A stretch of DNA of 64,000 nucleotides, from contig CAMPDV010000149.1 in NCBI GenBank assembly GCA_946699065.1, positions 496,001-560,000 on the forward strand, written 5' to 3'. This DNA is from Loxodes magnus. Taxonomy: Eukaryota > Ciliophora > Karyorelictea > Loxodida > Loxodidae. Under the pieces are notes generated by a model that was not told the DNA's origin, made no database searches, and saw nothing but the letters and a program-made list of their open reading frames with translations. This document shows positions 1-64,000 of this stretch, piece after piece. Made by a program: the position numbers and the translations under genes. The first letter of the stretch is position 1. Every line of letters starts with the position of its first letter.

Positions 1-2354
1 TAAAAATATTTATCTTTGAATTACATACAACTGATGGAACGCTCTTTGCTTTCTTTTATAATAAAATGATATAAAAAGCCATAAAAATAAAAGAAGGATA
101 AAGGCTTTATATTAAAACTAAAATAAAGTTATAAAGTTTGCTTTTACTTAAATTAAAGCTAACAATTTTAATATTCTCTTTAATATTTCTTAATTATAAA
201 TAGTTTATTTATTTTATTTAATATTTTGCTAATTGCATTGTTTACAATATAATCCTCCGTATTTAAAAATTATTAATTTATAATATTTAAATTTTAATCT
301 ATTAAGGTTTATGTGATATTATCATTCTATTCCTTTAAATAAAGTTATATTCTGCCTAAGGTATCTTTACTCTTTATAAAAAATAAAATACTTATTTTAG
401 AATTTTAAACAGAGATTTTTACTTTTATGAAGCAGAAGTTTTAAAAGCCTTTAAAATTTTGTTTATGCTTACTCTAAAATGAAGTTATATTCTCATAATA
501 TTAAAAAATTTAGATAAGCTATTTACTTAATAATATGAAAAAAATTTCCAAGAATTAAGTTTAATAAGTTATTATTCAGTTAATTAATTATGGATAAAAG
601 AATAATATTTTATTAAAAAATAATCAAATTAGCTTAATTATTTTTATTCAAAATCTAAATCTCATACTATTATTACAATTGCTTTAGGCTAATTTTAGGA
701 ATATTATTTCTAAATCTTATATTATATTAAATAATGGCTAAATCATAATTTTTCAAATTTACTAGGGTAAATTTTTTAATTTTGCAGTGATTTGTGCTAT
801 TTCTGTAGAGTATATAAGTTGCAAAATGTAAAAATATTTTCATGGTTATAAAGTTTGTTGCTATTTAACTTCTAGATTTTATCTTAAGCTATTACTTAAA
901 ATAAAAGATTAAATTAATCTTAAAATAATAAATTTTATAATATAAAGATTAATAAGTTTCTATAGTGATTTTAAATAAAATTTACTAGTTATATAATGCA
1001 TAATGTATTTATGATTTATTTACTTAATTAAAATCAATTTTATAACAATTCTTATTTTATTTAGATATTTAGTATCTAGTAAATATTTCAAATATTTTTT
1101 AGTAATTTTAAAGTTAAAATTTGAAATAAATAAAACTTATTTTAGAAAAATAAAATAAAATAGCTTACCCGCTAATAAATATTTAAGAAAATATAAAAAA
1201 TTAATAATATAATATTTATTTAATTACTCTAGCTAATATTTTATAATAAAAATTAAGCATAAGTTATAATTAATAATTAAATAGTATTTTTAATATTTAT
1301 TTAAAGTTATTAATTTAATGAAATTATATTTCAAATTTTACTTTTACATTTTTATCTGCAATCAAATTTTTCAATTACTTAATTAAACATTTATTTATTT
1401 AAATTTTTTTTTTATTTTCGTTTAAAATAAAAAAATTTTATATTTAAGTTAGCAAATAAAAATTTATAAGTAAATAAATTATATTTGAAAATTTATTATT
1501 ATACCTTTTGCAACGTGAAAAACTAAGATAAAATGGAAATAATTTTGAATAAGCAAGATAACTAGCAATTATATTAAAATATTCATCTTATTTTATTACT
1601 TTTTGCTATAATTTTCTATAGATTTTATTCTAATTAATATTTTATAGTTGCTTGTAAAATTAATTTTAGAAAAAGCTAGAAAATGTAATTTACAAAACTT
1701 CTAAGTTTGAAATCTCTATTTTCATAAATACTCAATCTAAAACTACTACAATTTAATATAATTTTTTTTAAAGTATGAATCTTAGTTTGAATTGATCAAT
1801 GTCTGCTAATCAAGTAAAATTAATTGGCTCCTAACGGATTATTTTATTATTAAAAAAATATAGAAATTTATTCAATAAATGCAACTATTTTATCAGTTGA
1901 ACATATTTAAAGTTCTTATTAGCTAAAGTGTTTTAAAACTTTTTTAATTTAAAAAATTATAAATTTAAGGAAATATAATAGATTAATTAAATTTATTAAA
2001 GGATTTTAATTAATTTTTGTATAATTTCATATTACATATATTAATAATAAGATAATAAATTATTTCAGCTTTAGCAATTTAAAAATCTAATTTTAGTATA
2101 AATTTTATTATTTAATCACTTTAATATTATTAGGTTTTATTAAAAAATTAAATTTCTAAATTTAAACTTTATAAAATTAACTTGATTGAAAATTATTTTT
2201 TATTTAAATTAAATTATATATATTAGCTTATTTTATCTTAATTTTTTATATCTTTTTCATTTTTTTCTAAATTTTGAAGTGAAATATTATATTGCTTATC
2301 ACAAATATTTAAATTTATTTATTTGTAAATTTATTACTTGTAAATTAAGAAAAT
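1..2354. other. AT-rich spacer, no gene seen
   Basis: About 2.3 kb of very AT-rich DNA. I see no conserved protein motif in any frame read with TAA/TAG as Gln, and no recognisable RNA. Long TGA-free frames occur by chance in such DNA and were not counted as genes. Confidence 0.6.
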
Positions 2355-3929
2355 ATGGATCTCATTAATAGTGTGAGAACAAAAATATTTTTATTCTTAG
2401 TGATGTTTGCAATTGCTGTATTTTTTGTATAACTCTCTCTGAATTAAATTTGAAATTAAAATTCTTTTATCTAGCAATCTTAATCTTAAGAACTGGTATT
2501 TAAAAATAGTTCAATTACTTAGAGCTAATAAGTTCTTTAAATTCCATCTGAAGTACCTTATCTACCAAAATGAATTGAGTGAGAGTAAAATGGTTTTTCT
2601 CGAAATGATACTTATTGTAAAGTTTGGAATGAATTACCACGTATTGACTTATGAACTAAAGTTGGAGATGGATTTCTTGAATTATTGTTTAATCAACTAC
2701 TACCAACTGTTGATATGTTTTGACCACTTTGCATAGGAAAAGTTGTTATTATTTCAGAATACTAAGCAAATAACAAAACTCTTAATGCACTTAATGCATT
2801 AAATAAGACATATTCTTCTATTGTCAATTTAGTATTAGTAGATTTTTCTTCTGTTGAGAAGTTTATGCCAGGAAAAATGCATAACAGTTAAAAAAAACCA
2901 TCAAAACTTTATGATTTTTAACAGTATTTAAGTTTTATATCAGATGAAACAGTTGAAGATGAAACTTAAATTATTGCAACGATTGACTGTGACTCTGCTT
3001 TTCTCACACCTGTTTTACCAAGAGATCTTCTAGATTCATAAAACAAAATAATTGTAAAAGGATTGTTTGAATATAAAAAACTTTTTGAAAAATCAAGTAG
3101 TCTTTTGCTAAGACCTTTAGAGTGTAAGCATAAAGCTAATTTTATGTCCTTTTTTCCCGTTATGTGATGAAAAGATTCTATAATCTCTTTACGTAAATAA
3201 ATGATAATGATAACAAAATCTGATAATATTACATAAGCTTTCAGCAGATATGCAATCTCATAATATTCTTAATTTGACCTTATATTAAATTATGTTATAA
3301 ATAAAGAAGCAGATCGTTATAAACTAATAAGGATTAATTATTTTGAAGATTAAAACTTGAAATATCCTCATCTTGCTGGGCATGGATTTAAATTATAATC
3401 TCCATTTCCATATATGATAGAAGCACTTTGTCATACTTTTTAATTTCCATCTGAGTGAATGAATCTTTGTGAAAAATATAAAGGAAAATTTCATCATATA
3501 ATATTTTCATTTGACGTAGGCCATAGTTTGAAATAAAACTATTCTGTTATTGAAAGAACTAAAGCAACTTAAAAAAGATATTATTTTGTTTAATAATTTC
3601 TTGGTTAGCATTGCTAATTCAATAAAACATTAATGACAACACCTCCTGCATGTGCAACATGAACTTTGGCTCGTTTCAAATTTCCGGAATATCTGACATA
3701 ATATATCAAATTTATGAACTATACAGTACCATCCAATCTAATATAACCTTTAACCTTTTATAATTTATTTATAGGGCTAAAATAAAATAATATTTTTAAA
3801 GATTATAAGTATATTATTATAAAATTTCCTTTTTAGCACATTTTTATTCTCCCTTTTAGATTAATTAATTTCAAACTTAAATGTTTTATCGTATTAATTA
3901 ATAGATTTATATTCTTCTAATGTTTTTGA
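2355..3929 (+). CDS. Type II membrane protein, possible Golgi-type glycosyltransferase
   Basis: The protein is about 524 aa when TAA/TAG are read as Gln and TGA as Trp. It opens with a short N-tail and one hydrophobic stretch at about residues 10-26 (FLFLVMFAIAVFF), typical of a signal anchor. Several N-x-S/T sites follow. Around residue 200 there is a 'TIDCDSAF' stretch with a DxD-like pair, which in many glycosyltransferases binds the nucleotide-sugar metal ion. No family was recognised with certainty. The frame stays open from ATG 2355 to TGA 3927-3929, but the last 40-50 codons (after about 3785) look like spacer, so the real end may be earlier. A Golgi luminal enzyme is an inference from the anchor plus the DxD. 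Confidence 0.6.
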
Positions 3930-6082
3930 TTTCTTTCTCATTTATTTCTTTGCAAAAAGTTTATAAATCTATTTTATCTCTTTTCTGTTTTTTATTTGAT
4001 TATTATTAAGATTTTTTATAAAATTATTATTTTCTTTATTTTAGTTTTCTCCTTTTATTGGTAAAAAATATTTTTCAATAAATGTATTTATTTTTATTAC
4101 CTAATATAATAAAAACTTTAAAGTATTTTATTGAAAGATAAAGTTCTATTATGCATACTTATGTCATTCTAATTATTTAAATTAATAATGCTTATAAAAT
4201 ATTATTTTTTATAAATTTATTTAAAACTTAAGTTTGTGCAAATAAACAATATTATTCTAAATTTTATTTTTTAAGCATTTTCAATAATTAATGAATCTTA
4301 TAATGATGAAATCACATTATTAAAGTTTTAGCTTTGATAAAAATGATAGCTCAATTTAATTTTTTCTCTTATATTTGTATGATAAACTTCATTATTTAAT
4401 TTAAATATTTTTCTCTTGCAATGCTCTTACCTTCAAATAGTTTTGAGTATATCTTAGTATGTTTACCTTATAAAAGTTGTATACTTTTATTATTTTTTAT
4501 TTTATAAAATAATTTGAGAAAATTTAATATTTCAAACCAATTAATTCTTTTGTAGTCTTATTTCAATTTTAATTATTTATAACAGTAACTTTTAAGAAGA
4601 GAATCTTTTTATTTTACTCTAAATTTTAATAATTCAAAGTATAAAATTTAAAAATTCTACATTATCTTAATTTGAGAATATAAGGATTTTAACAGTAAGT
4701 TATTTAAAAAAAGTTTTGATTATGTTCTATTTTCTTTATTTTCTATTATAAATACTTTAACTAGTAAATCTTTATATTTCATATACAGAAATTTCTCTAA
4801 AGTAAATAAAAATAAATTACTGTCTTTGAATATTTTTATTAAATGATAATAAAATTTTAATATTTAAGAAAATTTTAATAATTTTGCAAAGAACAGAGTA
4901 TTAGAATGTTATAAAAAATATTAAAGAAACATAATTTTCTATTACATTTAAAAACGAAGTGATGTTAATGCTTTAATATTTAAGACAAATTTTTCTATTT
5001 TTAGTTAATTTTTGGATAATGTTTACAATTTTAGTTATCAATAAATATTTGGAATTTACGAATTTAAGAATTTACTTTCTTAAGTTAGCTAAAACAGAAT
5101 TATAGTGACTTTCAATAATTATTCTAAAAGCATAAGAGATTTAAATGCTAATCTCTTTTATATTTTTAAATTTAAGAATAGCCTCATTTTTATATCTTTA
5201 TGTGCTTTATTTTATTTTCTCAAAACTAAATGTATCTTTTTATTTCCATTTTAATTATTTATTTAAAGGATAATTAGAAGTTACCAAAACAAATATAAAT
5301 AGCAATTTTAAGTTAAAATTTAGATTTTTTACAATAGATTCTTTAGATATTTTATTAATTTTTGAATCTGAAAAGCAAAAGCATTAAATTAATAAATACA
5401 GTTACTATTTTAATAGATAAATAAATATTAGAAAATATAATTACTCAAGAGTTGAAAGCATTCTTATTTATGATTAAAAGATTTATTCCAACTACTTTAT
5501 TTATTCCTTTTACTCAAAATTTTGCAACTTAAAATTTGATGTTTTTAGATAATTTTGCTAAGAGTTTATTAAAAATTTTAATAAGGCTTATTTAAATAAT
5601 TAAAAAATGTAATAAAAAGTAAAAATATTAATTTAAACTTAAATTATTCTCTATTATTATAATTCAATTCTGCTATTATTCTATAAGATAACTTTTTATT
5701 GCTTCTTGTGATACATTTTTGTTAAGCACAGTTCTTAATACTTTTTTATTTGCATTTTTAGCTTCTATTTGTTAGTTAAAGAGACTTAAATACTTAGTGT
5801 AATAACTTAAAAATAAAGCAGTTATTTTATTAGAAAATTGTCTTTGCAAAAGCAAAGATATTAAGAGTTATTATTAGAATTAAATCATTTCAAAACGCTA
5901 GCTTTCTTTGCTTCTCTTTTAACTCAAAGGGTATAGGAATTTTTAGTAATTAAGATTAGAAGTATAATTAGTTTGGTAAGTTTAAAAAATAAAAGGATGA
6001 ATATATTAAATAATATAAGAGTAAATATAAACATATGTTTGTTAAAGGAAAATTATACAAATTTTAGAAGTTTAACGTTCAC
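3930..6082. other. AT-rich spacer
   Basis: About 2.1 kb with no supported gene. Its right end is the 3' flank of the minus-strand EF-hand-like gene. Confidence 0.55.
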
Positions 6083-6769
6083 TCAATTATTTCTCTCAAA
6101 TACTAAACTCTTTCTTGCACATATCTTCTTACTAATATTTCTTAAACCAGAGGGAGAAGTAAGATCAATACCTTAATCTGCGAGTTTTTGGATTTTGTCC
6201 ATGAATTCTTCTATTTGCAAATTATCCTTTCCTTTATATAATATATTGAAAAAGCATTTTTCTATTCTTGTATTCATTTTCCTTCAGTTTTGCTAATTTT
6301 TGGTAATCAGAACAAGGTCATTATCATTTGGAAAAATTTGAGAGCAACATTTGGGAATAATTTCTATAAACAAATGTAATAAATTAGCTATAAGTTCCTT
6401 TGCTTGAGTATAGGTCATATTTCCTGTACATCCATTATCTTAAATTAGAAAGTAAAAATATGCTCTTTCCCTAGGAGTTGTATTCTAGCTTAATGCTATT
6501 CCTCACGTCATAAGAGTTTTTAAACTAAATTATTCTTTAATTCTCTATTGTTAATAATAGGCTAACTCATAATTGTATTTCATATCTAGCATTTTAAGTG
6601 ACATTTCAAGCTAGCTCTGAGTTTAATTACCATGATAAGAAAATCTTTTAAAGGTTAAGTAAATTTCCTCAGGAGATATATGAGAGTAGCCTAGAGCAGT
6701 TTCTGCTTTGCACAATAAGATTTCTTCTTATGTCAGATATATTTGTCTGCTTTCCGCACAACAGTTCAT
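6083..6769 (-). CDS. EF-hand-like small protein (ciliate type)
   Basis: A 228-aa protein with start ATG at 6767-6769 and stop TGA at 6083-6085. The N-terminus is MNCC, so lipidation on cysteines is possible, but there is no Gly2. The first third, 'LTQEEI...GYSHISPEEIYLTFKRF', resembles the helical start of calcineurin-B/recoverin-like proteins, which are common in ciliates. The expected calcium loops are poor: the segment around 'FLIQDNGCTG' keeps only part of a D-x-D/N-x-G loop. It may therefore be a degenerate EF-hand protein that no longer binds calcium well. An open reading frame seen on the opposite strand here under the standard code is an antisense shadow. The 3' end is supported by the drop to hydrophobic, AT-driven sequence beyond the TGA. 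Confidence 0.6.
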
Positions 6770-8738
6770 TATAAATTACCCTTATTTTGAGTTTAATAAA
6801 TAGTAGATTATAAAAATTAAACTATTAACTTAAATAAACAAGTTAATAGCTAATAGTTTATTTTAATTAAACTCTCTATTTTACGGATTATTCACATCGT
6901 TTTAATATTTATTACTAAAACGCCTAGTCAACTCTTCTTTAACTTACTCTTAAATAACTATTCACCATTCCTGCTTTCTCCCTTCTGTAATCTAGTTGAA
7001 ATATTTTAGCTTGCTTCTTAAAGAACATCAGATTAAAATAAGTTAAGAATTAAGTAAAATTAATTAAAAAAACTATATTAAAAATTATTATTCATAAAGG
7101 AGGAAAAGTTTAAAGATAAAGATGAGTATCACTGCATTTACTAGTGGTAAATTATTTATAATATCTTCTTAATAGATTTTTCTAATTTTCGCTTGATAAT
7201 TTATTATTTTCTATGATGTCTGTTTTTCCAACTTAAATTCTTAATTTATTTTAAAATACAAAATTATTAAAAATCTTATTTAACAAAAGCTATGGCTTAA
7301 TTAAAATAGTCATTGTAAATTAGATTAAAAGCTTCCATCAAATTTGATTATAACTTTATAATTATTTAATTAATTATAATTCCTTATGCATAATAAATTA
7401 TATAAAGCTTGGCTATTGCTCAGTAGGAGTTATTTTCTATATTAACAAGAATTCAACGCTAGTAATAACACATTAATTTTATATTTTTAGTAAGTTCAAA
7501 TTTAAAAATTAATTGCTTAGTAGTTCAAAGTAATTCTAGTATATCCTTTTTTCTTTTTAATTAAATAGTAAGTCTTTTATTACTATTTTGCTACCACTCT
7601 TAAAATTATGCTACATTTCATCAATACCATTGATAGAAAATTAATTCCTCTTTATTTGGAGAAATTTGGGAAATAAATAATTTATTAAGTTTTTTAAGAT
7701 AGCTTAAAAAGAATAAAGAGAAAGTAATTTTAGTAATTTAATTCAAAATTTATAAATACCATTTAACTTATTTTTTGGGAGATTATTCTTTTATTCCGAA
7801 CTTATTAAAAAAAACCTGGAAGAATAAAAAAAGAGTTGATGAATAAACATAAAATAAGATGATATTGTGCATAATCTCCTTTATTATTATAACTAATTTT
7901 TTCACTTTTTTAATCTAAATAAAGATAAAATGAAGATTATTTTAATAAAATATTATATCATTTATATTTGCTTAAATTATCCAATACCTTTAATATAAAC
8001 TTTCATAGTTCTAACATACATTTTAGTAATATAATTCAAGTTTGAATGCTTTTATAATTTATTATCTTTATCTTTTTATTATCTTTATTTGTACTTTTTC
8101 AATTTTTTTATGTGCTTATCATATATAAATCTTTTTTAAGTTTTAGCAGCATCACTCCTTTTTAGCAAAATTTCTAGTTTTTTTCTCTAAAATTAAATAA
8201 TTTAAGATTGGCATTATATTCAAAATTTTCTTAGTGAGTATTCATTATGAATACAACAAAAATATCTTTCTTAATTTCAAATTTTCAATTCCGGTTTCTC
8301 CATCAAAGTCATAACATCAAATAAACTAATTTTCCCTTTAAAAAATCAATTTTGGGATCTAACTAAATCTTAAAAAGGCAAGTTTATATAGCATATTTAA
8401 ATAAAAGGCAAAATATCTATTTTTTTAATTATCTCTAAGTTTCAAATTTAATTATCCTTTTGATTCTGAGAAATAATCATTACACTTATCTTATTTAGCA
8501 TTTATTAATAATTACTATGCTTTCTTAGTATCTTATTGGAATATTCCTATTTTTGATTTAATGAAGGGGCTTAGTGATAATAGATTAAAATAGAGATTTA
8601 GCTTAGCTTAATGTATTTAAATAATGTGTTTTGCTAATATAGGGTTCTGCATAAAGGTATAAATAATTATATCTTTATATATGTTTCTTTTTCAGAAATT
8701 CAAAAGGCTTCTAAAAGGAAGTTATTGTATTATAAAAA
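6770..8738. other. AT-rich spacer
   Basis: Nearly 2 kb between divergently placed genes. No conserved coding sequence, RNA gene or repeat was recognised. Confidence 0.55.
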
Positions 8739-9077
8739 ATGGCAGAAGATGAACTTGATGAATTGGTAACAGAAGAATTAGCTGGATTCATAAAGCAAGC
8801 AATTGAAGCAGTTTTAGGACAAGAATCTTTGACCTTTTAAGCAGATAAAGTTAATTCCTGGTGCGAACAAATAATAGATTTTTGTCTGAAAGAGTTGTTG
8901 AAACAAGGAAAGCCATATAAGTATATCGTGACCTGCATTATTTAGTAGAGAAATGGAGCTGGATTGCATACTGCTGCCACTAGCTACTGAAACAATACAA
9001 CTGATGGTCTAAGTAGTATTACATTAGATGCAGCTAACCTTTGGTGTATTGTCACGATATTTGCTATGAGAATTTGA
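8739..9077 (+). CDS. DYNLT: Dynein light chain, Tctex1/DYNLT family
   Basis: A 112-aa protein, the normal length for DYNLT1-type chains. Tctex1 chains dimerise on the dynein intermediate chain and couple cytoplasmic and axonemal dynein to cargo. The whole family signature is present: 'KPYKYIVTCIIQQ', then 'NGAGLHTA', then 'SYWNNTTDG', and a C-terminal 'CIVTIFAMRI'. The Trp in 'SYW' is encoded by TGA and the 'QQ' by TAG TAG; both positions fit the family, so the gene also proves the genetic code. The stop is TGA 9075-9077. There is no intron. The neighbours are unrelated. Confidence 0.96.
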
Positions 9078-9645
9078 ATTTTTATTTTATATCATTTATC
9101 ATTTATTCATTACTTGCTCCTTTGAAGTTCCTTTTATTATTAGCAGCAGTTACGAAATCTATAATTATCATTATGTATTTTAGTCATAGAAAAAAAAGAC
9201 AAAGCTTAATAAATAAAAAACAAACAGTTTCATTTGCTTTAATTCTAATTATTTTAATTAAAACTAATTCTACAATCTAATGTAGTCAAAGATAAATACT
9301 ATTTAGTATATTAAACTATTTCAAATTTAACTAAATAAGCAAATTCTATAGCTACAAAGCTTTCAAAGTATATTAAGATTAAAAGATATAGCCAGCATAC
9401 TTAAACCAGCTATTTTTATATTTTATGAATCTCGTAATTTTTGTATTTTGCAGTTTCTTAATAATAATGTTATCTTATTTAAACTAAAGATAAATAGAAA
9501 GAAAAGGATTAGCTTACTAAATTATTAATAACTACATTGAAATTTTTTAATTTAAAATATTAAAGGTTATTATAAAATGATTGGAGGCTTTGTTTTAGAT
9601 ATGAACAAATTTAATTATATAATATTTGTTATTAAAAGAATTTAA
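9078..9645. other. AT-rich spacer between converging genes
   Basis: No gene seen. It contains no in-frame stop for the OTU gene that arrives from the right on the minus strand (see that entry). Confidence 0.5.
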
Positions 9646-10578
9646 TTAAAAATAATACAAATCTGTGTTTGGATCGGACTGCGCCTACTACCCTAACATT
9701 AATAAAATTAAGTCAGCATCATCTCCAACCATACTAAAAGCTTCAACAGCTTGCTCTAAAGTATAGCCTGCTCTCAATGCTGCTTAAATTGAAGAAGCCA
9801 TTCCTTACATTTCTTCTGATTCTTTTACTGCTGCAGCTTCTAGTTCTTTAAGCAAGGTTTCTCTTGATTCCATCATTTATTTTCACTCTTTTTTAATTTA
9901 AAGTCCTTATTTTTCTAATTCTCCAGGCAAAGAATCAACAGGTTGAAAATCTTTTGTTCTAAGTGATTCATAGTGACTATTTCCTCTATACAATAGTTTA
10001 AGTGGAGATATAAATCTCAATTAATTTTCTTAAAACGTTTTCATTTTAGTTAGTTTTTCCTAAGCTGAATTGCTTTTTTAATCTATTTTATCGAATTTGT
10101 ATATTTCTATTGGTCTATTATACAATTCACTTAATGCTTATATTTCTATATTATCTCCTCATATTCCATCTTTTTATTTAAACTGCAGGTATTAATCAAA
10201 GTTGCCTGTGACGAATTGTTTAAAAAATTCTCTTTGAAAATTTAAGTAGTCAACACAAAATTTTCTTACTAGAGCATAATTTTCTTAGTTTCCATATATT
10301 TAGTCTGATATAGATCTAAATAAACAATTTCCATCCCCCTTTATTTTAATTACTACGTAGGCATTTTCTTCAAATATTTCTATTTTCTTCTCTTAAACTT
10401 ACTATATGCTATTACACTCTTCTAATGGAATTACAATGTCAGTATTAAAAGGGATTCAATCCTCTTAGTTAACCAACTTGAGATAGTTTCCTGCTATTGA
10501 TTCAATTCTACTTAAAAGTCAATCACCTGATTTAGTTTAGAATTTAACTTGCTAGTTTATATATCATTTAGATTCCAT
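9646..10578 (-). CDS. OTU-family deubiquitinase with C-terminal UBA-like domain
   Basis: The frame from ATG 10578 encodes about 310 aa. An OTU cysteine-protease domain lies at about residues 75-225, with the Asp/Cys motif 'KGDGNCLFRSI' (catalytic Cys) and the His motif 'YRGNSHYESL'. OTU enzymes cut ubiquitin chains. A linker follows, and then a helical UBA-like segment, 'ALRAGYTLEQAVEAF...', near residues 265-300, which would bind ubiquitin. OTU and tail share one frame; the TGA in 'KKEWKQ' must be Trp for this. After the UBA-like part there is no in-frame TGA for more than 250 bases, so the end given here (first in-frame TAA) is a guess. An unseen intron, or TAA used as stop, could explain it. 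Confidence 0.83.
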
Positions 10579-12057
10579 GATATGATTTAAAGAAATTAAG
10601 AGAAACTCTATTAGTAAACATATAAACTAAAATATTCTTTTATAAATATTAAAATCTGGCATCTACACTCTTATTTTACTCCAAAACTAAATAATTTCTT
10701 TTATAATTCATAATATATTTGCATCTTTATTAGGAGCAAATTCTTAAGAAATCCTATTAATTTCGTATTAGGATAAAGATAATTACTTACCGAATGATTT
10801 TTAAATTTTAGAAATACTTAAAACAATAATACTTAGAATAAATCCCTCAATTTATTGATTCATTGGTAAAAATAGAAAATAAACTTTCTTAGCTTATATT
10901 AATCTTATCTAAAGCTTCTTCTCTATTTACCTTAATTTAATAAATTTTGATAAGCTGCAGTCATATAATTTCTATCATATTAATGTAGATTTTTTTAATG
11001 TAATAGCATCTATAATAAAGTATTTGCTTTTAAATTAATCTTTTATCTGCTTAATGTAATTAATAGGTTAATATTTTCCTTAACTTAATCTTATAACTTA
11101 CATGCACCTAAAGATAGAATATTTGATTATTCTTATTAACTTTTTCTATATTAAAGTAAATCTGAAGATAATTGCTAAGTTTAATAATTTAAACTATTTC
11201 ATTAATTATTCATATAGTTCCTCAGCATTACTTTATAAATCCTTAAGCATTCTCTTTTTAATGTTTAAGTAGATTTATATTTTGATATATAGTACAAATT
11301 AAAAATCCTCATTTTAGAATTTCAAGTACTCTTCTATATGAAACAATTCTTTACAGAACTAATAATCTTAATAATTAGTCATAAAATTGAAGTTTTAGAA
11401 TAAACAGTAACTTTTGATTAAGACATTTTTCTAGGTTGTAGTGATATACTTAAATTGATTATAGCTTCATTTATATAAAATTTTAAATATGATTAACTTC
11501 ATTTCAATTATTAGTAACTAGTTGCTTATAAATTCTAAAATGCATCTATTATTAATCAAGTAATTTGTCTATATAAAATTGCTTGAATAAATACCAAATT
11601 AAAATACTAATACATAGATTTTTAGTTCCCTTATTTACTTTAAAATTTATCTCAGATAAATAAAAACTAAACTTACCTAAAGTTAGAAGTAAATTATTTT
11701 ATTGCTAATATAGTTTATCTTCTGTACTTCAAATACTCCCTAATGAATTTATTTACTTAAAGTTCTAAATGAAACAATGAATAAGAGAATTTATAGATAA
11801 TTAGCATATTTATATATTTTTATTTAAGGTGAAATATACTTTATTATTGCTTTACTTTTTAATATAATTTCTTACTCACAAGGAAAGATTAACTTCTGCT
11901 TTAAATTCTTAATTTTCTTAGAAGATTAATCTAAATGAGAAGAAATGCTTATTATTCAAATGTAATATTTTGTTGAAAGGAAATGTTTTAAGGAGTAATT
12001 AGAGTGATGCTTTATGAAAGAGCTGAAATTTAATAGTTATGGGTATAATATTTTACA
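10579..12057. other. AT-rich spacer
   Basis: About 1.5 kb. No gene, RNA or repeat was recognised. Confidence 0.5.
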
Positions 12058-12723
12058 TCAATAAATTCTAGATAATCTATAACTCAATTCTTTTAAAGGG
12101 TTCAATAATGCTAAAAGCTCTTCAGCACTTCTCCAATACTTTTTTGCTATTTCATAAGCTGTTTATCCTTCATTATCCTTAATGTTTCTATTTGCTCCAT
12201 TCAGCACTAAAATATGGCAAGAGTCAATATCGCCTTTAAAAGCAGCAATGTGCAAAGGAGTTTATTCGAAGCTTGATTCTTGAATATTCAATTTTGCGTT
12301 TTTTCGTATTAGCAAATCAACAATTTTTAATTATTTAAAATAAACTGCGCTATGCAGTAAAGTTCAATTTTAGTCATTAAGTGGAAAATCAACTGGAAGT
12401 CCAACTTATAAGTGGTTCTGAAATTCTTGGAATTTTCCTTCATTTATACATTTCGATAATTTATCCTATAAAGGTTTTCACATAATTAGATCTTTCTCCT
12501 CTATAATTATCTTATTATCTTCTCTTTTGCTAATAGAGCTTACTTCATCTAAAATAGTTTACTCTTAATTATCTTTTTAAGATTTTTTTCCTTCTAATAT
12601 AGATGGAGTAGGACTTTTGTGCATTTCAGTTTCATATTATTAATATTTTCCTTTTCTGGATTTCATTGGATCGTTTATTGCAAATCCTGATACTTTTGAA
12701 TAACAAAATTAGCAATTTCCCAT
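12058..12723 (-). CDS. Ankyrin-repeat protein with acylation signal
   Basis: A 221-aa protein from ATG 12723 to TGA 12058-12060. It begins MGNCQFC: Gly2 fits N-myristoylation and the adjacent cysteines fit palmitoylation, so membrane anchoring is likely. A charged, Gln-rich linker runs to about residue 85. Two to three ankyrin repeats follow, seen as 'NWTLLHSAVYF', 'QTPLHIAAFKGD', 'LVLNGANRNIKDNEG' and 'QTAYEIAKKYW'. Ankyrin repeats bind partner proteins; no enzymatic domain is present. It is probably a membrane-tethered adaptor, but its partner is unknown. The Trp of 'NWTLLH' is TGA and the Gln of 'QTPLH' is TAA. Confidence 0.88.
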
Positions 12724-13862
12724 TATTTAAATCTTAAATTTAAATCTAAGATAAAAATACCTTACAAATACAATTTTTACTTTTAATAAATACCTTTCTT
12801 AGTCTCTTTCTAATCTTTTCCTTACAATGTAGAACATTTATTGACAATGTCCTTTTTAAACCTTCATTTATTTTGCTTTTTTAAATGATTTCACTTTCTC
12901 TTGTACCTCAACAATAAAAAAGTACTTAAAAAATAAAAATATTAGATGACTTAAATATAAGTAGAGTATTTTAATAAAATAATACTAAGACAATAGAGGT
13001 TATATATTATTAACTATAAGTATAGAGTGATAAACTTATATTTCTACTTATTTTATTATTATTTAAAATATTGCTATTAAGTTAAACTTCCTAATACTTT
13101 TATAATTAAAGCTATATAATTATTAGCTTAGCAATTGGAAAAGTATATGCTTATGGAGCTATTTAAATATAATTTTTTATATTAGATTATTAAATATTTT
13201 AGATAGAACATAATTTTTTCACTTAAGCCTAATTTCTGAATGTTCTTACTGTTTATTTATTATGGTATACATTTTTTCAAGCATTAATAATCTAATGCAA
13301 CTTTTTAAATGAATAGCATATTTTAAACTAAAGCTATAAAATTATTAATTTAATATCAGATTAAATTTTAGAAGAAGCTAGTTTTTTTTCTTAGTTTTAA
13401 ATAATATATTCAAAAATTATTGGACACATAAGTTATATAATTTTAACTATAAAAAGAGATAAAAATAGCAGCATCATTTTAATAAAGAAAATAAATGTTA
13501 TATTAGTAAGAATAGGCTCAGATGCTAGTATTAATACTCTATTAATGTCTTCTATTGCTTAAATAAGTAATTTAAATAGCAATCATTTACTATTACTATT
13601 TATCCTATATTTTGAATTTTACTTACCGCTTTATTGAGTTCAGTCACTATTACTATAATTATTTTATCTTAAATCTTCAGAACTTTGATGTTTTCTTGTC
13701 TAATAGCTTTATTATGTTAGATTTGATCTGTAAGCAATATGTAAGATTTGTTGTGAAATTAATTTAATTGCTAAAGTGAGAATTGTTAGTAATTAGGAAT
13801 AAGAAATTCTAAAATTAAGAGGTTTTAATATTTAGTACTCAGTAGTTTGTTATAATAAAAAG
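12724..13862. other. AT-rich spacer between divergent genes
   Basis: The roughly 1.1 kb shared upstream region of the ankyrin gene (minus) and the CPBP gene (plus). No gene seen. Confidence 0.5.
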
Positions 13863-14718
13863 ATGAAGTCAAGCAACTCATCAAGATTTACCAGATTCAT
13901 TCCTGGAAAATAGTTGATCTACTATCTACTAGCAACCCTGAGTTATTGTATTATAAAGCCTTAAAAAATTAACTTCAAAGTAACGAGAAAACATTTCATT
14001 CCTGCATTTTTAGCTTTAGTGCCTGCCATGTTAGTATATATTGGACTTTTTAAATATTCCTCAATCTGGGTTTGCTTTTTTACGTTTCACACTTGACTAT
14101 TAATTAGTCCTTTATTTTTTCATCTGAAATATGAAGCTCCTGACTATTTTTTAAAGATAAAGACAGGAGTATGGAAAAAAAAGGACTGAATATTTCCATA
14201 AACATTGATAGGAATGACCTTAGGATCTTTGTTCGTGTTATTGATCACGCTTCTCGTTATTGCTGTTATTAAAATAGACTTCAAAAATGTATACTGGTTA
14301 GCTACAGGAAGTGAAGAAAATGATTTATTTAAAAGATTAGAAGCAGTAAACTTAGACTTCAAATAGCCTGCATCTATATTATGCTTTATATTTTATTTCA
14401 CTGTAAGCATCTATTCAGATAATAAACCCAATAATAGAAGAATGGTTTTGGAGAACTTTTATGTACCGAATTTACAACCATTCTCACAAATGGATGTAGG
14501 CTTGACTATTTTCTATCTATCATTTCTTTGTGATGTGGAAATTTACTTTAATGTGGGCCGCTGTTTCCTTTACACTATTTGTAGCTTTAGCTGGTAGATG
14601 GTTTATTTATTTAAGAGATCATTACGGATGGGTAGCTTGCCTAATCGTACATATTCTAATTGATTTCGAATTAATGTTGCTCATCACCATTTTCGCTTTT
14701 GCTCAAGAATTCATTTGA
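13863..14718 (+). CDS. CAAX prenyl protease 2-like (CPBP family) membrane protein, one 16-nt intron
   Basis: Exons 13863-14402 and 14419-14718 encode 279 aa. The protein is mostly hydrophobic, with several membrane helices. The CPBP/Rce1 family signatures appear only after a 16-nt intron is removed: 'NPIIEEWFWR' (EExxxR motif, the catalytic Glu pair), then a His in 'SIYHFF', then 'HILID' (HxxxD motif). In Rce1 these residues cut the last three residues from prenylated proteins in the ER. Other CPBP proteins have bacteriocin-immunity or unknown roles, so the substrate is uncertain. TGA 14716-14718 is the stop. Under the standard code only the last 60 residues would look open. Confidence 0.85.
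14403..14418 (+). other. 16-nt intron in the CPBP gene
   Basis: GTAAGCATCTATTCAG. Removing it joins the two conserved frames (...FYFT | IINPIIEE...). It starts GTAA and ends ATTCAG. Confidence 0.88.
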
Positions 14719-16015
14719 ATGCATAAACTAATATACATTCTATTTATACAGTTATTTACACTTTTTTTAACTCAAATACATTGGTTTAAAAATAAAGTAT
14801 TTAGCCTAAATATTTAAGAGATGATATTTATTTAAATAGAAAGTAGCTTTTAACTTATATTATATGAGGTGTATGAGTAAATAATACTATTTAATTCCTT
14901 TTGATTAATTAAAATTAATTAATGTTTGCTTATTTTTAATAATCTATTTCTTGTTATTTTTATTCATTCAATCTTGCCTATAATTAAAATGTATAATCAC
15001 ATTTGCTAGATATTCTTAATTGTACTGTCTGTTTTTATTTCAATGTTACTGTTTCTTTATTTAAGCATTTGTTACTTCTTACTCTATAATACACTGGTTT
15101 AGCTTTTTATATGTTTATGATAAATCATTATAAATAACTATTTTAAACTAAAATTAAGTCTCTCTTTATATAAATTGTAGTAAAGTATTTTAAAAGGTAA
15201 TTAAATTTAAATAATATAATTATTATTGTCTTGCTTTATTTAAAAGACTACTACTTACAGGCTTATTTTATAATAAAATACTAAGAAAAGCATAAACTTT
15301 ATGACAAACTAAGGTAATATAAGTAAGATCTCTTTATTATATGAAAAGAAGTCCCTTTTAATTAAAAATGCTTATGTTTAGGCAATTTAATATCTTAGTT
15401 GTCTAATATTTTATAAAGACTTAGAGTTTTTATTTTGATTGATACACTAAAGTTCTTAATTATTACGACTAAATCTGTTATAAGCTTTATTTGATTCATA
15501 TTCCCTAATTTTGTATGGCTAAGCAGTGAAATATATTATAAATCATAATCACAGTTAAAATAAATATTGATTATATACTTTAAAGTTAGAAAGATAAGTT
15601 AATAGAAGTATAGAGAATAATAATAGATGGCATTTAGAAAAATGATTATTTAAACTATATTAATAATTGTATTAAAACATACTAATAACTATAATAATCT
15701 CTAATATATATAAATAAAGCTTGTTTATGAATACTCTAGCTAATATTAATTATATCTTTCCTAAGCTTTTTATATATCTTTATTAAGTTATTTCTATTAC
15801 TTTTTAATTTTCTTTTCTGTTAAGTTTTAGCAAAATATTTAAAGTACCAAATAAAGCAAGAAGATATTGCTTTTTAAGATAATTTTAATTGTGTATAGGT
15901 TTATAAATTTTGATTTGCTTTTTTATAATAAAATAGAAACTAACTTTAATTAATATTAATTACAAATATTTAGATAAAATTAAAAAATCTGTCTTATTTA
16001 GATTCTATGTATAAC
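14719..16015. other. AT-rich spacer between converging genes
   Basis: About 1.3 kb holding the 3' flanks of the CPBP and TIPIN-like genes. Nothing else recognised. Confidence 0.5.
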
Positions 16016-16732
16016 TCACAAATCAAAGAACATACTTTCTTGTTCCATTTTTCTCATTTTAGCTTTATGCTCTAAAAGTTCATCATCCAGCTTTCTTTTT
16101 AAAGATTGCTATTGCTCATTTTAAAATTCGTTGAAAATATTTTCTTCTTCTTCAAACCCATTTTAATTTGCTTCGTTCTATTCAAAAAGTTCATTTTGAT
16201 CAGGAATTTAATTCTCTGATATTTATTTTTATTATACAAGTGAAGTTTAATTAGTTAAACAAACAGCATCTACTTTTTATTATTATTGATTTTCCATATT
16301 GACTTCAGTAATTTCATTAGTCTCTTAATTTTGAAGAATTAACTTAGGTACTTCTCTGCTTCTTTCTTAGTTTTGCCCAAATATTTTTCTATTTTAATCA
16401 AGTCAGTTTTGAATTTACTAATTGGTTTGAAATCCATTGCATTTGTTTATAAAGTATTCGAAATCTAACTTCTAGCAAAGTTATAGTTACCATGACTGTT
16501 ATAATTGCATTATTTTCTAAAAATCACTTATTTCATTTTCAGTTCCTTAAAGATTTAATTTAGTTGTTGCCAACATATTTAAATGAGGAAGACCTAAGGT
16601 TGGGTGCATTAGCATTTATTCAGTTACCTTTATTCTCTCTTTTTTATTTTTAGGCTGTTCTAGATTTGAAAGTTTTTGGTTTTAGTTAGTGCTAGTTGAG
16701 TCCTAAATGTTTAAAGTAGGTGAATTTTTCAT
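16016..16732 (-). CDS. TIPIN: TIPIN/Swi3/Csm3-like replication fork protection protein
   Basis: A 238-aa protein from ATG 16732 to TGA 16016-16018. Residues about 34-125 match the Swi3 domain: a basic 'KERIKVTEQML', then 'GLPHLNMLA', then a helix 'DFQKIMQLQQSW', then 'KLDFEYFINKC' and a basic 'IQNWLDQNRK'. TIPIN (yeast Csm3, fission-yeast Swi3) pairs with Timeless/Tof1 to steady stalled replication forks and signal to the checkpoint kinase. The C-terminal half is acidic and Gln-rich and ends in a charged helix with 'LKRKLDDEL', as in a nuclear protein. It is divergent, hence the moderate confidence. It is divergently transcribed from a Rad5-like gene across 68 bp, which fits a shared replication-stress role. 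Confidence 0.78.
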
Positions 16733-16800
16733 TATATTGCGGGTAATTAAGAAATTTAAATAATAGATTTATTTAAATATTCTAAACCTATAAAAGACTA
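16733..16800. promoter_or_regulatory. Shared 68-bp gap between divergent TIPIN-like and Rad5-like genes
   Basis: The two start codons are only 68 bases apart on opposite strands. This stretch must hold both 5' leaders and any promoter elements, unless the promoters lie inside genes. No specific motif was recognised. Confidence 0.6.
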
Positions 16801-19449
16801 ATGAAAAGCGGAGGAATTAAAAGGTAATTTTAAGAAGTTGTTGAAGAAACTAAGCTAATCTAAAGCTGTGAATAACAATACCCAGCTCAAACTGCGGAAA
16901 CTAGTAAGTATCTAGGCTAAATTGAAATTTCCATTCTCCCCACAGCTTCTATTGTTTTTCCTATAAATACTGAAATAGAATTTCGCCTTGATCTCATAAA
17001 GTTAAATCCGCAAAATAATCGAAAAAAAGGTAAAAAGGGATAACAAGTTGAAAAATAGGCTGAAGCACTTAAACTAGCAGTTCACTTTAAAAATAGTAAA
17101 AATTCAATTTTAAAAGTAGCGAATGTTAGGAAATAGCATTCGGATTACTTAGCTCCTCTTATTAAAAACTAAATGATCGAAATAGAAGGTATAATAAGAA
17201 ATGCTCCTGATAGAGAAGCAAAGTACAGTGATGATATTGTTGCTTATATTAAAATTTTCTTAACTCCTAAAAGCTTTAGACTAGGCAATTTAGATTGTGC
17301 TCCTGAAAATGAAGCTTGTAGAGAAGCATTTCTATTGGTATTTAGAGCTTTATAGTTAACACTAGTTTAAGGAGACGAAAAAAATCCGATATAGAAAATA
17401 AACGGAAATATAACAGAGCCTACTTTAATAAATTAGTAGTCTTCTCTTGAAAAATATAATAACTATCTATTTACCTTCGAACAAAAAGAAGATAATGAAA
17501 TTCCAGATGCAGAACCAGCTATTGGATTTAAGACTCCACTTCTTTCTCATTAGAAAAAGGCTCTTTATTGAATGCTAGAACGAGAAGGTGTTTTTAAATA
17601 AGAAAGTTCGAAATCAAAAGAGCTACATCCTAATTGATAAGAATGAAAATTAGAAAACGGAGACTTGATTTATTTTAACCCCTTTACTGGTCAAGTTTCT
17701 AATTAGTATCAATACACTGCTCCATTATGTCAAGGAGGAATTCTAGCAGATGAAATGGGGCTTGGTAAAACAGTAATGACATTAAGCTTAATACAATCTC
17801 ATTTGCCAAAAATGAATAGTATTTAGCCTGCAAAGAAATACAAAAAGGAAATAGAATTAATAAAAGGAGGAACTCTTCTTATTTTACCTCTTGTAATCTT
17901 ACCTCAATGGAAAAGTGAAATAAAAGAGCATACTTCTTTAGACTATATTTTATATTATGGATAAACAAGAGAACAAATAAGCAAATGAACCATAAGTAAA
18001 AAACAGATAGTGCTAACAACATATGGAACAGTTGCAAGTGAATATGCGAACTAGTAAAATTCTCTTTTATATCAAATAGAATGATTTAGAATAATATTAG
18101 ACGAAGCTCACAATATTAAAAATAGAAATTGCTAATAAGCATAAGCAATTTTTAGTCTCCAAGCTGAATATAGATGGGCTTTAACAGGAACACCTATTTA
18201 GAATCACTTTGATGATCTTTTTTCTCTTGTTCATTTCTTGAAAATAAATCCTTGGGCTGATCACAACTGGTGGTACAAAAGTATTTCAACTCCTTTTGAA
18301 TAAAAGTGTTTTGAAAAAGCTTTCAAAATTTTACAGAAAATATTAAAGCCAATAGTTCTAAGAAGAAGGAAAGATTAACTATAGACTTTCTAGCTTCCAG
18401 AAATAAAAAAATAGACCGTAATGCTGAAATTGAGTGAATAGCAAATAGTTATTTATTAGAAAATTTATAGCAGAACACAGGTTACTATTTAAGACTTTCA
18501 GAACAAAAAGAAAAACTATGCATCTGTTCTAGCAACATTAATGAGACTTAGATAAGTATGTAATCATCCAGCTTTAATATTAAAACGATCCATAGTTTAA
18601 TAAAAGGATATCCTTGAAGATCTGAAAGTATTTCTAAGCATGAATAATAATGAACAGTATATTACCAACTTAATCGATAAAATATAATAGCAGACAGAAA
18701 CGAAAGAATGCGTTATTTGCTTTGAGGAAATGGAAAAGTACTAAATATCAAACTGTGGCCATATTTATTGCTAAGAATGTGTAAATTTACTCCTATAAGA
18801 ATCAAAGTAATGTGCAATTTGTAGAAAAAAGTTTAATAATAAAAAAGATTTTACTCTTTTCCAAATTCCTAATCCAATCCTTGATTACAACAATCTTTGG
18901 AAAGGAAGCAAGAAGCTTGACACTTTGATAGAAATAATATAATAAATTCCTACAGAGTAAGTATTTATATAAAGTGAAAAAATAGTTATATTTAGCTAGT
19001 TTGTCGAAATGCTTAATATTATAGAAAAGCCTTTAGAATATTGGAATTTCAAGTATGTAAGAATTGATGGTTCTGTAAGAAGTGAAAAGAGAGAGTAGGT
19101 TTTGAATTAGTTTAAAAAGGATGATGAGGTAAGAATCATCCTTTGCTCTTTAAAAGCAGCAGGAGTTGGGCTAAATTTGACTCAAGCTAGCAGAGTAATT
19201 CTAGTAGATCCTTGGTGAAATCCTGCTATTGAAGAGCAAGCCATCCAAAGAGTGCATAGAATTGGATAAAAAAAACCAGTTACTTCTTATAAGTTAATTG
19301 CTGAGAAATCTATTGAAGAAAGAATTTTATAACTCTAAGATGCTAAAAGTTGGATGGCTGGAATGGCTTTAGATTAGGCAGAAATAAATAGTCAGAACTT
19401 CGATAAGAAAATAATTCAATAGTTACTTAATGACATCTGGAAAAATTGA
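16801..19449 (+). CDS. Rad5/Rad16/HLTF-type SNF2 ATPase with internal RING finger
   Basis: An 882-aa protein in a single exon with stop TGA 19447-19449. The SNF2 helicase motifs are clear: 'ADEMGLGKT' (Walker A) near residue 320, 'DEAHNIKN' (DEAH box), 'ALTGTPIQN', 'VIFSQF', and the C-terminal '[21 protein letters not shown]' region. A C3HC4 RING finger (CVICFEE...CGHIYCQECV...CAIC) sits between the two helicase halves near residues 640-680, the hallmark of Rad5, Rad16 and HLTF. Rad5/HLTF polyubiquitylate PCNA and reverse stalled forks; Rad16 acts in excision repair. The N-terminal 200 residues could include a divergent HIRAN domain, which would favour Rad5/HLTF, but I cannot confirm it. The second Trp of 'PWW' is TGA and the last Gln of 'RIGQ' is TAA. 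Confidence 0.95.
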
Positions 19450-20203
19450 AGAAAACTTATATGGTTAAATGTTTTTATTAATGCAATCTAAATTAAACAA
19501 ACCTTTAGATTATCAAACTTATTTTTACTTATTTATACAGAAATAACTGTTTTGAGTATTTAAAAAACATTAAATCAATATTATATATAGAAAACATAAG
19601 GTAATTAATGCTAAAAAATGTACTTAAAAGTGTAGAAAAAGTTATTTAACTTGCTAATTAAAGTGAGTATTATGTTTTAATAAAAAGGTGAAAAAACTTA
19701 ATAAAGTGAGACATTAATTATAAGCATATTACTTTAGCTTATATTATTTAAATATAATTTCAATTGTATCATTTAATGAATTTTTCTATTCTTTACAATA
19801 TTAAACTAAAATATGTGCAATATCTATTATCTAATAATATAAGCTAGCTAAACTCTTTATTTTAGGTTAAAAAGAGAATTAAAGAGAATTGATAAATGAA
19901 AATAGTTAAAGAACTATATTTGTAAGAAGTAAGTCTATCTTATATAATAAAGGAAATTTTAATTAAACTAATAATTTCAATTGTTAATTACTTTATTAAC
20001 TTAATGTTTGCCCAATTCGTTTTAATACATTTATTACAGATCCTTAGAAATTAAAATCTTTTAAGAAAGTTATAGAACAGCAGATGTTTATTTAAATAAT
20101 TTGAAACTAAAATAAATTAGTTAAGAAAGAATAATTAGTAAATATTTTAAGTATTACCAGTAGAGTAAACCAGATAATTTAATTAATATTATATTATTCA
20201 AAA
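19450..20203. other. AT-rich spacer between converging genes
   Basis: No gene seen. It contains no TGA in frame with the minus-strand gene that ends near 20,204. Confidence 0.5.
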
Positions 20204-20931
20204 ATTGATTTCAAGAAACATCGTGAATCATCCAGATTTAAATCAGGAGGCTTCAACATTTTATAACTCAAAGTCTTACGATGTTTTCCGGTTTCATTTT
20301 ATTTAGCATTCTTAAATTCATTTGTGATAGTATGAGTAACACTCGTATTATTTAAGTTAGGAATGATTTATTCAATTTTTTATTTCTTCTCTTTTTATAA
20401 CTTGCTGCTTTTTTTCTTAGTTCCTTTTTATTTTTATTTCTTAATAAATTAAATCTAAGGAGATTTCAATATGTTTATCTAGGTTGACTGAGGACTAAGT
20501 AAAAAATTTTTAGAATTCAGGAATTAGTAATAGCTAGCATTTTACGAACTAGGAGAGGTTTAAGATCTTATCTATTTTGTAATGTTTTTTTACTATATAG
20601 TGTTTTATTTAGTTTTCGACTTTAATATTGGGCTTTATTTATTTTTGCTAAAAAGGTATTGAATCTAATTATTTTTAAGGTTTTTTTTTGTCTACTTCTT
20701 TTCTAATTTTTCAAGATTCTCTAAATCTTAGGAAATTTTCTTGCTTATTTCTTTTTTTTTATTATTTGATCTGCTTGTTAATTATTACTAATCTCCTAAG
20801 ATAGGTTTTATCACTAATGCTCTAGAAGTCATTGGAATATATTTTATTCTTTATACTTGCTAAATAGAATGTAAAGAAGCCAGATCTAACTTAATTTTAG
20901 AAGACTTTAAAAAAATATTATAATCTTCCAT
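20204..20931 (-). CDS. Basic, low-complexity protein of unknown function
   Basis: The frame from ATG 20931 encodes about 241 aa, rich in Lys, Gln, Ser and Asn. A coiled-coil-like stretch (DLENLEKLEKKQ) lies near residue 75. Ser/Pro-rich parts such as 'SQTSPSSQNASYYQF' and 'LLSPQSTQ' suggest a disordered, phosphorylated protein. No family was recognised. It reads as protein in one frame only, through to 'LNLDDSRCFLKSIFE'. No in-frame TGA follows within several hundred bases, so the end given is the first TAA after that point. A short unseen intron giving an earlier TGA is also possible. Confidence 0.5.
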
Positions 20932-21239
20932 GTTAAAATTAATATATAAGTTTGATTAATTTATTGGAACTTAAAACTTTAATTCTTCCATCAAAATATC
21001 TAAAACAATCAGTTTTAAATTTCTATTATTCTTCTAAAACTAAAATTTACTAGTTCTATTCTTTTTACTAGACAATTAAAATCTTTCTCAGTAGGTTTAG
21101 TGATCTTAGTAATTTAAATTTTAAATACATTTGAACATTATATTTTAATTGTAAAATATTATAAATAAGCTTTTTTAAATATATAGTATTAATTTAAAAT
21201 AGCATTATGGCTTATTGTATCGATGCTTAAATAGAATTT
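20932..21239. other. Short AT-rich spacer
   Basis: About 300 bases upstream of the basic-protein gene. Nothing recognised. Confidence 0.4.
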
Positions 21240-21762
21240 TTAAATCGATTTATTATTTCAAAAGGAAATATTTAATATTTGCACTTTCTTTTCTATATAT
21301 CAGACTTTATTAATCTTCCTATTTCATTGTAGCCAAACTTATCGCAGTGATATAAAACTATTATAATAAACGTTACTATATCATGCATTGAATACTTTTT
21401 CTGAGCAGCAATTTTGCTAATACTTAGTCCTTGTTAAAGCATAAATTTATATATAAAACAGAACTGTTAATATATCTTTAAATTATCCTTAGTCTTTCTT
21501 AATTAATTGGAATCATCTTTGAAACTTAATCATTTCTATAGCTGCTTCTTTTCTAGAGTTTGCTTAAATAATAAATTATAGATGGAAATTATTCCGCTTC
21601 ATTGCGTATCTTAATCAAGTTATTCTAATATTTATTAAAAGGAAAAGTTTAATTTCCAAAATAATGAAAATGATATAATAGTGAGAGTTTTAATGATAGT
21701 TCTGCTAGACTTAAGATTAAAAGCTATGCAAATAATCTTAAATATACTTTATTAATGTTCAT
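21240..21762 (-). CDS. Uncertain hypothetical gene, two overlapping frames
   Basis: Two minus-strand frames look protein-like. One opens at ATG 21762 (MNINKVYLRLF...). The other, covering roughly 21,240-21,700, reads 'GLSISKIAAQKKYSMHD' and 'DKFGYNEIGRLIKSD', with balanced composition like a helical domain. The first may splice into the second through a short intron near 21,430-21,470, but I could not fix its ends with the GTAA...AG pattern seen elsewhere. There is no clear TGA end and no recognised family. The coordinates are approximate. Confidence 0.3.
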
Positions 21763-22073
21763 CTTACAATATTTTAAGTTATTGTCTTGTGAAGGTTACC
21801 AAATTTCTAATTAAGTAACTAAGTGATTTGGGCTTTAAATCAGGTAGAGTTATTCTAAAAAGAGAATAAGTATTATATAGAGAAGGAGTGAAGAATAGAT
21901 AGTAAATAAAGATATATAGGTAACAATAGATTATTACTTATTCTAAATTCTGCTAAATATCTGCATCCTATACAAATAACATAAGATCCACCACTTCTAT
22001 TCCTTTGTATTTTCAATTTGCTAATTTCTTAATCTTTTATAGCTTAATTAATCTTATTTGGCTCTGATATTAG

Positions 22074-22871
22074 ATGAATTTAGTATTATAATAATAATAA
22101 CATATTTGAGTAAAGAATTAGTTAAAATACAGAAATAGAGTACTATATTTAAGAAGATATGCGGATATATTTAAATATATCTTAAGAAAGCTCTGCAAAT
22201 AGCATTAATTCATATAAAGGAAGAAGCAATGGAGCGAACTAGTATAGAATGTAATTTCATTTATACTTTTGTATCAAACTACAGAAAATAGTGCTTTAAG
22301 CAAATCTTAAGATAAATTGTACTTTAAATATTGAGATCCTTCAATTGAGTATGCTATAAATTGATTTAATCTAATGAATCGGAATTCAGTTTAATGTCAG
22401 AAATAAATTTGGATGCTAATTGGTAAAGGACTTAGTGGAAATGATATACAAAATCAATTTAGTGATTTAAAGAAGAAATTTGTTCTTGTTGCAAAAATTA
22501 AATTAAATAATACTGCAATTTAGAATATAATAAAACCTAATAATAAGATACATATTTACCTAATTAGACGTAAAAGCTTTTAATCTTTTCAAATATTAAA
22601 GATAAAGGAAATTACTTAAATAGGAAATTCTTGGAAGAGTTTGAATAAAATTCGGGTATTAAAATAGTAACCTTTACTTGGAGGTCTTCGTTAAAACTTT
22701 TTATTCAAGATGACTTTTAATAAAAACCAATTAAGTCTTCATATTTAATTTTTGAATGAAAACGAAATAATTTAAAGGAATAGATTCAGTATTCTAAAAA
22801 GTAAAAACTTGGATAAAAGTAAGAAAGTGATAGAAGTAAAGGTATAAGAGATGAAAGGGTATAAAATATAA
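22074..22871 (+). CDS. Hypothetical protein, uncertain 3' end
   Basis: The frame from ATG 22074 encodes about 265 aa with balanced composition (for example 'KKQWSELVQNVISFILLYQ', 'KYWDPSIEYAINWFN', 'IGKGLSGNDIQNQFSDL'). This is unlike the repetitive Lys/Asn/Ile output of spacer DNA. No family was recognised. The frame then runs without TGA into the next gene, so the end given is the first in-frame TAA after 'EMKGYK'. A second frame over the same DNA is also open but looks less protein-like. Confidence 0.42.
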
Positions 22872-22959
22872 TTCTATTAAATAATCTAATTTGTAAAAGT
22901 TAAATTGCTTTCAATCGAATTTCTCATTTTTTGTAAAGTTATTGTGATTTATAATAAAA

Positions 22960-24003
22960 ATGCTGAGAAAAGCAACTAGAAGAGCACTCTCAACACATTT
23001 AAAACCTACCGTTTCAATTGACACACCTAGAACCATAGATAAAAGATTGGAAGGACTTGCAGAAAAAGTAGCAAGAACAGAGGCCAGAAGACAGGACTTT
23101 TTGTAAGAGGAAATGAGAATTAGATTTTTAGACAATAAATTTGGCAGAGCTGGACACTATCCAGCTTACCCTGATCATGCTGTTGCAGTTCCTTATGAAG
23201 ATCGAATCCCACATTTAGCTGATAGATTGGGAAAATATGGATAACTTCATGCAACTTCTCAAATTCATGAATGGCTTTCAATTGAATGTGATTAGGAAAA
23301 TCCAGCATATTATTCAGCATTTGCTCAAAGACCAACTGATGTTCCTGATGAAGATGTAAACTTTGAAAAAGGAGAGACAATTTATCATAATCCTACCATA
23401 TAGAAAAACTGCAAATTAATGCATCAAGTTTATTTGGCTATTGCTGGAAATACTGTTCTTAACGTTTTATAAACTGTATTTACTGGAAGAGCAATTTGGC
23501 CAATTGGTGATGAATTTTTGGATACTAGAGCCTTAGGAAGTCCAGGACCTGACTTTTCCTGGGTATTCTAATATGCCTTATCAGGATTATATACTTGGCA
23601 CGATCTTACCGCCTTTGCTGTAAATGGCTTTTTAGCTCCAATTCTACCAGCTGGACTTTATGTAGTTTTTAAATTACCAAGAGCTGTCCTTAAGGATGTT
23701 GCAATAAAGCTTGAGTATAATGAGGATAAAGATCTAGTTTTCGTTACAAAAGGATGCCAAAATGCTTTCTCGAACTAAACAAAGGAATATGTATACGAAT
23801 TATCTCATCTACAGGTTCTACCTCCTTCAGTAGGAATAGGTGCTAAATTTTCAGATACAGTCTTCACTATAACAGATATGTATTCCTAAGATCATTTCTA
23901 CGTTTTTAAGGATGAAGCTTTATGGAATCAGAAAAACAAGCAAGAATTCATGAAAAAAATATATAATCTATGGAAGGAAGGTGGTGCTGAGGAGGCTTAG
24001 TGA
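22960..24003 (+). CDS. Predicted mitochondrial protein, TMEM70/TMEM186-like C-terminus
   Basis: A 347-aa protein with stop TGA 24001-24003. The N-terminus, MLRKATRRALSTHLKP, is basic and amphipathic with no acidic residue, a typical mitochondrial targeting signal. The middle is unusually rich in Trp, Tyr, His and Pro ('FGRAGHYPAYPDHAV', 'SIECDQENPAYYSAF'). It includes a hydrophobic stretch 'GFLAPILPAGLYVVF' near residue 230. The last 110 residues ('LPRAVLKDVAIKL...', 'LSHLQVLPPSVGIG') vaguely recall the soluble C-terminal domain of TMEM70/TMEM186/TMEM223 proteins, which act in assembly of respiratory complexes; this is a weak match. It has higher GC than its surroundings, as expected for a well-expressed gene. 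A ciliate-specific inner-membrane subunit is the main alternative. Confidence 0.7.
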
Positions 24004-24206
24004 GAATTTCAATAATTTCTTAAGTTTAAGTTTATTCTTAAATTATATAAAAGCACATAAATACTAAAGTTCTTCTTATTTAGAAATAAATCACTAGCAA
24101 CTTTCTTTTATTAATGCTACTAAGTTCAGTTGGCATCATTATAATAAAGAAATAAAAAAATCAATAAAAAATATAAATAATCAAGCATCCTTCATCTAAG
24201 ATCTGA

Positions 24207-25743
24207 TCATTACAACAAGTTGATCTCTACTATATCTGTCTAAATCTGAATTTATATATTACTGTGTTTTTCACTAAACAAATTTGCTAACTCTTCTGGA
24301 GTATCTCCAGGATAAACTATGATTCTATCTTTTCTACCTGGAGACATATTAACATCAATGAACAAAAGAGGTTTCGAAGGAGATTTTTAATTTGTGTACT
24401 ACTACTAAGGGATTTGTAGTTATTGCTATTAATTTTGAGAGAATTACTCTTATTGAATAGGAGAAGGTGATGGTTTCTTAATATTTTGTAATGCTTTATT
24501 TACTGCTTCTTATATTTCCTCTGCATTAAAAATTACTTTTCAATTATATTGGCTTTTCTAATTCTTAATTCCTAGCTTACCCTGTTGAAGCTGCTTTTTG
24601 ATTTAAGTTTTGTTTAGCATATCTAGGAGATTTACCTTCTTTAATTTCTTTTATTTATACCATATCATTGTCTTCTTAGTGCTTAGGTCTCTATCTTTCT
24701 GGAGGAGTTAATTATTTTGCACTTGATTATTTTTTGGTTAGTTAATTTTCGTCTTCAGCTTCCAATTCGACAAAGGCAATATTAATTGAATTTTAAGCTT
24801 CTTACTTTTCTTCTTTTTATTCTTCTCTAGAATTATTAGCAGATAAATCTTTTTTTACTTACCTTGAGGCTTTTGGCTTTTTCTCATTATATTCAACTTT
24901 TGAAACTTCAATAATATCATATAGATCTTGCGGCTTTCTTTGATTAGAATTTTACTCACTCTACTGTTTTTAGATTTGCATAACAGCACTTCTGAGTTCT
25001 GAAACTTATTAGTTGAGCTCAACTAATTAGTCTTAAGTTTCTTTTTTATAAGCTTCTAGTTCAATAGAATTTTTTTAAAGTTGGGATAAAGCATACTAGT
25101 AGTTAATTTGTACTTCACTAAGCTAATCTCTTAGTGTCTTTCTATCTTTTTCAAGTTATATTAGCTTTTCATTTTGAGTCTAAACTATTTGCTTTAATTA
25201 ATTTATCAGATCAATCTTTTTCTCTTAACGTTCAATTGCTTCCTGAAATCCTGCTATTTATAGTTTAAGAGTTTGAACACATGAATGCTTTGTAAATTCA
25301 CTTTATCTAAAAGTTTATGAGCAAATTTAGCAATCAATCAGTCTAAAGCTGCATAATGCTTCATGAATGTCAGCATCTTTCTTAAATGTTGATTTTTTAC
25401 ACCCGAAATTTTTGCAGTACACTTTAAGATATTAGCAAATAGCCTCATGCTATTCCAGTTTCTCTAAATTAAAAATCTAGTTGCATCCTTCATTTCTACA
25501 TCTTACTTACAAGGAAGCCATAAGGTTTTTTAGATTTCGATTTAACTCTTTTACTTAGAGAGATCCTTACTTGCAATAAGGGCAAGTTTAACTACTTTTT
25601 TAGTGTTCTTCTTAACATTTATCACAAAATAAGGAGTCACACTTAATGCATTATACTGGAAACTAAGCTATGTCAGAGCATATAATACATTACAATATAT
25701 TAATATATTGAGGCTGAGTGAAGATTTCTTTACTATAGCCCAT
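24207..25743 (-). CDS. RING plus TRAF-type zinc-finger coiled-coil protein, one 16-nt intron
   Basis: Exons 25743-24537 and 24520-24207 encode 506 aa. An N-terminal RING finger (about residues 18-60: 'QCIICSDIA', 'QCIKCDSLFCDKC', 'TCPYCKQ') is followed by TRAF-type zinc fingers (about 75-160: 'VRCRNEGCNQIF', 'EAICQYLKVYCKNFGC', 'CSFRLIDCQIC'). A long coiled coil and a Gln/Lys-rich linker follow. RING-TRAF proteins are usually E3 ubiquitin ligases or scaffolds. Near the C-terminus, 'FIDVNMSPGRKDRIIVYPGD' precedes 'TPEELANLF'; I recall similar short modules at the ends of protist coiled-coil proteins, of unknown function. The intron is needed to join 'LEKPIQLK' to 'KEIQEAVNKAL'. The stop is TGA 24207-24209. 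Confidence 0.85.
24521..24536 (-). other. 16-nt intron in the RING/TRAF gene
   Basis: On the minus strand it reads GTAATTTTTAATGCAG, identical base for base to the third intron of the CLEC16A homolog at 38416-38431. Confidence 0.85.
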
Positions 25744-26192
25744 CAATGTAAAATTTAATAATCATATTAGCAAGCTAGAAAATAAATTAAAGCAGCTTAT
25801 TTAATTAAACTTACCTTTATAACTAATTAGGAAATAAATCTTTCTTTAGTATCAATAATAACTTTAGTCTGCTAAGCTAACGCAGTTCTAATTTTATTTA
25901 GTTTAAAGGTTAGATTTTTATTATATTAAATCTAAAATTAAAATAGAATATTAGTTTGTTACATTTAAAAGCATTTCCATAAGGCTAGCATTTAGTAAAA
26001 CTAGGCTTTTTATTTAAGATATGATTATAAGCTTGGCTAGGTTTAATAAATCTAGATATAATAATAGTTAATAATAGATAGCTAGAATTTGTAGCAAGAG
26101 TTAGATTTAATTAGTTGATATTAGATAATTTGGCTAGAGAACTGCTTAATAATTTAGAATTATATTTTATTTTAAAATCAAAGTAAATCATC
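25744..26192. other. AT-rich spacer
   Basis: About 450 bases between two minus-strand genes. Nothing recognised. Confidence 0.5.
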
Positions 26193-27830
26193 TCAAGCAT
26201 CATAATGCTTTACCCACTTCTTTTCTTGCACATCATAGAAATATAAATGGTAATCATTGTCAAAAAACCAGATTTTTTCTTCTCTAACAACGGGTTGCCA
26301 ACATAAATAAAAATATCTTTCTTCTGGGTAAGCTGGTCCATGTTCAGTTATTTTTTATGAAGCTAAATCAAACAAATAGGTATTAATAAGCTATTAGCCA
26401 TTTGCAAAAAGTATAATTCCATTAAGAGATGGAATATAAGAAGCATATATTGAGTTAGCAGACTTTGGAAGCTTAGTGTCAATTGTAGTTCATTTGTCAG
26501 TTTCAATTGAATAAACATGAATTCTATCAATCTCTGAACTATTGGAATATCCTCCAAAGCAATAAATATTATTTTCAGCAAAAACAAGTGCTGATCCTCT
26601 TAAAGCCTCAGGTAAAGAAGCAAATTGAGTAAATTCCATTGTTATTAAATTAAACTTTTCACATTCTTTAACGTAATTTCCATTTAAATCACCACCTACT
26701 ATATAAACAAAGTCTTTTTAATCCCATACCATTCTATGAATTCCTCTTGCAAAAAGCATATCTTTACAATGAACTTATTCTCCATCAATAAAATAGAATT
26801 TAGTTTTCCATTAATTACCTCCAGATATTATGATTCTATTATCATCCAACTAAAGCTGGGTAGTTCAATTCTAGTTAGGCGTATCAATATTATATTCTTT
26901 AGTTGTATGACTTTAGCAAGAGAAATCATAGATAAGCATAGTATTAGAACTATATTTAAATATTAAGTATTTATCAAATTTGTTCGCTCTAAAAACTTTC
27001 TTTCCTTTTACTTCTTATTTATTATCGAACCTTCATAGATTTTTTAAAAATTCCTCTATTTTATTCTAGTCTTATTAAAAATTTATTTCGAGTTCTACGT
27101 TCTAAGGCTCAATTTCTACTTTCAATTAGTCAAAAAATTATAAAGACGCTTCATTTTGAAAGTTTTGAGGAACTTAAATACTGGAAATAACTTGATACTA
27201 TTAATTATATTTAGCAAACTTTTAGTATATATTTTCAAATTCCTCCTAAACGCTTGCTTTAAATTCATTAATCCTTTATTCTTTCAGTATGCTAATCTAT
27301 TGCGATATGAAATCATACTAGTTGGAAACTGTGGCGCAGAATTCTTTATCCTTTGTATTAACATACTCTATTTAATTCTAATATGATTGTATTAGGTTAG
27401 AGATTAGATTCTTTTGATGATCTAAGCTTTACTATAGAGGAGTTTCTTATTTATTGGAAGTTTCTAAATCTTTATACTTGTGATTAATGTGATCTCCCCA
27501 ATGTAAGCAAATGAAGCATATTAATTGTTAGTCTTTATAGCAAACATATTAAAACGGCATTTAATGAGATTGACAAAGTTTTTCTCTAGGTGTTATTAAT
27601 GAGAGAGCTTCGTTTGTTTTAACAATACAATTTATTATATCGAAATCAATTGGCAGATTTGAAGACTTCTGCAGAGTAAATTTATTACATACTTTGCATT
27701 TTATTTTACTATTCGCTTAATATTATGCATCACAGCAAGCTTAACACATTGTATGACTACAAAATAATAGCAAGGGTTTATTAGCATGTGTGTTATATTC
27801 ATGACCTTGAGGACAATCAGCTGTCTCCAT
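26193..27830 (-). CDS. TRIM-like protein: degenerate RING, B-box, coiled coil and Kelch repeats
   Basis: A 545-aa protein in one exon from ATG 27830 to TGA 26193-26195. Residues 6-50 carry a sparse Cys/His RING-like pattern (CPQGHEY, FCSHTMCQACC, CKVCNKF). Residues about 88-125 form a B-box (CQSHQMPFQYVCYKDQQLIC then 'FICLHWGDHINH'). A coiled coil covers about 130-240. The C-terminal half has Kelch repeats, seen as 'IIISGGNQWKTKFY', 'VYIVGGDLNGNYV', 'IYCFGGYSNSSEI' with Trp/Tyr pairs. This is the order of animal TRIM proteins with a beta-propeller at the end. Such proteins are often E3 ligases whose propeller picks the substrate. The first zinc finger is incomplete, so ligase activity is uncertain. 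Confidence 0.87.
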
Positions 27831-29038
27831 TTTTATATTAAAACCAAACAGATTCTGTTTAAACCTTATTTAATTACTATGCTAAGATTATATCTTACTT
27901 AGTTATTTCTTCTAACTAAACTAACCACTAAGCAAAACTGCATCCTCTATTCTTTGTATTTTGACTATAAATAGCCTTTAATGGCAAATATAAAGCAATA
28001 AAAAGCTATATTTAAGAATATTTTTGGTAATTAATTAGTTACTAGATGAAGTATCTTTAAAAGCAGTTGCTGATTGCTAGTCATAGCTATTATGTAATAC
28101 TTAATTTATTTACGTTTCTCTAATAGCAAAAATTTAAAAAGCTTAGATTATTTTAAATAAACTGATATTCTTCTAAATAAGCATTCTATAATCTTCGTCT
28201 TATAGCTTTAAATAATAATCTCTAATAGTTTTATTCAATATTCTTTAAATGCTAAAATCAAACTAAAGAGAAACAATTAACAAGATATGATAAAGTTAAA
28301 ATCTTTCAAAATGAATGTTTCTATAACTTAACTATTAAACTTTTATAAACTAGACACTGAAAAGAAAGGTATTACATTTCTTACAATTTTAATTCTAAAT
28401 AGTATACAAATTATACAACTTGTCTAGTATTTCTCTTTATTTAAGCACATAATGGCAACTAATTAATTTTTGGAAATTAATAGTAAGCATGTTAAAGTGG
28501 TAATCAAATCTCTGAGTTGGTATTCTTTAATATATGAAGTTCTTAGATATACTTAGATGCTAATAATCTAATTAAATAAATATAATGCTTCTTTAATATA
28601 TTAGATTCCATTGATGATTTGTACACTTTTTAATATAGCTTAATTTAATCAAAACTTTAATCTCAAATAGCTTATTAGATCTTAAGTAACTACTTTTAAT
28701 TATTTAGCTATTAAAATAAATTTAATTATGCTTTACTTATATTTTATACTTTCTATCAGGAACTTATTTTTAGCATCTATGCAAACTTTCACAGACTTTA
28801 ATTTTAACACCTAAGTATGAAATATGAATAAAAGATAAATATTTAGTTAAAACAGCAATCCTTTTTTAATATTTTAGTACATTAGAATGGCATAAGACTT
28901 TAATAAAATTAAAATAAGAAGTAGCTAATTAGTTTTAGCTAAGGTAGTTTATATGCTAATAATGATAGATAATTAAGTTAAACCATATTAAAAATAAAGA
29001 CATTCTTATTGAAATTTAACTCTTCTAATTATTTAAAA
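27831..29038. other. AT-rich spacer between divergent genes
   Basis: About 1.2 kb upstream of both the TRIM-like gene (minus) and the ALDH6 gene (plus). No gene seen. Confidence 0.5.
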
Positions 29039-30562
29039 ATGCTGGCAAGAGGAATGAGAAGAAACTTTGCAAGTAAAGTTAAGCAGTATATCAATGGATA
29101 ATGGGTAGAATCTTCTACTAAGAAGCATTTTGAACTCCTAAATCCAGCAACATAAGAATTAATTGGTTTAGTACCTCAAACTACAACAGCTGAATTTAAT
29201 GATGCTGTAAAAGCAGCTAAGGAGGCTTTTGTATCTTGGAGATAAGTTCCAGTATAATAAAAGCAAAGAATAATGCTTAATTACATAAGGCTTATATAAG
29301 AAAATACTTAGAAAATCGCATAACTAATTACAAAAGAGCACGGCAAAACTTTACCTGATTCAGCTGGTGATGTTTTTAGAGGATTAGAAGTTGTAGAATC
29401 AACAATTTCTACAATGTTCCACATTTAAGGACATTTCTCTTCAAACTTAGCCAAAGATGTTGACACTTACACTATTAGAGAACCTCTTGGTGTATGCGCT
29501 GGAATATGTCCTTATAATTTCCCCGCTATGATTCCACTTTGGATGTTCCCAATGGCCACGACTTGCGGAAATACTTATATTCTTAAGCCATCAGAAAGAG
29601 ATCCAGGTGCTGTTATTTTACTGACGGAACTTGCTGAGAAGGCTGGATTACCTAAGGGAGTATTGAATATTGTCCATGGAGCAAATGAAACTGTAGATAA
29701 TATTTGCACACATCCTGATATAAAGTCAGTATCATTTGTAGGAAGCAATACAGCTGGAGAATATATATTCTAAAAGGCAAGTGCTCATGGAAAGAGATGC
29801 TAAATTAATATGGGAGCCAAAAATCATGGTGTCATAATGCCAGATGCTGAAAAGGAAGATACACTTAACGCTTTAGTAGGTAGTTCATTCGGAAGCACGG
29901 GTTAACGTTGTATGGCTTTACCTATTAACATTTTTGTTGGCTCATCAAAAGAATGGATACCAGAAATGGTAGCTAAAGCAAAGAAACTTAAGTTAGGTCC
30001 TGGAGAAGATTCTAAGACAGATATAGCTCCTTTACAAAATAAAGCACTTAAAGATAGAGTACTATTTTACATTAATAAGGCAATTGAAGAAGGTTGCGAA
30101 GTTCTTCTTGATGGAAGAGGAGTTAAAGTTCCGGGCTTTGAAAAAGGAAACTTTATAGGCCCAACTATCTTAAGTAATGTGAAAACCAATATGGTTTCAT
30201 ATTAAGAAGAATTGTTCGGCCCAGTAGCACAAATAATGTGCGTGGAAACTTTAGATGAAGCTTTGAAAATAATTAACAGTAATAAATACGGAAATGGAAC
30301 TGCCATTTTCACATAAAACGGATCTGCCGCAAGAAAGTTCTAGACAGAAGTTGAGGCAGGCTAAATTGGAATTAACGTACCCATTCCAGTTCCTTTGCCT
30401 ATGTTTGCTTTTACTGGAAACAAGGCTAGTTTCTTAGGAGACTCTAATTTCTATGGTAGATCTTCTTTTAACTTCTACACATAGTTGAAAACAGTAACTT
30501 CACGTTGGAAATTTTCTGGAGAAGCAATGGCGTTACAAACTTCATTCCCTACAATGAAGTGA
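29039..30562 (+). CDS. ALDH6A1: Methylmalonate-semialdehyde dehydrogenase (acylating), mitochondrial
   Basis: A 507-aa protein in one exon. It oxidises methylmalonate semialdehyde (valine catabolism) and malonate semialdehyde to propionyl-CoA and acetyl-CoA, using NAD and CoA. The N-terminus [13 protein letters not shown] is a mitochondrial targeting peptide. Family marks include '[14 protein letters not shown]', '[10 protein letters not shown]', '[13 protein letters not shown]', '[14 protein letters not shown]' and the catalytic-Cys motif 'GSTGQRCMA'. The CoA-dependent (ALDH6) class lacks the general-base Glu of other ALDHs and has Asn in the 'GAKNH' motif, as here. The Gln of 'GQRCMA' is TAA. 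The stop TGA is followed directly by in-frame TAG. Under the standard code only two short open pieces of this gene would be seen. Confidence 0.96.
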
Positions 30563-31376
30563 TAGACTTAAAACGCTTTTTAACTTCCATTATTATAAAA
30601 ATAAAAACTTTTTTATAAATATAGAATAATGCTATAATACTATCTCAATCTAGCTTCTAAAGTTATCTAACTATTTACTTCTATTTATAATTTATTTATT
30701 TAAAGGCATTAAAATATACTTTCAATATTAAGACTATTACTTATCTATACTAATGATAACTCTAAGGTTTTTTTGGTATTATGCTTTCTAGCAAATTAGA
30801 TTTATGATATCAAAAATTAATTGGATACACTTTATGTGTATTTATAATTTTTACTACTTATTTCCAGTAATCAGTCTGTATACTATAGGAACTATTTCAA
30901 AATCCTATTTTATTGAGTTATAGAGCCTGATAAATTTGGAAATTATTTCTCAATTTTTAGCATTTTATAATGATAATAGATAGCCTTTTAGTTTAAGTGT
31001 ATTAATATTTAATCTTTTATAAATTGCTTATTATTTAAACTTATACTATTTTATTCTTTCATCTATTTACATCCTATCAAGTCCTAATTTAAAACTAGCT
31101 TTATTTAATAATAACTTTGCAAAGCAACTATTTTTCAATAGCAAATATAGTCGTAATACATTAACTTATTTTACAATTTAAGGGAATTTAAAATAAATTG
31201 AAAATATTATCTGAAAATGTACTAAATACTGCATTGGAAATACTAAACATTTACAATTTTATTCATTTTAGTAAGTAGTGAAGAAACCAGAAAAAGAGAT
31301 GAAAAATATCTAAACTAGAATTAAATAAATAAATAAAGATTTTAAATATGAAATAGACCAAAATATAAATAAAAGC
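30563..31376. other. AT-rich spacer, LINE 5' junction at its right end
   Basis: No host gene seen. The last 100 bases or so become A-rich on the plus strand like the LINE itself, so the element may start slightly earlier than annotated. Confidence 0.45.
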
Positions 31377-31386
31377 ATCAAGATTA
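31377..31386 (+). repeat. Candidate 5' target-site duplication of the LINE
   Basis: ATCAAGATTA occurs here and again at 34695-34704, directly after the element's 3' tail. The match is short, so it is only a candidate. Confidence 0.4.
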
Positions 31387-34300
31387 GGATTATTAGACTA
31401 ATTTAAAAATCACAAAATAATCATATGTGGAGATTTTAATGCTCATTTAAATAAATAATAAAACATAAAATACGTAGATGAACTTATATAGCAATTTGTG
31501 CGAAACTTTTGATTTAATAGATATAAAATAAGAAAGATAAAATACTCATATAATTAAATAAACAAAGCAGAGAAATAATTGATTATATATTCACTAATTA
31601 AAAAAACAGTCAATAAAAAAACTTCAGATTTAACGTTTAAGAAGAAGTGGAGTTAACAACAGATCATTTTCTACTGATAACATAAACTTAAATTAGATAA
31701 CCAATAATCTAAAAAATGACAAGTTCACATAATTTAAAATAAATAAGTAAGATATAAATTGAAAAAATTAAAATAAGATATCTGAAAGTATTCCTATAAA
31801 GAAGAATATAGAGGGACATATTAATTTTTTAATTAATTAATAGATGAACAAAATCTAGAAGAATAATACGAATTTATTATAAATCTAATTCATATATCAG
31901 CATTCAATAGTGTAGGAATTAAAAGACATCAAGAGGTTAAAAAATCTTAAAAATAATACTAATAGATGCTGAGAAAAAATATAGCTAGAAATATGTATAT
32001 GTAAGAAATAAATTAATATAATAGAAATAACGATTACATATTAAAACTCAAAAAGAAATATTTAAAAGAAAAAAACAAGTACAGCAAAATGTAAAAAGAA
32101 GAAAAACAGCAAAATAAAAATAATTAATAAATATTCCTAAATGATAATAATAAAGAAATGGTCAATTAAGTCAAAAAGACTTTAAACCTAAAAAAAGGAA
32201 CAAAAATTAACCCGACGAAAATTTAATAAGAAGACTTCATTCAAAATTGGGAGAAAAATGTATTTAATAAATAATAAAATCTTTCTCTAAACTAAAATAA
32301 CAAAATTAATAAAGAAATTGACAAAATCTATGGAACAAATATTAAAGAAAGATTAAAAAAAAATAAAAAATGAGAAAATATTCTATACTAGTAAGTATGA
32401 GATGTAATAAGATTTTTACCTAACAATAAGGCTCAAGGATTTGATTCAATATCAAATGAACTAATAAAAAACGCATCACACGAACTATGATAAATACTAC
32501 GCAAATTTTTCTAAAATTGTTAGAAGCAATAAAAACTACCTAAAAATATAAACAAAGTTAAAATAATAATGCTTCACAAAAAAGGAAGCAAATAAAATTG
32601 AAAAAATTACAGACTGATAGCACTCATAAACGTAATTTAAAAAATATTTGATAAATTAGTAACTAACCAACTATACTAAGAAATATAAGATTAAGATATA
32701 TTAAACAAAGATTAAAAAGGATTTATAAAAAGGATGCAAACTGCTAATAATATATGATAATTAAAGCAAATCATAGAAAACTATAAAAATAAAAAGAAAA
32801 AAGAAAACTATAATGAAGACTTATTAATCACGTTAATTGATGTAGAAAAATTGTTCGACACAATAAATCGCAGATTTTTATTTGACCAGATGAAAAGATT
32901 AAACATTTCGTAAATATAATTAATATAATAAAAGATACATATTAAAAAGTATAAATTAACTTCTATCTTGATGAAGAAATAACTAGAAAAATTCGGTAAA
33001 TAAATGGAGTCTTACAAGGCAGCTCAAGTGGACTAATATTAGCAATAATATACTATGATATAGTATTAAGGTATTTAGAAAAATATGAAAAACTAGAGCA
33101 TAAAATTCAAAAAATTTATTATGCTAAACTTGCTTGAACAGATGATTTAATACTAATATCAAATAATCAAAAAAATATGTAAATTTTACTAAACGAAACT
33201 GAAAACATTTTTAAATTAATAAGACTTAATATTAACACGGAGAAATGCGAATTTATATAAATACTCAAGAATAGAAACACAACGAACAAAGAGATTGAAC
33301 TTTTTCTATTAGGAAAAAAAATTTAATAAAAATAACAAATTTAATACCTAGAATATCAAATAAACTAACTTAATGAAGAAAAGGTTTAGATTGAGTACCT
33401 CTTCAAGAAATTTTAATAATCGATATTTATATTCTAATCCTAATTCTTTAAAAACTATAACAAAACATAGCCAATTAACTTTAAGAACTTATTCAGATTA
33501 TTTATAATGCCAAAATTAGAATACTGCTCGGAATTAATCCCATATAGTATTCAATTAGGAATAACAAAATGAAAAAATAAAATCTAAATAGCACAAAGAT
33601 AAATCCTAAGAAAATACTTGAAAATTCCACAAGCATCATTTAAAGAAATATAGTATATAGATTTCAACTGATGTAAATTTGAAGATTCAGCAGCATAAAG
33701 ATTTTTAAAATTCTACAAAAAGTTATAAGATTAATTCAGAAATGATCAAGAAAAAGAAAAAAGTAGATAAGATACAAAATTCTAACAACTTTTCAAACAG
33801 AGTTAAAAATAGAACTCAAAATATAAAAAAAGCATTAAAAAATTGAAAAATACTATGAAATAAACAATGAATAAATAAAAGATCTTAACATAAACAATTA
33901 TACTAAAGAAATCAAAAAAAAATACAAAACTTTTTTTCAAGGAAACAATATAGAGAATATAAGATATGAAAACAGCCGAAATAATTTATAGAAAATATAA
34001 AAATGAGACTAAATTTTAAAAAATTACTTATATAACAACAAACAAAGAATTAATAAAAGAATAAAAATTAATTTATAGACTAAGAACGCAATTAATATTT
34101 TTTAGAGCTGATCTCTCAGAAAGACATATTGATTAAGAGTAGATACTATGCATTTGTTAGCAATAAGAAAAACTTGAACACGTCTTTGATTGCTAGTATT
34201 AAAGATAAATTATATAAGAAAACAGTCTTCAGATACAAGAAACATTAAAAAGCTTACACATAAACATAAATCTGAAAAGAAGGAAATAATAAATATACAT

Positions 34301-34694
34301 AGACAATGAAACTAATAAAAAATAGAGAAAAAATTTAAAATAAATGCTAGAGTATAATCAAATATTAATAAATTAAAAAACAAAAAAGAATAACTAAATC
34401 CTAGAAGATATTGATCTTAAGATTAAAAAACATGGTCTAGCATAAAACAAAAACACTAACAAATAACTTGATTTTAAGAATGATTTAGGGAAAAATAAAT
34501 CCATTAGTAATATTTGAATAAAGAAGACTTAAAATAATTATTTTTAGAATGAACAAAGATACAAGAAGAAGAGAAACTAAACTAAAAAAAATCAAATCAA
34601 AACAATAATGAAGACCTAAGAGTTTCAGAATGAGAGTGATATCATAAAAATTATTTTATTAAGCTGAAAGGCTAACATTATTTAATTTAATTTA
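31387..34694 (+). mobile_element. Non-LTR retrotransposon (LINE), 5'-truncated and frameshifted
   Basis: The element carries, in order, the last part of an APE-type endonuclease (GDFNAH motif, then 'TTDHFLL'), a reverse transcriptase and a C-terminal Cys-His cluster. It ends in a TTTAA-type repeated tail. The start of the endonuclease is missing, so it is 5'-truncated. Its reading frame uses the host code: many TAA/TAG as Gln and TGA as Trp. The plus strand is conspicuously A-rich. A 401-bp near-identical copy of its 3' end lies inverted at 47812-48212, which fixes the 3' boundary. The exact 5' boundary is uncertain by about 100 bases. Confidence 0.9.
31405..34667 (+). pseudogene. LINE polyprotein remnant: endonuclease fragment plus reverse transcriptase
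   Basis: Conserved blocks: endonuclease 'IIICGDFNAHL' (near 31,420) and 'DYIFTNQ...TTDHFLLIT' (near 31,580-31,680). The RT blocks are 'FLPNNKAQGFDSISNELIK', 'WKNYRLIALINVIQKIFDKL', 'LLITLIDVEKLFDTINRRFL', 'GVLQGSSSGLILA' and the active site 'AWTDDLILI' (33,130-33,160; YADD-type, here W-T-D-D with Trp as TGA). Near 34,150 a 'CICQQQEKLEHVFDC' Cys-His cluster matches the end of many LINE ORF2 proteins. The blocks fall in different frames, with shifts near 31,480, 31,550, 31,750-31,870 and 32,910. This copy is therefore not able to encode one full protein. The last frame closes at TGA 34665-34667. Confidence 0.88.
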
Positions 34695-34704
34695 ATCAAG
34701 ATTA
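34695..34704 (+). repeat. Candidate 3' target-site duplication of the LINE
   Basis: ATCAAGATTA, the same ten bases as 31377-31386, immediately downstream of the TTTAA-repeat tail. Confidence 0.4.
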
Positions 34705-37114
34705 TGAAGATTAAATTAAATAAATAGTATTATATCTAGTTAAGCAATGCTAGATTTAATATATGTACATCAATTATACAATATTATAATTGAGTCTATA
34801 AACATTAATTAATTAAAAGATTATCTAAGTCTTTTCTTAAAATGTTAAAGATTTATTAATAATTATTAGTTTTAAACGAAAAATCTAATTTAAAGTAATT
34901 ATTAATACTCCATTATTGATAAAATATAAATAATAAAGCAAAAAAATTAATTAAGATAGACTATATAGCAATATTGAAGGGGTTTATCATTTATTTAATA
35001 AATACTTCTTTATTTAATACTAAAAATAAATATAACTAATAAAACATTTTAGTAAAAGCTAAAATAAATAGCTAAATATGAAGATGTAAATGTTAAAATA
35101 GTCATATTTATGATTTAAGTGCTTTGAAGTAAATATATATTAAAATTAAAGTTAAATCTCTGATGATATTTAAACTTATGATGAAAATATAAATTAAAAA
35201 TATGCTTTATAAGTAGTCAAGATCATTATTAAAGGGAAATAATTCTATGCCTGTTACTGTTAAAATTTAAGTTTATTAATATAAAAAAATATTTTAAAAC
35301 CTAATTTAGTAAATAATCAGTAGACTGTTGAGATCTATTTTAGAAGATAAACATGTTTTCAATACTTAATTTAGTAATTAAATTTTGTAGTAGACTGCAT
35401 ATTGGCCGTATCAAGGTGAAACCCCTTCGAACAATTAATACTTATATCTTTCGCTTTATTTTTGTCAAATAGCATTTGTTTTAGTCATATCCAACTTTAA
35501 AAAATTTAATAGCATCATCTTGGAAATTATCAAAATTTATAATTTATTATTTTTTATTCAGATTTTGAAATTATAACATCTTCAAATAAATATTTATATT
35601 ATTTTCCTTAATTTAGATATCAACCAAAAATAAAAAATTAAGAAATAGTCAATTTCAAAGATGAAAAAGGTGCTTATATTAAGAAATACAATAATTTAAT
35701 AAAAATGAGTTTCGCTCAAGAATAAACAAACTACCTTACAATTAAGATTAACGGTGCTATTACTAAAATGTAAGAAATATGCTATTCAAAGTTTTAAAGG
35801 ATTGACTTAGTAGCTTATAAAATATAATAAAAACTTAATATTCATCAAATTGATATTTAAAGCTTATGGTATTAATATAATTTTCATTTTAATGCTTCTT
35901 AATTCAAAAATATTGTGAATATAATAGACTATTTTTTAAGTAATTAATAATAGATTATTCGAATAGTAATAAATAGATATTAATTAAAAGTAAACTAACT
36001 AACTATTCAATTACATTTTAGCTTATATACTATTTCTTGCAAAACTCTTTATTTTTATCTGAAAACTTAAATTGTGTTTATTATTATTCTTTTAGATGGT
36101 TTATATTTTAATTAAGGAAACAAGTATCATTAGCAAAAGGAATAGCAATCACTTTTATGAAGTTAATATATCTTTATAGACAAAACACTATTTATAGCTA
36201 TTAGTTAAATAATATGAATAATCATTACTTTAAGCTATATCTTATATGTCAAACATTCTGAAAAACTTTATTTAATTAATTTTACCTATGTAAAAGCGAA
36301 TAAGCCTATAAAGGTTAAAGGTAGCGATGTGAATAAATAAATGGGTATGATTAAAAATATATATTTATTTATTTTATTTAGGTAAAGATATAACTGCTTT
36401 ACAAGTATTACAAAAACTAACTCAATAATTATAGGAGTAAAGTTTGAAAATATGATCTAAAGCTATTACTTTAAATTTAAAATACTTAGAAGAAAATTAA
36501 GAATGTCTTTAATCTAAAGAGCTCTATATATAGCTTTATTAAAAGTTATTATTATAATCTTCTTTTATTTTAACTATTTTAAAATGCTTTTATTTTCTTA
36601 GTAATCTTTAAGGTAAAAATCCTAAAATTCTTTTTATTTTAGCAAAATACTAGCAAAAATATAAATTCTTTAAATAAAATAAGTGTGAAAATAAAGTTAG
36701 CGGATTAGATACTTAATGAAAAGTTCCAAATAGGTATATTGCTAATAATAATAATAAATATATAATAAATTATATAAAATAATTTACTTTTGAGAAATGT
36801 AATCATGTTATAAGAATCTATAACTAAAAGAAACTAAATTTGCTTTATTATATTAGAGTTATTTTAGTTATTATTTAAGAGTTTTTATCAAAGTTTCTTT
36901 TTAAATTGATATGACTGAAATAAGAAGATTTATATTAAAGATAATTAAAATTAACTAAGTATTTTATTTGTTTATTTTTAGTTACTTGTATGCAATAAAA
37001 TAATTTTAGATAAGGGCTTAAGGCTATAATTATAGGTATTATTTCTGCTTTGTAAACTGTTAATAGCTTATAAAAAGTGATAAAGCAATATCCTATAAGA
37101 TAGTTGCTGACTTA
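34705..37114. other. Gene-poor stretch with possible unresolved ORF pieces
   Basis: 2.4 kb upstream of the CLEC16A homolog. A small island near 35,390-35,440 is clearly less AT-rich than its surroundings (see findings). A plus-strand frame from ATG 35705 begins 'MSFAQEQTNYLTIKINGAIT', and pieces near 36,280-36,500 read 'PIKVKGSDVNKQMGM' and 'GKDITALQVLQKLTQQLQEQ'. These could be exons of an unknown gene, but no family, splice sites or TGA end could be fixed. Confidence 0.35.
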
Positions 37115-39456
37115 ATGAAAATAGAAGCTAAATAAACTTCGAAGTTTTTCCTTAGAGACACTAAATAAGAAAATAAACAAGAAAATTCTTAATAAAGAAG
37201 TTTTCAGAGAAATAAATAAACAGCATTAATGGATTAAATTGATGTTAATTATTTAATTAAAATGGAATATAATCTTGCTTAGTTTTAAGGTATAATTCAG
37301 AAGATGGTTTCTATGAGCTAAGCTAATATTTAAAAGAACTATAACTAAATGGTAAAGCTATTGTAGCAGTTTGCTGAATTTATAGTATGAGGAGAGTAAA
37401 ATTAAAATGCTGAATTTTTCAAGTAATTTTTAATTTAGTGAATTTAATAAGTATTAGCTATATGATTTCTTTGCTCAACTCATTAACTCTAATCTTAACC
37501 GTGTAATTTAAGTGTAACTCTTGTAAAATTTGAATATTCTAATCCACAACACTAGGCAGAAAGAATCAATTTAGCATGTTTTCAACTAGAAGCTCAACGA
37601 ATTAATATTGGCGAAATGAAACATATAAGACGAAGAAATATTAGATAGTTATGTGAGCTTTCTTAAGAGTCTTAGTCTTAAACTTAATTAAGAAAATTTT
37701 CATATCTTTATCTACAAAGTAATTCTTTATTCAGGACGAATTTCCTCTTTATTCTATTGCTCTTAATTTTGTCAGACATGATGAAACGATGGTTAGGACA
37801 ACAATACGAGCCTTTATGCTAAATATTCTAAAATTAAGCAAAGATGTTCCATAATTAGAAGCCTTGATTATAGAAGCTTCAATGGAGTATTTTTAGCTGT
37901 TATCTTAATGATTAGTCTAACTATGAAATAAGATAGATATTATCATGCCTTAAATAAGTCATTTTGATTATTCTAAGTTGTAAGATTTGCTGTCAGACAA
38001 TGTAGATGCATTATATTACATTGAAGACTTATTGCAGCAATCTCCCAAAAGTATAAGTGATATACTAATTTAAATTTTAGTAACAGATGTCATTGTTCCT
38101 GTTCTGACTGGAAGTATTATAGCTTCTAAGGTTATAAGGCCCTTAATTGGAATAAGTTTAGCACTACTATTATCAGCTTAATGGCTTTATATAATCAAAT
38201 ATCAAGCATTCCTAGATTAATTACTTATTTTATTATTTGGACCAAAAATCACTTCTGATATAGCAGATCTTATGAAATTTTACGAGCCAAAGAAAATACA
38301 TAACAATAGTTAAAAGCTTTAGCAAATAACTCTTAATGAAAACGATTCTCCTGTTAGATCCAATTAAAAGTATGTGAATAACACATGCAGAGACTCTATA
38401 TTTTCATTTCTAAGCGTAATTTTTAATGCAGGCAAAAGATGATAGCTTATTATTACTAACTACACTAAATATTCTTAGCATTTTTAAGAACAGTGAAAAT
38501 TTATCTAGGGATATTCTATCTACTACTATCTTGCACGAAGTCAGCGAAAAAAAAATTTATCATCCATTGTTGGTAAATTGATTGCTTAATGCTCTTAAAA
38601 TTGATCCTCCTTTAAGAATAATTACTAGTTAATTAATCTAGCAAACATTAGTTGAGCTTGTGCACTATAATAAGAGTGAAAGTAAGCTATTATCTCTCAA
38701 TACGCAAGATTTATTTCTCCTTAGTGAAGCTAGTAGCATTATTGCTCATAATATAAGATTAGCTTTAAACACACCTTCAGTTTCTGAAATTTTTATGGAT
38801 TTATTTAATTAGGAATGATAAAAATATGCGAAGCATGAATGAACTATTTTGAAAGTACTAACTAATGCTCTTACTTTACTTCCACCTGCAGATGAACCCG
38901 TTCCTAATGTTTCTTTATTTTATAGAATTCCAGTAGCTGAATATGAAACTGTAAGATGCGATATTTAGCATCTTTTTTTGCATCGTTTTCTACTTGAAAA
39001 CTTAAAACCTGAGTTGCTCATAAAAAGCGAGGAATTTCCGTTTCCTTAAGAAGAATAGAAATGAGAAATAAATGGTATTTACGAAATTAACTTAAAAGAT
39101 TAGGTAGTACTCAATTGTTAAGTAACTCTTGAAGGAAAGCAAAAGCGAAGACTCCTATTAGAAGACAAATAATATTTGCTACTAATTAAGCCTAAATAAA
39201 AAAATAAGGTGAAGGTAATTTTATCATTTAGTTGGTATTCAAGTAACGATTGAAAAATGTAGAAGCAATGATTGATCGTTCGGATCCTAGAAATCTTTTA
39301 ATTGCTATTTCAGGACCAAATTTATTAAACTTTGAAATTCTGTTCGAAGATTCTATAAGATGTGTTTGGATCAAAAGATAAATTGATGAGTCAAGAAAAA
39401 TTTCAAAATAGAAAGATTTGGAGCAAACTCAGAAAATCCTAGAGCAATTTCTTTGA
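37115..39456 (+). CDS. CLEC16A: CLEC16A/Ema homolog (FPL domain), four micro-introns
   Basis: Five exons (37115-37422, 37439-37718, 37735-38415, 38432-39214, 39232-39456) encode 758 aa. CLEC16A (fly Ema) is an endosomal-lysosomal membrane regulator needed for autophagy and mitophagy. The FPL domain is clear near residues 70-230: 'FAEFIVWGEQNQNAEFF', 'QVQLLQNLNILI', 'YVSFLKSLSLKLN', 'DEFPLYSIALNF', 'HDETMVRTTIRAFMLNI'. Later blocks also match, such as 'YYIEDLLQ' and 'DVIVPVLTGSIIA'. The last exon, beginning 'LVFKQRL', then 'EAMIDRSDPRNLLIAI', matches the C-terminal PH-like part. The long disordered mammalian tail is absent. All four introns (16, 16, 16, 17 nt) are required to keep the frame. 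The stop is TGA 39454-39456, followed in frame by TAG. Confidence 0.93.
37423..37438 (+). other. CLEC16A intron 1 (16 nt)
   Basis: GTAATTTTTAATTTAG. It splits an Asn codon and joins 'AEFF' to 'EFNKYQL'. Confidence 0.9.
37719..37734 (+). other. CLEC16A intron 2 (16 nt)
   Basis: GTAATTCTTTATTCAG, phase 0. It joins 'FHIFIYK' to the conserved 'DEFPLYSIAL'. Confidence 0.92.
38416..38431 (+). other. CLEC16A intron 3 (16 nt)
   Basis: GTAATTTTTAATGCAG, phase 0. Identical to the intron of the RING/TRAF gene at 24521-24536 (minus strand). Confidence 0.88.
39215..39231 (+). other. CLEC16A intron 4 (17 nt)
   Basis: GTAATTTTATCATTTAG, phase 0. Like the others it keeps an A six bases from the 3' end. 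Confidence 0.85.
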
Positions 39457-40408
39457 TAGATATTTAAATAATTGCTACTATAAGCATTCTTTACTTCTAT
39501 TATATATTGTGTAACTTGTTTCAACAATCCTTCCTCAATTTATTTTATAATATATTAATACTCTAAATAAAAACTACAAATTTATTATTAAGGCTTAACA
39601 AAGTAATTGAGTCTAAATTAATTATATTGACTTCAATTTTAACTACAATAAAGATTTATTTCTTTTATTCCTTATTATCTTCAATACCATAAAAACTATT
39701 AAATCAATATTTCAAAGAAACTTTAGTTATTCATTTAATTAGCTTTGCTCTTTTCAAAAGCTTTGATTTCATAAAGCCATTGCTAAGGTATATTAAATAC
39801 AACTTTATTTTAAAATTAACTTTTCTAAATACTTTGCAAATCTAATTTCATTTATTCATCTCTTTCTATCTTAATAGAAGAATTTATACTATCTATCTTA
39901 TTCAAACCTATTAGTAGCTTTATTAATAAAAAACTAAAATATTTAATAATTTGATGCATAAATAAAACTTGTAATAAAAGGAGTTAGCAGCTTACTTCAT
40001 TGTGACTCTATATATAAGTTTAGCAATCGTTTATTTAAATACTTTCTTATTTAGCAAAGAATCATTAAGCTTTAATGGGTTCTATTTTAATAAACTATAA
40101 TGTGAAATTAATAATATAATAGTTTAAGCTTTAGATATATTAATCTAAGTAAGCTAACTTAAATAAATAATCAAATTACATTAAAACATTTATGTGCTAC
40201 TTTATTATATTCAACAAATTTATTGCTGTAAGCATATTTCATTTTTTAAAGGTTTTAATAATAACTACAATTAAAACTTTCTCTAATATACATATGAACT
40301 CCTTAAGAAAGGGAAAAATATCGATTCAGTGGTTAAAGATATGAGTGAAATATCTATTTACTTAAATAAACATAATTTATAATAATAAATTTAATCTAGT
40401 TCATTTAA
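39457..40408. other. AT-rich spacer between converging genes
   Basis: About 950 bases. No gene seen. Confidence 0.5.
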
Positions 40409-40930
40409 TCATTTTTTAAGAGAAACAGATTCACATCTATCCCAAAGCCAAGACAACCCTTCCTTTTCAATACTACTCAAATCATTCGGAGGAATAGTTA
40501 TCCATTTTTTGGGATAATCTTGGTTGTTATTGAGCAAGAAGACATTTTCTACTATATCTATTGGGCTATTTTAGATTATCATTAAAAGAGGACAAAGATT
40601 TATTTTACTTAAAATTCCCATAAATCTTTCTCTTCCTTCTTTTTTACTCAACGTGACGTCTTAAGCTTCAATGAAAAATATTCATCCATCGAATTTGGCA
40701 TCTTTTTCATTTTATAAATCTTGTAAATCTGTAATTTAAAATCTAATCTCCTTGTTTTCTAGCTGTTTCTTAAATACATATTCTATTCTGCCATTATTAC
40801 CCGGAATTTAATAGGATCCTGATAGAAATTTATTCAACTCTTTTCTTTCTTCTTACTTCATGCCTGTTATTAAGATCTTGTAACTCTTTCCATCAGAGGC
40901 TCCAAATGTTCTTGACCAACAATCTCCCAT
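40409..40930 (-). CDS. Arf-like small-GTPase-fold protein lacking nucleotide-binding motifs
   Basis: A 173-aa protein, the size of an Arf/Arl GTPase, from ATG 40930 to TGA 40409-40411. It starts MGDCWS, with Gly2 and Cys4 suited to myristoyl and palmitoyl anchoring, as in Arf proteins. The order of Arf secondary structure can be followed: 'SYKILITGM' for strand 1, 'EIRFQITDLQD' in place of the WDxGG switch II, 'GWIFFIEAQD' like the FVVD strand, 'PLLMIIQNSPID' in place of the NKxD motif, and 'GLSWLWDRC' like the last helix. The P-loop GxxxxGK[ST], the DxxG and the NKxD are all lost. If the assignment is right, it is a pseudo-GTPase. The fold call rests on pattern alone. Confidence 0.62.
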
Positions 40931-43606
40931 ATTTTATCAATTGTAGTTTTAATTTGTAAATCTAAGTTCAAGTTTAAAGGCTAATTGGATTAATATAAAA
41001 AGCATAAAATCATTTTAAAATCTTATCATCAATTTATTCAGAATAAACCACTTTAAATTTAATTCTTCTCTTTCTCAAAAAACCCTTTAATTATAATCAA
41101 AAGCTGATTAATATATCTATAATATTTAGTCTGAACTTGACTCTAATAAGATATGTTCTTTTGACTTATTTACAGCAAAATGAAAACGAATTATCTAAGA
41201 ACTTGCTAGTTATAATCAAATTTCATAAATGACATTAAACTTTTGCGGTTCTCAAGTTTTAAATCAAAAAATTGCTTAAATAATCTTATTATTTATCTAA
41301 AGATCTTCAATCTTCTTAGAAAACTTAACTATTACAATTAATTTTTATTTAAAGTTGACATTTTACAAGACTTTAAACATAATAAAGTTTTATTATTTGA
41401 AAGCCTTTTAGAAATAAATAACTAGAGAATTAGAATATACACTTACTAACTATAATGATAAATAAATAATTTTAAATTAAAATGCTAACTTTTAGGATGC
41501 ATAATTACTATTAGTGTGAAATTTCTAAACTAGTAATTTAATTCAAATCTTTACGCAAAACTATCTTTAAAGTTATTTTGCTTTGACCATTAATTAAAAT
41601 TGTATTTAGAGCTAGCACCTACTATCTTATATTTCAGATATTAGAAGAGAATAGATTTTTAATGAGTAATGATTATTATTAGAAGTGGGTTGATTTTAAA
41701 ATTAGCAGGTATTTATTCTATTATCATCAGTATTATGACTAATGCTTATCTTGATTCTGTTTATTTTATTATTTAGTTGTCTTTATAATGATTTGCTTCT
41801 ATAGAATATTAAATAGCTTTATTCTACCTTTATTGTTTTTAACTAGTCTTTTATATTCAATAAGCTGATTTTCCTCTTTTAAGTAAATAGGGATATGAAG
41901 TAAATAAAACAAACCTGGAATCATAATAATAAGACTAAGATTTCATCATAAAATTAGGTTTTAGACTTAAATAAACTAATGTTGATTACTATTTCTAACT
42001 AAAGTAAATCAGAAACTTCTTCTAAATTATATAGAAATCAACTAATTTATCTTTGAAAATTATACTACTGTAAGGCATAAATTATTCTAAATAATAAAGC
42101 TCAAAAATAATTTAAGTGAAGAAAACTAATCAGAGACAGATATAAAAAGGTAACTTAAACATTAAAGTAGTTTAAGATTATTTTAAATATAATTTGGTAA
42201 CTGAATTAATTGTAATAGCTTAAAAAGACTACCAATCTTAAGTATTCTATTTATTGTGAATTAAATTAATATTGTAATAATTTAAAGCTATATTTCCTAA
42301 GTGCTTTAAATAAACAGTTGCTTAAGTAAAATATTTAATTGACCAACTATTCAAAATAAAATTGGCGTTGTATTGATATATTTGCTTTACTTTATAATAA
42401 TACAACTATAATAGATCAAATAAAAATTATAAAGAAAAGGCTGTACAAAAGCAAAATAAAAAATATATATTTTCAAGCAATCAAAAATAGTTGTGATTAC
42501 CTCTAGTTTATTTATTCATTTATAGATATTCTCGAGCTGTATTTATTATATCAATATTGTTCTAGGCAGGCTATGGATTAAAAATTGGAAAAAATTAGAT
42601 AAAAACCAAATTATGTGTGGTTTATTACTTAAATTAAATTAAATAACTTTTAATTATTACAGCTTCTTGCTGTTAATTCACGATTCCATTAATAGTTGAG
42701 AGTTTTTTGTTATATTTGTTCATAATAAAATATTTAATTCTATAATTATTTAACAAAGCATTTTCTGCTTTATATATCTTAATTCAATTATTAATGCCAT
42801 AATGCTATCATTAATTAAACATTTAGTTATAAATTACTTTAAATATCATTTTACAACTAATTAGCAAATTAATGAGTAAATAATCCTTTTTATCAATCAA
42901 TTAATCTTAGAAAGCAAACTTCATTGCTATCAGAAACCCTTTTGGCTTTAAAATTATTAAATTTGAAAGGTCAGCGTTTGACAAATAAATTAAGAAGATT
43001 TGCTATTAAATTTAATAATTGAAGATAGTTTTTAAAATTGATTACAAGTAATAAAATACATTTAGTTAATAAATATATTTAAGCCTACTATATTCTAGCA
43101 TTTATAAAAATAGAAGTTTAGTTATTATTTATATCTTGAACTGCTAGTTTTCCTGATTTAGAGCTTTGATATTATTTTTCTTAGCTAAATATTAGTTAAA
43201 TGAAAATTAAAAGTATCTAACTTTAAGTAAATTTAAAGAATCAATATTAATTAAATAATCTTCTCTTTTGACTAGTTGGATAGGGTGTCTAAATGTTTTT
43301 AAAAGAAGTATTATTAAAATGAATATAAAATAAAGCTTTATAAATAGTAAATGAATAGCAAGATAATCCTTTAAGCAATGCAATTAAACTAGGACTATCT
43401 AAATAAATAAGCCTTTTTAACTATTTCTTAGTCTGTTATTAGTTTTATTATCTAATGCTATATCATTTTAGTATATTTCTGAAAGAGTTCTTTTATATAA
43501 AACTAAAGGATTCTATATTAAAGAGAGAGTTAAAATATATTATGCATGAGCATTTTATAATCACTTTAACTTACTAATAAATACAAACTTTCAAAATAAA
43601 TTCTGT
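40931..43606. other. Long AT-rich spacer
   Basis: 2.7 kb with no supported gene. Short open pieces exist in several frames, but none has a conserved motif. Confidence 0.45.
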
Positions 43607-46600
43607 TCAATAAATTAATAGTTCTTTTAGGCTTAATTTCCTAAAAATTGAAATATACTTTTTAGAAGTTAAATACTTTAAATAGATAAGAAAAATAGTT
43701 ATAAAAGCATAATTTATAGATTAGAAACTAAGAGTGATATTATTATGAAGAGAAGTCTAGTAGAAGTAATCTAATAGATAAGAATATTTATTGACGATAT
43801 CTATTATAGAATTAAAATGTTAAGGAAGAAAGTCTTCTTTATCTATAAATAGCACATTTGTAATTTTAAGCTAGATATAAGGAAAGTAATCGAAGTAGCC
43901 ATATAATTTACCTTTCTCACTTTTGTTCTTATGCTCCTCTAGGAATTCTTATTTTCTTTTATAGAACTCATCATATTCTAGCATAGATGTTTAAATATAC
44001 ACTCTTAAACTTTAGTCTATTGATTCGTAGGCTTTTTAACTTGCTCCTAAATTATTTTGATCAGTTTTCTTCTTGTTTTTTGTAAGTTCCAAGAACAAAT
44101 TAGCATTTTAGTAATCTCTTATCTTTTATATTGTAAAATCGTTTATTTAGTTTATTATTGAATCATCGCATTTAAAGAAAGAAAACTTATGCTTTAAAAA
44201 CTAGAAGGCAACTATCATATGCATAATTCTACGAACGAAAGAACTCCAATGAAGAAACAAAGTGTCAAATTTGCTTAAAATAAGTTCATCTATTTTCTTC
44301 CTAATTTCGTTATCAAACATTTAAAGATTTCTATAGATAAAATATAACGCACTTCCACATATAGGGATTAAATCACTTTCCAATGCAATTGTTACTCCTT
44401 GCATGAAAAAAGTTATATCGAAGTCAAGAGGAAGCTTCTTATCATTTTAATATAACAAATCAAACCACTTCGTCAAAATTTCAAAGCACTCTAAAACAGC
44501 TTCGATTATATGGACATTTGTTTTTTTAAATAAAACTTGCAAGAAACTGTTTATTAATGTTTAGTTGTTCAAGAATTAAGTAGATACTTCTTTAAGAGCG
44601 TCAGGCCATTCTTGGATATCTCTTTGATACATTTCTTATAAAAGAGTTTGAAGAATTATATCATAGTTAGGAATTTCATGTCATTTTTTAGGATCAGATT
44701 TTAAGGATAAACTAGCTTCGTCATGTATAAAAGCAAATAATTCCTTTAGTCATTAAAAATAGAAAACTCCTCTTTTTCTAAATCTTCTCTATCAATCCTA
44801 GTTTAACTCTTCTAAAGCATTTTCTTCTTTAGGTAGATATGGATAAACATGCGAATTCCAATCTAAGAGTTCTTCGACAGGGTATTCAGGAATATTTTAT
44901 AAATCAACTTATTGCTTCTATTAAATTATTTCTATTATTTACTTCTAAAACCATGGTATTCTTATATAGGCAAGTGAAAGAAAGAAGTTAATGAAGTGCT
45001 TCATTTAATCTGACTCTCCTTTTACATTGACTCTATCTAATGTGTATATTAAGATTTTATTCAAAGTATGTATGTACTTTGTTACATTATCTTTCCTTTG
45101 TTCAAGTTATTTTTCGTCAGCTTCTAATAAACTTAAATGAATTAAGCTTATTTCTCCTCTTCTTAAAGTAAACTCCATAGCTTCCAAGTATATAGTTTGA
45201 AGCTAGACTTCTACTTCGTGAATTTAAGTTATTAGATATTTTAAAAATTCTATCAAGAATTTTTAAGCATCAAATAAAAGCTTTTCAGATTCGTAAATAA
45301 AGCATAACATCGATTCCCTTTCAGATTCTTTCAAAATGCCAATAATTTCTTTCATGTGTTCAATTATTGACATTATCTCATTGGTCTTTTACTTTTAATT
45401 TAACTTTGCTTTTTGTTTACTCTTTTCAAACAGCTCAATCTGGCATTTTTAAACTAGTTCACTCAGTTCCTCAAGTTTAGGATTTTTGGTAGATTTAAAG
45501 ATACTTGTAAATCCAATGTTCTTACCAGTTTGCATAATGCTAGGAGCTGAGATTTAAATTCCGTTTTCGGTATTAACTCCGAATGGCATTTGATTAAGAT
45601 CAGGTATATTACAAATAGAAATTTAAATAAAAGCCTATCCAACTTATTTACCATGCATCCATAACTTTTAGGTTAATGGCTATCTATACTCATTTTGCTT
45701 GTCTATCTTTTAAGCTAGTAAATCCTTAATTTCATTCGGCTTTATGCTACTTGGCTTCCTTCTTAATTCAGACTTTTATTTTGTAGTTGTTATTGTCTAC
45801 TCAAATAAGTTCTAGAAGTTAATCCAAAGCTCACCAACGAATTAGAACTCTTAATCTTCATCAGATTTATATAGTTAAACCTGAATTGCAGAGTGTTAAA
45901 GTCATTCCAAAGTTGAATCGAAGGATAGTTTATTAGAAGATCCTATTTCTTTTCATTCAGCTTCTTCTTAGACTTACGATTTAAACTCAGGAAGTTTAAT
46001 ATTACCTTTGCTATTAAGCTAAAAGTAGTATTTGCTCTTTTAAAATAGCAGGCTTTAGGATCTTTATAGTTTAGGAGAGCTGCTTTCTTTTTTTTGTATT
46101 AAATCTAAATCCAGATTTTTTTTGGATTTGCTTTCTTTCAAACCATAAATCATTAAAGGCTGAACTTCATTTTCCACATTAAAGTTACACTTTAACTTTT
46201 GCACTTAAATGTAAGCTTAAGTTATTTAATTTAACTTTACGTCAAATGAAATTCTTTAGGGAGTCCCTTTATTTTTTATTTGAATAAGTTAGAAATCCTA
46301 GTGAACTGGACCAATCAAAAGATTTGAAATTTGAACTTCAACATAACTTTACAGTATATTTTCTTGAAAAATGCTTACTTTTAGATTCTTTGTTACTATG
46401 CTATCTAAGTAGCAACTTCAATCAAAAATAAATTAACAAATAAACTTTGTTATTTCGCTACCAATTTAAGTTTTTGTTTTGAAAGTTTTGTTTTCAAAGT
46501 CTACTTACAAATAGCTTGGAAGGCTTCTTAAATTTCTAACTTTAAAGTTGCTGATCTTTACTTAAAACTTTATTTGCTTACCTTATTACTTTTAACTTGG

Positions 46601-46696
46601 TGAATCGTCTTTTTTCTCGTATTTGGTAGCAACGTTGGAACTATTGTAGCCTTTAGAGTTTTTATTTTTGTTCTGCTTACAACAACTAGGACCCAT
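43607..46696 (-). CDS. Large C2-like, helical membrane-associated protein
   Basis: The frame from ATG 46696 to TGA 43607-43609 encodes 1,029 aa, though the last 60-70 residues may be spacer. The N-terminus MGPSCCKQ has Gly2 and a Cys pair, suggesting lipid anchoring. Residues about 40-180 look like a C2 beta-sandwich (alternating strands such as 'IKFQVKISNFKVRNL', 'LKVSIFQENILQSYVEVQIS'). A second C2-like piece may lie near 280-340. The region from about residue 390 is all-helical: 'EEIL'-type repeats, 'SHVYPYLPKEENALEEL', 'RKRGVFYFQWLKELF', 'ILQTLLQEMYQRDIQEWPD'. The order C2 then helical repeats recalls fungal and protist C2/DUF1765 proteins, but that is a weak match. A peripheral membrane protein is likely; its function is unknown. 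Confidence 0.68.
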
Positions 46697-47796
46697 TTTA
46701 TAAATTTATTAGTTAATAGAATCATAAATACCTTTAATTAAATTTAATAATATTCAATTAATAAAACTATCTCATATCATCACTATGTTCTCTATTCTTC
46801 GCTTCCTTACTCTTTACATTGCTAAATTCTATTCTTCCTTTATGTTCAAGTATCTTATAATCCCGTTAATGTTCATATTTTTAACAAAATTAAAAGGCTC
46901 ATAATTGAATAAAAAGTAACGATTGATACATTTAAAGCTACTAAAATATATCATTTATCATTAGACTTTTCTAATTTACACTGATTACTTTATACAATAC
47001 TCTTTCTTTAGCTAGGCTTACTATTAAATACTTTTATTTATTTAACTTCTATCTAATTCTGAATTAAGATTAAATTAATTACTAGGGTAATTTAATAAAT
47101 GCATTTTGATAGCATTAATTAGGAGTTATACTTAGTTAGTTCAATAATATAAATTAGGAATGTAAGGTATCAATTTAAATAGTTATCTAACAGAAGAGAT
47201 TTGATTTATTTAGTTTATCTAAGTTACTAAATGCCTCTAAATTGCTTATTATTTAGTAGAAATGCCTTAGCATTTACTAAACGCTTATTTAATTTATTCT
47301 GTATAAGAATATTCCTAACTAAATATTTAATTATCTAATAAGCTATTTTTAAGGCTTTATTTATTATATACTTCTAAGCTTCTTCATTGATATATCATAC
47401 AATCTAACTTTCTATTCCTTTTCCAGACTTTTTAGCTGATATATAGAGTCTTAATATGTGAATATTAGATCTATTTAGTGATAGATTATTAGAACAGTAA
47501 TAAAAAGTTTGATAGAAAATAATTAGGAAATATTAAAAGTAAAATAGCTAATTAGCTAAAATATATCCTCAATTAAAGCATTTCTCTTAAATATTTATCA
47601 GCTAAGATATATCCTTATTTCATCTTTAAGAATCATTCCCTATACCACTTAATCAAGTCTATTACTTTTTTATATAAACTTAAGTGATTTAAAAATAAAG
47701 AGGAATCTAAAATAAAATGCATTTAATGATATTTGCTAACTATTAAGAGTAACTTGTAATAATAAAAGGGACTTAAAAGTATAAAATAGAGTGGTC
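46697..47796. other. AT-rich spacer
   Basis: About 1.1 kb upstream of the C2-like gene, running to the target site of the short LINE copy. No gene seen. Confidence 0.5.
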
Positions 47797-47811
47797 ATTA
47801 AATAACTATTA
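47797..47811 (+). repeat. Target-site duplication, left copy (15 bp)
   Basis: ATTAAATAACTATTA, identical to 48213-48227, flanking the short LINE insertion at its 3' (poly-TTTAA) end. Confidence 0.93.
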
Positions 47812-48212
47812 AATTAAATTAAATAATGTTAGCCTTTCAGCTTAATAAAATAATTTTTATGATATCACTCTCATTCAAAAACTCTTAGGTCTTCATTATT
47901 GTTTTGATTTGATATTTTTTAGTTTAGTTTCTCTTCTTCTTGTATCTTTGCTCATTCTAAAAATAATTATTTTAAGTCTTCTTTATTCAAATATTACTAA
48001 TGGATTTATTTTTCCCTCAATCATTCTTAAAATCAAGTTATTTGTTAGTGTTTTTGTTTTATGCTAGACCATGTTTTTTTAATCTTAAGATCAATATCTT
48101 CTAGGATTTATTTATTCTTTTTTGTTTCTTAATTTATTAATATTTGATTATATTCTAGCATTTATTTTAAATTTTTCTCTATTTTTTATTAGTTTCATTG
48201 TTTATTGTATAT
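47812..48212 (-). mobile_element. 5'-truncated LINE insertion (401 bp), inverted copy of the 3' end of the element at 31-35 kb
   Basis: On the minus strand this matches about 34,290-34,694 almost base for base, with roughly a dozen differences. It includes the end of the ORF (AGCTGAAAGGCTAACATT around the stop) and the TTTAA-repeat tail. It is cut off at the 5' side (near 48,212) in the way expected from incomplete reverse transcription. A perfect 15-bp direct repeat flanks it. The high identity and intact duplication suggest a recent insertion. Confidence 0.95.
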
Positions 48213-48227
48213 ATTAAATAACTATTA
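48213..48227 (+). repeat. Target-site duplication, right copy (15 bp)
   Basis: ATTAAATAACTATTA at the truncated 5' end of the short LINE copy. Confidence 0.93.
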
Positions 48228-48955
48228 TTTTTAATAATTTCTATCTTAAAGTTAATAATCAAGAAAGTTTCCTTGTAACTGAAAAGAATTACCTTAGCAT
48301 TGGTTTATTAGTTAGTCTCAATTATAATCATAGAGTAATTTAGTAAATAGTATGGTTTAGCTGATATTAGTTAGGCTATTTTTATATTTATTTATTTTCT
48401 TATTCCCAATATGAAAACTTTTCATATTCAATTAAATAAAGTACTTCCTTTGGAATACTTACCTTAAATAAGTATTGATAATTAAATAGGCAATGATATT
48501 GCCTAGTAATAGACTTAACTCAATGACTACTTAATTTAATATAGTGATTTATTAAAGTTAGTTAAGATAAAAATTGGCTAATTGGGTATATTTCTTTAAA
48601 CTATAAGATTCTCATTACTATATCTTTGTATTAACAGATCAGTATCAATTACTAAATTACTTATATATAAACATTTTATGTAAGCTACCTATAATCAATC
48701 ATCATGGCTTAATTCAAAAGTAAAGGTTCTAATTTTTAAATTAATTGGAATAAATTAAATAGAAAAAAGTAGTTTAAACCTAGATGAGGTAGGATAAATA
48801 ATAAATTTATATGAGGTAGCAAGTGAAAGCAGTGAAGGATATTTATAATATAAAATATAAGTATAGTAAAAGCTAGGTATTAATAAAACCCTAATTGTTT
48901 TAATTATGAAGAGTAGAGTATTTAAATACTTGCTTCTTATTTAATTTCTATATTA
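48228..48955. other. AT-rich spacer upstream of the IP3-receptor gene
   Basis: About 730 bases. No gene seen. Confidence 0.5.
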
Positions 48956-51900
48956 ATGAATACCTAAAAGCTTAAAATAGGAGATATTGTATATCTCTAA
49001 AGTCAGGATAGCTTTTATATTTTGGCTTTTAATAACCCCTTCTAGTTCAAACTTAAAGAATAAGAAGTTGATCAGCACTATTTATAGAATAAATTTAAAG
49101 CAAAACTCAGAAAAAAAGACCAAGTCTTTAATGTTGCGGAATGTAGTTTTTTATAGATAGGGGGATAGGATAAAAACATTGAGCATTTTATTAGATATGG
49201 AGAAAAAATTTAACTGATACATACAAGTTCAGGAAAACTGCTTTCTTAAACTGATATATTTGAGGATGTTATGACATTCTATAAAATAGGTTTATAAAAT
49301 TCCTAAGAAAACGAAAATAATATTCTCCATTCAAACTGAACTTTTAAAACTAATTCTATGCTCAGGCAAGAAGGAGGCTTTATCTTTGAAGGAGATAACG
49401 TGATAATTTAATCAGTTCAAGAATAAATTTGCTATTTAGCACCAATGAAAAATAAGCAAATAGGATGCGGTTCAGTTCCTTACACTTGAAAAATAAAAAT
49501 ATTTGAAAACCAAAATAAGATTTAAGGAGAAGCTATTAGAGCATAGGATTGCGTTTCTTTTTTAAATGTAGAAAATCAAAAATATATAGGAATAAAGCCT
49601 GATTAAACCAAAAGCACTCTTTCTGATTACTCGGAATCAATATTATTAAATAGCTCTTATTCTCTTTAGTTTATCAAGCAAATTGACGAGATAGATAGAG
49701 AATTCTATTTTAAGACCTTATCTGATAATAGTTAAAAGGTCTATAAGGGAAATTAGAAAATAGGAAATGCTTAGCTTATTGAAGGAATGTTTAGAATAGA
49801 ACTTGATAATCCTTTAAATCATGGAGACATCAAAAATAATTCTAGTATTAGGCTTCTTCATTGCTAAAGTGGAAAATATTTAACTGCTGTCTAGAAAATT
49901 GACTTTGAAGTTGAAGCTCAAAAGGAAATAGAAATATATAATTAAGAAATTTGGAGTGAAAGCGAATAAGAAGAAAAAGATTTTAGTGCCGAGGAAGATT
50001 AAATCAATGACCAGTCAGTTTCACAATAAAGAATAGCTTAATAGACAATTTAACAGTAGCAACCACTTAATTAAATGATGTAACAAAAGAAAAATGGAAT
50101 TAATGACATTTAAATAAACTAAAATTTAGCTCTGGGGCTAGATGAAATACAAAAGGAATTAGTAATAACTTTAAGTACGTAGAAATCAGAAAAAAATATA
50201 TTTGTAATAAAAATTGTAAATTGCTAAGTAAATGAAAGCATTGTTACATAAAACTAAATCATTTTCTTTTAATACAAACATTAAAACACTCCATTATTTC
50301 TAAAAATCGATGAAAAAGCATCTTTAACTCCGTTTTTACTGGAATAAAACTACTTTATGATATAGAAAAAGCCTGACTTGGGGTAGTAAATTTGAACTTA
50401 TGCTTTTGAAAAATCAATAATCTGCAATATGGCGAAAAAGTTACTTTGATAAGAAGTAGAAGATCTTAAATGGTGATTAAAATATTGCAACTAAGTAATA
50501 ATTAGTTTATTCAAGTAACTTTTTGATGATTCCTTCATTTTTCCTAATTAGTTAGAACAAAATGAAGAAATTGAAAAAATTTTAAGAAGCTTAGAGAAAA
50601 AAGTATTGCCTAATCGATAAAAATAACTGCAATTTAAGTAATGAGAGTTTGCTGAGTTAATTTTTTACATTTTGATAAAGCTAAACTAGCTTTAAGATTC
50701 TAGTAGAAAAAATTCAGTAATTACTTAAGATACACACAATCAATAAATCTTTTAGAAGGAAAGAATTTAATAGGCAACTGAACAGCTTTAGGAATACTTA
50801 GATGAATAAATTCTTTATCCTTACCCTGGAAGGAAAAGCACTATGAGAAAAGTAAAATTTTAAAACTCTGACCTTAAATAGATATTCCTTAAAAATTGCC
50901 ATTTATTTCTTTCCTTTTTTTTCAAGTAGAATTATAAGCCTCTTTTTAAGATTGATTTTGATGTATTTAGAACTCTACTTATTATGAGGAAGTAATCTTA
51001 GGCAAATTCATGCTTCGATGATTTAATGAACTGCCAATCGATTATAAATGGGATTGATAATTTATAATTTAAGCATTTGCTAAGGGATATTGTATAGATC
51101 GTTAACTTAAGTGAAGTACTGCCTACCATGGATGTAAATTTGTTCATAATACTATGTACTCCAGGAGGAAAAGTGCATAGACAAACGTAGGATATTTTAA
51201 TAAAATACTTTATATTTAGCAACTTTAAAGCTAGAAAGCTTTCTGATTTTGCTTTCACTTATTTTGAAGATAAAGAAGGAAACTGATACTACAATTACAA
51301 AGGAAAGCAATATAAGGTGCTAGTTCAAAGAAAATTATAATAATAAGCAACATTAGTAGATTATGTAGAAAAATACCATCAAACTCTCCTGCAACTATAC
51401 TAAAGTGTAAGTGCTGAGTCTAACTTCAAAGCTTAGAAGGCTCTTACTTTAATTATTAAGCCAGAGCTTATAATATATGCTTTAAAGACCTTATCTTCTT
51501 CTAAATAGAAACTACTTTGAATAAATTTGCTCATAAATCTCTATATTCGTCACTATAACTGTCCAACTATCTAAGAGTAGCCTAAAGCAACTATTTTCAA
51601 AATAAGTCAATAAGAGCTTGAATATCTGCAAGTTGAGTAAGAATATTAAAAATTGTTTGTTTTGGACTACTTTGAAACGATAAAGGATAGGAAGGATATC
51701 TTGCAAAAGATTGGTGTTCACGTAAATATTTAAATTATACTGAAGAGAAGGAAAATGCTTAGTGATTGAATTGCTAGAGAGTTAGTAGGACTAAACTTAA
51801 CTTCTCCAGATGTTTTCAGTAAGTATAATTACATGGAATATGCAAAATAGCTAATCAAGCTTCTTAAAGAAGTTTTTCAAAAAAATTTCTTTGACCACCA

Positions 51901-54900
51901 TTACAATGATTATCTTGAAGGCCTAATACTTAAAGCAAAGTAATAAATTGAATCAAATAACTTTTACTTCTACAGAACTTTATTGGAATTAATAAAAGTA
52001 AATAACATAAAAGCAAACTTGAATTAGTGCTTGGAAAGAAATAAAGTTACACATCAAGATAATCTTTTCTTATTGAGATAATGACTTATTGAGTTCATTA
52101 TCAAAGTATAGCCCAAATACTAAAATTTAGACTCCCAAATGATGCAATAAATCTATGAGGAAAGTAATTTAGTTCATTAGGAGTTCGTCAAAATACAAAT
52201 TTATATAATTGAGTTTTTAAAGATTATATATGATAAAAATAGAGTTATGGCAGCTGATAGAATTGCTGCTGTTTCATTTGAAGCAGTCGAAAAATGACTC
52301 CTAGAAGGAACAATCACTTAAGGCCCTTATATGAATAACTAAAAAGTGAAAAGTTGAAAAAACTCAGAAGAACTATAGTAAGCTACTCAAATCTAAGGAA
52401 TCTTATGTAAAAATGAAAATGTATAATTAGAAATCAGTAAAACACTTAAATTCCATGAATTAGAATTAACTTCTTAGCATTTTTGCTAAATAGGAGAATT
52501 TCAAAATGATTTAGTAATCTAAGTAATTTATGATCAAAAACTTTACACAAACCTAAAGCTTAGAATTTTTGGTGAGCAGTTTCTTCATTTGCACTTGAAA
52601 TAAGTCATTTTAGAAGCTAATTCTTTATGTGATGCTCTTCCTATTTATAATTGCTATGAATACATTGAATGAATCAAAATCTAAGTTTTAATTTCGCAAT
52701 TTTGCAACGTTCTTGAGAGAAATGTTACTATATAGAGCGATGATGAATATGACTTTTTGATAGAATGTTTACGCTAGCAATAACATAAATAAGGTCCTCC
52801 TGGAATAATTGATATGTTTTATACAAAAGGAATTAAAAGTATAAAGTGTGTTAAGTGTCAGCGATGGACTAGTACGTAATAGTTAGCTGATTCTTGTTGT
52901 GTAACTAATCTCAAGCAGCAATGAATACCTGACTATTTTGACATAGAGCCAAGCCAATAGTTAAGGTTTTACAAATGCAATATTATCTACAAGTTTATGT
53001 TCTTTCTCTTTGATTTATCTAAAGATCCATAATTTACAACCAATTTAAATAATTTAAAGTTCTTATAGCTAATTTAGTGTCTTTATGACTTTTGGTACTG
53101 CCTAGTGGTAGGAAATAAGATTGTAGCAGATGAAGTTTATTCAAGATTAAATCCGGAAGAAATCTAAATAATTTGAAGTCATGTCTAAAATGATTAACTT
53201 CAATTTTAAGCAATTAAACTTCTAACTGAACTTTGTTCTACTACAGCTTAGTGTAGATAAGCCCTAATTAGATTAGGAATAGGAGAAATTTATCCTTTAC
53301 TAAAACTTTCTAAAGGAAACTCTAATAAAAATTTTTAATCTGATTAAGACTGGGAAGAGGCAGAATACCCTGTACAAATTCTTGACTTCCTCTCTGCAAT
53401 AGTTATATGTAAAGATGAGAATTAGAATGCTAAAATAGTGCAAAATTTAGTTTTAAAATATCTTAATGATCCTAATGATAAAGTTCTAATAAGAAAGCAT
53501 ATGTTGCTTTTAGACCCTTAAAGCTAAAAGTATAGATTTGACTATCTATTACTGAAAATTAAATCCTATGACCCATAAAAAAGCAAACAGCTTAATTTCC
53601 ATCTGAAATTAGTCAATTTGATATGTAATGTTCTAGAAAATGAATAAAATTGATGCTCTTCAAGATAGGATTTCTAAAGGAAATGCATGAAGCTAATTAA
53701 ATTAGAAGAGACCATAGATATTATTAAGTCTAAGTAAGTCCCAGACTTCATAAAAGTGAATTTTCTGAGATGAAATGAAAAAGTGTGAATAGATGGAGCA
53801 TTTTTCATTCTTCTTGAAGGGGGATTATAAAATGAATAGATGAAGATGAAATAGAAATATTATGAAAACGGTTGTACTTACTTGAAGTATCTACTTTCAA
53901 TACTAGATGAAGTAGCATAAACTATAGTAGATCTCTAAGATTTCTTTAAAGATGATTATAGTACAAAAGATCATTAAAACAACATAAACAAATATACTGA
54001 TAACTTAAGAAAGAGTTATGAAACCAGAAATCTATTATTCGCTTTGATTAATGTAATAGTTTCATTATGTCATCATGAAGGAATATACACAAATGAAGAT
54101 GAAATGAATCAAAAAAATGTAGACTAAATAGTACAAATTGCTTAGAAAACTTTTATAAAGCTTTGCAACATTTAAAACTTCAATATAATATCAGATTACA
54201 AGCAAAGAGAAGAATTCTTATATTTTATGCAGCTTCTAAGTGGAGAATGTCCTTCTGACCAATTTTAAATATTAGGTTAAAACATATTTAGTTAGTAAAG
54301 CTAGCCAGCATTTTTAAAGTGATGGAAAAACTACTTACAAATAGAGTAGTTAAATCATGATAACTATAGAAATCCTCTTCTAATCAATTATGAAAAGTTA
54401 CAAAAATGAACTTGCGAGAAATATTAAGAATTTAGCTAAGCTTGGAAAAAGAGTATTCAGAAATAAATAAAGTAAGAAAGCGGCAAAAAAGATTATAAAA
54501 TCTATAAAATGATTAGAAAACATCAAAAGATAGACAAGCAAAGCTCTTTTTGGGTTTACTAAAAGATTTATAAAGATATATTAACAAATTAGAGTTAAAA
54601 TGGGCATTCCAAAAAAAAGAAGGAAGGAATTTTCAAAGAATTAAAAAAGAAATGTCAATAAATAACTAACAATCATAAGGTTAGCAAAAAGTATAAGCAA
54701 ACTTAAAATTTAGATCTCATAATTTAGCATATTTTTGTAGATAATTTTTTCATATTCAAATATGGCTCATTGGAGGATACTATAGTTTTCCTTTAGGCTT
54801 GAATTTCAATCGTAATGCAAACAGGATTAGACCATTCTTAAATCAAGTTAAATAAAAAATTCAAAAAATGTAGTAGTTTATTTAATTCTTATCAAGCTTT

Positions 54901-57583
54901 AAATCTTCTTGGAGAGCCTATAATAATATACACTTTTGGAGTGATTGCTAATACATATTAAAACTACTGTGATTTTTTCAAAAGAGGAAAAAGGATATAA
55001 GAATATTCTTAAACCTGCTTACTTGCTCAGCTCTTAATGCAAATGATTACTAGATAATAAGATATTTAAATAAAAAATAAATTTAAAAGCTTGACTTTAA
55101 GGAATTAAACGATATCAGAATTTAATTTCATTACTCAAAATTAGAAAAATACATATACATTTTAATCGCTACTCAAGGAAAACTAATAAGAAAACAAAAA
55201 TAATTATTTAAACTAAGTCAATAAATTGATCAATATTGAATCAGAAGCATTAGAAATCTTTTCACAAAGCTAAGAGAAGTACTAAATTTCAGAGCAGTAA
55301 GAACTAATTTTCCAGTAGCTATCGGAATGTGTCTCTAATATTTTACTTACATTTAAGAACTTAGTAGAGGGTCACAACTATTAAATGTAAGAATTCTTAA
55401 GAGAATAATCTAAAGATTTCAGCGTTAATATTTTATATAGCATAAGCTAGCTCAAATAAAATATTCTTAGATAATATGAAAAGAACAACTTCATCTACTT
55501 TTAATTTGACTAAAGTTAATTTTAGCTATTCTAATTTTTAAAGTAATAGTTTGCTTTTCCTACTGATCCAGAACGATATGTTAGATTTCTAGACATTAAA
55601 AAGATAAAAAGCCTATAATTCTACAAAAGATAGATGCTAATTATTGAGCTTATAGCAACTATCTTCGAAACTTTAACAGAAAGTTTGTAAGGTCCTAATT
55701 TTTAAAACTAGATCTACTTGGCTTAAATTGATATTTGCAGTTAAATAAACTCCTTTTTAGAATACTTGGCATCCATCAATTTTAGAAATAAGCTAGGAGC
55801 AAAGGTTATGTGCTTTGACTTTGAACTAGAAGGATGATGTGAAAATAACTGAGATTATTTTAAAACTTTTAATCAGGAAGATTTCTCCATCAAAGAAAAA
55901 ACGAAAAAAGCATCAAAAAAATAAAAGATAATAGAAAAAAGAATGCTAAGCTATAAATACGAAAAATCAGTCCTTGTATTTCTAAATAGTATAGTTGAAG
56001 GAAGATCCATGTATAATGACTCAGTAATAATGTATCTATGAAAAACTCTAGATATTGACTTACTTATAAGCAATTTAAACTATCATATTATTTAAGAGTA
56101 GTAATATGTAACTGATAATGAGAGAAAGTAAGTGATTTATTATTATTACGTGCTTTTAAAAATTCTTTATGATAATAAGACAGGAGAGAAAAATTAAAAA
56201 TTTCAATAATGAATTCAGTTTCATCCAGAAATTTCTTAATTTATCTATAAGGTAGAAATTCTAGATTATGGAATTAATAATTTAAATTCAAATTAAAACT
56301 TGAAAACTTTTTACTTTTCAAGCTAAATAAAGAATATAGAAATATTAAAGTATCCATATATAAAAGCATAAAAAGAACTTTTAATAAAACAAATTTCTAT
56401 AGATACTCCTGAGGAAAAACTAAGTTAGTTTTGTGATGCTTCTGATAGAATAATAAGGTTGGTTGAACATATGGCTTTTCTCCACAATTCAAAAAAAGTT
56501 GGATTTTTGAAGAGCCTTTATAAATATTGCATAAATCCTTCTGCCAATTTTTAACTGAATATGATTTATATCCTAACTATAGTCATTAATCTTCTTCTTA
56601 TTGTTCCTTGAGAAGATCAGGATCTGAATGGATATTCAAAAGATCTTGTAATTAGATTCATTACAATATCATTTATCTTTTTTAGTTTTATATACTTCAT
56701 TAACCAACTCACAGTAGAAAGCTGGGTAGATTGCTAGGAGATAAGTGAGCAAATAGAAGAAATGTAAACAGAAAATAGTATAAACTGCTTAAAGAGGGCA
56801 TGAATGTATATAGTTGGAGTATTTCTAAAATGAAATTTCTTATATAAGTTAATTTTAGTTATAATAGCAGTTTTGGGTCTTTTTTATGTTCCAATTATGT
56901 CGCTAACTATGATGATTTTTTTATGTGAAAACTAAACAATGAAAACAATAGTGTGAAGTGTCTTCTTTCATATTGATAAAGTATTGGCGACTTTAGCATG
57001 CACTATTATATTGCTATATTGATATTCTGTATGAGCTTATTTTTCAGGTTTATTTGAGAAGTACTAGTTCTCATCTTTGCACACATGCAGTTCACTTTAT
57101 AACTGTTTTAGATGGCATTTAGATTTAGGATGGACAAATGCGCCAGAATTTGGAGAGCAGTATGGTAATAAAATATAGAGTGATCCTTCTCTTTTAATGT
57201 TTAACTTCTCTTACATTCTTATTATTAACTTAATCACAACAGCTGTTATTAGCGGTATTATCATAGAAACTTTTAGCTAAATGAGGGATGAATAAGAAGC
57301 GAAAGAAGATGATAATAATAATGTTTGCTTGATTTGCTGCATTAAAAGAGAAAATTTCGAACGAGCTGGAGTAAATTTCGAGAAGCATAAGCAAAATGAG
57401 CACAATGAAGAGTTCTATATTTATTTGCGAATGTATATCAAATACTTGGTCAAAGAAAATCAAAATGGAATGGAGAGCTATTTGGCTAAATTAGACGAAA
57501 ACAAAGAATTTATTAAATGCTTTCCCATTAATAGAAGTCTAGAACTCGAGTATAAAAAGGAAGCAAATAAAGCATAACTTTGA
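48956..57583 (+). CDS. ITPR: IP3-receptor/ryanodine-receptor family calcium-release channel
   Basis: One open frame from ATG 48956 to TGA 57581-57583 encodes 2,875 aa (vertebrate IP3 receptors are about 2,700). The N-terminal 350 residues have the beta-trefoil/MIR pattern ('IHTSSGKLLSQ', 'LLHCQSGKYLTAV'). A very long alpha-helical solenoid follows. About six membrane helices lie near residues 2,530-2,780. After the last helix ('LITTAVISGIIIETFSQMRD') comes the family's Cys/His linker: 'CLICCIKRENFE', then 'VNFEKHKQNEHN', then 'YIKYLVKENQNGMESYLAKL', close to the animal IP3-receptor end. The pore filter is unlike the usual GGGVGD: the equivalent segment reads 'HLDLGWTNAPEFGEQ'. The channel should release calcium from ER-type stores. 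IP3 binding cannot be judged by eye. Confidence 0.94.
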
Positions 57584-57911
57584 CTTAATAAGTTCTTTTA
57601 CAATCTTAAGATTAATTATAATTTATAAGCATCTGCATTTCAATAATAAAATTTACTTAATCTCTTTCATCATTAAGTTTATTTAATTATTAAAACTTAA
57701 ATAATTATAAAGCTTGTAACATCGTGAAAATAAATAATTTATATATTTAATAAGCCAGCTTCATTTAAAGTAAATATGTAAATATTCGAATTTAAATCTT
57801 AAAAGAATTTAGTGATTACTTATTAAAAATTTATTAATATTAAATTATAATTAATTGATAGAACTCTTTTATGTAATGATAAAGGGGAATTATTTTTAAA
57901 TAAAAGTTACA
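57584..57911. other. Short AT-rich spacer between converging genes
   Basis: Holds the 3' flanks of the IP3-receptor and Yae1-like genes. Nothing else recognised. Confidence 0.5.
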
Positions 57912-58232
57912 TCAAAAATCAGTTTCTGTATCTAAAAAGTCTAATTTTAGCTTCAATTATTAAATAGTTTTCTTTATTTTTCCAACTGCTAATTCATATT
58001 TCTTCTATTCAACTAATTGAGTAATTTGATACTCCAAATCTTAGTATTTTTCAGGATAAATTGCGGAGATAGAAGAGGCAACACCAATTAAAAATCCATC
58101 TTTATGTCCTTATTCTCGAAACTCTTGAAAAATATTGTTAATGAGCCCATCTTTCTTACCTTACTAATATGCCTCTTAAGATTGAATTTAAATCTAGTTT
58201 TCTACTTAATCAAAAATATCTATTTCTTCCAT
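57912..58232 (-). CDS. Yae1/Lto1-family small protein (deca-GX3-like)
   Basis: A 106-aa protein from ATG 58232 to TGA 57912-57914. Its core, 'AYQQGKKDGLINNIFQEF' then 'EQGHKDGFLIGVA', shows glycines spaced by three residues (and multiples of three plus one). This is the deca-GX3 pattern of Yae1 and Lto1/ORAOV1. In yeast these two form an adaptor that brings the cytosolic iron-sulfur machinery to the ribosome-recycling ATPase Rli1/ABCE1. The C-terminus is a charged helix ending 'DTETDF', without the conserved C-terminal Trp used by CIA client adaptors, unless splicing alters it. The size fits Lto1 better than Yae1. Confidence 0.75.
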
Positions 58233-58578
58233 TTAATATTAAAATTATCTTAACTAATTAAATCTAATTTATTTCCTTACCAACTTTCTTTAACTTAAGT
58301 ATTAAATCTTTTAGATAGATAATTAAAAATGAAAATAAACAAACATACAAAGATATTTTCTTAATAAAAAGAACATTTGAATAGTTCTGGATTATATAGT
58401 GGTTTATAACTAGTAGTTATCCCTTTTTTCTTCCTATAATCTTTAATATTATTATTTTATTTACTTTAAAATGCTTGAAAGATATCCTATTTTATTTGAT
58501 ATCCTTTAGAGTAAATAATTCATTGCTATTATTTTTTATGTAAAGTATTAAACTGCTTATTTTTTCTTTTTAGATATA
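58233..58578. other. Short AT-rich spacer between divergent genes
   Basis: 346 bases between the Yae1-like gene (minus) and the next gene (plus). No motif recognised. Confidence 0.5.
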
Positions 58579-59865
58579 ATGGAATCAAGAAGCAATTTGG
58601 AAAAGTTATAACTGTAATCAAAACTAAATAAGGAAGATCCTGAAGCTAAGAAAGCTAAATAGGTGGAAAGTAAGATATGATGCAAATGCTATTTATGCTA
58701 GTTTGATATTTCTTCAAGTTTATAAGGCCACTAAGATTCTAATTTAAATTAGCAAAAGAATGCTTATGGTCCTGAGATTACATACGCTTTATTAATGCTT
58801 AAAATTATTTCGGCAGATTTCAAAATTAGGCTTAGAATACCAAAAACTTATCTCTTCTAAAAAGGAAGAGTCAAGCTAGTTATTTTCACTTAAAATCCTT
58901 AAACTCCTTAAGAAATTTTAACTAGTTCATAAGAGGAGCGTATTCTAAAACTATCTGCAATTAACAAAGATTTTGTAATGGAATTTAATAAAAAGAAAAA
59001 AGAAGAAAATTAAAGCAAAAATTAGTCTAAATCAAGTGCAAGAGGTTAACAAAAAGTATATTAAAGAATGGACTCTTACGAATAAAAAGAATGTGCTATA
59101 TTAAGATATGAAGGCGGTACTTTTAGGATTTTCAATAGTAGTGAACTTCTTGAGTTATTTTAAAAGAATTCAACTACCTCAAGCTTCTGAAAAGATGTTT
59201 TATATATCTAATCTTGCACCAAAAGCAAAATGGGAATTGGAAAAGTAATGCTTCTAGATTGAACATGAGAAGGATTTGAACCAATTACTGATACAGAAGA
59301 GTTTAAAAGGTTTATTTTTAATGAATCTGATGAAATAGAGTCAGAAGCTTATATGAAATAAGTAGGTGATAGAATTGCACAATTCCTAAATTTCGCTTTT
59401 TCAATACAGGTTTAAGTGATGAAATTAGAATTTATAAAAGATGATTAAGGTGTAATGTGGCTTTCTTTCATTTCCAATATACATGTCAAGTATCCAGAGG
59501 AAAAAGAAGAGAATGAAATTATGATGAAGACTGCACATTTATTACCTGAAGATGCTAGATAAACATTTTTAAAGTCATTAGAGGATTCTTAACCTGTGGA
59601 TATTTAGACAAGTTATTAAAAGAAAATATTAGATAAGATGAGTACTTATTATGAAGAAATGAAGAAAGTTGTTGGAATTGATCAGTGCTTTATAGAAAAA
59701 GCACATGATAATTCTAGTAATGAAGTGTTCTCAAAACTTAGACCTCTTGTTCCTTATTCTTTAGAAGAGTTGCTTTAGCCAGAAATGTAGTATGAAGCAA
59801 ACAAATGGTTGAAAACTTAGAAACCTAAAAGAAAACTTTCAACAAACTATTTGAACAACATTTGA
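58579..59865 (+). CDS. Conserved-looking protein of unknown function
   Basis: A 428-aa protein in one exon with stop TGA 59863-59865. I do not recognise the family. A CxC-x2-C cluster (WCKCYLCQF) lies near residue 36. A charged, disordered linker covers about 130-165. The centre has well-formed beta/alpha sequence ('AILRYEGGTFRIFNSSELL', 'KVMLLDWTWEGFEPITD'). A stretch near residue 285, 'QVMKLEFIKDDQGVMWLSFI', looks like paired strands around a turn; the surrounding 'SNIHVKYP' continues it. The composition is balanced and GC is higher than in the flanks, so it is a real gene. It is probably cytosolic, since no signal or membrane segment is present. Confidence 0.75.
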
Positions 59866-60912
59866 GTATCGATTTGCTAATTTAAGTATGCATTTTACTA
59901 TAATAAATCATCTTATCTCCATTATTCTTTTTAAGCATTATGAATTTAGAATACTCATATCATTTATTTCGCAATCTTTAAATATAATTTATACCATTTA
60001 ATTTAATTATAGCCATCTATTATTTCTTTACCTAGTTATTCATAATATGAAAGGCTGAATTAATTATTTCTTTTTATTTTACTCTTTTAAGTTAAAACTG
60101 CAAAGAGTTTATAAGCAATAAAAAACTATTTGGTAATTTAAGTGCTTTACTCATCATTTAAAAAAGAAAGGTAAAAGATTAAAGTTACAAAGATATCGAT
60201 AGAGATATTAAAACTAAAATTTAGTAATAATTATGAGATAAGCTAGATATAATATATACATTGTGCTATTTTAATTATACAATAATCAATTTCTTTGCCT
60301 AAGTGTTATACTCCTTTATAAGTTTATAACTGATTGAGCCAAATTACTATTCTAAATGCATCCTACTTTAATAATTAATTAGAGAATAAATTATTTTCTT
60401 CTATTAAAGTGAATTATAAGAGAAACTTTAATTTCTATATGTTTAATAAGATTATTTAATACATAAAGATTCCTATTTTTATTTATTATTTTAACATATT
60501 TGAATATATCTAGATAAAAATACCATTGATACTTCTTTTAATTTTATTAGAAAATATTAATAATTAGTCAAAAGAACACTAATAAAGTTTTTAATTTTAG
60601 TAGTCTAAATGGATTTTAAAAATTGAATATGTTATCTTATTTTTTCTTTAATATAAGTTTATTAAATCAGTCAATCCATAATAATGGAAGATTGTAAGAT
60701 AAAATAGGTAAAATAAATTGGCTGATATGAAAAATATTTTAGTTGCTTGTAAAAGCAACAATAAGAATATAAACATTTAAGTTAGAAAAGAAGGTTTTCG
60801 ATATTAAGAATTTCTAATTGTGCTAGTATCTTGAGAGTGTTGGAATTATAAATAAAGTTAAGTTAAAAAGAATTAGTAAATTAATATTTTAACTAAATAT
60901 CCATCTTAAATT
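59866..60912. other. AT-rich spacer
   Basis: About 1 kb between two plus-strand genes. No gene seen. Confidence 0.5.
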
Positions 60913-61656
60913 ATGGATTTGAAAAGTTCTCACGCTTAAAGAATTTATAGAATTTCTGAGCGCCTTAATGGCATTCATAGCAATATTGAAGGAGAGAAGC
61001 AAGCTAAAATAGAACATATGGATGCAATGTTAGCTTAATTAGAAAACATATTATCTTAAACAGAAGATGATGCTAACAAGCGATTTAATATTCTTAAAGA
61101 CACTCTAAATAAAGTTACTAGAAACATTGAAGAAGAAAGAGCCTTGCGAGAAGGCCTCTCTCAATAGAAATAAAAAGAAGTTCTTTAATTAGAGAGCAGA
61201 CTTAAACAAGCGCTTGAGACAAGAGCTCTCTAGAGAAAAGAAATGGAACAAAAGTTATTAAGAATGATTGAAGAAAAATAATCTATCTATAGAAATGAAA
61301 TAGCAAATTAGTCTAAAATTCGAAGTCAAGCAGTAGAATCTTTATAAGCTTATATAGAAATTGACATTCCAAAACTTTAAGAGTCTCTTAAATAAGAAAG
61401 TTTAGAATGCTAGACTGTTGAAGCTGAACTAATGCAAGGTTTAAAGGAAGAAATCGCTAAGATTCAAGAAGATCTCAGAATAGAAAAAACTTAAAGAGAG
61501 CAAACGGAAGAAACATTACTTCAAATGATCAAAGATGTTTTAAATAGAATAATGGGAGATATTTAGACAGAGAAAAAGGATAGAGAACATATGGAAGAAA
61601 TGCTTCTCAATTTGCTAGAAGAAACTTGTACCAAGCTAAACTACACTAAAATGTGA
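60913..61656 (+). CDS. SF-assemblin/beta-giardin family protein
   Basis: A 247-aa protein, nearly all coiled coil, with stop TGA 61654-61656 followed by in-frame TAA. SF-assemblins build the striated rootlet fibres attached to basal bodies in algae, ciliates and other protists; beta-giardin is the Giardia relative. The family pattern is visible: a short non-helical head (MDLKSSHAQRIYRISERLN), long heptads ('FNILKDTLNKVTRNIEEE', 'EEIAKIQEDLRIEKTQRE', 'TLLQMIKDVLNRIMGDI'), and the typical end 'LLEETCTKLN'. In this cell it would act at ciliary roots. Confidence 0.93.
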
Positions 61657-62425
61657 TAATTTATTTAATTCTAAGTCATTTTATCCATTATATTAATTAG
61701 CCTTAGCAAACCTATAATAAAATATTCTATCTATTAAAATTATAATTAAAAGCTTTAATTTGAATTCCATCATTTAACTATTTTTACTCTTAATATGCTT
61801 AAGTAATTTCAATAAGAAATAACTATAAGTAATAATGCTTAAACTTCTGTATTAGTCTTAATTAATATCTAGCTGTAAGTGTAAGCATTATTTTATATTA
61901 TTAACTATTATATTTATCATTCCATTTAATCTTAAATCTTTTTATTTTATAAGATAGCTTAAAATAAATTATAACTATTACTTATATTGCTTTCTTTTGA
62001 ATTGAAAAATATAGTAAAAAACAAAATTAGACAAATATATTCATTAAGCATTAAGCTTATTTAGCACTTCTTAAGTCAAAGAAGATAATGGAAATATAAA
62101 GAATAAATAAAAATAACTAATTTATAAAGTTAATCCTTATGATAGTTGGAATCTGGCATGCTACAATAAAATTAAATAAAAATAGATAAAGTTATAATAT
62201 TTTAATAAAGGTAATTAAAGATAAGAGACTTTAATGAGAAAAATAAGCAAAGTGATTTACGATCTTAATTAATTTAGGACAAGAATTTTAGAAATATTGC
62301 TAGATTGATAAAGGAAAGCAGAAAAATATTTTGATACGATTAACTTTTTTAAGAGAGCCTTTGTTAAACTTATAAATCTAATTTATTAATTTATCGTTAT
62401 GTTCGGATTTAAAATAATAAGCTCA
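61657..62425. other. AT-rich spacer between converging genes
   Basis: About 770 bases. No gene seen. Confidence 0.5.
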
Positions 62426-64000
62426 TCAATTTTTAAAGCCCTTATTCATATTAATCTCCTCATTATCATTCTTTTTCTATTGGATTTAATTTTTTTCAGG
62501 ATATAAATTCTGCTCTGTAGGTGGAATGAAATAATTCTATTAATAGAACTAATCTTATTCGAGTGATTATGGAATGTAAACAGAAGAAGATTATTTTTAA
62601 ACTTAATCTGAAGTAATTACAAATTAATCTTACTAAATAATTACATGATTGAGCTGCTTATCTGCCTAATTTTGAAGATAATAGTTGACGAATACTTATT
62701 AAGAATCTAAAGCTATATTTTAATCTTGATTTTAGATAAGTAAATCCTCTTTCTTTTCAATATTGTTGTTTGGATGAATATTAATTATTTCCTTAGTGTT
62801 TTGAGACTACTTTTTTTTATTTTATAAACTAATATTTTCATTTGTTTTTGTTTATTTTTGTTTATTTTTCATTTTTAAAAGCACATAAGCTATATATAAA
62901 ATAAATAAACCACTAAATACTCATAGAGCTATAGAAACTGCTGTATTTTAAGCCATTTCTTTTTTATTATCATTTGTTTATTAATTAACTTTTTGAGATT
63001 TTTTTTTCTATTAATCATATCTCAGAAACTTGTTGAAGAACCTATTTAATCCTAATAATCAGTTTAATTTTTGTCAATTCTCTATTTTATTTGACGTCAA
63101 GACCATCTTAAGCGCATAATGTTTCACTTTTACATTCATAATCACAGAATCCATCATTAATCATATATATTTAACATCCTAAATGGCATTAATCACTTTT
63201 GCTATTAGATTTGCAATCAATTCCATCATATACGCAATTTTGAACTTAGCATTCTTAGTCACATTTACCATTATTTATTTAGCTTAAATAGCATCCTGTA
63301 CTGCACTAATCTTTATTGCTAAATTCTCCATTACAGTCTCCACTATCGTAAACACATTCTTGGACATTACAATCTGAATCACAAAAAAAGTTATTTATTT
63401 GGTTAAATTAGCATCCTTTTGTGCAATAATCATAATCTGAGTACTTATTACAATCAGTTGCATCATATACACAAGAATTGACTTATCAAACTTCATCACA
63501 TCAACCATCATTTACTCAAGTGTAATAACATCCATCAGCGCAAAATTCTTTACTAACAGAAGTGCAATCTCCATTATCATGATTGCAAAAATCATTATTA
63601 CACTCGTAGTTACATTCAGAGTTTGCAATATATCCATTTAAGCAACCATTTGAACATAATTTTTCTCCTTTACCTCAAATTACAACATCACAACCATCTC
63701 CATCTCATCCACATTTCTGATTATTGCAATTATTCTCACATATGTTATTATTAACTTGGGAAATCATGCATTCTTAATTCAAATCGCATGATCTATCTTA
63801 TAAATTAAAAATATTCTAAAGTTGAGGTTCTAGAGTAATTCAATATCCACAATCATCAATATCGAAAAGACATGCAAAGTTAAAGCATTTTTAATCACAA
63901 ATTCCATCATTAAAACTCTTGCCACATCGTTCGGAACATATTATAAGCTATTCATCAATATCTCAACACTCTAAGTTATCTCAAAAACATTCTCTTACAT
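62426..64000 (-). CDS. Single-pass membrane protein with at least seven Notch (LNR) repeats, N-terminus outside window
   Basis: The gene runs off the right edge; its 3' end is TGA 62426-62428. At least seven LNR modules are visible between about 63,100 and 64,000, each with six Cys and the calcium-binding 'D..DC' end, e.g. 'NNGKCDQECQVQNCVYDGID' and 'NDGFCDYECKSETLC'. LNRs are small calcium-binding extracellular modules. A membrane helix follows (AVSIALWVFSGLFILYIAYV, near 62,900). The cytoplasmic tail of about 150 residues is rich in Gln/Asn ('QSLEQDQFYQQNYFIPP'). LNR part and tail are in different frames whose offset equals one 16-nt intron. A candidate is 63080-63095 (GTCAAATAAAATAGAG on the minus strand), though it lacks GTAA. 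It is likely a surface receptor or secretory-pathway protein. Confidence 0.85.

Follow-up and report, generated by a model that had tools for sequence, protein, structure and literature searches.

Stop codons as sense codons and gene ends in nuclear DNA of Loxodes magnus: the known karyorelict code and a probable minority of TAA ends

When TAA, TAG and TGA all stand in frame inside genes, the question arises what each of them means there and which of them marks the end of a gene. This situation was met in the interval 8739..30562 of a 64,000-nucleotide stretch of Loxodes magnus DNA (hereafter the window). An earlier note on this interval had proposed the ambiguous code of karyorelicts, with TAA and TAG read as Gln, and TGA read as Trp inside genes and kept as the terminator at their ends. 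The choice of a karyorelict-type code is supported by the paper on the 706-Mbp macronuclear assembly of L. magnus, which states NCBI table 27, with UGA meaning Trp or, near the mRNA end, stop. The code seen here is already published and the main finding adds nothing to it, so that the outcome is a known code plus a modest refinement concerning TAA ends.

Results

All five codons named in the earlier note proved to be exact. In the RAD5/HLTF-type SNF2-RING helicase gene (16801..19449, plus strand, with a presumed start ATG; Pfam SNF2-rel_dom 4e-71, RAD5 2.2e-72) the DPWW motif at 19207 is written as GAT CCT TGG TGA, and the last codon of HRIGQ at 19255 is TAA. This gene contains six in-frame TGA codons read as Trp (17569, 17635, 17644, 17986, 18082 and 19216). 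In the gene of a Tctex-type dynein light chain, DYNLT (8739..9077, plus strand; Pfam Tctex-1 3.7e-24, PDB alignments), Trp of SYW at 8982 is encoded by TGA (8988–8990) and the QQ pair by TAG TAG (8943–8948). Gln of STGQRCMA at 29894 is TAA in the gene of ALDH6-type methylmalonate-semialdehyde dehydrogenase (29039..30562, plus strand, start ATG likewise presumed; Pfam Aldedh 4.4e-137). Translated with table 27, all three are real genes according to Pfam.

Best PDB relatives carry W opposite three of six TGA codons, F opposite two and Y opposite one. When 20 residue assignments were scored against these relatives, W was the top one for TGA (18.5 bits, followed by Y with 9.5) and Q for TAG (13.5, followed by E with 10.0). 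For TAA the window alone put Lys slightly ahead of Gln (25.0 and 24.0), and the meaning of this codon is therefore settled only by conserved motifs together with other loci. In the PDB alignments of DYNLT with five chains Q stands opposite the second Gln of the TAG pair alone; opposite the first, M is found in the four top-ranking chains and, judged by eye, apparently in the fifth as well.

Across eight Ras loci the Gln codon of WDTAGQE is TAA in seven cases and CAA in one. Inside the domain, TAA is present in all eight best Ras matches, TAG in seven and TGA in four. Two WDTAGQE motifs are written with TGA, and their intact neighbours have TGG. A paralogue alignment of eight Rab and two eRF1 loci, in which TAA, TAG and TGA had been masked, gave 29 pairs, the cells of which are not independent. 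Opposite 28 TGA cells it contained TGG in 20, TGA, Leu and Phe in two each, and Lys and TAA in one each, and opposite TAG (110 cells) Glu was found 14 times, Lys 13 and Gln 9, i.e. Gln was outnumbered. Both NF-YC-like loci have RS-TGA internally and TGA as the terminal codon; NF-YC proteins have a conserved Trp at this site. The Trp meaning of internal TGA is thus borne out by columns of PDB relatives, by TGG in paralogues, by the WDTAGQE motifs and by the NF-YC-like loci, while Gln for TAA and TAG is upheld by the Ras motif, by the best score of TAG and by the tRNA genes described below.

As for the ends, in DYNLT one residue (I) separates the last aligned residue from TGA at 9075–9077, and chain 8j07 likewise has one residue left (112 of 113 aligned). 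In the ALDH gene the codon just before TGA 30560–30562 falls opposite the C-terminal residue of chains 4zz7 and 4e4g, and the RAD5 gene closes with TGA 19447–19449. TGA directly follows LSRIY in an ankyrin-repeat gene (12058..12723, minus strand; Pfam Ank_2 3.3e-15) and MFFDL in a Swi3 replication-fork-protection gene (16016..16732, minus strand; Pfam Swi3 2e-12), the 5′ boundaries of both being provisional. It also follows EEAQ (24001–24003) in an open frame without Pfam family (22948..24003, plus strand), and one more frame without family (24225–24524, minus strand) has a TGA end. These six genes or frames, plus the last one, retain the TGA end ascribed earlier to sixteen genes; the number sixteen itself was not reproduced. 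Among 23 composition segments an in-frame TGA lay within three codons of the end in seven (six in the +1 frame and none in the remaining frame), and short introns probably break many of these segments; composition by itself did not locate the gene ends in the window. Pfam gave no match for 6100–6800 of the minus strand and 2443–3700 of the plus strand.

An OTUD5-like OTU cysteine protease gene (9646..10578, minus strand, 5′ boundary provisional; Pfam OTU 1.2e-19, OTUD5 4.4e-28) has an internal TGA in IWGDNIE (10161–10159), opposite which OTUD5 carries H, and its apparent terminator is TAA (9646–9648). GC content in 90 bases on each side of this TAA is 0.34 before and 0.16 after it, and the 124 codons past the coding-like segment contain no in-frame TGA. 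Four GT-AG candidates for hidden introns of 15–30 nt at this end were rejected; none of them adds a TGA to the stretch examined.

Conserved C-termini were analysed in loci from the whole assembly (705,730,643 bases). For tubulin (20 fragments) TGA follows the conserved C-terminus in 19 of 19 readable ends. Histone-fold ends, a sample of 25 of the 31 matches where L101 lacks the conserved C-terminus, are formed by TGA in 23 cases and by TAA in one, the H3 variant L085. For Rab-type proteins we used 85 Ras-family loci (8 whole and 77 fragments) among 150 scored and classified an end if a CC or CxC motif was followed by a stop codon at most four codons on. This was so for 64 loci and not for 21, six other-frame motif matches (L120, L127, L135, L162, L166 and L183) having been judged spurious and removed by hand before the count. 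TGA was registered at 52 ends, TAA without nearby TGA at seven (L120, L134, L182, L185, L190, L192 and L200), TAA and then TGA at five, and TAG alone at none. In the unclassified set, L005, L112, L184 and L194 show by eye a TGA end after the Cys motif, several loci (e.g. L103, L106 and L113) have a TGA end without this motif, and L116 is ambiguous. TGA occurs inside Rab ends once among 1040 codons in the last 20 positions and twice among 777 before them, which is too sparse to show depletion. Judged from DNA, UGA appears to terminate at conserved C-termini. Both roles of TGA, Trp internally and stop at the end, were met in Rabs, in the two NF-YC-like loci and in genes of the window. The view that TGA was kept as the terminator holds for most ends; as a statement on the sole terminator it probably falls short, since a few genes (7/64 Rab, 1/25 histone-fold and the OTU gene, all at the DNA level) look TAA-ended, and UAA probably terminates in them.

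Since ARAGORN and Rfam revealed no tRNA or other RNA family in the window, tRNAs were searched for in the whole genome. Patterns with the anticodon TTA or CTA gave 253 + 253 matches and the reversed control gave 0. In eight loci scanned by ARAGORN with the bacterial code, tRNA-Stop tta was reported in five and tRNA-Pyl cta in three; genes with both anticodons expected for Gln are present. A first pattern for tRNA-Trp had 0 matches, and a second one found the gene. The tRNA-Trp cca genes stand in arrays. On C67 the stem pair 27A:43C is broken, leaving a 4-bp anticodon stem, C148 copies among the matches listed have T:C at this pair, and one CCA-anticodon match on C110, among 100 of 556 matches listed, has the fifth pair intact. 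For the anticodon TCA, the one suggested for Trp in the earlier note, there were 0 matches to one strict pattern, which is narrower than a full tRNA scan. As far as this pattern tells, the genome would combine tRNA-Trp(CCA) having a 4-bp stem with the lack of tRNA-Trp(UCA). An RF00005 search, from whose 63 scored matches 30 loci were excised and 16 of these given to ARAGORN, was uninformative on Trp and Gln: all 16 contained tRNA-Lys and three also tRNA-Ala. tRNA-Sec genes with the tca anticodon are present. The usual eRF1 motifs are TASNIKS and YLCDNKF; in the eRF1 found here GTS and NIKS are present and the motifs read RAQNIKS and FLCENTF.

Discussion

The window is almost certainly nuclear DNA of L. 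magnus that obeys the karyorelict code (table 27). UAA and UAG, the sense meaning of which was observed directly, would be translated into Gln by tRNAs carrying the anticodons UUA and CUA; their genes are there, and charging with Gln is adopted from published work. For internal UGA the Trp decoder would most likely be tRNA-Trp(CCA) with the 4-bp anticodon stem, again as published for short-stem tRNAs. UGA near the mRNA 3′ end would be taken as stop by eRF1, the sequence of which is described above, because the poly(A) end is proposed to favour termination there. TGA at conserved C-termini is a direct observation, and poly(A) proximity as the switch is borrowed from the mechanism for which Swart et al. 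2016 give the basis.

Based on these data we are inclined to assume two dual codons in L. magnus, UGA (Trp or stop) and, in about a tenth of Rab-type genes, UAA (Gln or stop), UAG being Gln only. A small minority of stop-UAA transcripts has reportedly been suggested for karyorelicts already by Seah et al. 2022. It is less probable, though still a serious option, that TGA is the sole terminator and that TAA-ended genes are mis-modelled, decaying or C-terminally extended. The L. magnus paper names UGA as the only stop codon, which is in line with the predominance of TGA at Rab, tubulin and histone-fold ends and with TGA lying at most four codons on in 5 of 12 TAA Rab ends. Moreover, TAA reaches 46 per 1000 codons in coding-like segments, so by chance it should fall within four codons past the motif in about one sixth of cases. 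However, the seven Rab ends with TAA past the prenyl motif have no TGA that close, the next one being 43 and 128 codons away in L120 and L134 (168 codons in the H3 variant), and TAG alone never occupies this position. The mean GC step is also the same, from 0.318 to 0.202 at TAA-ended Rabs (downstream n = 6) and from 0.317 to 0.201 at TGA-ended ones (n = 52), with the qualification that in 90-base windows the TAA-ended L120 and L134 have smaller steps (0.289 to 0.222 and 0.300 to 0.222).

If TAA ends exist, one may think of a Condylostoma-type code (NCBI table 28), in which each of the three codons serves as sense and as stop, and all three were indeed found as sense. This reading is improbable, as TAG-only ends were seen neither in 64 Rab nor in 25 histone-fold nor in 19 tubulin ends, TAG occurring only shortly upstream of TGA at three Rab ends (L001, L002 and L115). 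Besides, the TAA share of Gln codons is lower in the last 20 codons (33/109 compared to 35/70 further upstream, p = 0.011), whereas that of TAG is not (33/109 and 16/70, p = 0.31). The low G+C of the window and the published repeat-richness of the genome could suggest pseudogenes or assembly errors under the standard or a Tetrahymena-type code. This is hardly conceivable given the abundance of the three codons in the best Ras matches, the intact TGG neighbours of TGA-containing WDTAGQE motifs and the tRNAs with TTA and CTA anticodons.

The karyorelict code with UGA and possibly UAA as dual codons shares with table 27, described for Parduczia sp. and L. magnus, Gln for UAA/UAG and UGA as Trp inside and stop at the 3′ end; it departs from L. 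magnus as published, where termination is by UGA only, in that a minority of ends look UAA. Condylostoma magnum likewise uses all three codons as sense with context-dependent termination, but terminates at UAG too. Blastocrithidia has a similar nonstop code with all three stop codons as sense, UGA as Trp and a 4-bp-stem tRNA-Trp(CCA), in which UAR is Glu and the dual-meaning codon is UAA. UGA as selenocysteine, the codon triality described for C. magnum and Parduczia in Swart et al. 2016, may have its counterpart here in the tRNA-Sec tca genes.

If some genes do terminate at UAA, then stopping close to the end of the mRNA would depend on position together with an eRF1 that no longer recognises UAG and has retained weak recognition of UAA. 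Gene models of L. magnus built with TGA only would overrun the true ends of TAA-ended genes. A genome in which paralogues share a C-terminus and diverge solely in closing with TGA or TAA would lend itself naturally to testing whether every codon retaining weak recognition by eRF1 can become a stop through its position in the mRNA.

Reading of the reassigned codons

Translated with NCBI table 27, the window genes gave strong Pfam matches (Tctex-1 3.7e-24, Aldedh 4.4e-137, SNF2-rel_dom 4e-71; the SNF2 product also matches RING and Helicase_C domains), and the individual codons named in the earlier note were all exact on re-reading of the sequence. Its assignment of TAA and TAG to Gln and of TGA to Trp was then compared with structures, each of the three genes (DYNLT, the RAD5/HLTF-type helicase and the ALDH6-type dehydrogenase) being aligned with its own best PDB relative. 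Six aligned TGA codons stood opposite W (3), F (2) and Y (1), the commonest residue opposite TAG was Q (5/18), and TAA faced K in 10 and Q in 8 of 37 cases. By BLOSUM62 sums TGA is best read as W (18.5 bits; Y second, 9.5) and TAG as Q (13.5; E second, 10.0), but for TAA K (25.0) came narrowly above Q (24.0), so that the meaning of this codon is not fixed by the window alone. The window also carries Kelch/B-box (26187-27833, minus strand), CLEC16A-like (38762-39169, plus), DUF1765 (43823-46699, minus), IP3-receptor-like (49055-54262, plus), SF-assemblin (60988-61656, plus) and LNR-repeat protein (63069-63998, minus) genes.

The meaning of TAA is better resolved by other loci of the genome; the assembly searched comprises 7843 contigs and 705,730,643 bases, with the window at C149:496001-560000. 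Within the WDTAGQE motif of eight Ras loci Gln is encoded by TAA in seven and by CAA in one, and Trp by TGG in six and by TGA in two. In a comparison of paralogues (eight Rab and two eRF1 loci, three codons masked, 29 pairs, cells not independent) TGG occupied 20 of the 28 cells facing TGA, and Gln was the commonest standard residue opposite TAA (33/261; Arg 25, TAA itself 86). Opposite TAG Gln (9 of 110) was outnumbered by Glu (14) and Lys (13) in these non-independent cells, so the PDB alignments and tRNA count for more in the reading of TAG as Gln.

tRNA genes

Genes with TTA and CTA anticodons, suggested earlier as a check, are present. A tRNA pattern with either anticodon gave 253 forward and 253 reverse matches in the whole assembly (reversed control 0), and ARAGORN with the bacterial code, run on eight loci, reported tRNA-Stop tta in five and tRNA-Pyl cta in three. 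These tRNAs would be charged with Gln. Head-to-tail arrays were found for the TTA anticodon on contig C214 (232619-237623, unit ~275 bases) and for CTA on C130 (557668-566520, ~588 bases); in one on C103 (669738-672972, ~527 bases) the match scores the same as tRNA-Lys genes.

tRNA-Trp genes with anticodon cca are likewise arranged in tandem, head-to-tail on C67 (482315-491198, unit ~187 bases) and C148 (157298-168947, ~241 bases). The top pair of the anticodon arm (ATCGA CTCCAGA TCGAC on C67) is broken, which shortens the stem to 4 bp, in line with an excerpt of PMC13092985 that credits Swart et al. 2024 with this observation in Loxodes. Among the first 100 of 556 matches to the tRNA-Trp(CCA) pattern, from which details were taken, there is one with a GCA anticodon on C72 and one tRNA-like match with CCA (C110 470099-470133) whose top stem pair is intact, unlike that of the arrayed genes. 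The search for a Trp tRNA with anticodon TCA, also proposed in the earlier note, gave 0 matches to a strict pattern in the assembly. Three tRNA-Sec matches exceeded the family cut-off, and both taken for reading (L202 and L203) have a tca anticodon. Based on these genes one can assume that UGA may have a third meaning in L. magnus, Sec, as published for relatives (Swart et al. 2016, PMC4967479, in part).

TGA at gene ends

TGA at places where homology ends was seen within and beyond the window. In the ALDH gene it directly follows the codon whose counterpart in chains 4zz7 and 4e4g is the final residue, and it stands directly after the conserved C-terminus in 19/19 readable tubulin fragments (20 taken, one unreadable), including 12/12 ends from C64 and C237. 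Among 25 histone-fold loci sampled from 31 matches (L101, without a conserved C-terminus, included) 23 end with TGA, with no TAA between the recognisable fold and TGA; L082 has TAA, four more codons and then TGA, and L085 has TAA TAA TAA with the next TGA 168 codons on. Two NF-YC-like loci (L097, L098) have one internal and one terminal TGA each, the internal one at what we take to be the position where Trp is expected in NF-YC. Many tubulin matches are clustered on a single contig (C64, ~619000-934000).

Two eRF1 copies (C196 19713-20081 and 54613-54981), with ~35 kb between them and 0.95 identity over 433 positions, contain RAQNIKS and FLCENTF, which differ from the usual TASNIKS and YLCDNKF. 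The C-terminus of the second copy, DEDFL, is followed by TGA and, with two codons in between, by another TGA.

TAA as a possible second terminator

Inside the interval 8739-30562 an OTUD5-like OTU-protease gene (9646-10578, minus strand; Pfam 1.2e-19, OTUD5 4.4e-28) appears to end at TAA (9646-9648) rather than TGA: GC content falls from 0.34 to 0.16 across this codon and TGA is not nearby.

The prenylation motif of Rab proteins is necessarily C-terminal. Out of 85 Ras-family 3' ends examined 64 were classified by CC or CxC and a stop codon within four codons, a filter that sees an end only where a stop codon stands near the motif. TGA closes 52/64 (with TAG shortly before it in L001, L002 and L115), 5/64 have TAA and then TGA within four codons, 7/64 have TAA without such a TGA, and ends with TAG alone account for 0/64. 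Mean GC drops from 0.318 to 0.202 at TAA-only ends (downstream n=6 of 7), the same as from 0.317 to 0.201 at TGA ends (n=52); in L120 and L134 by themselves, taken with 90-base windows, the step is smaller (0.289 to 0.222 and 0.300 to 0.222, respectively). The next in-frame TGA lies 43 codons on in L120 and 128 in L134; counted from the motif, it follows after 36 codons in L182, 40 in L190 and 18 in L192, and the fragments of L185 and L200 end before reaching one. The codon behind the motif varies among paralogues: KNCNC TGA in L107 versus KSCNC TAA in L120, and NSCCKL TGA in L114 versus KNCCY TAA in L185 and KNCCF TAA TAA in L190.

In the 52 TGA-ended Rabs TAA is rarer among Gln codons of the last 20 codons (33/109) than in the stretch 21-35 codons upstream of the stop (35/70; Fisher p = 0.011), and TAG shows no depletion (33/109 versus 16/70, p = 0.31). 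According to part of PMC11441545, UAA but not UAG is depleted before stops in L. magnus transcripts. Against termination at TAA, some of the apparently TAA-ended copies could be decaying. With 46 TAA per 1000 codons in coding-like segments, chance would place TAA within four codons of the motif in about one case in six, and since the probability of missing TGA over 38 codons is 0.62 at the observed downstream rate, its absence is no more than a sign that a TGA stop does not lie close behind.

The code itself is already known, being covered in the available parts of Swart et al. 2016 (PMC4967479) and the L. magnus paper (PMC11441545). The term 'stop-UAA' was not found among the matches listed for literature on karyorelict ambiguous codes. 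Seah et al. (Peer Community Journal, 2022) reportedly raised the possibility that stop-UAA is used by a small minority of transcripts in karyorelicts. That work is reference 44 in the L. magnus paper (PMC11441545, in part), and the TAA ends, as read from the assembly, would thus give at most genome-level support for this published hint.
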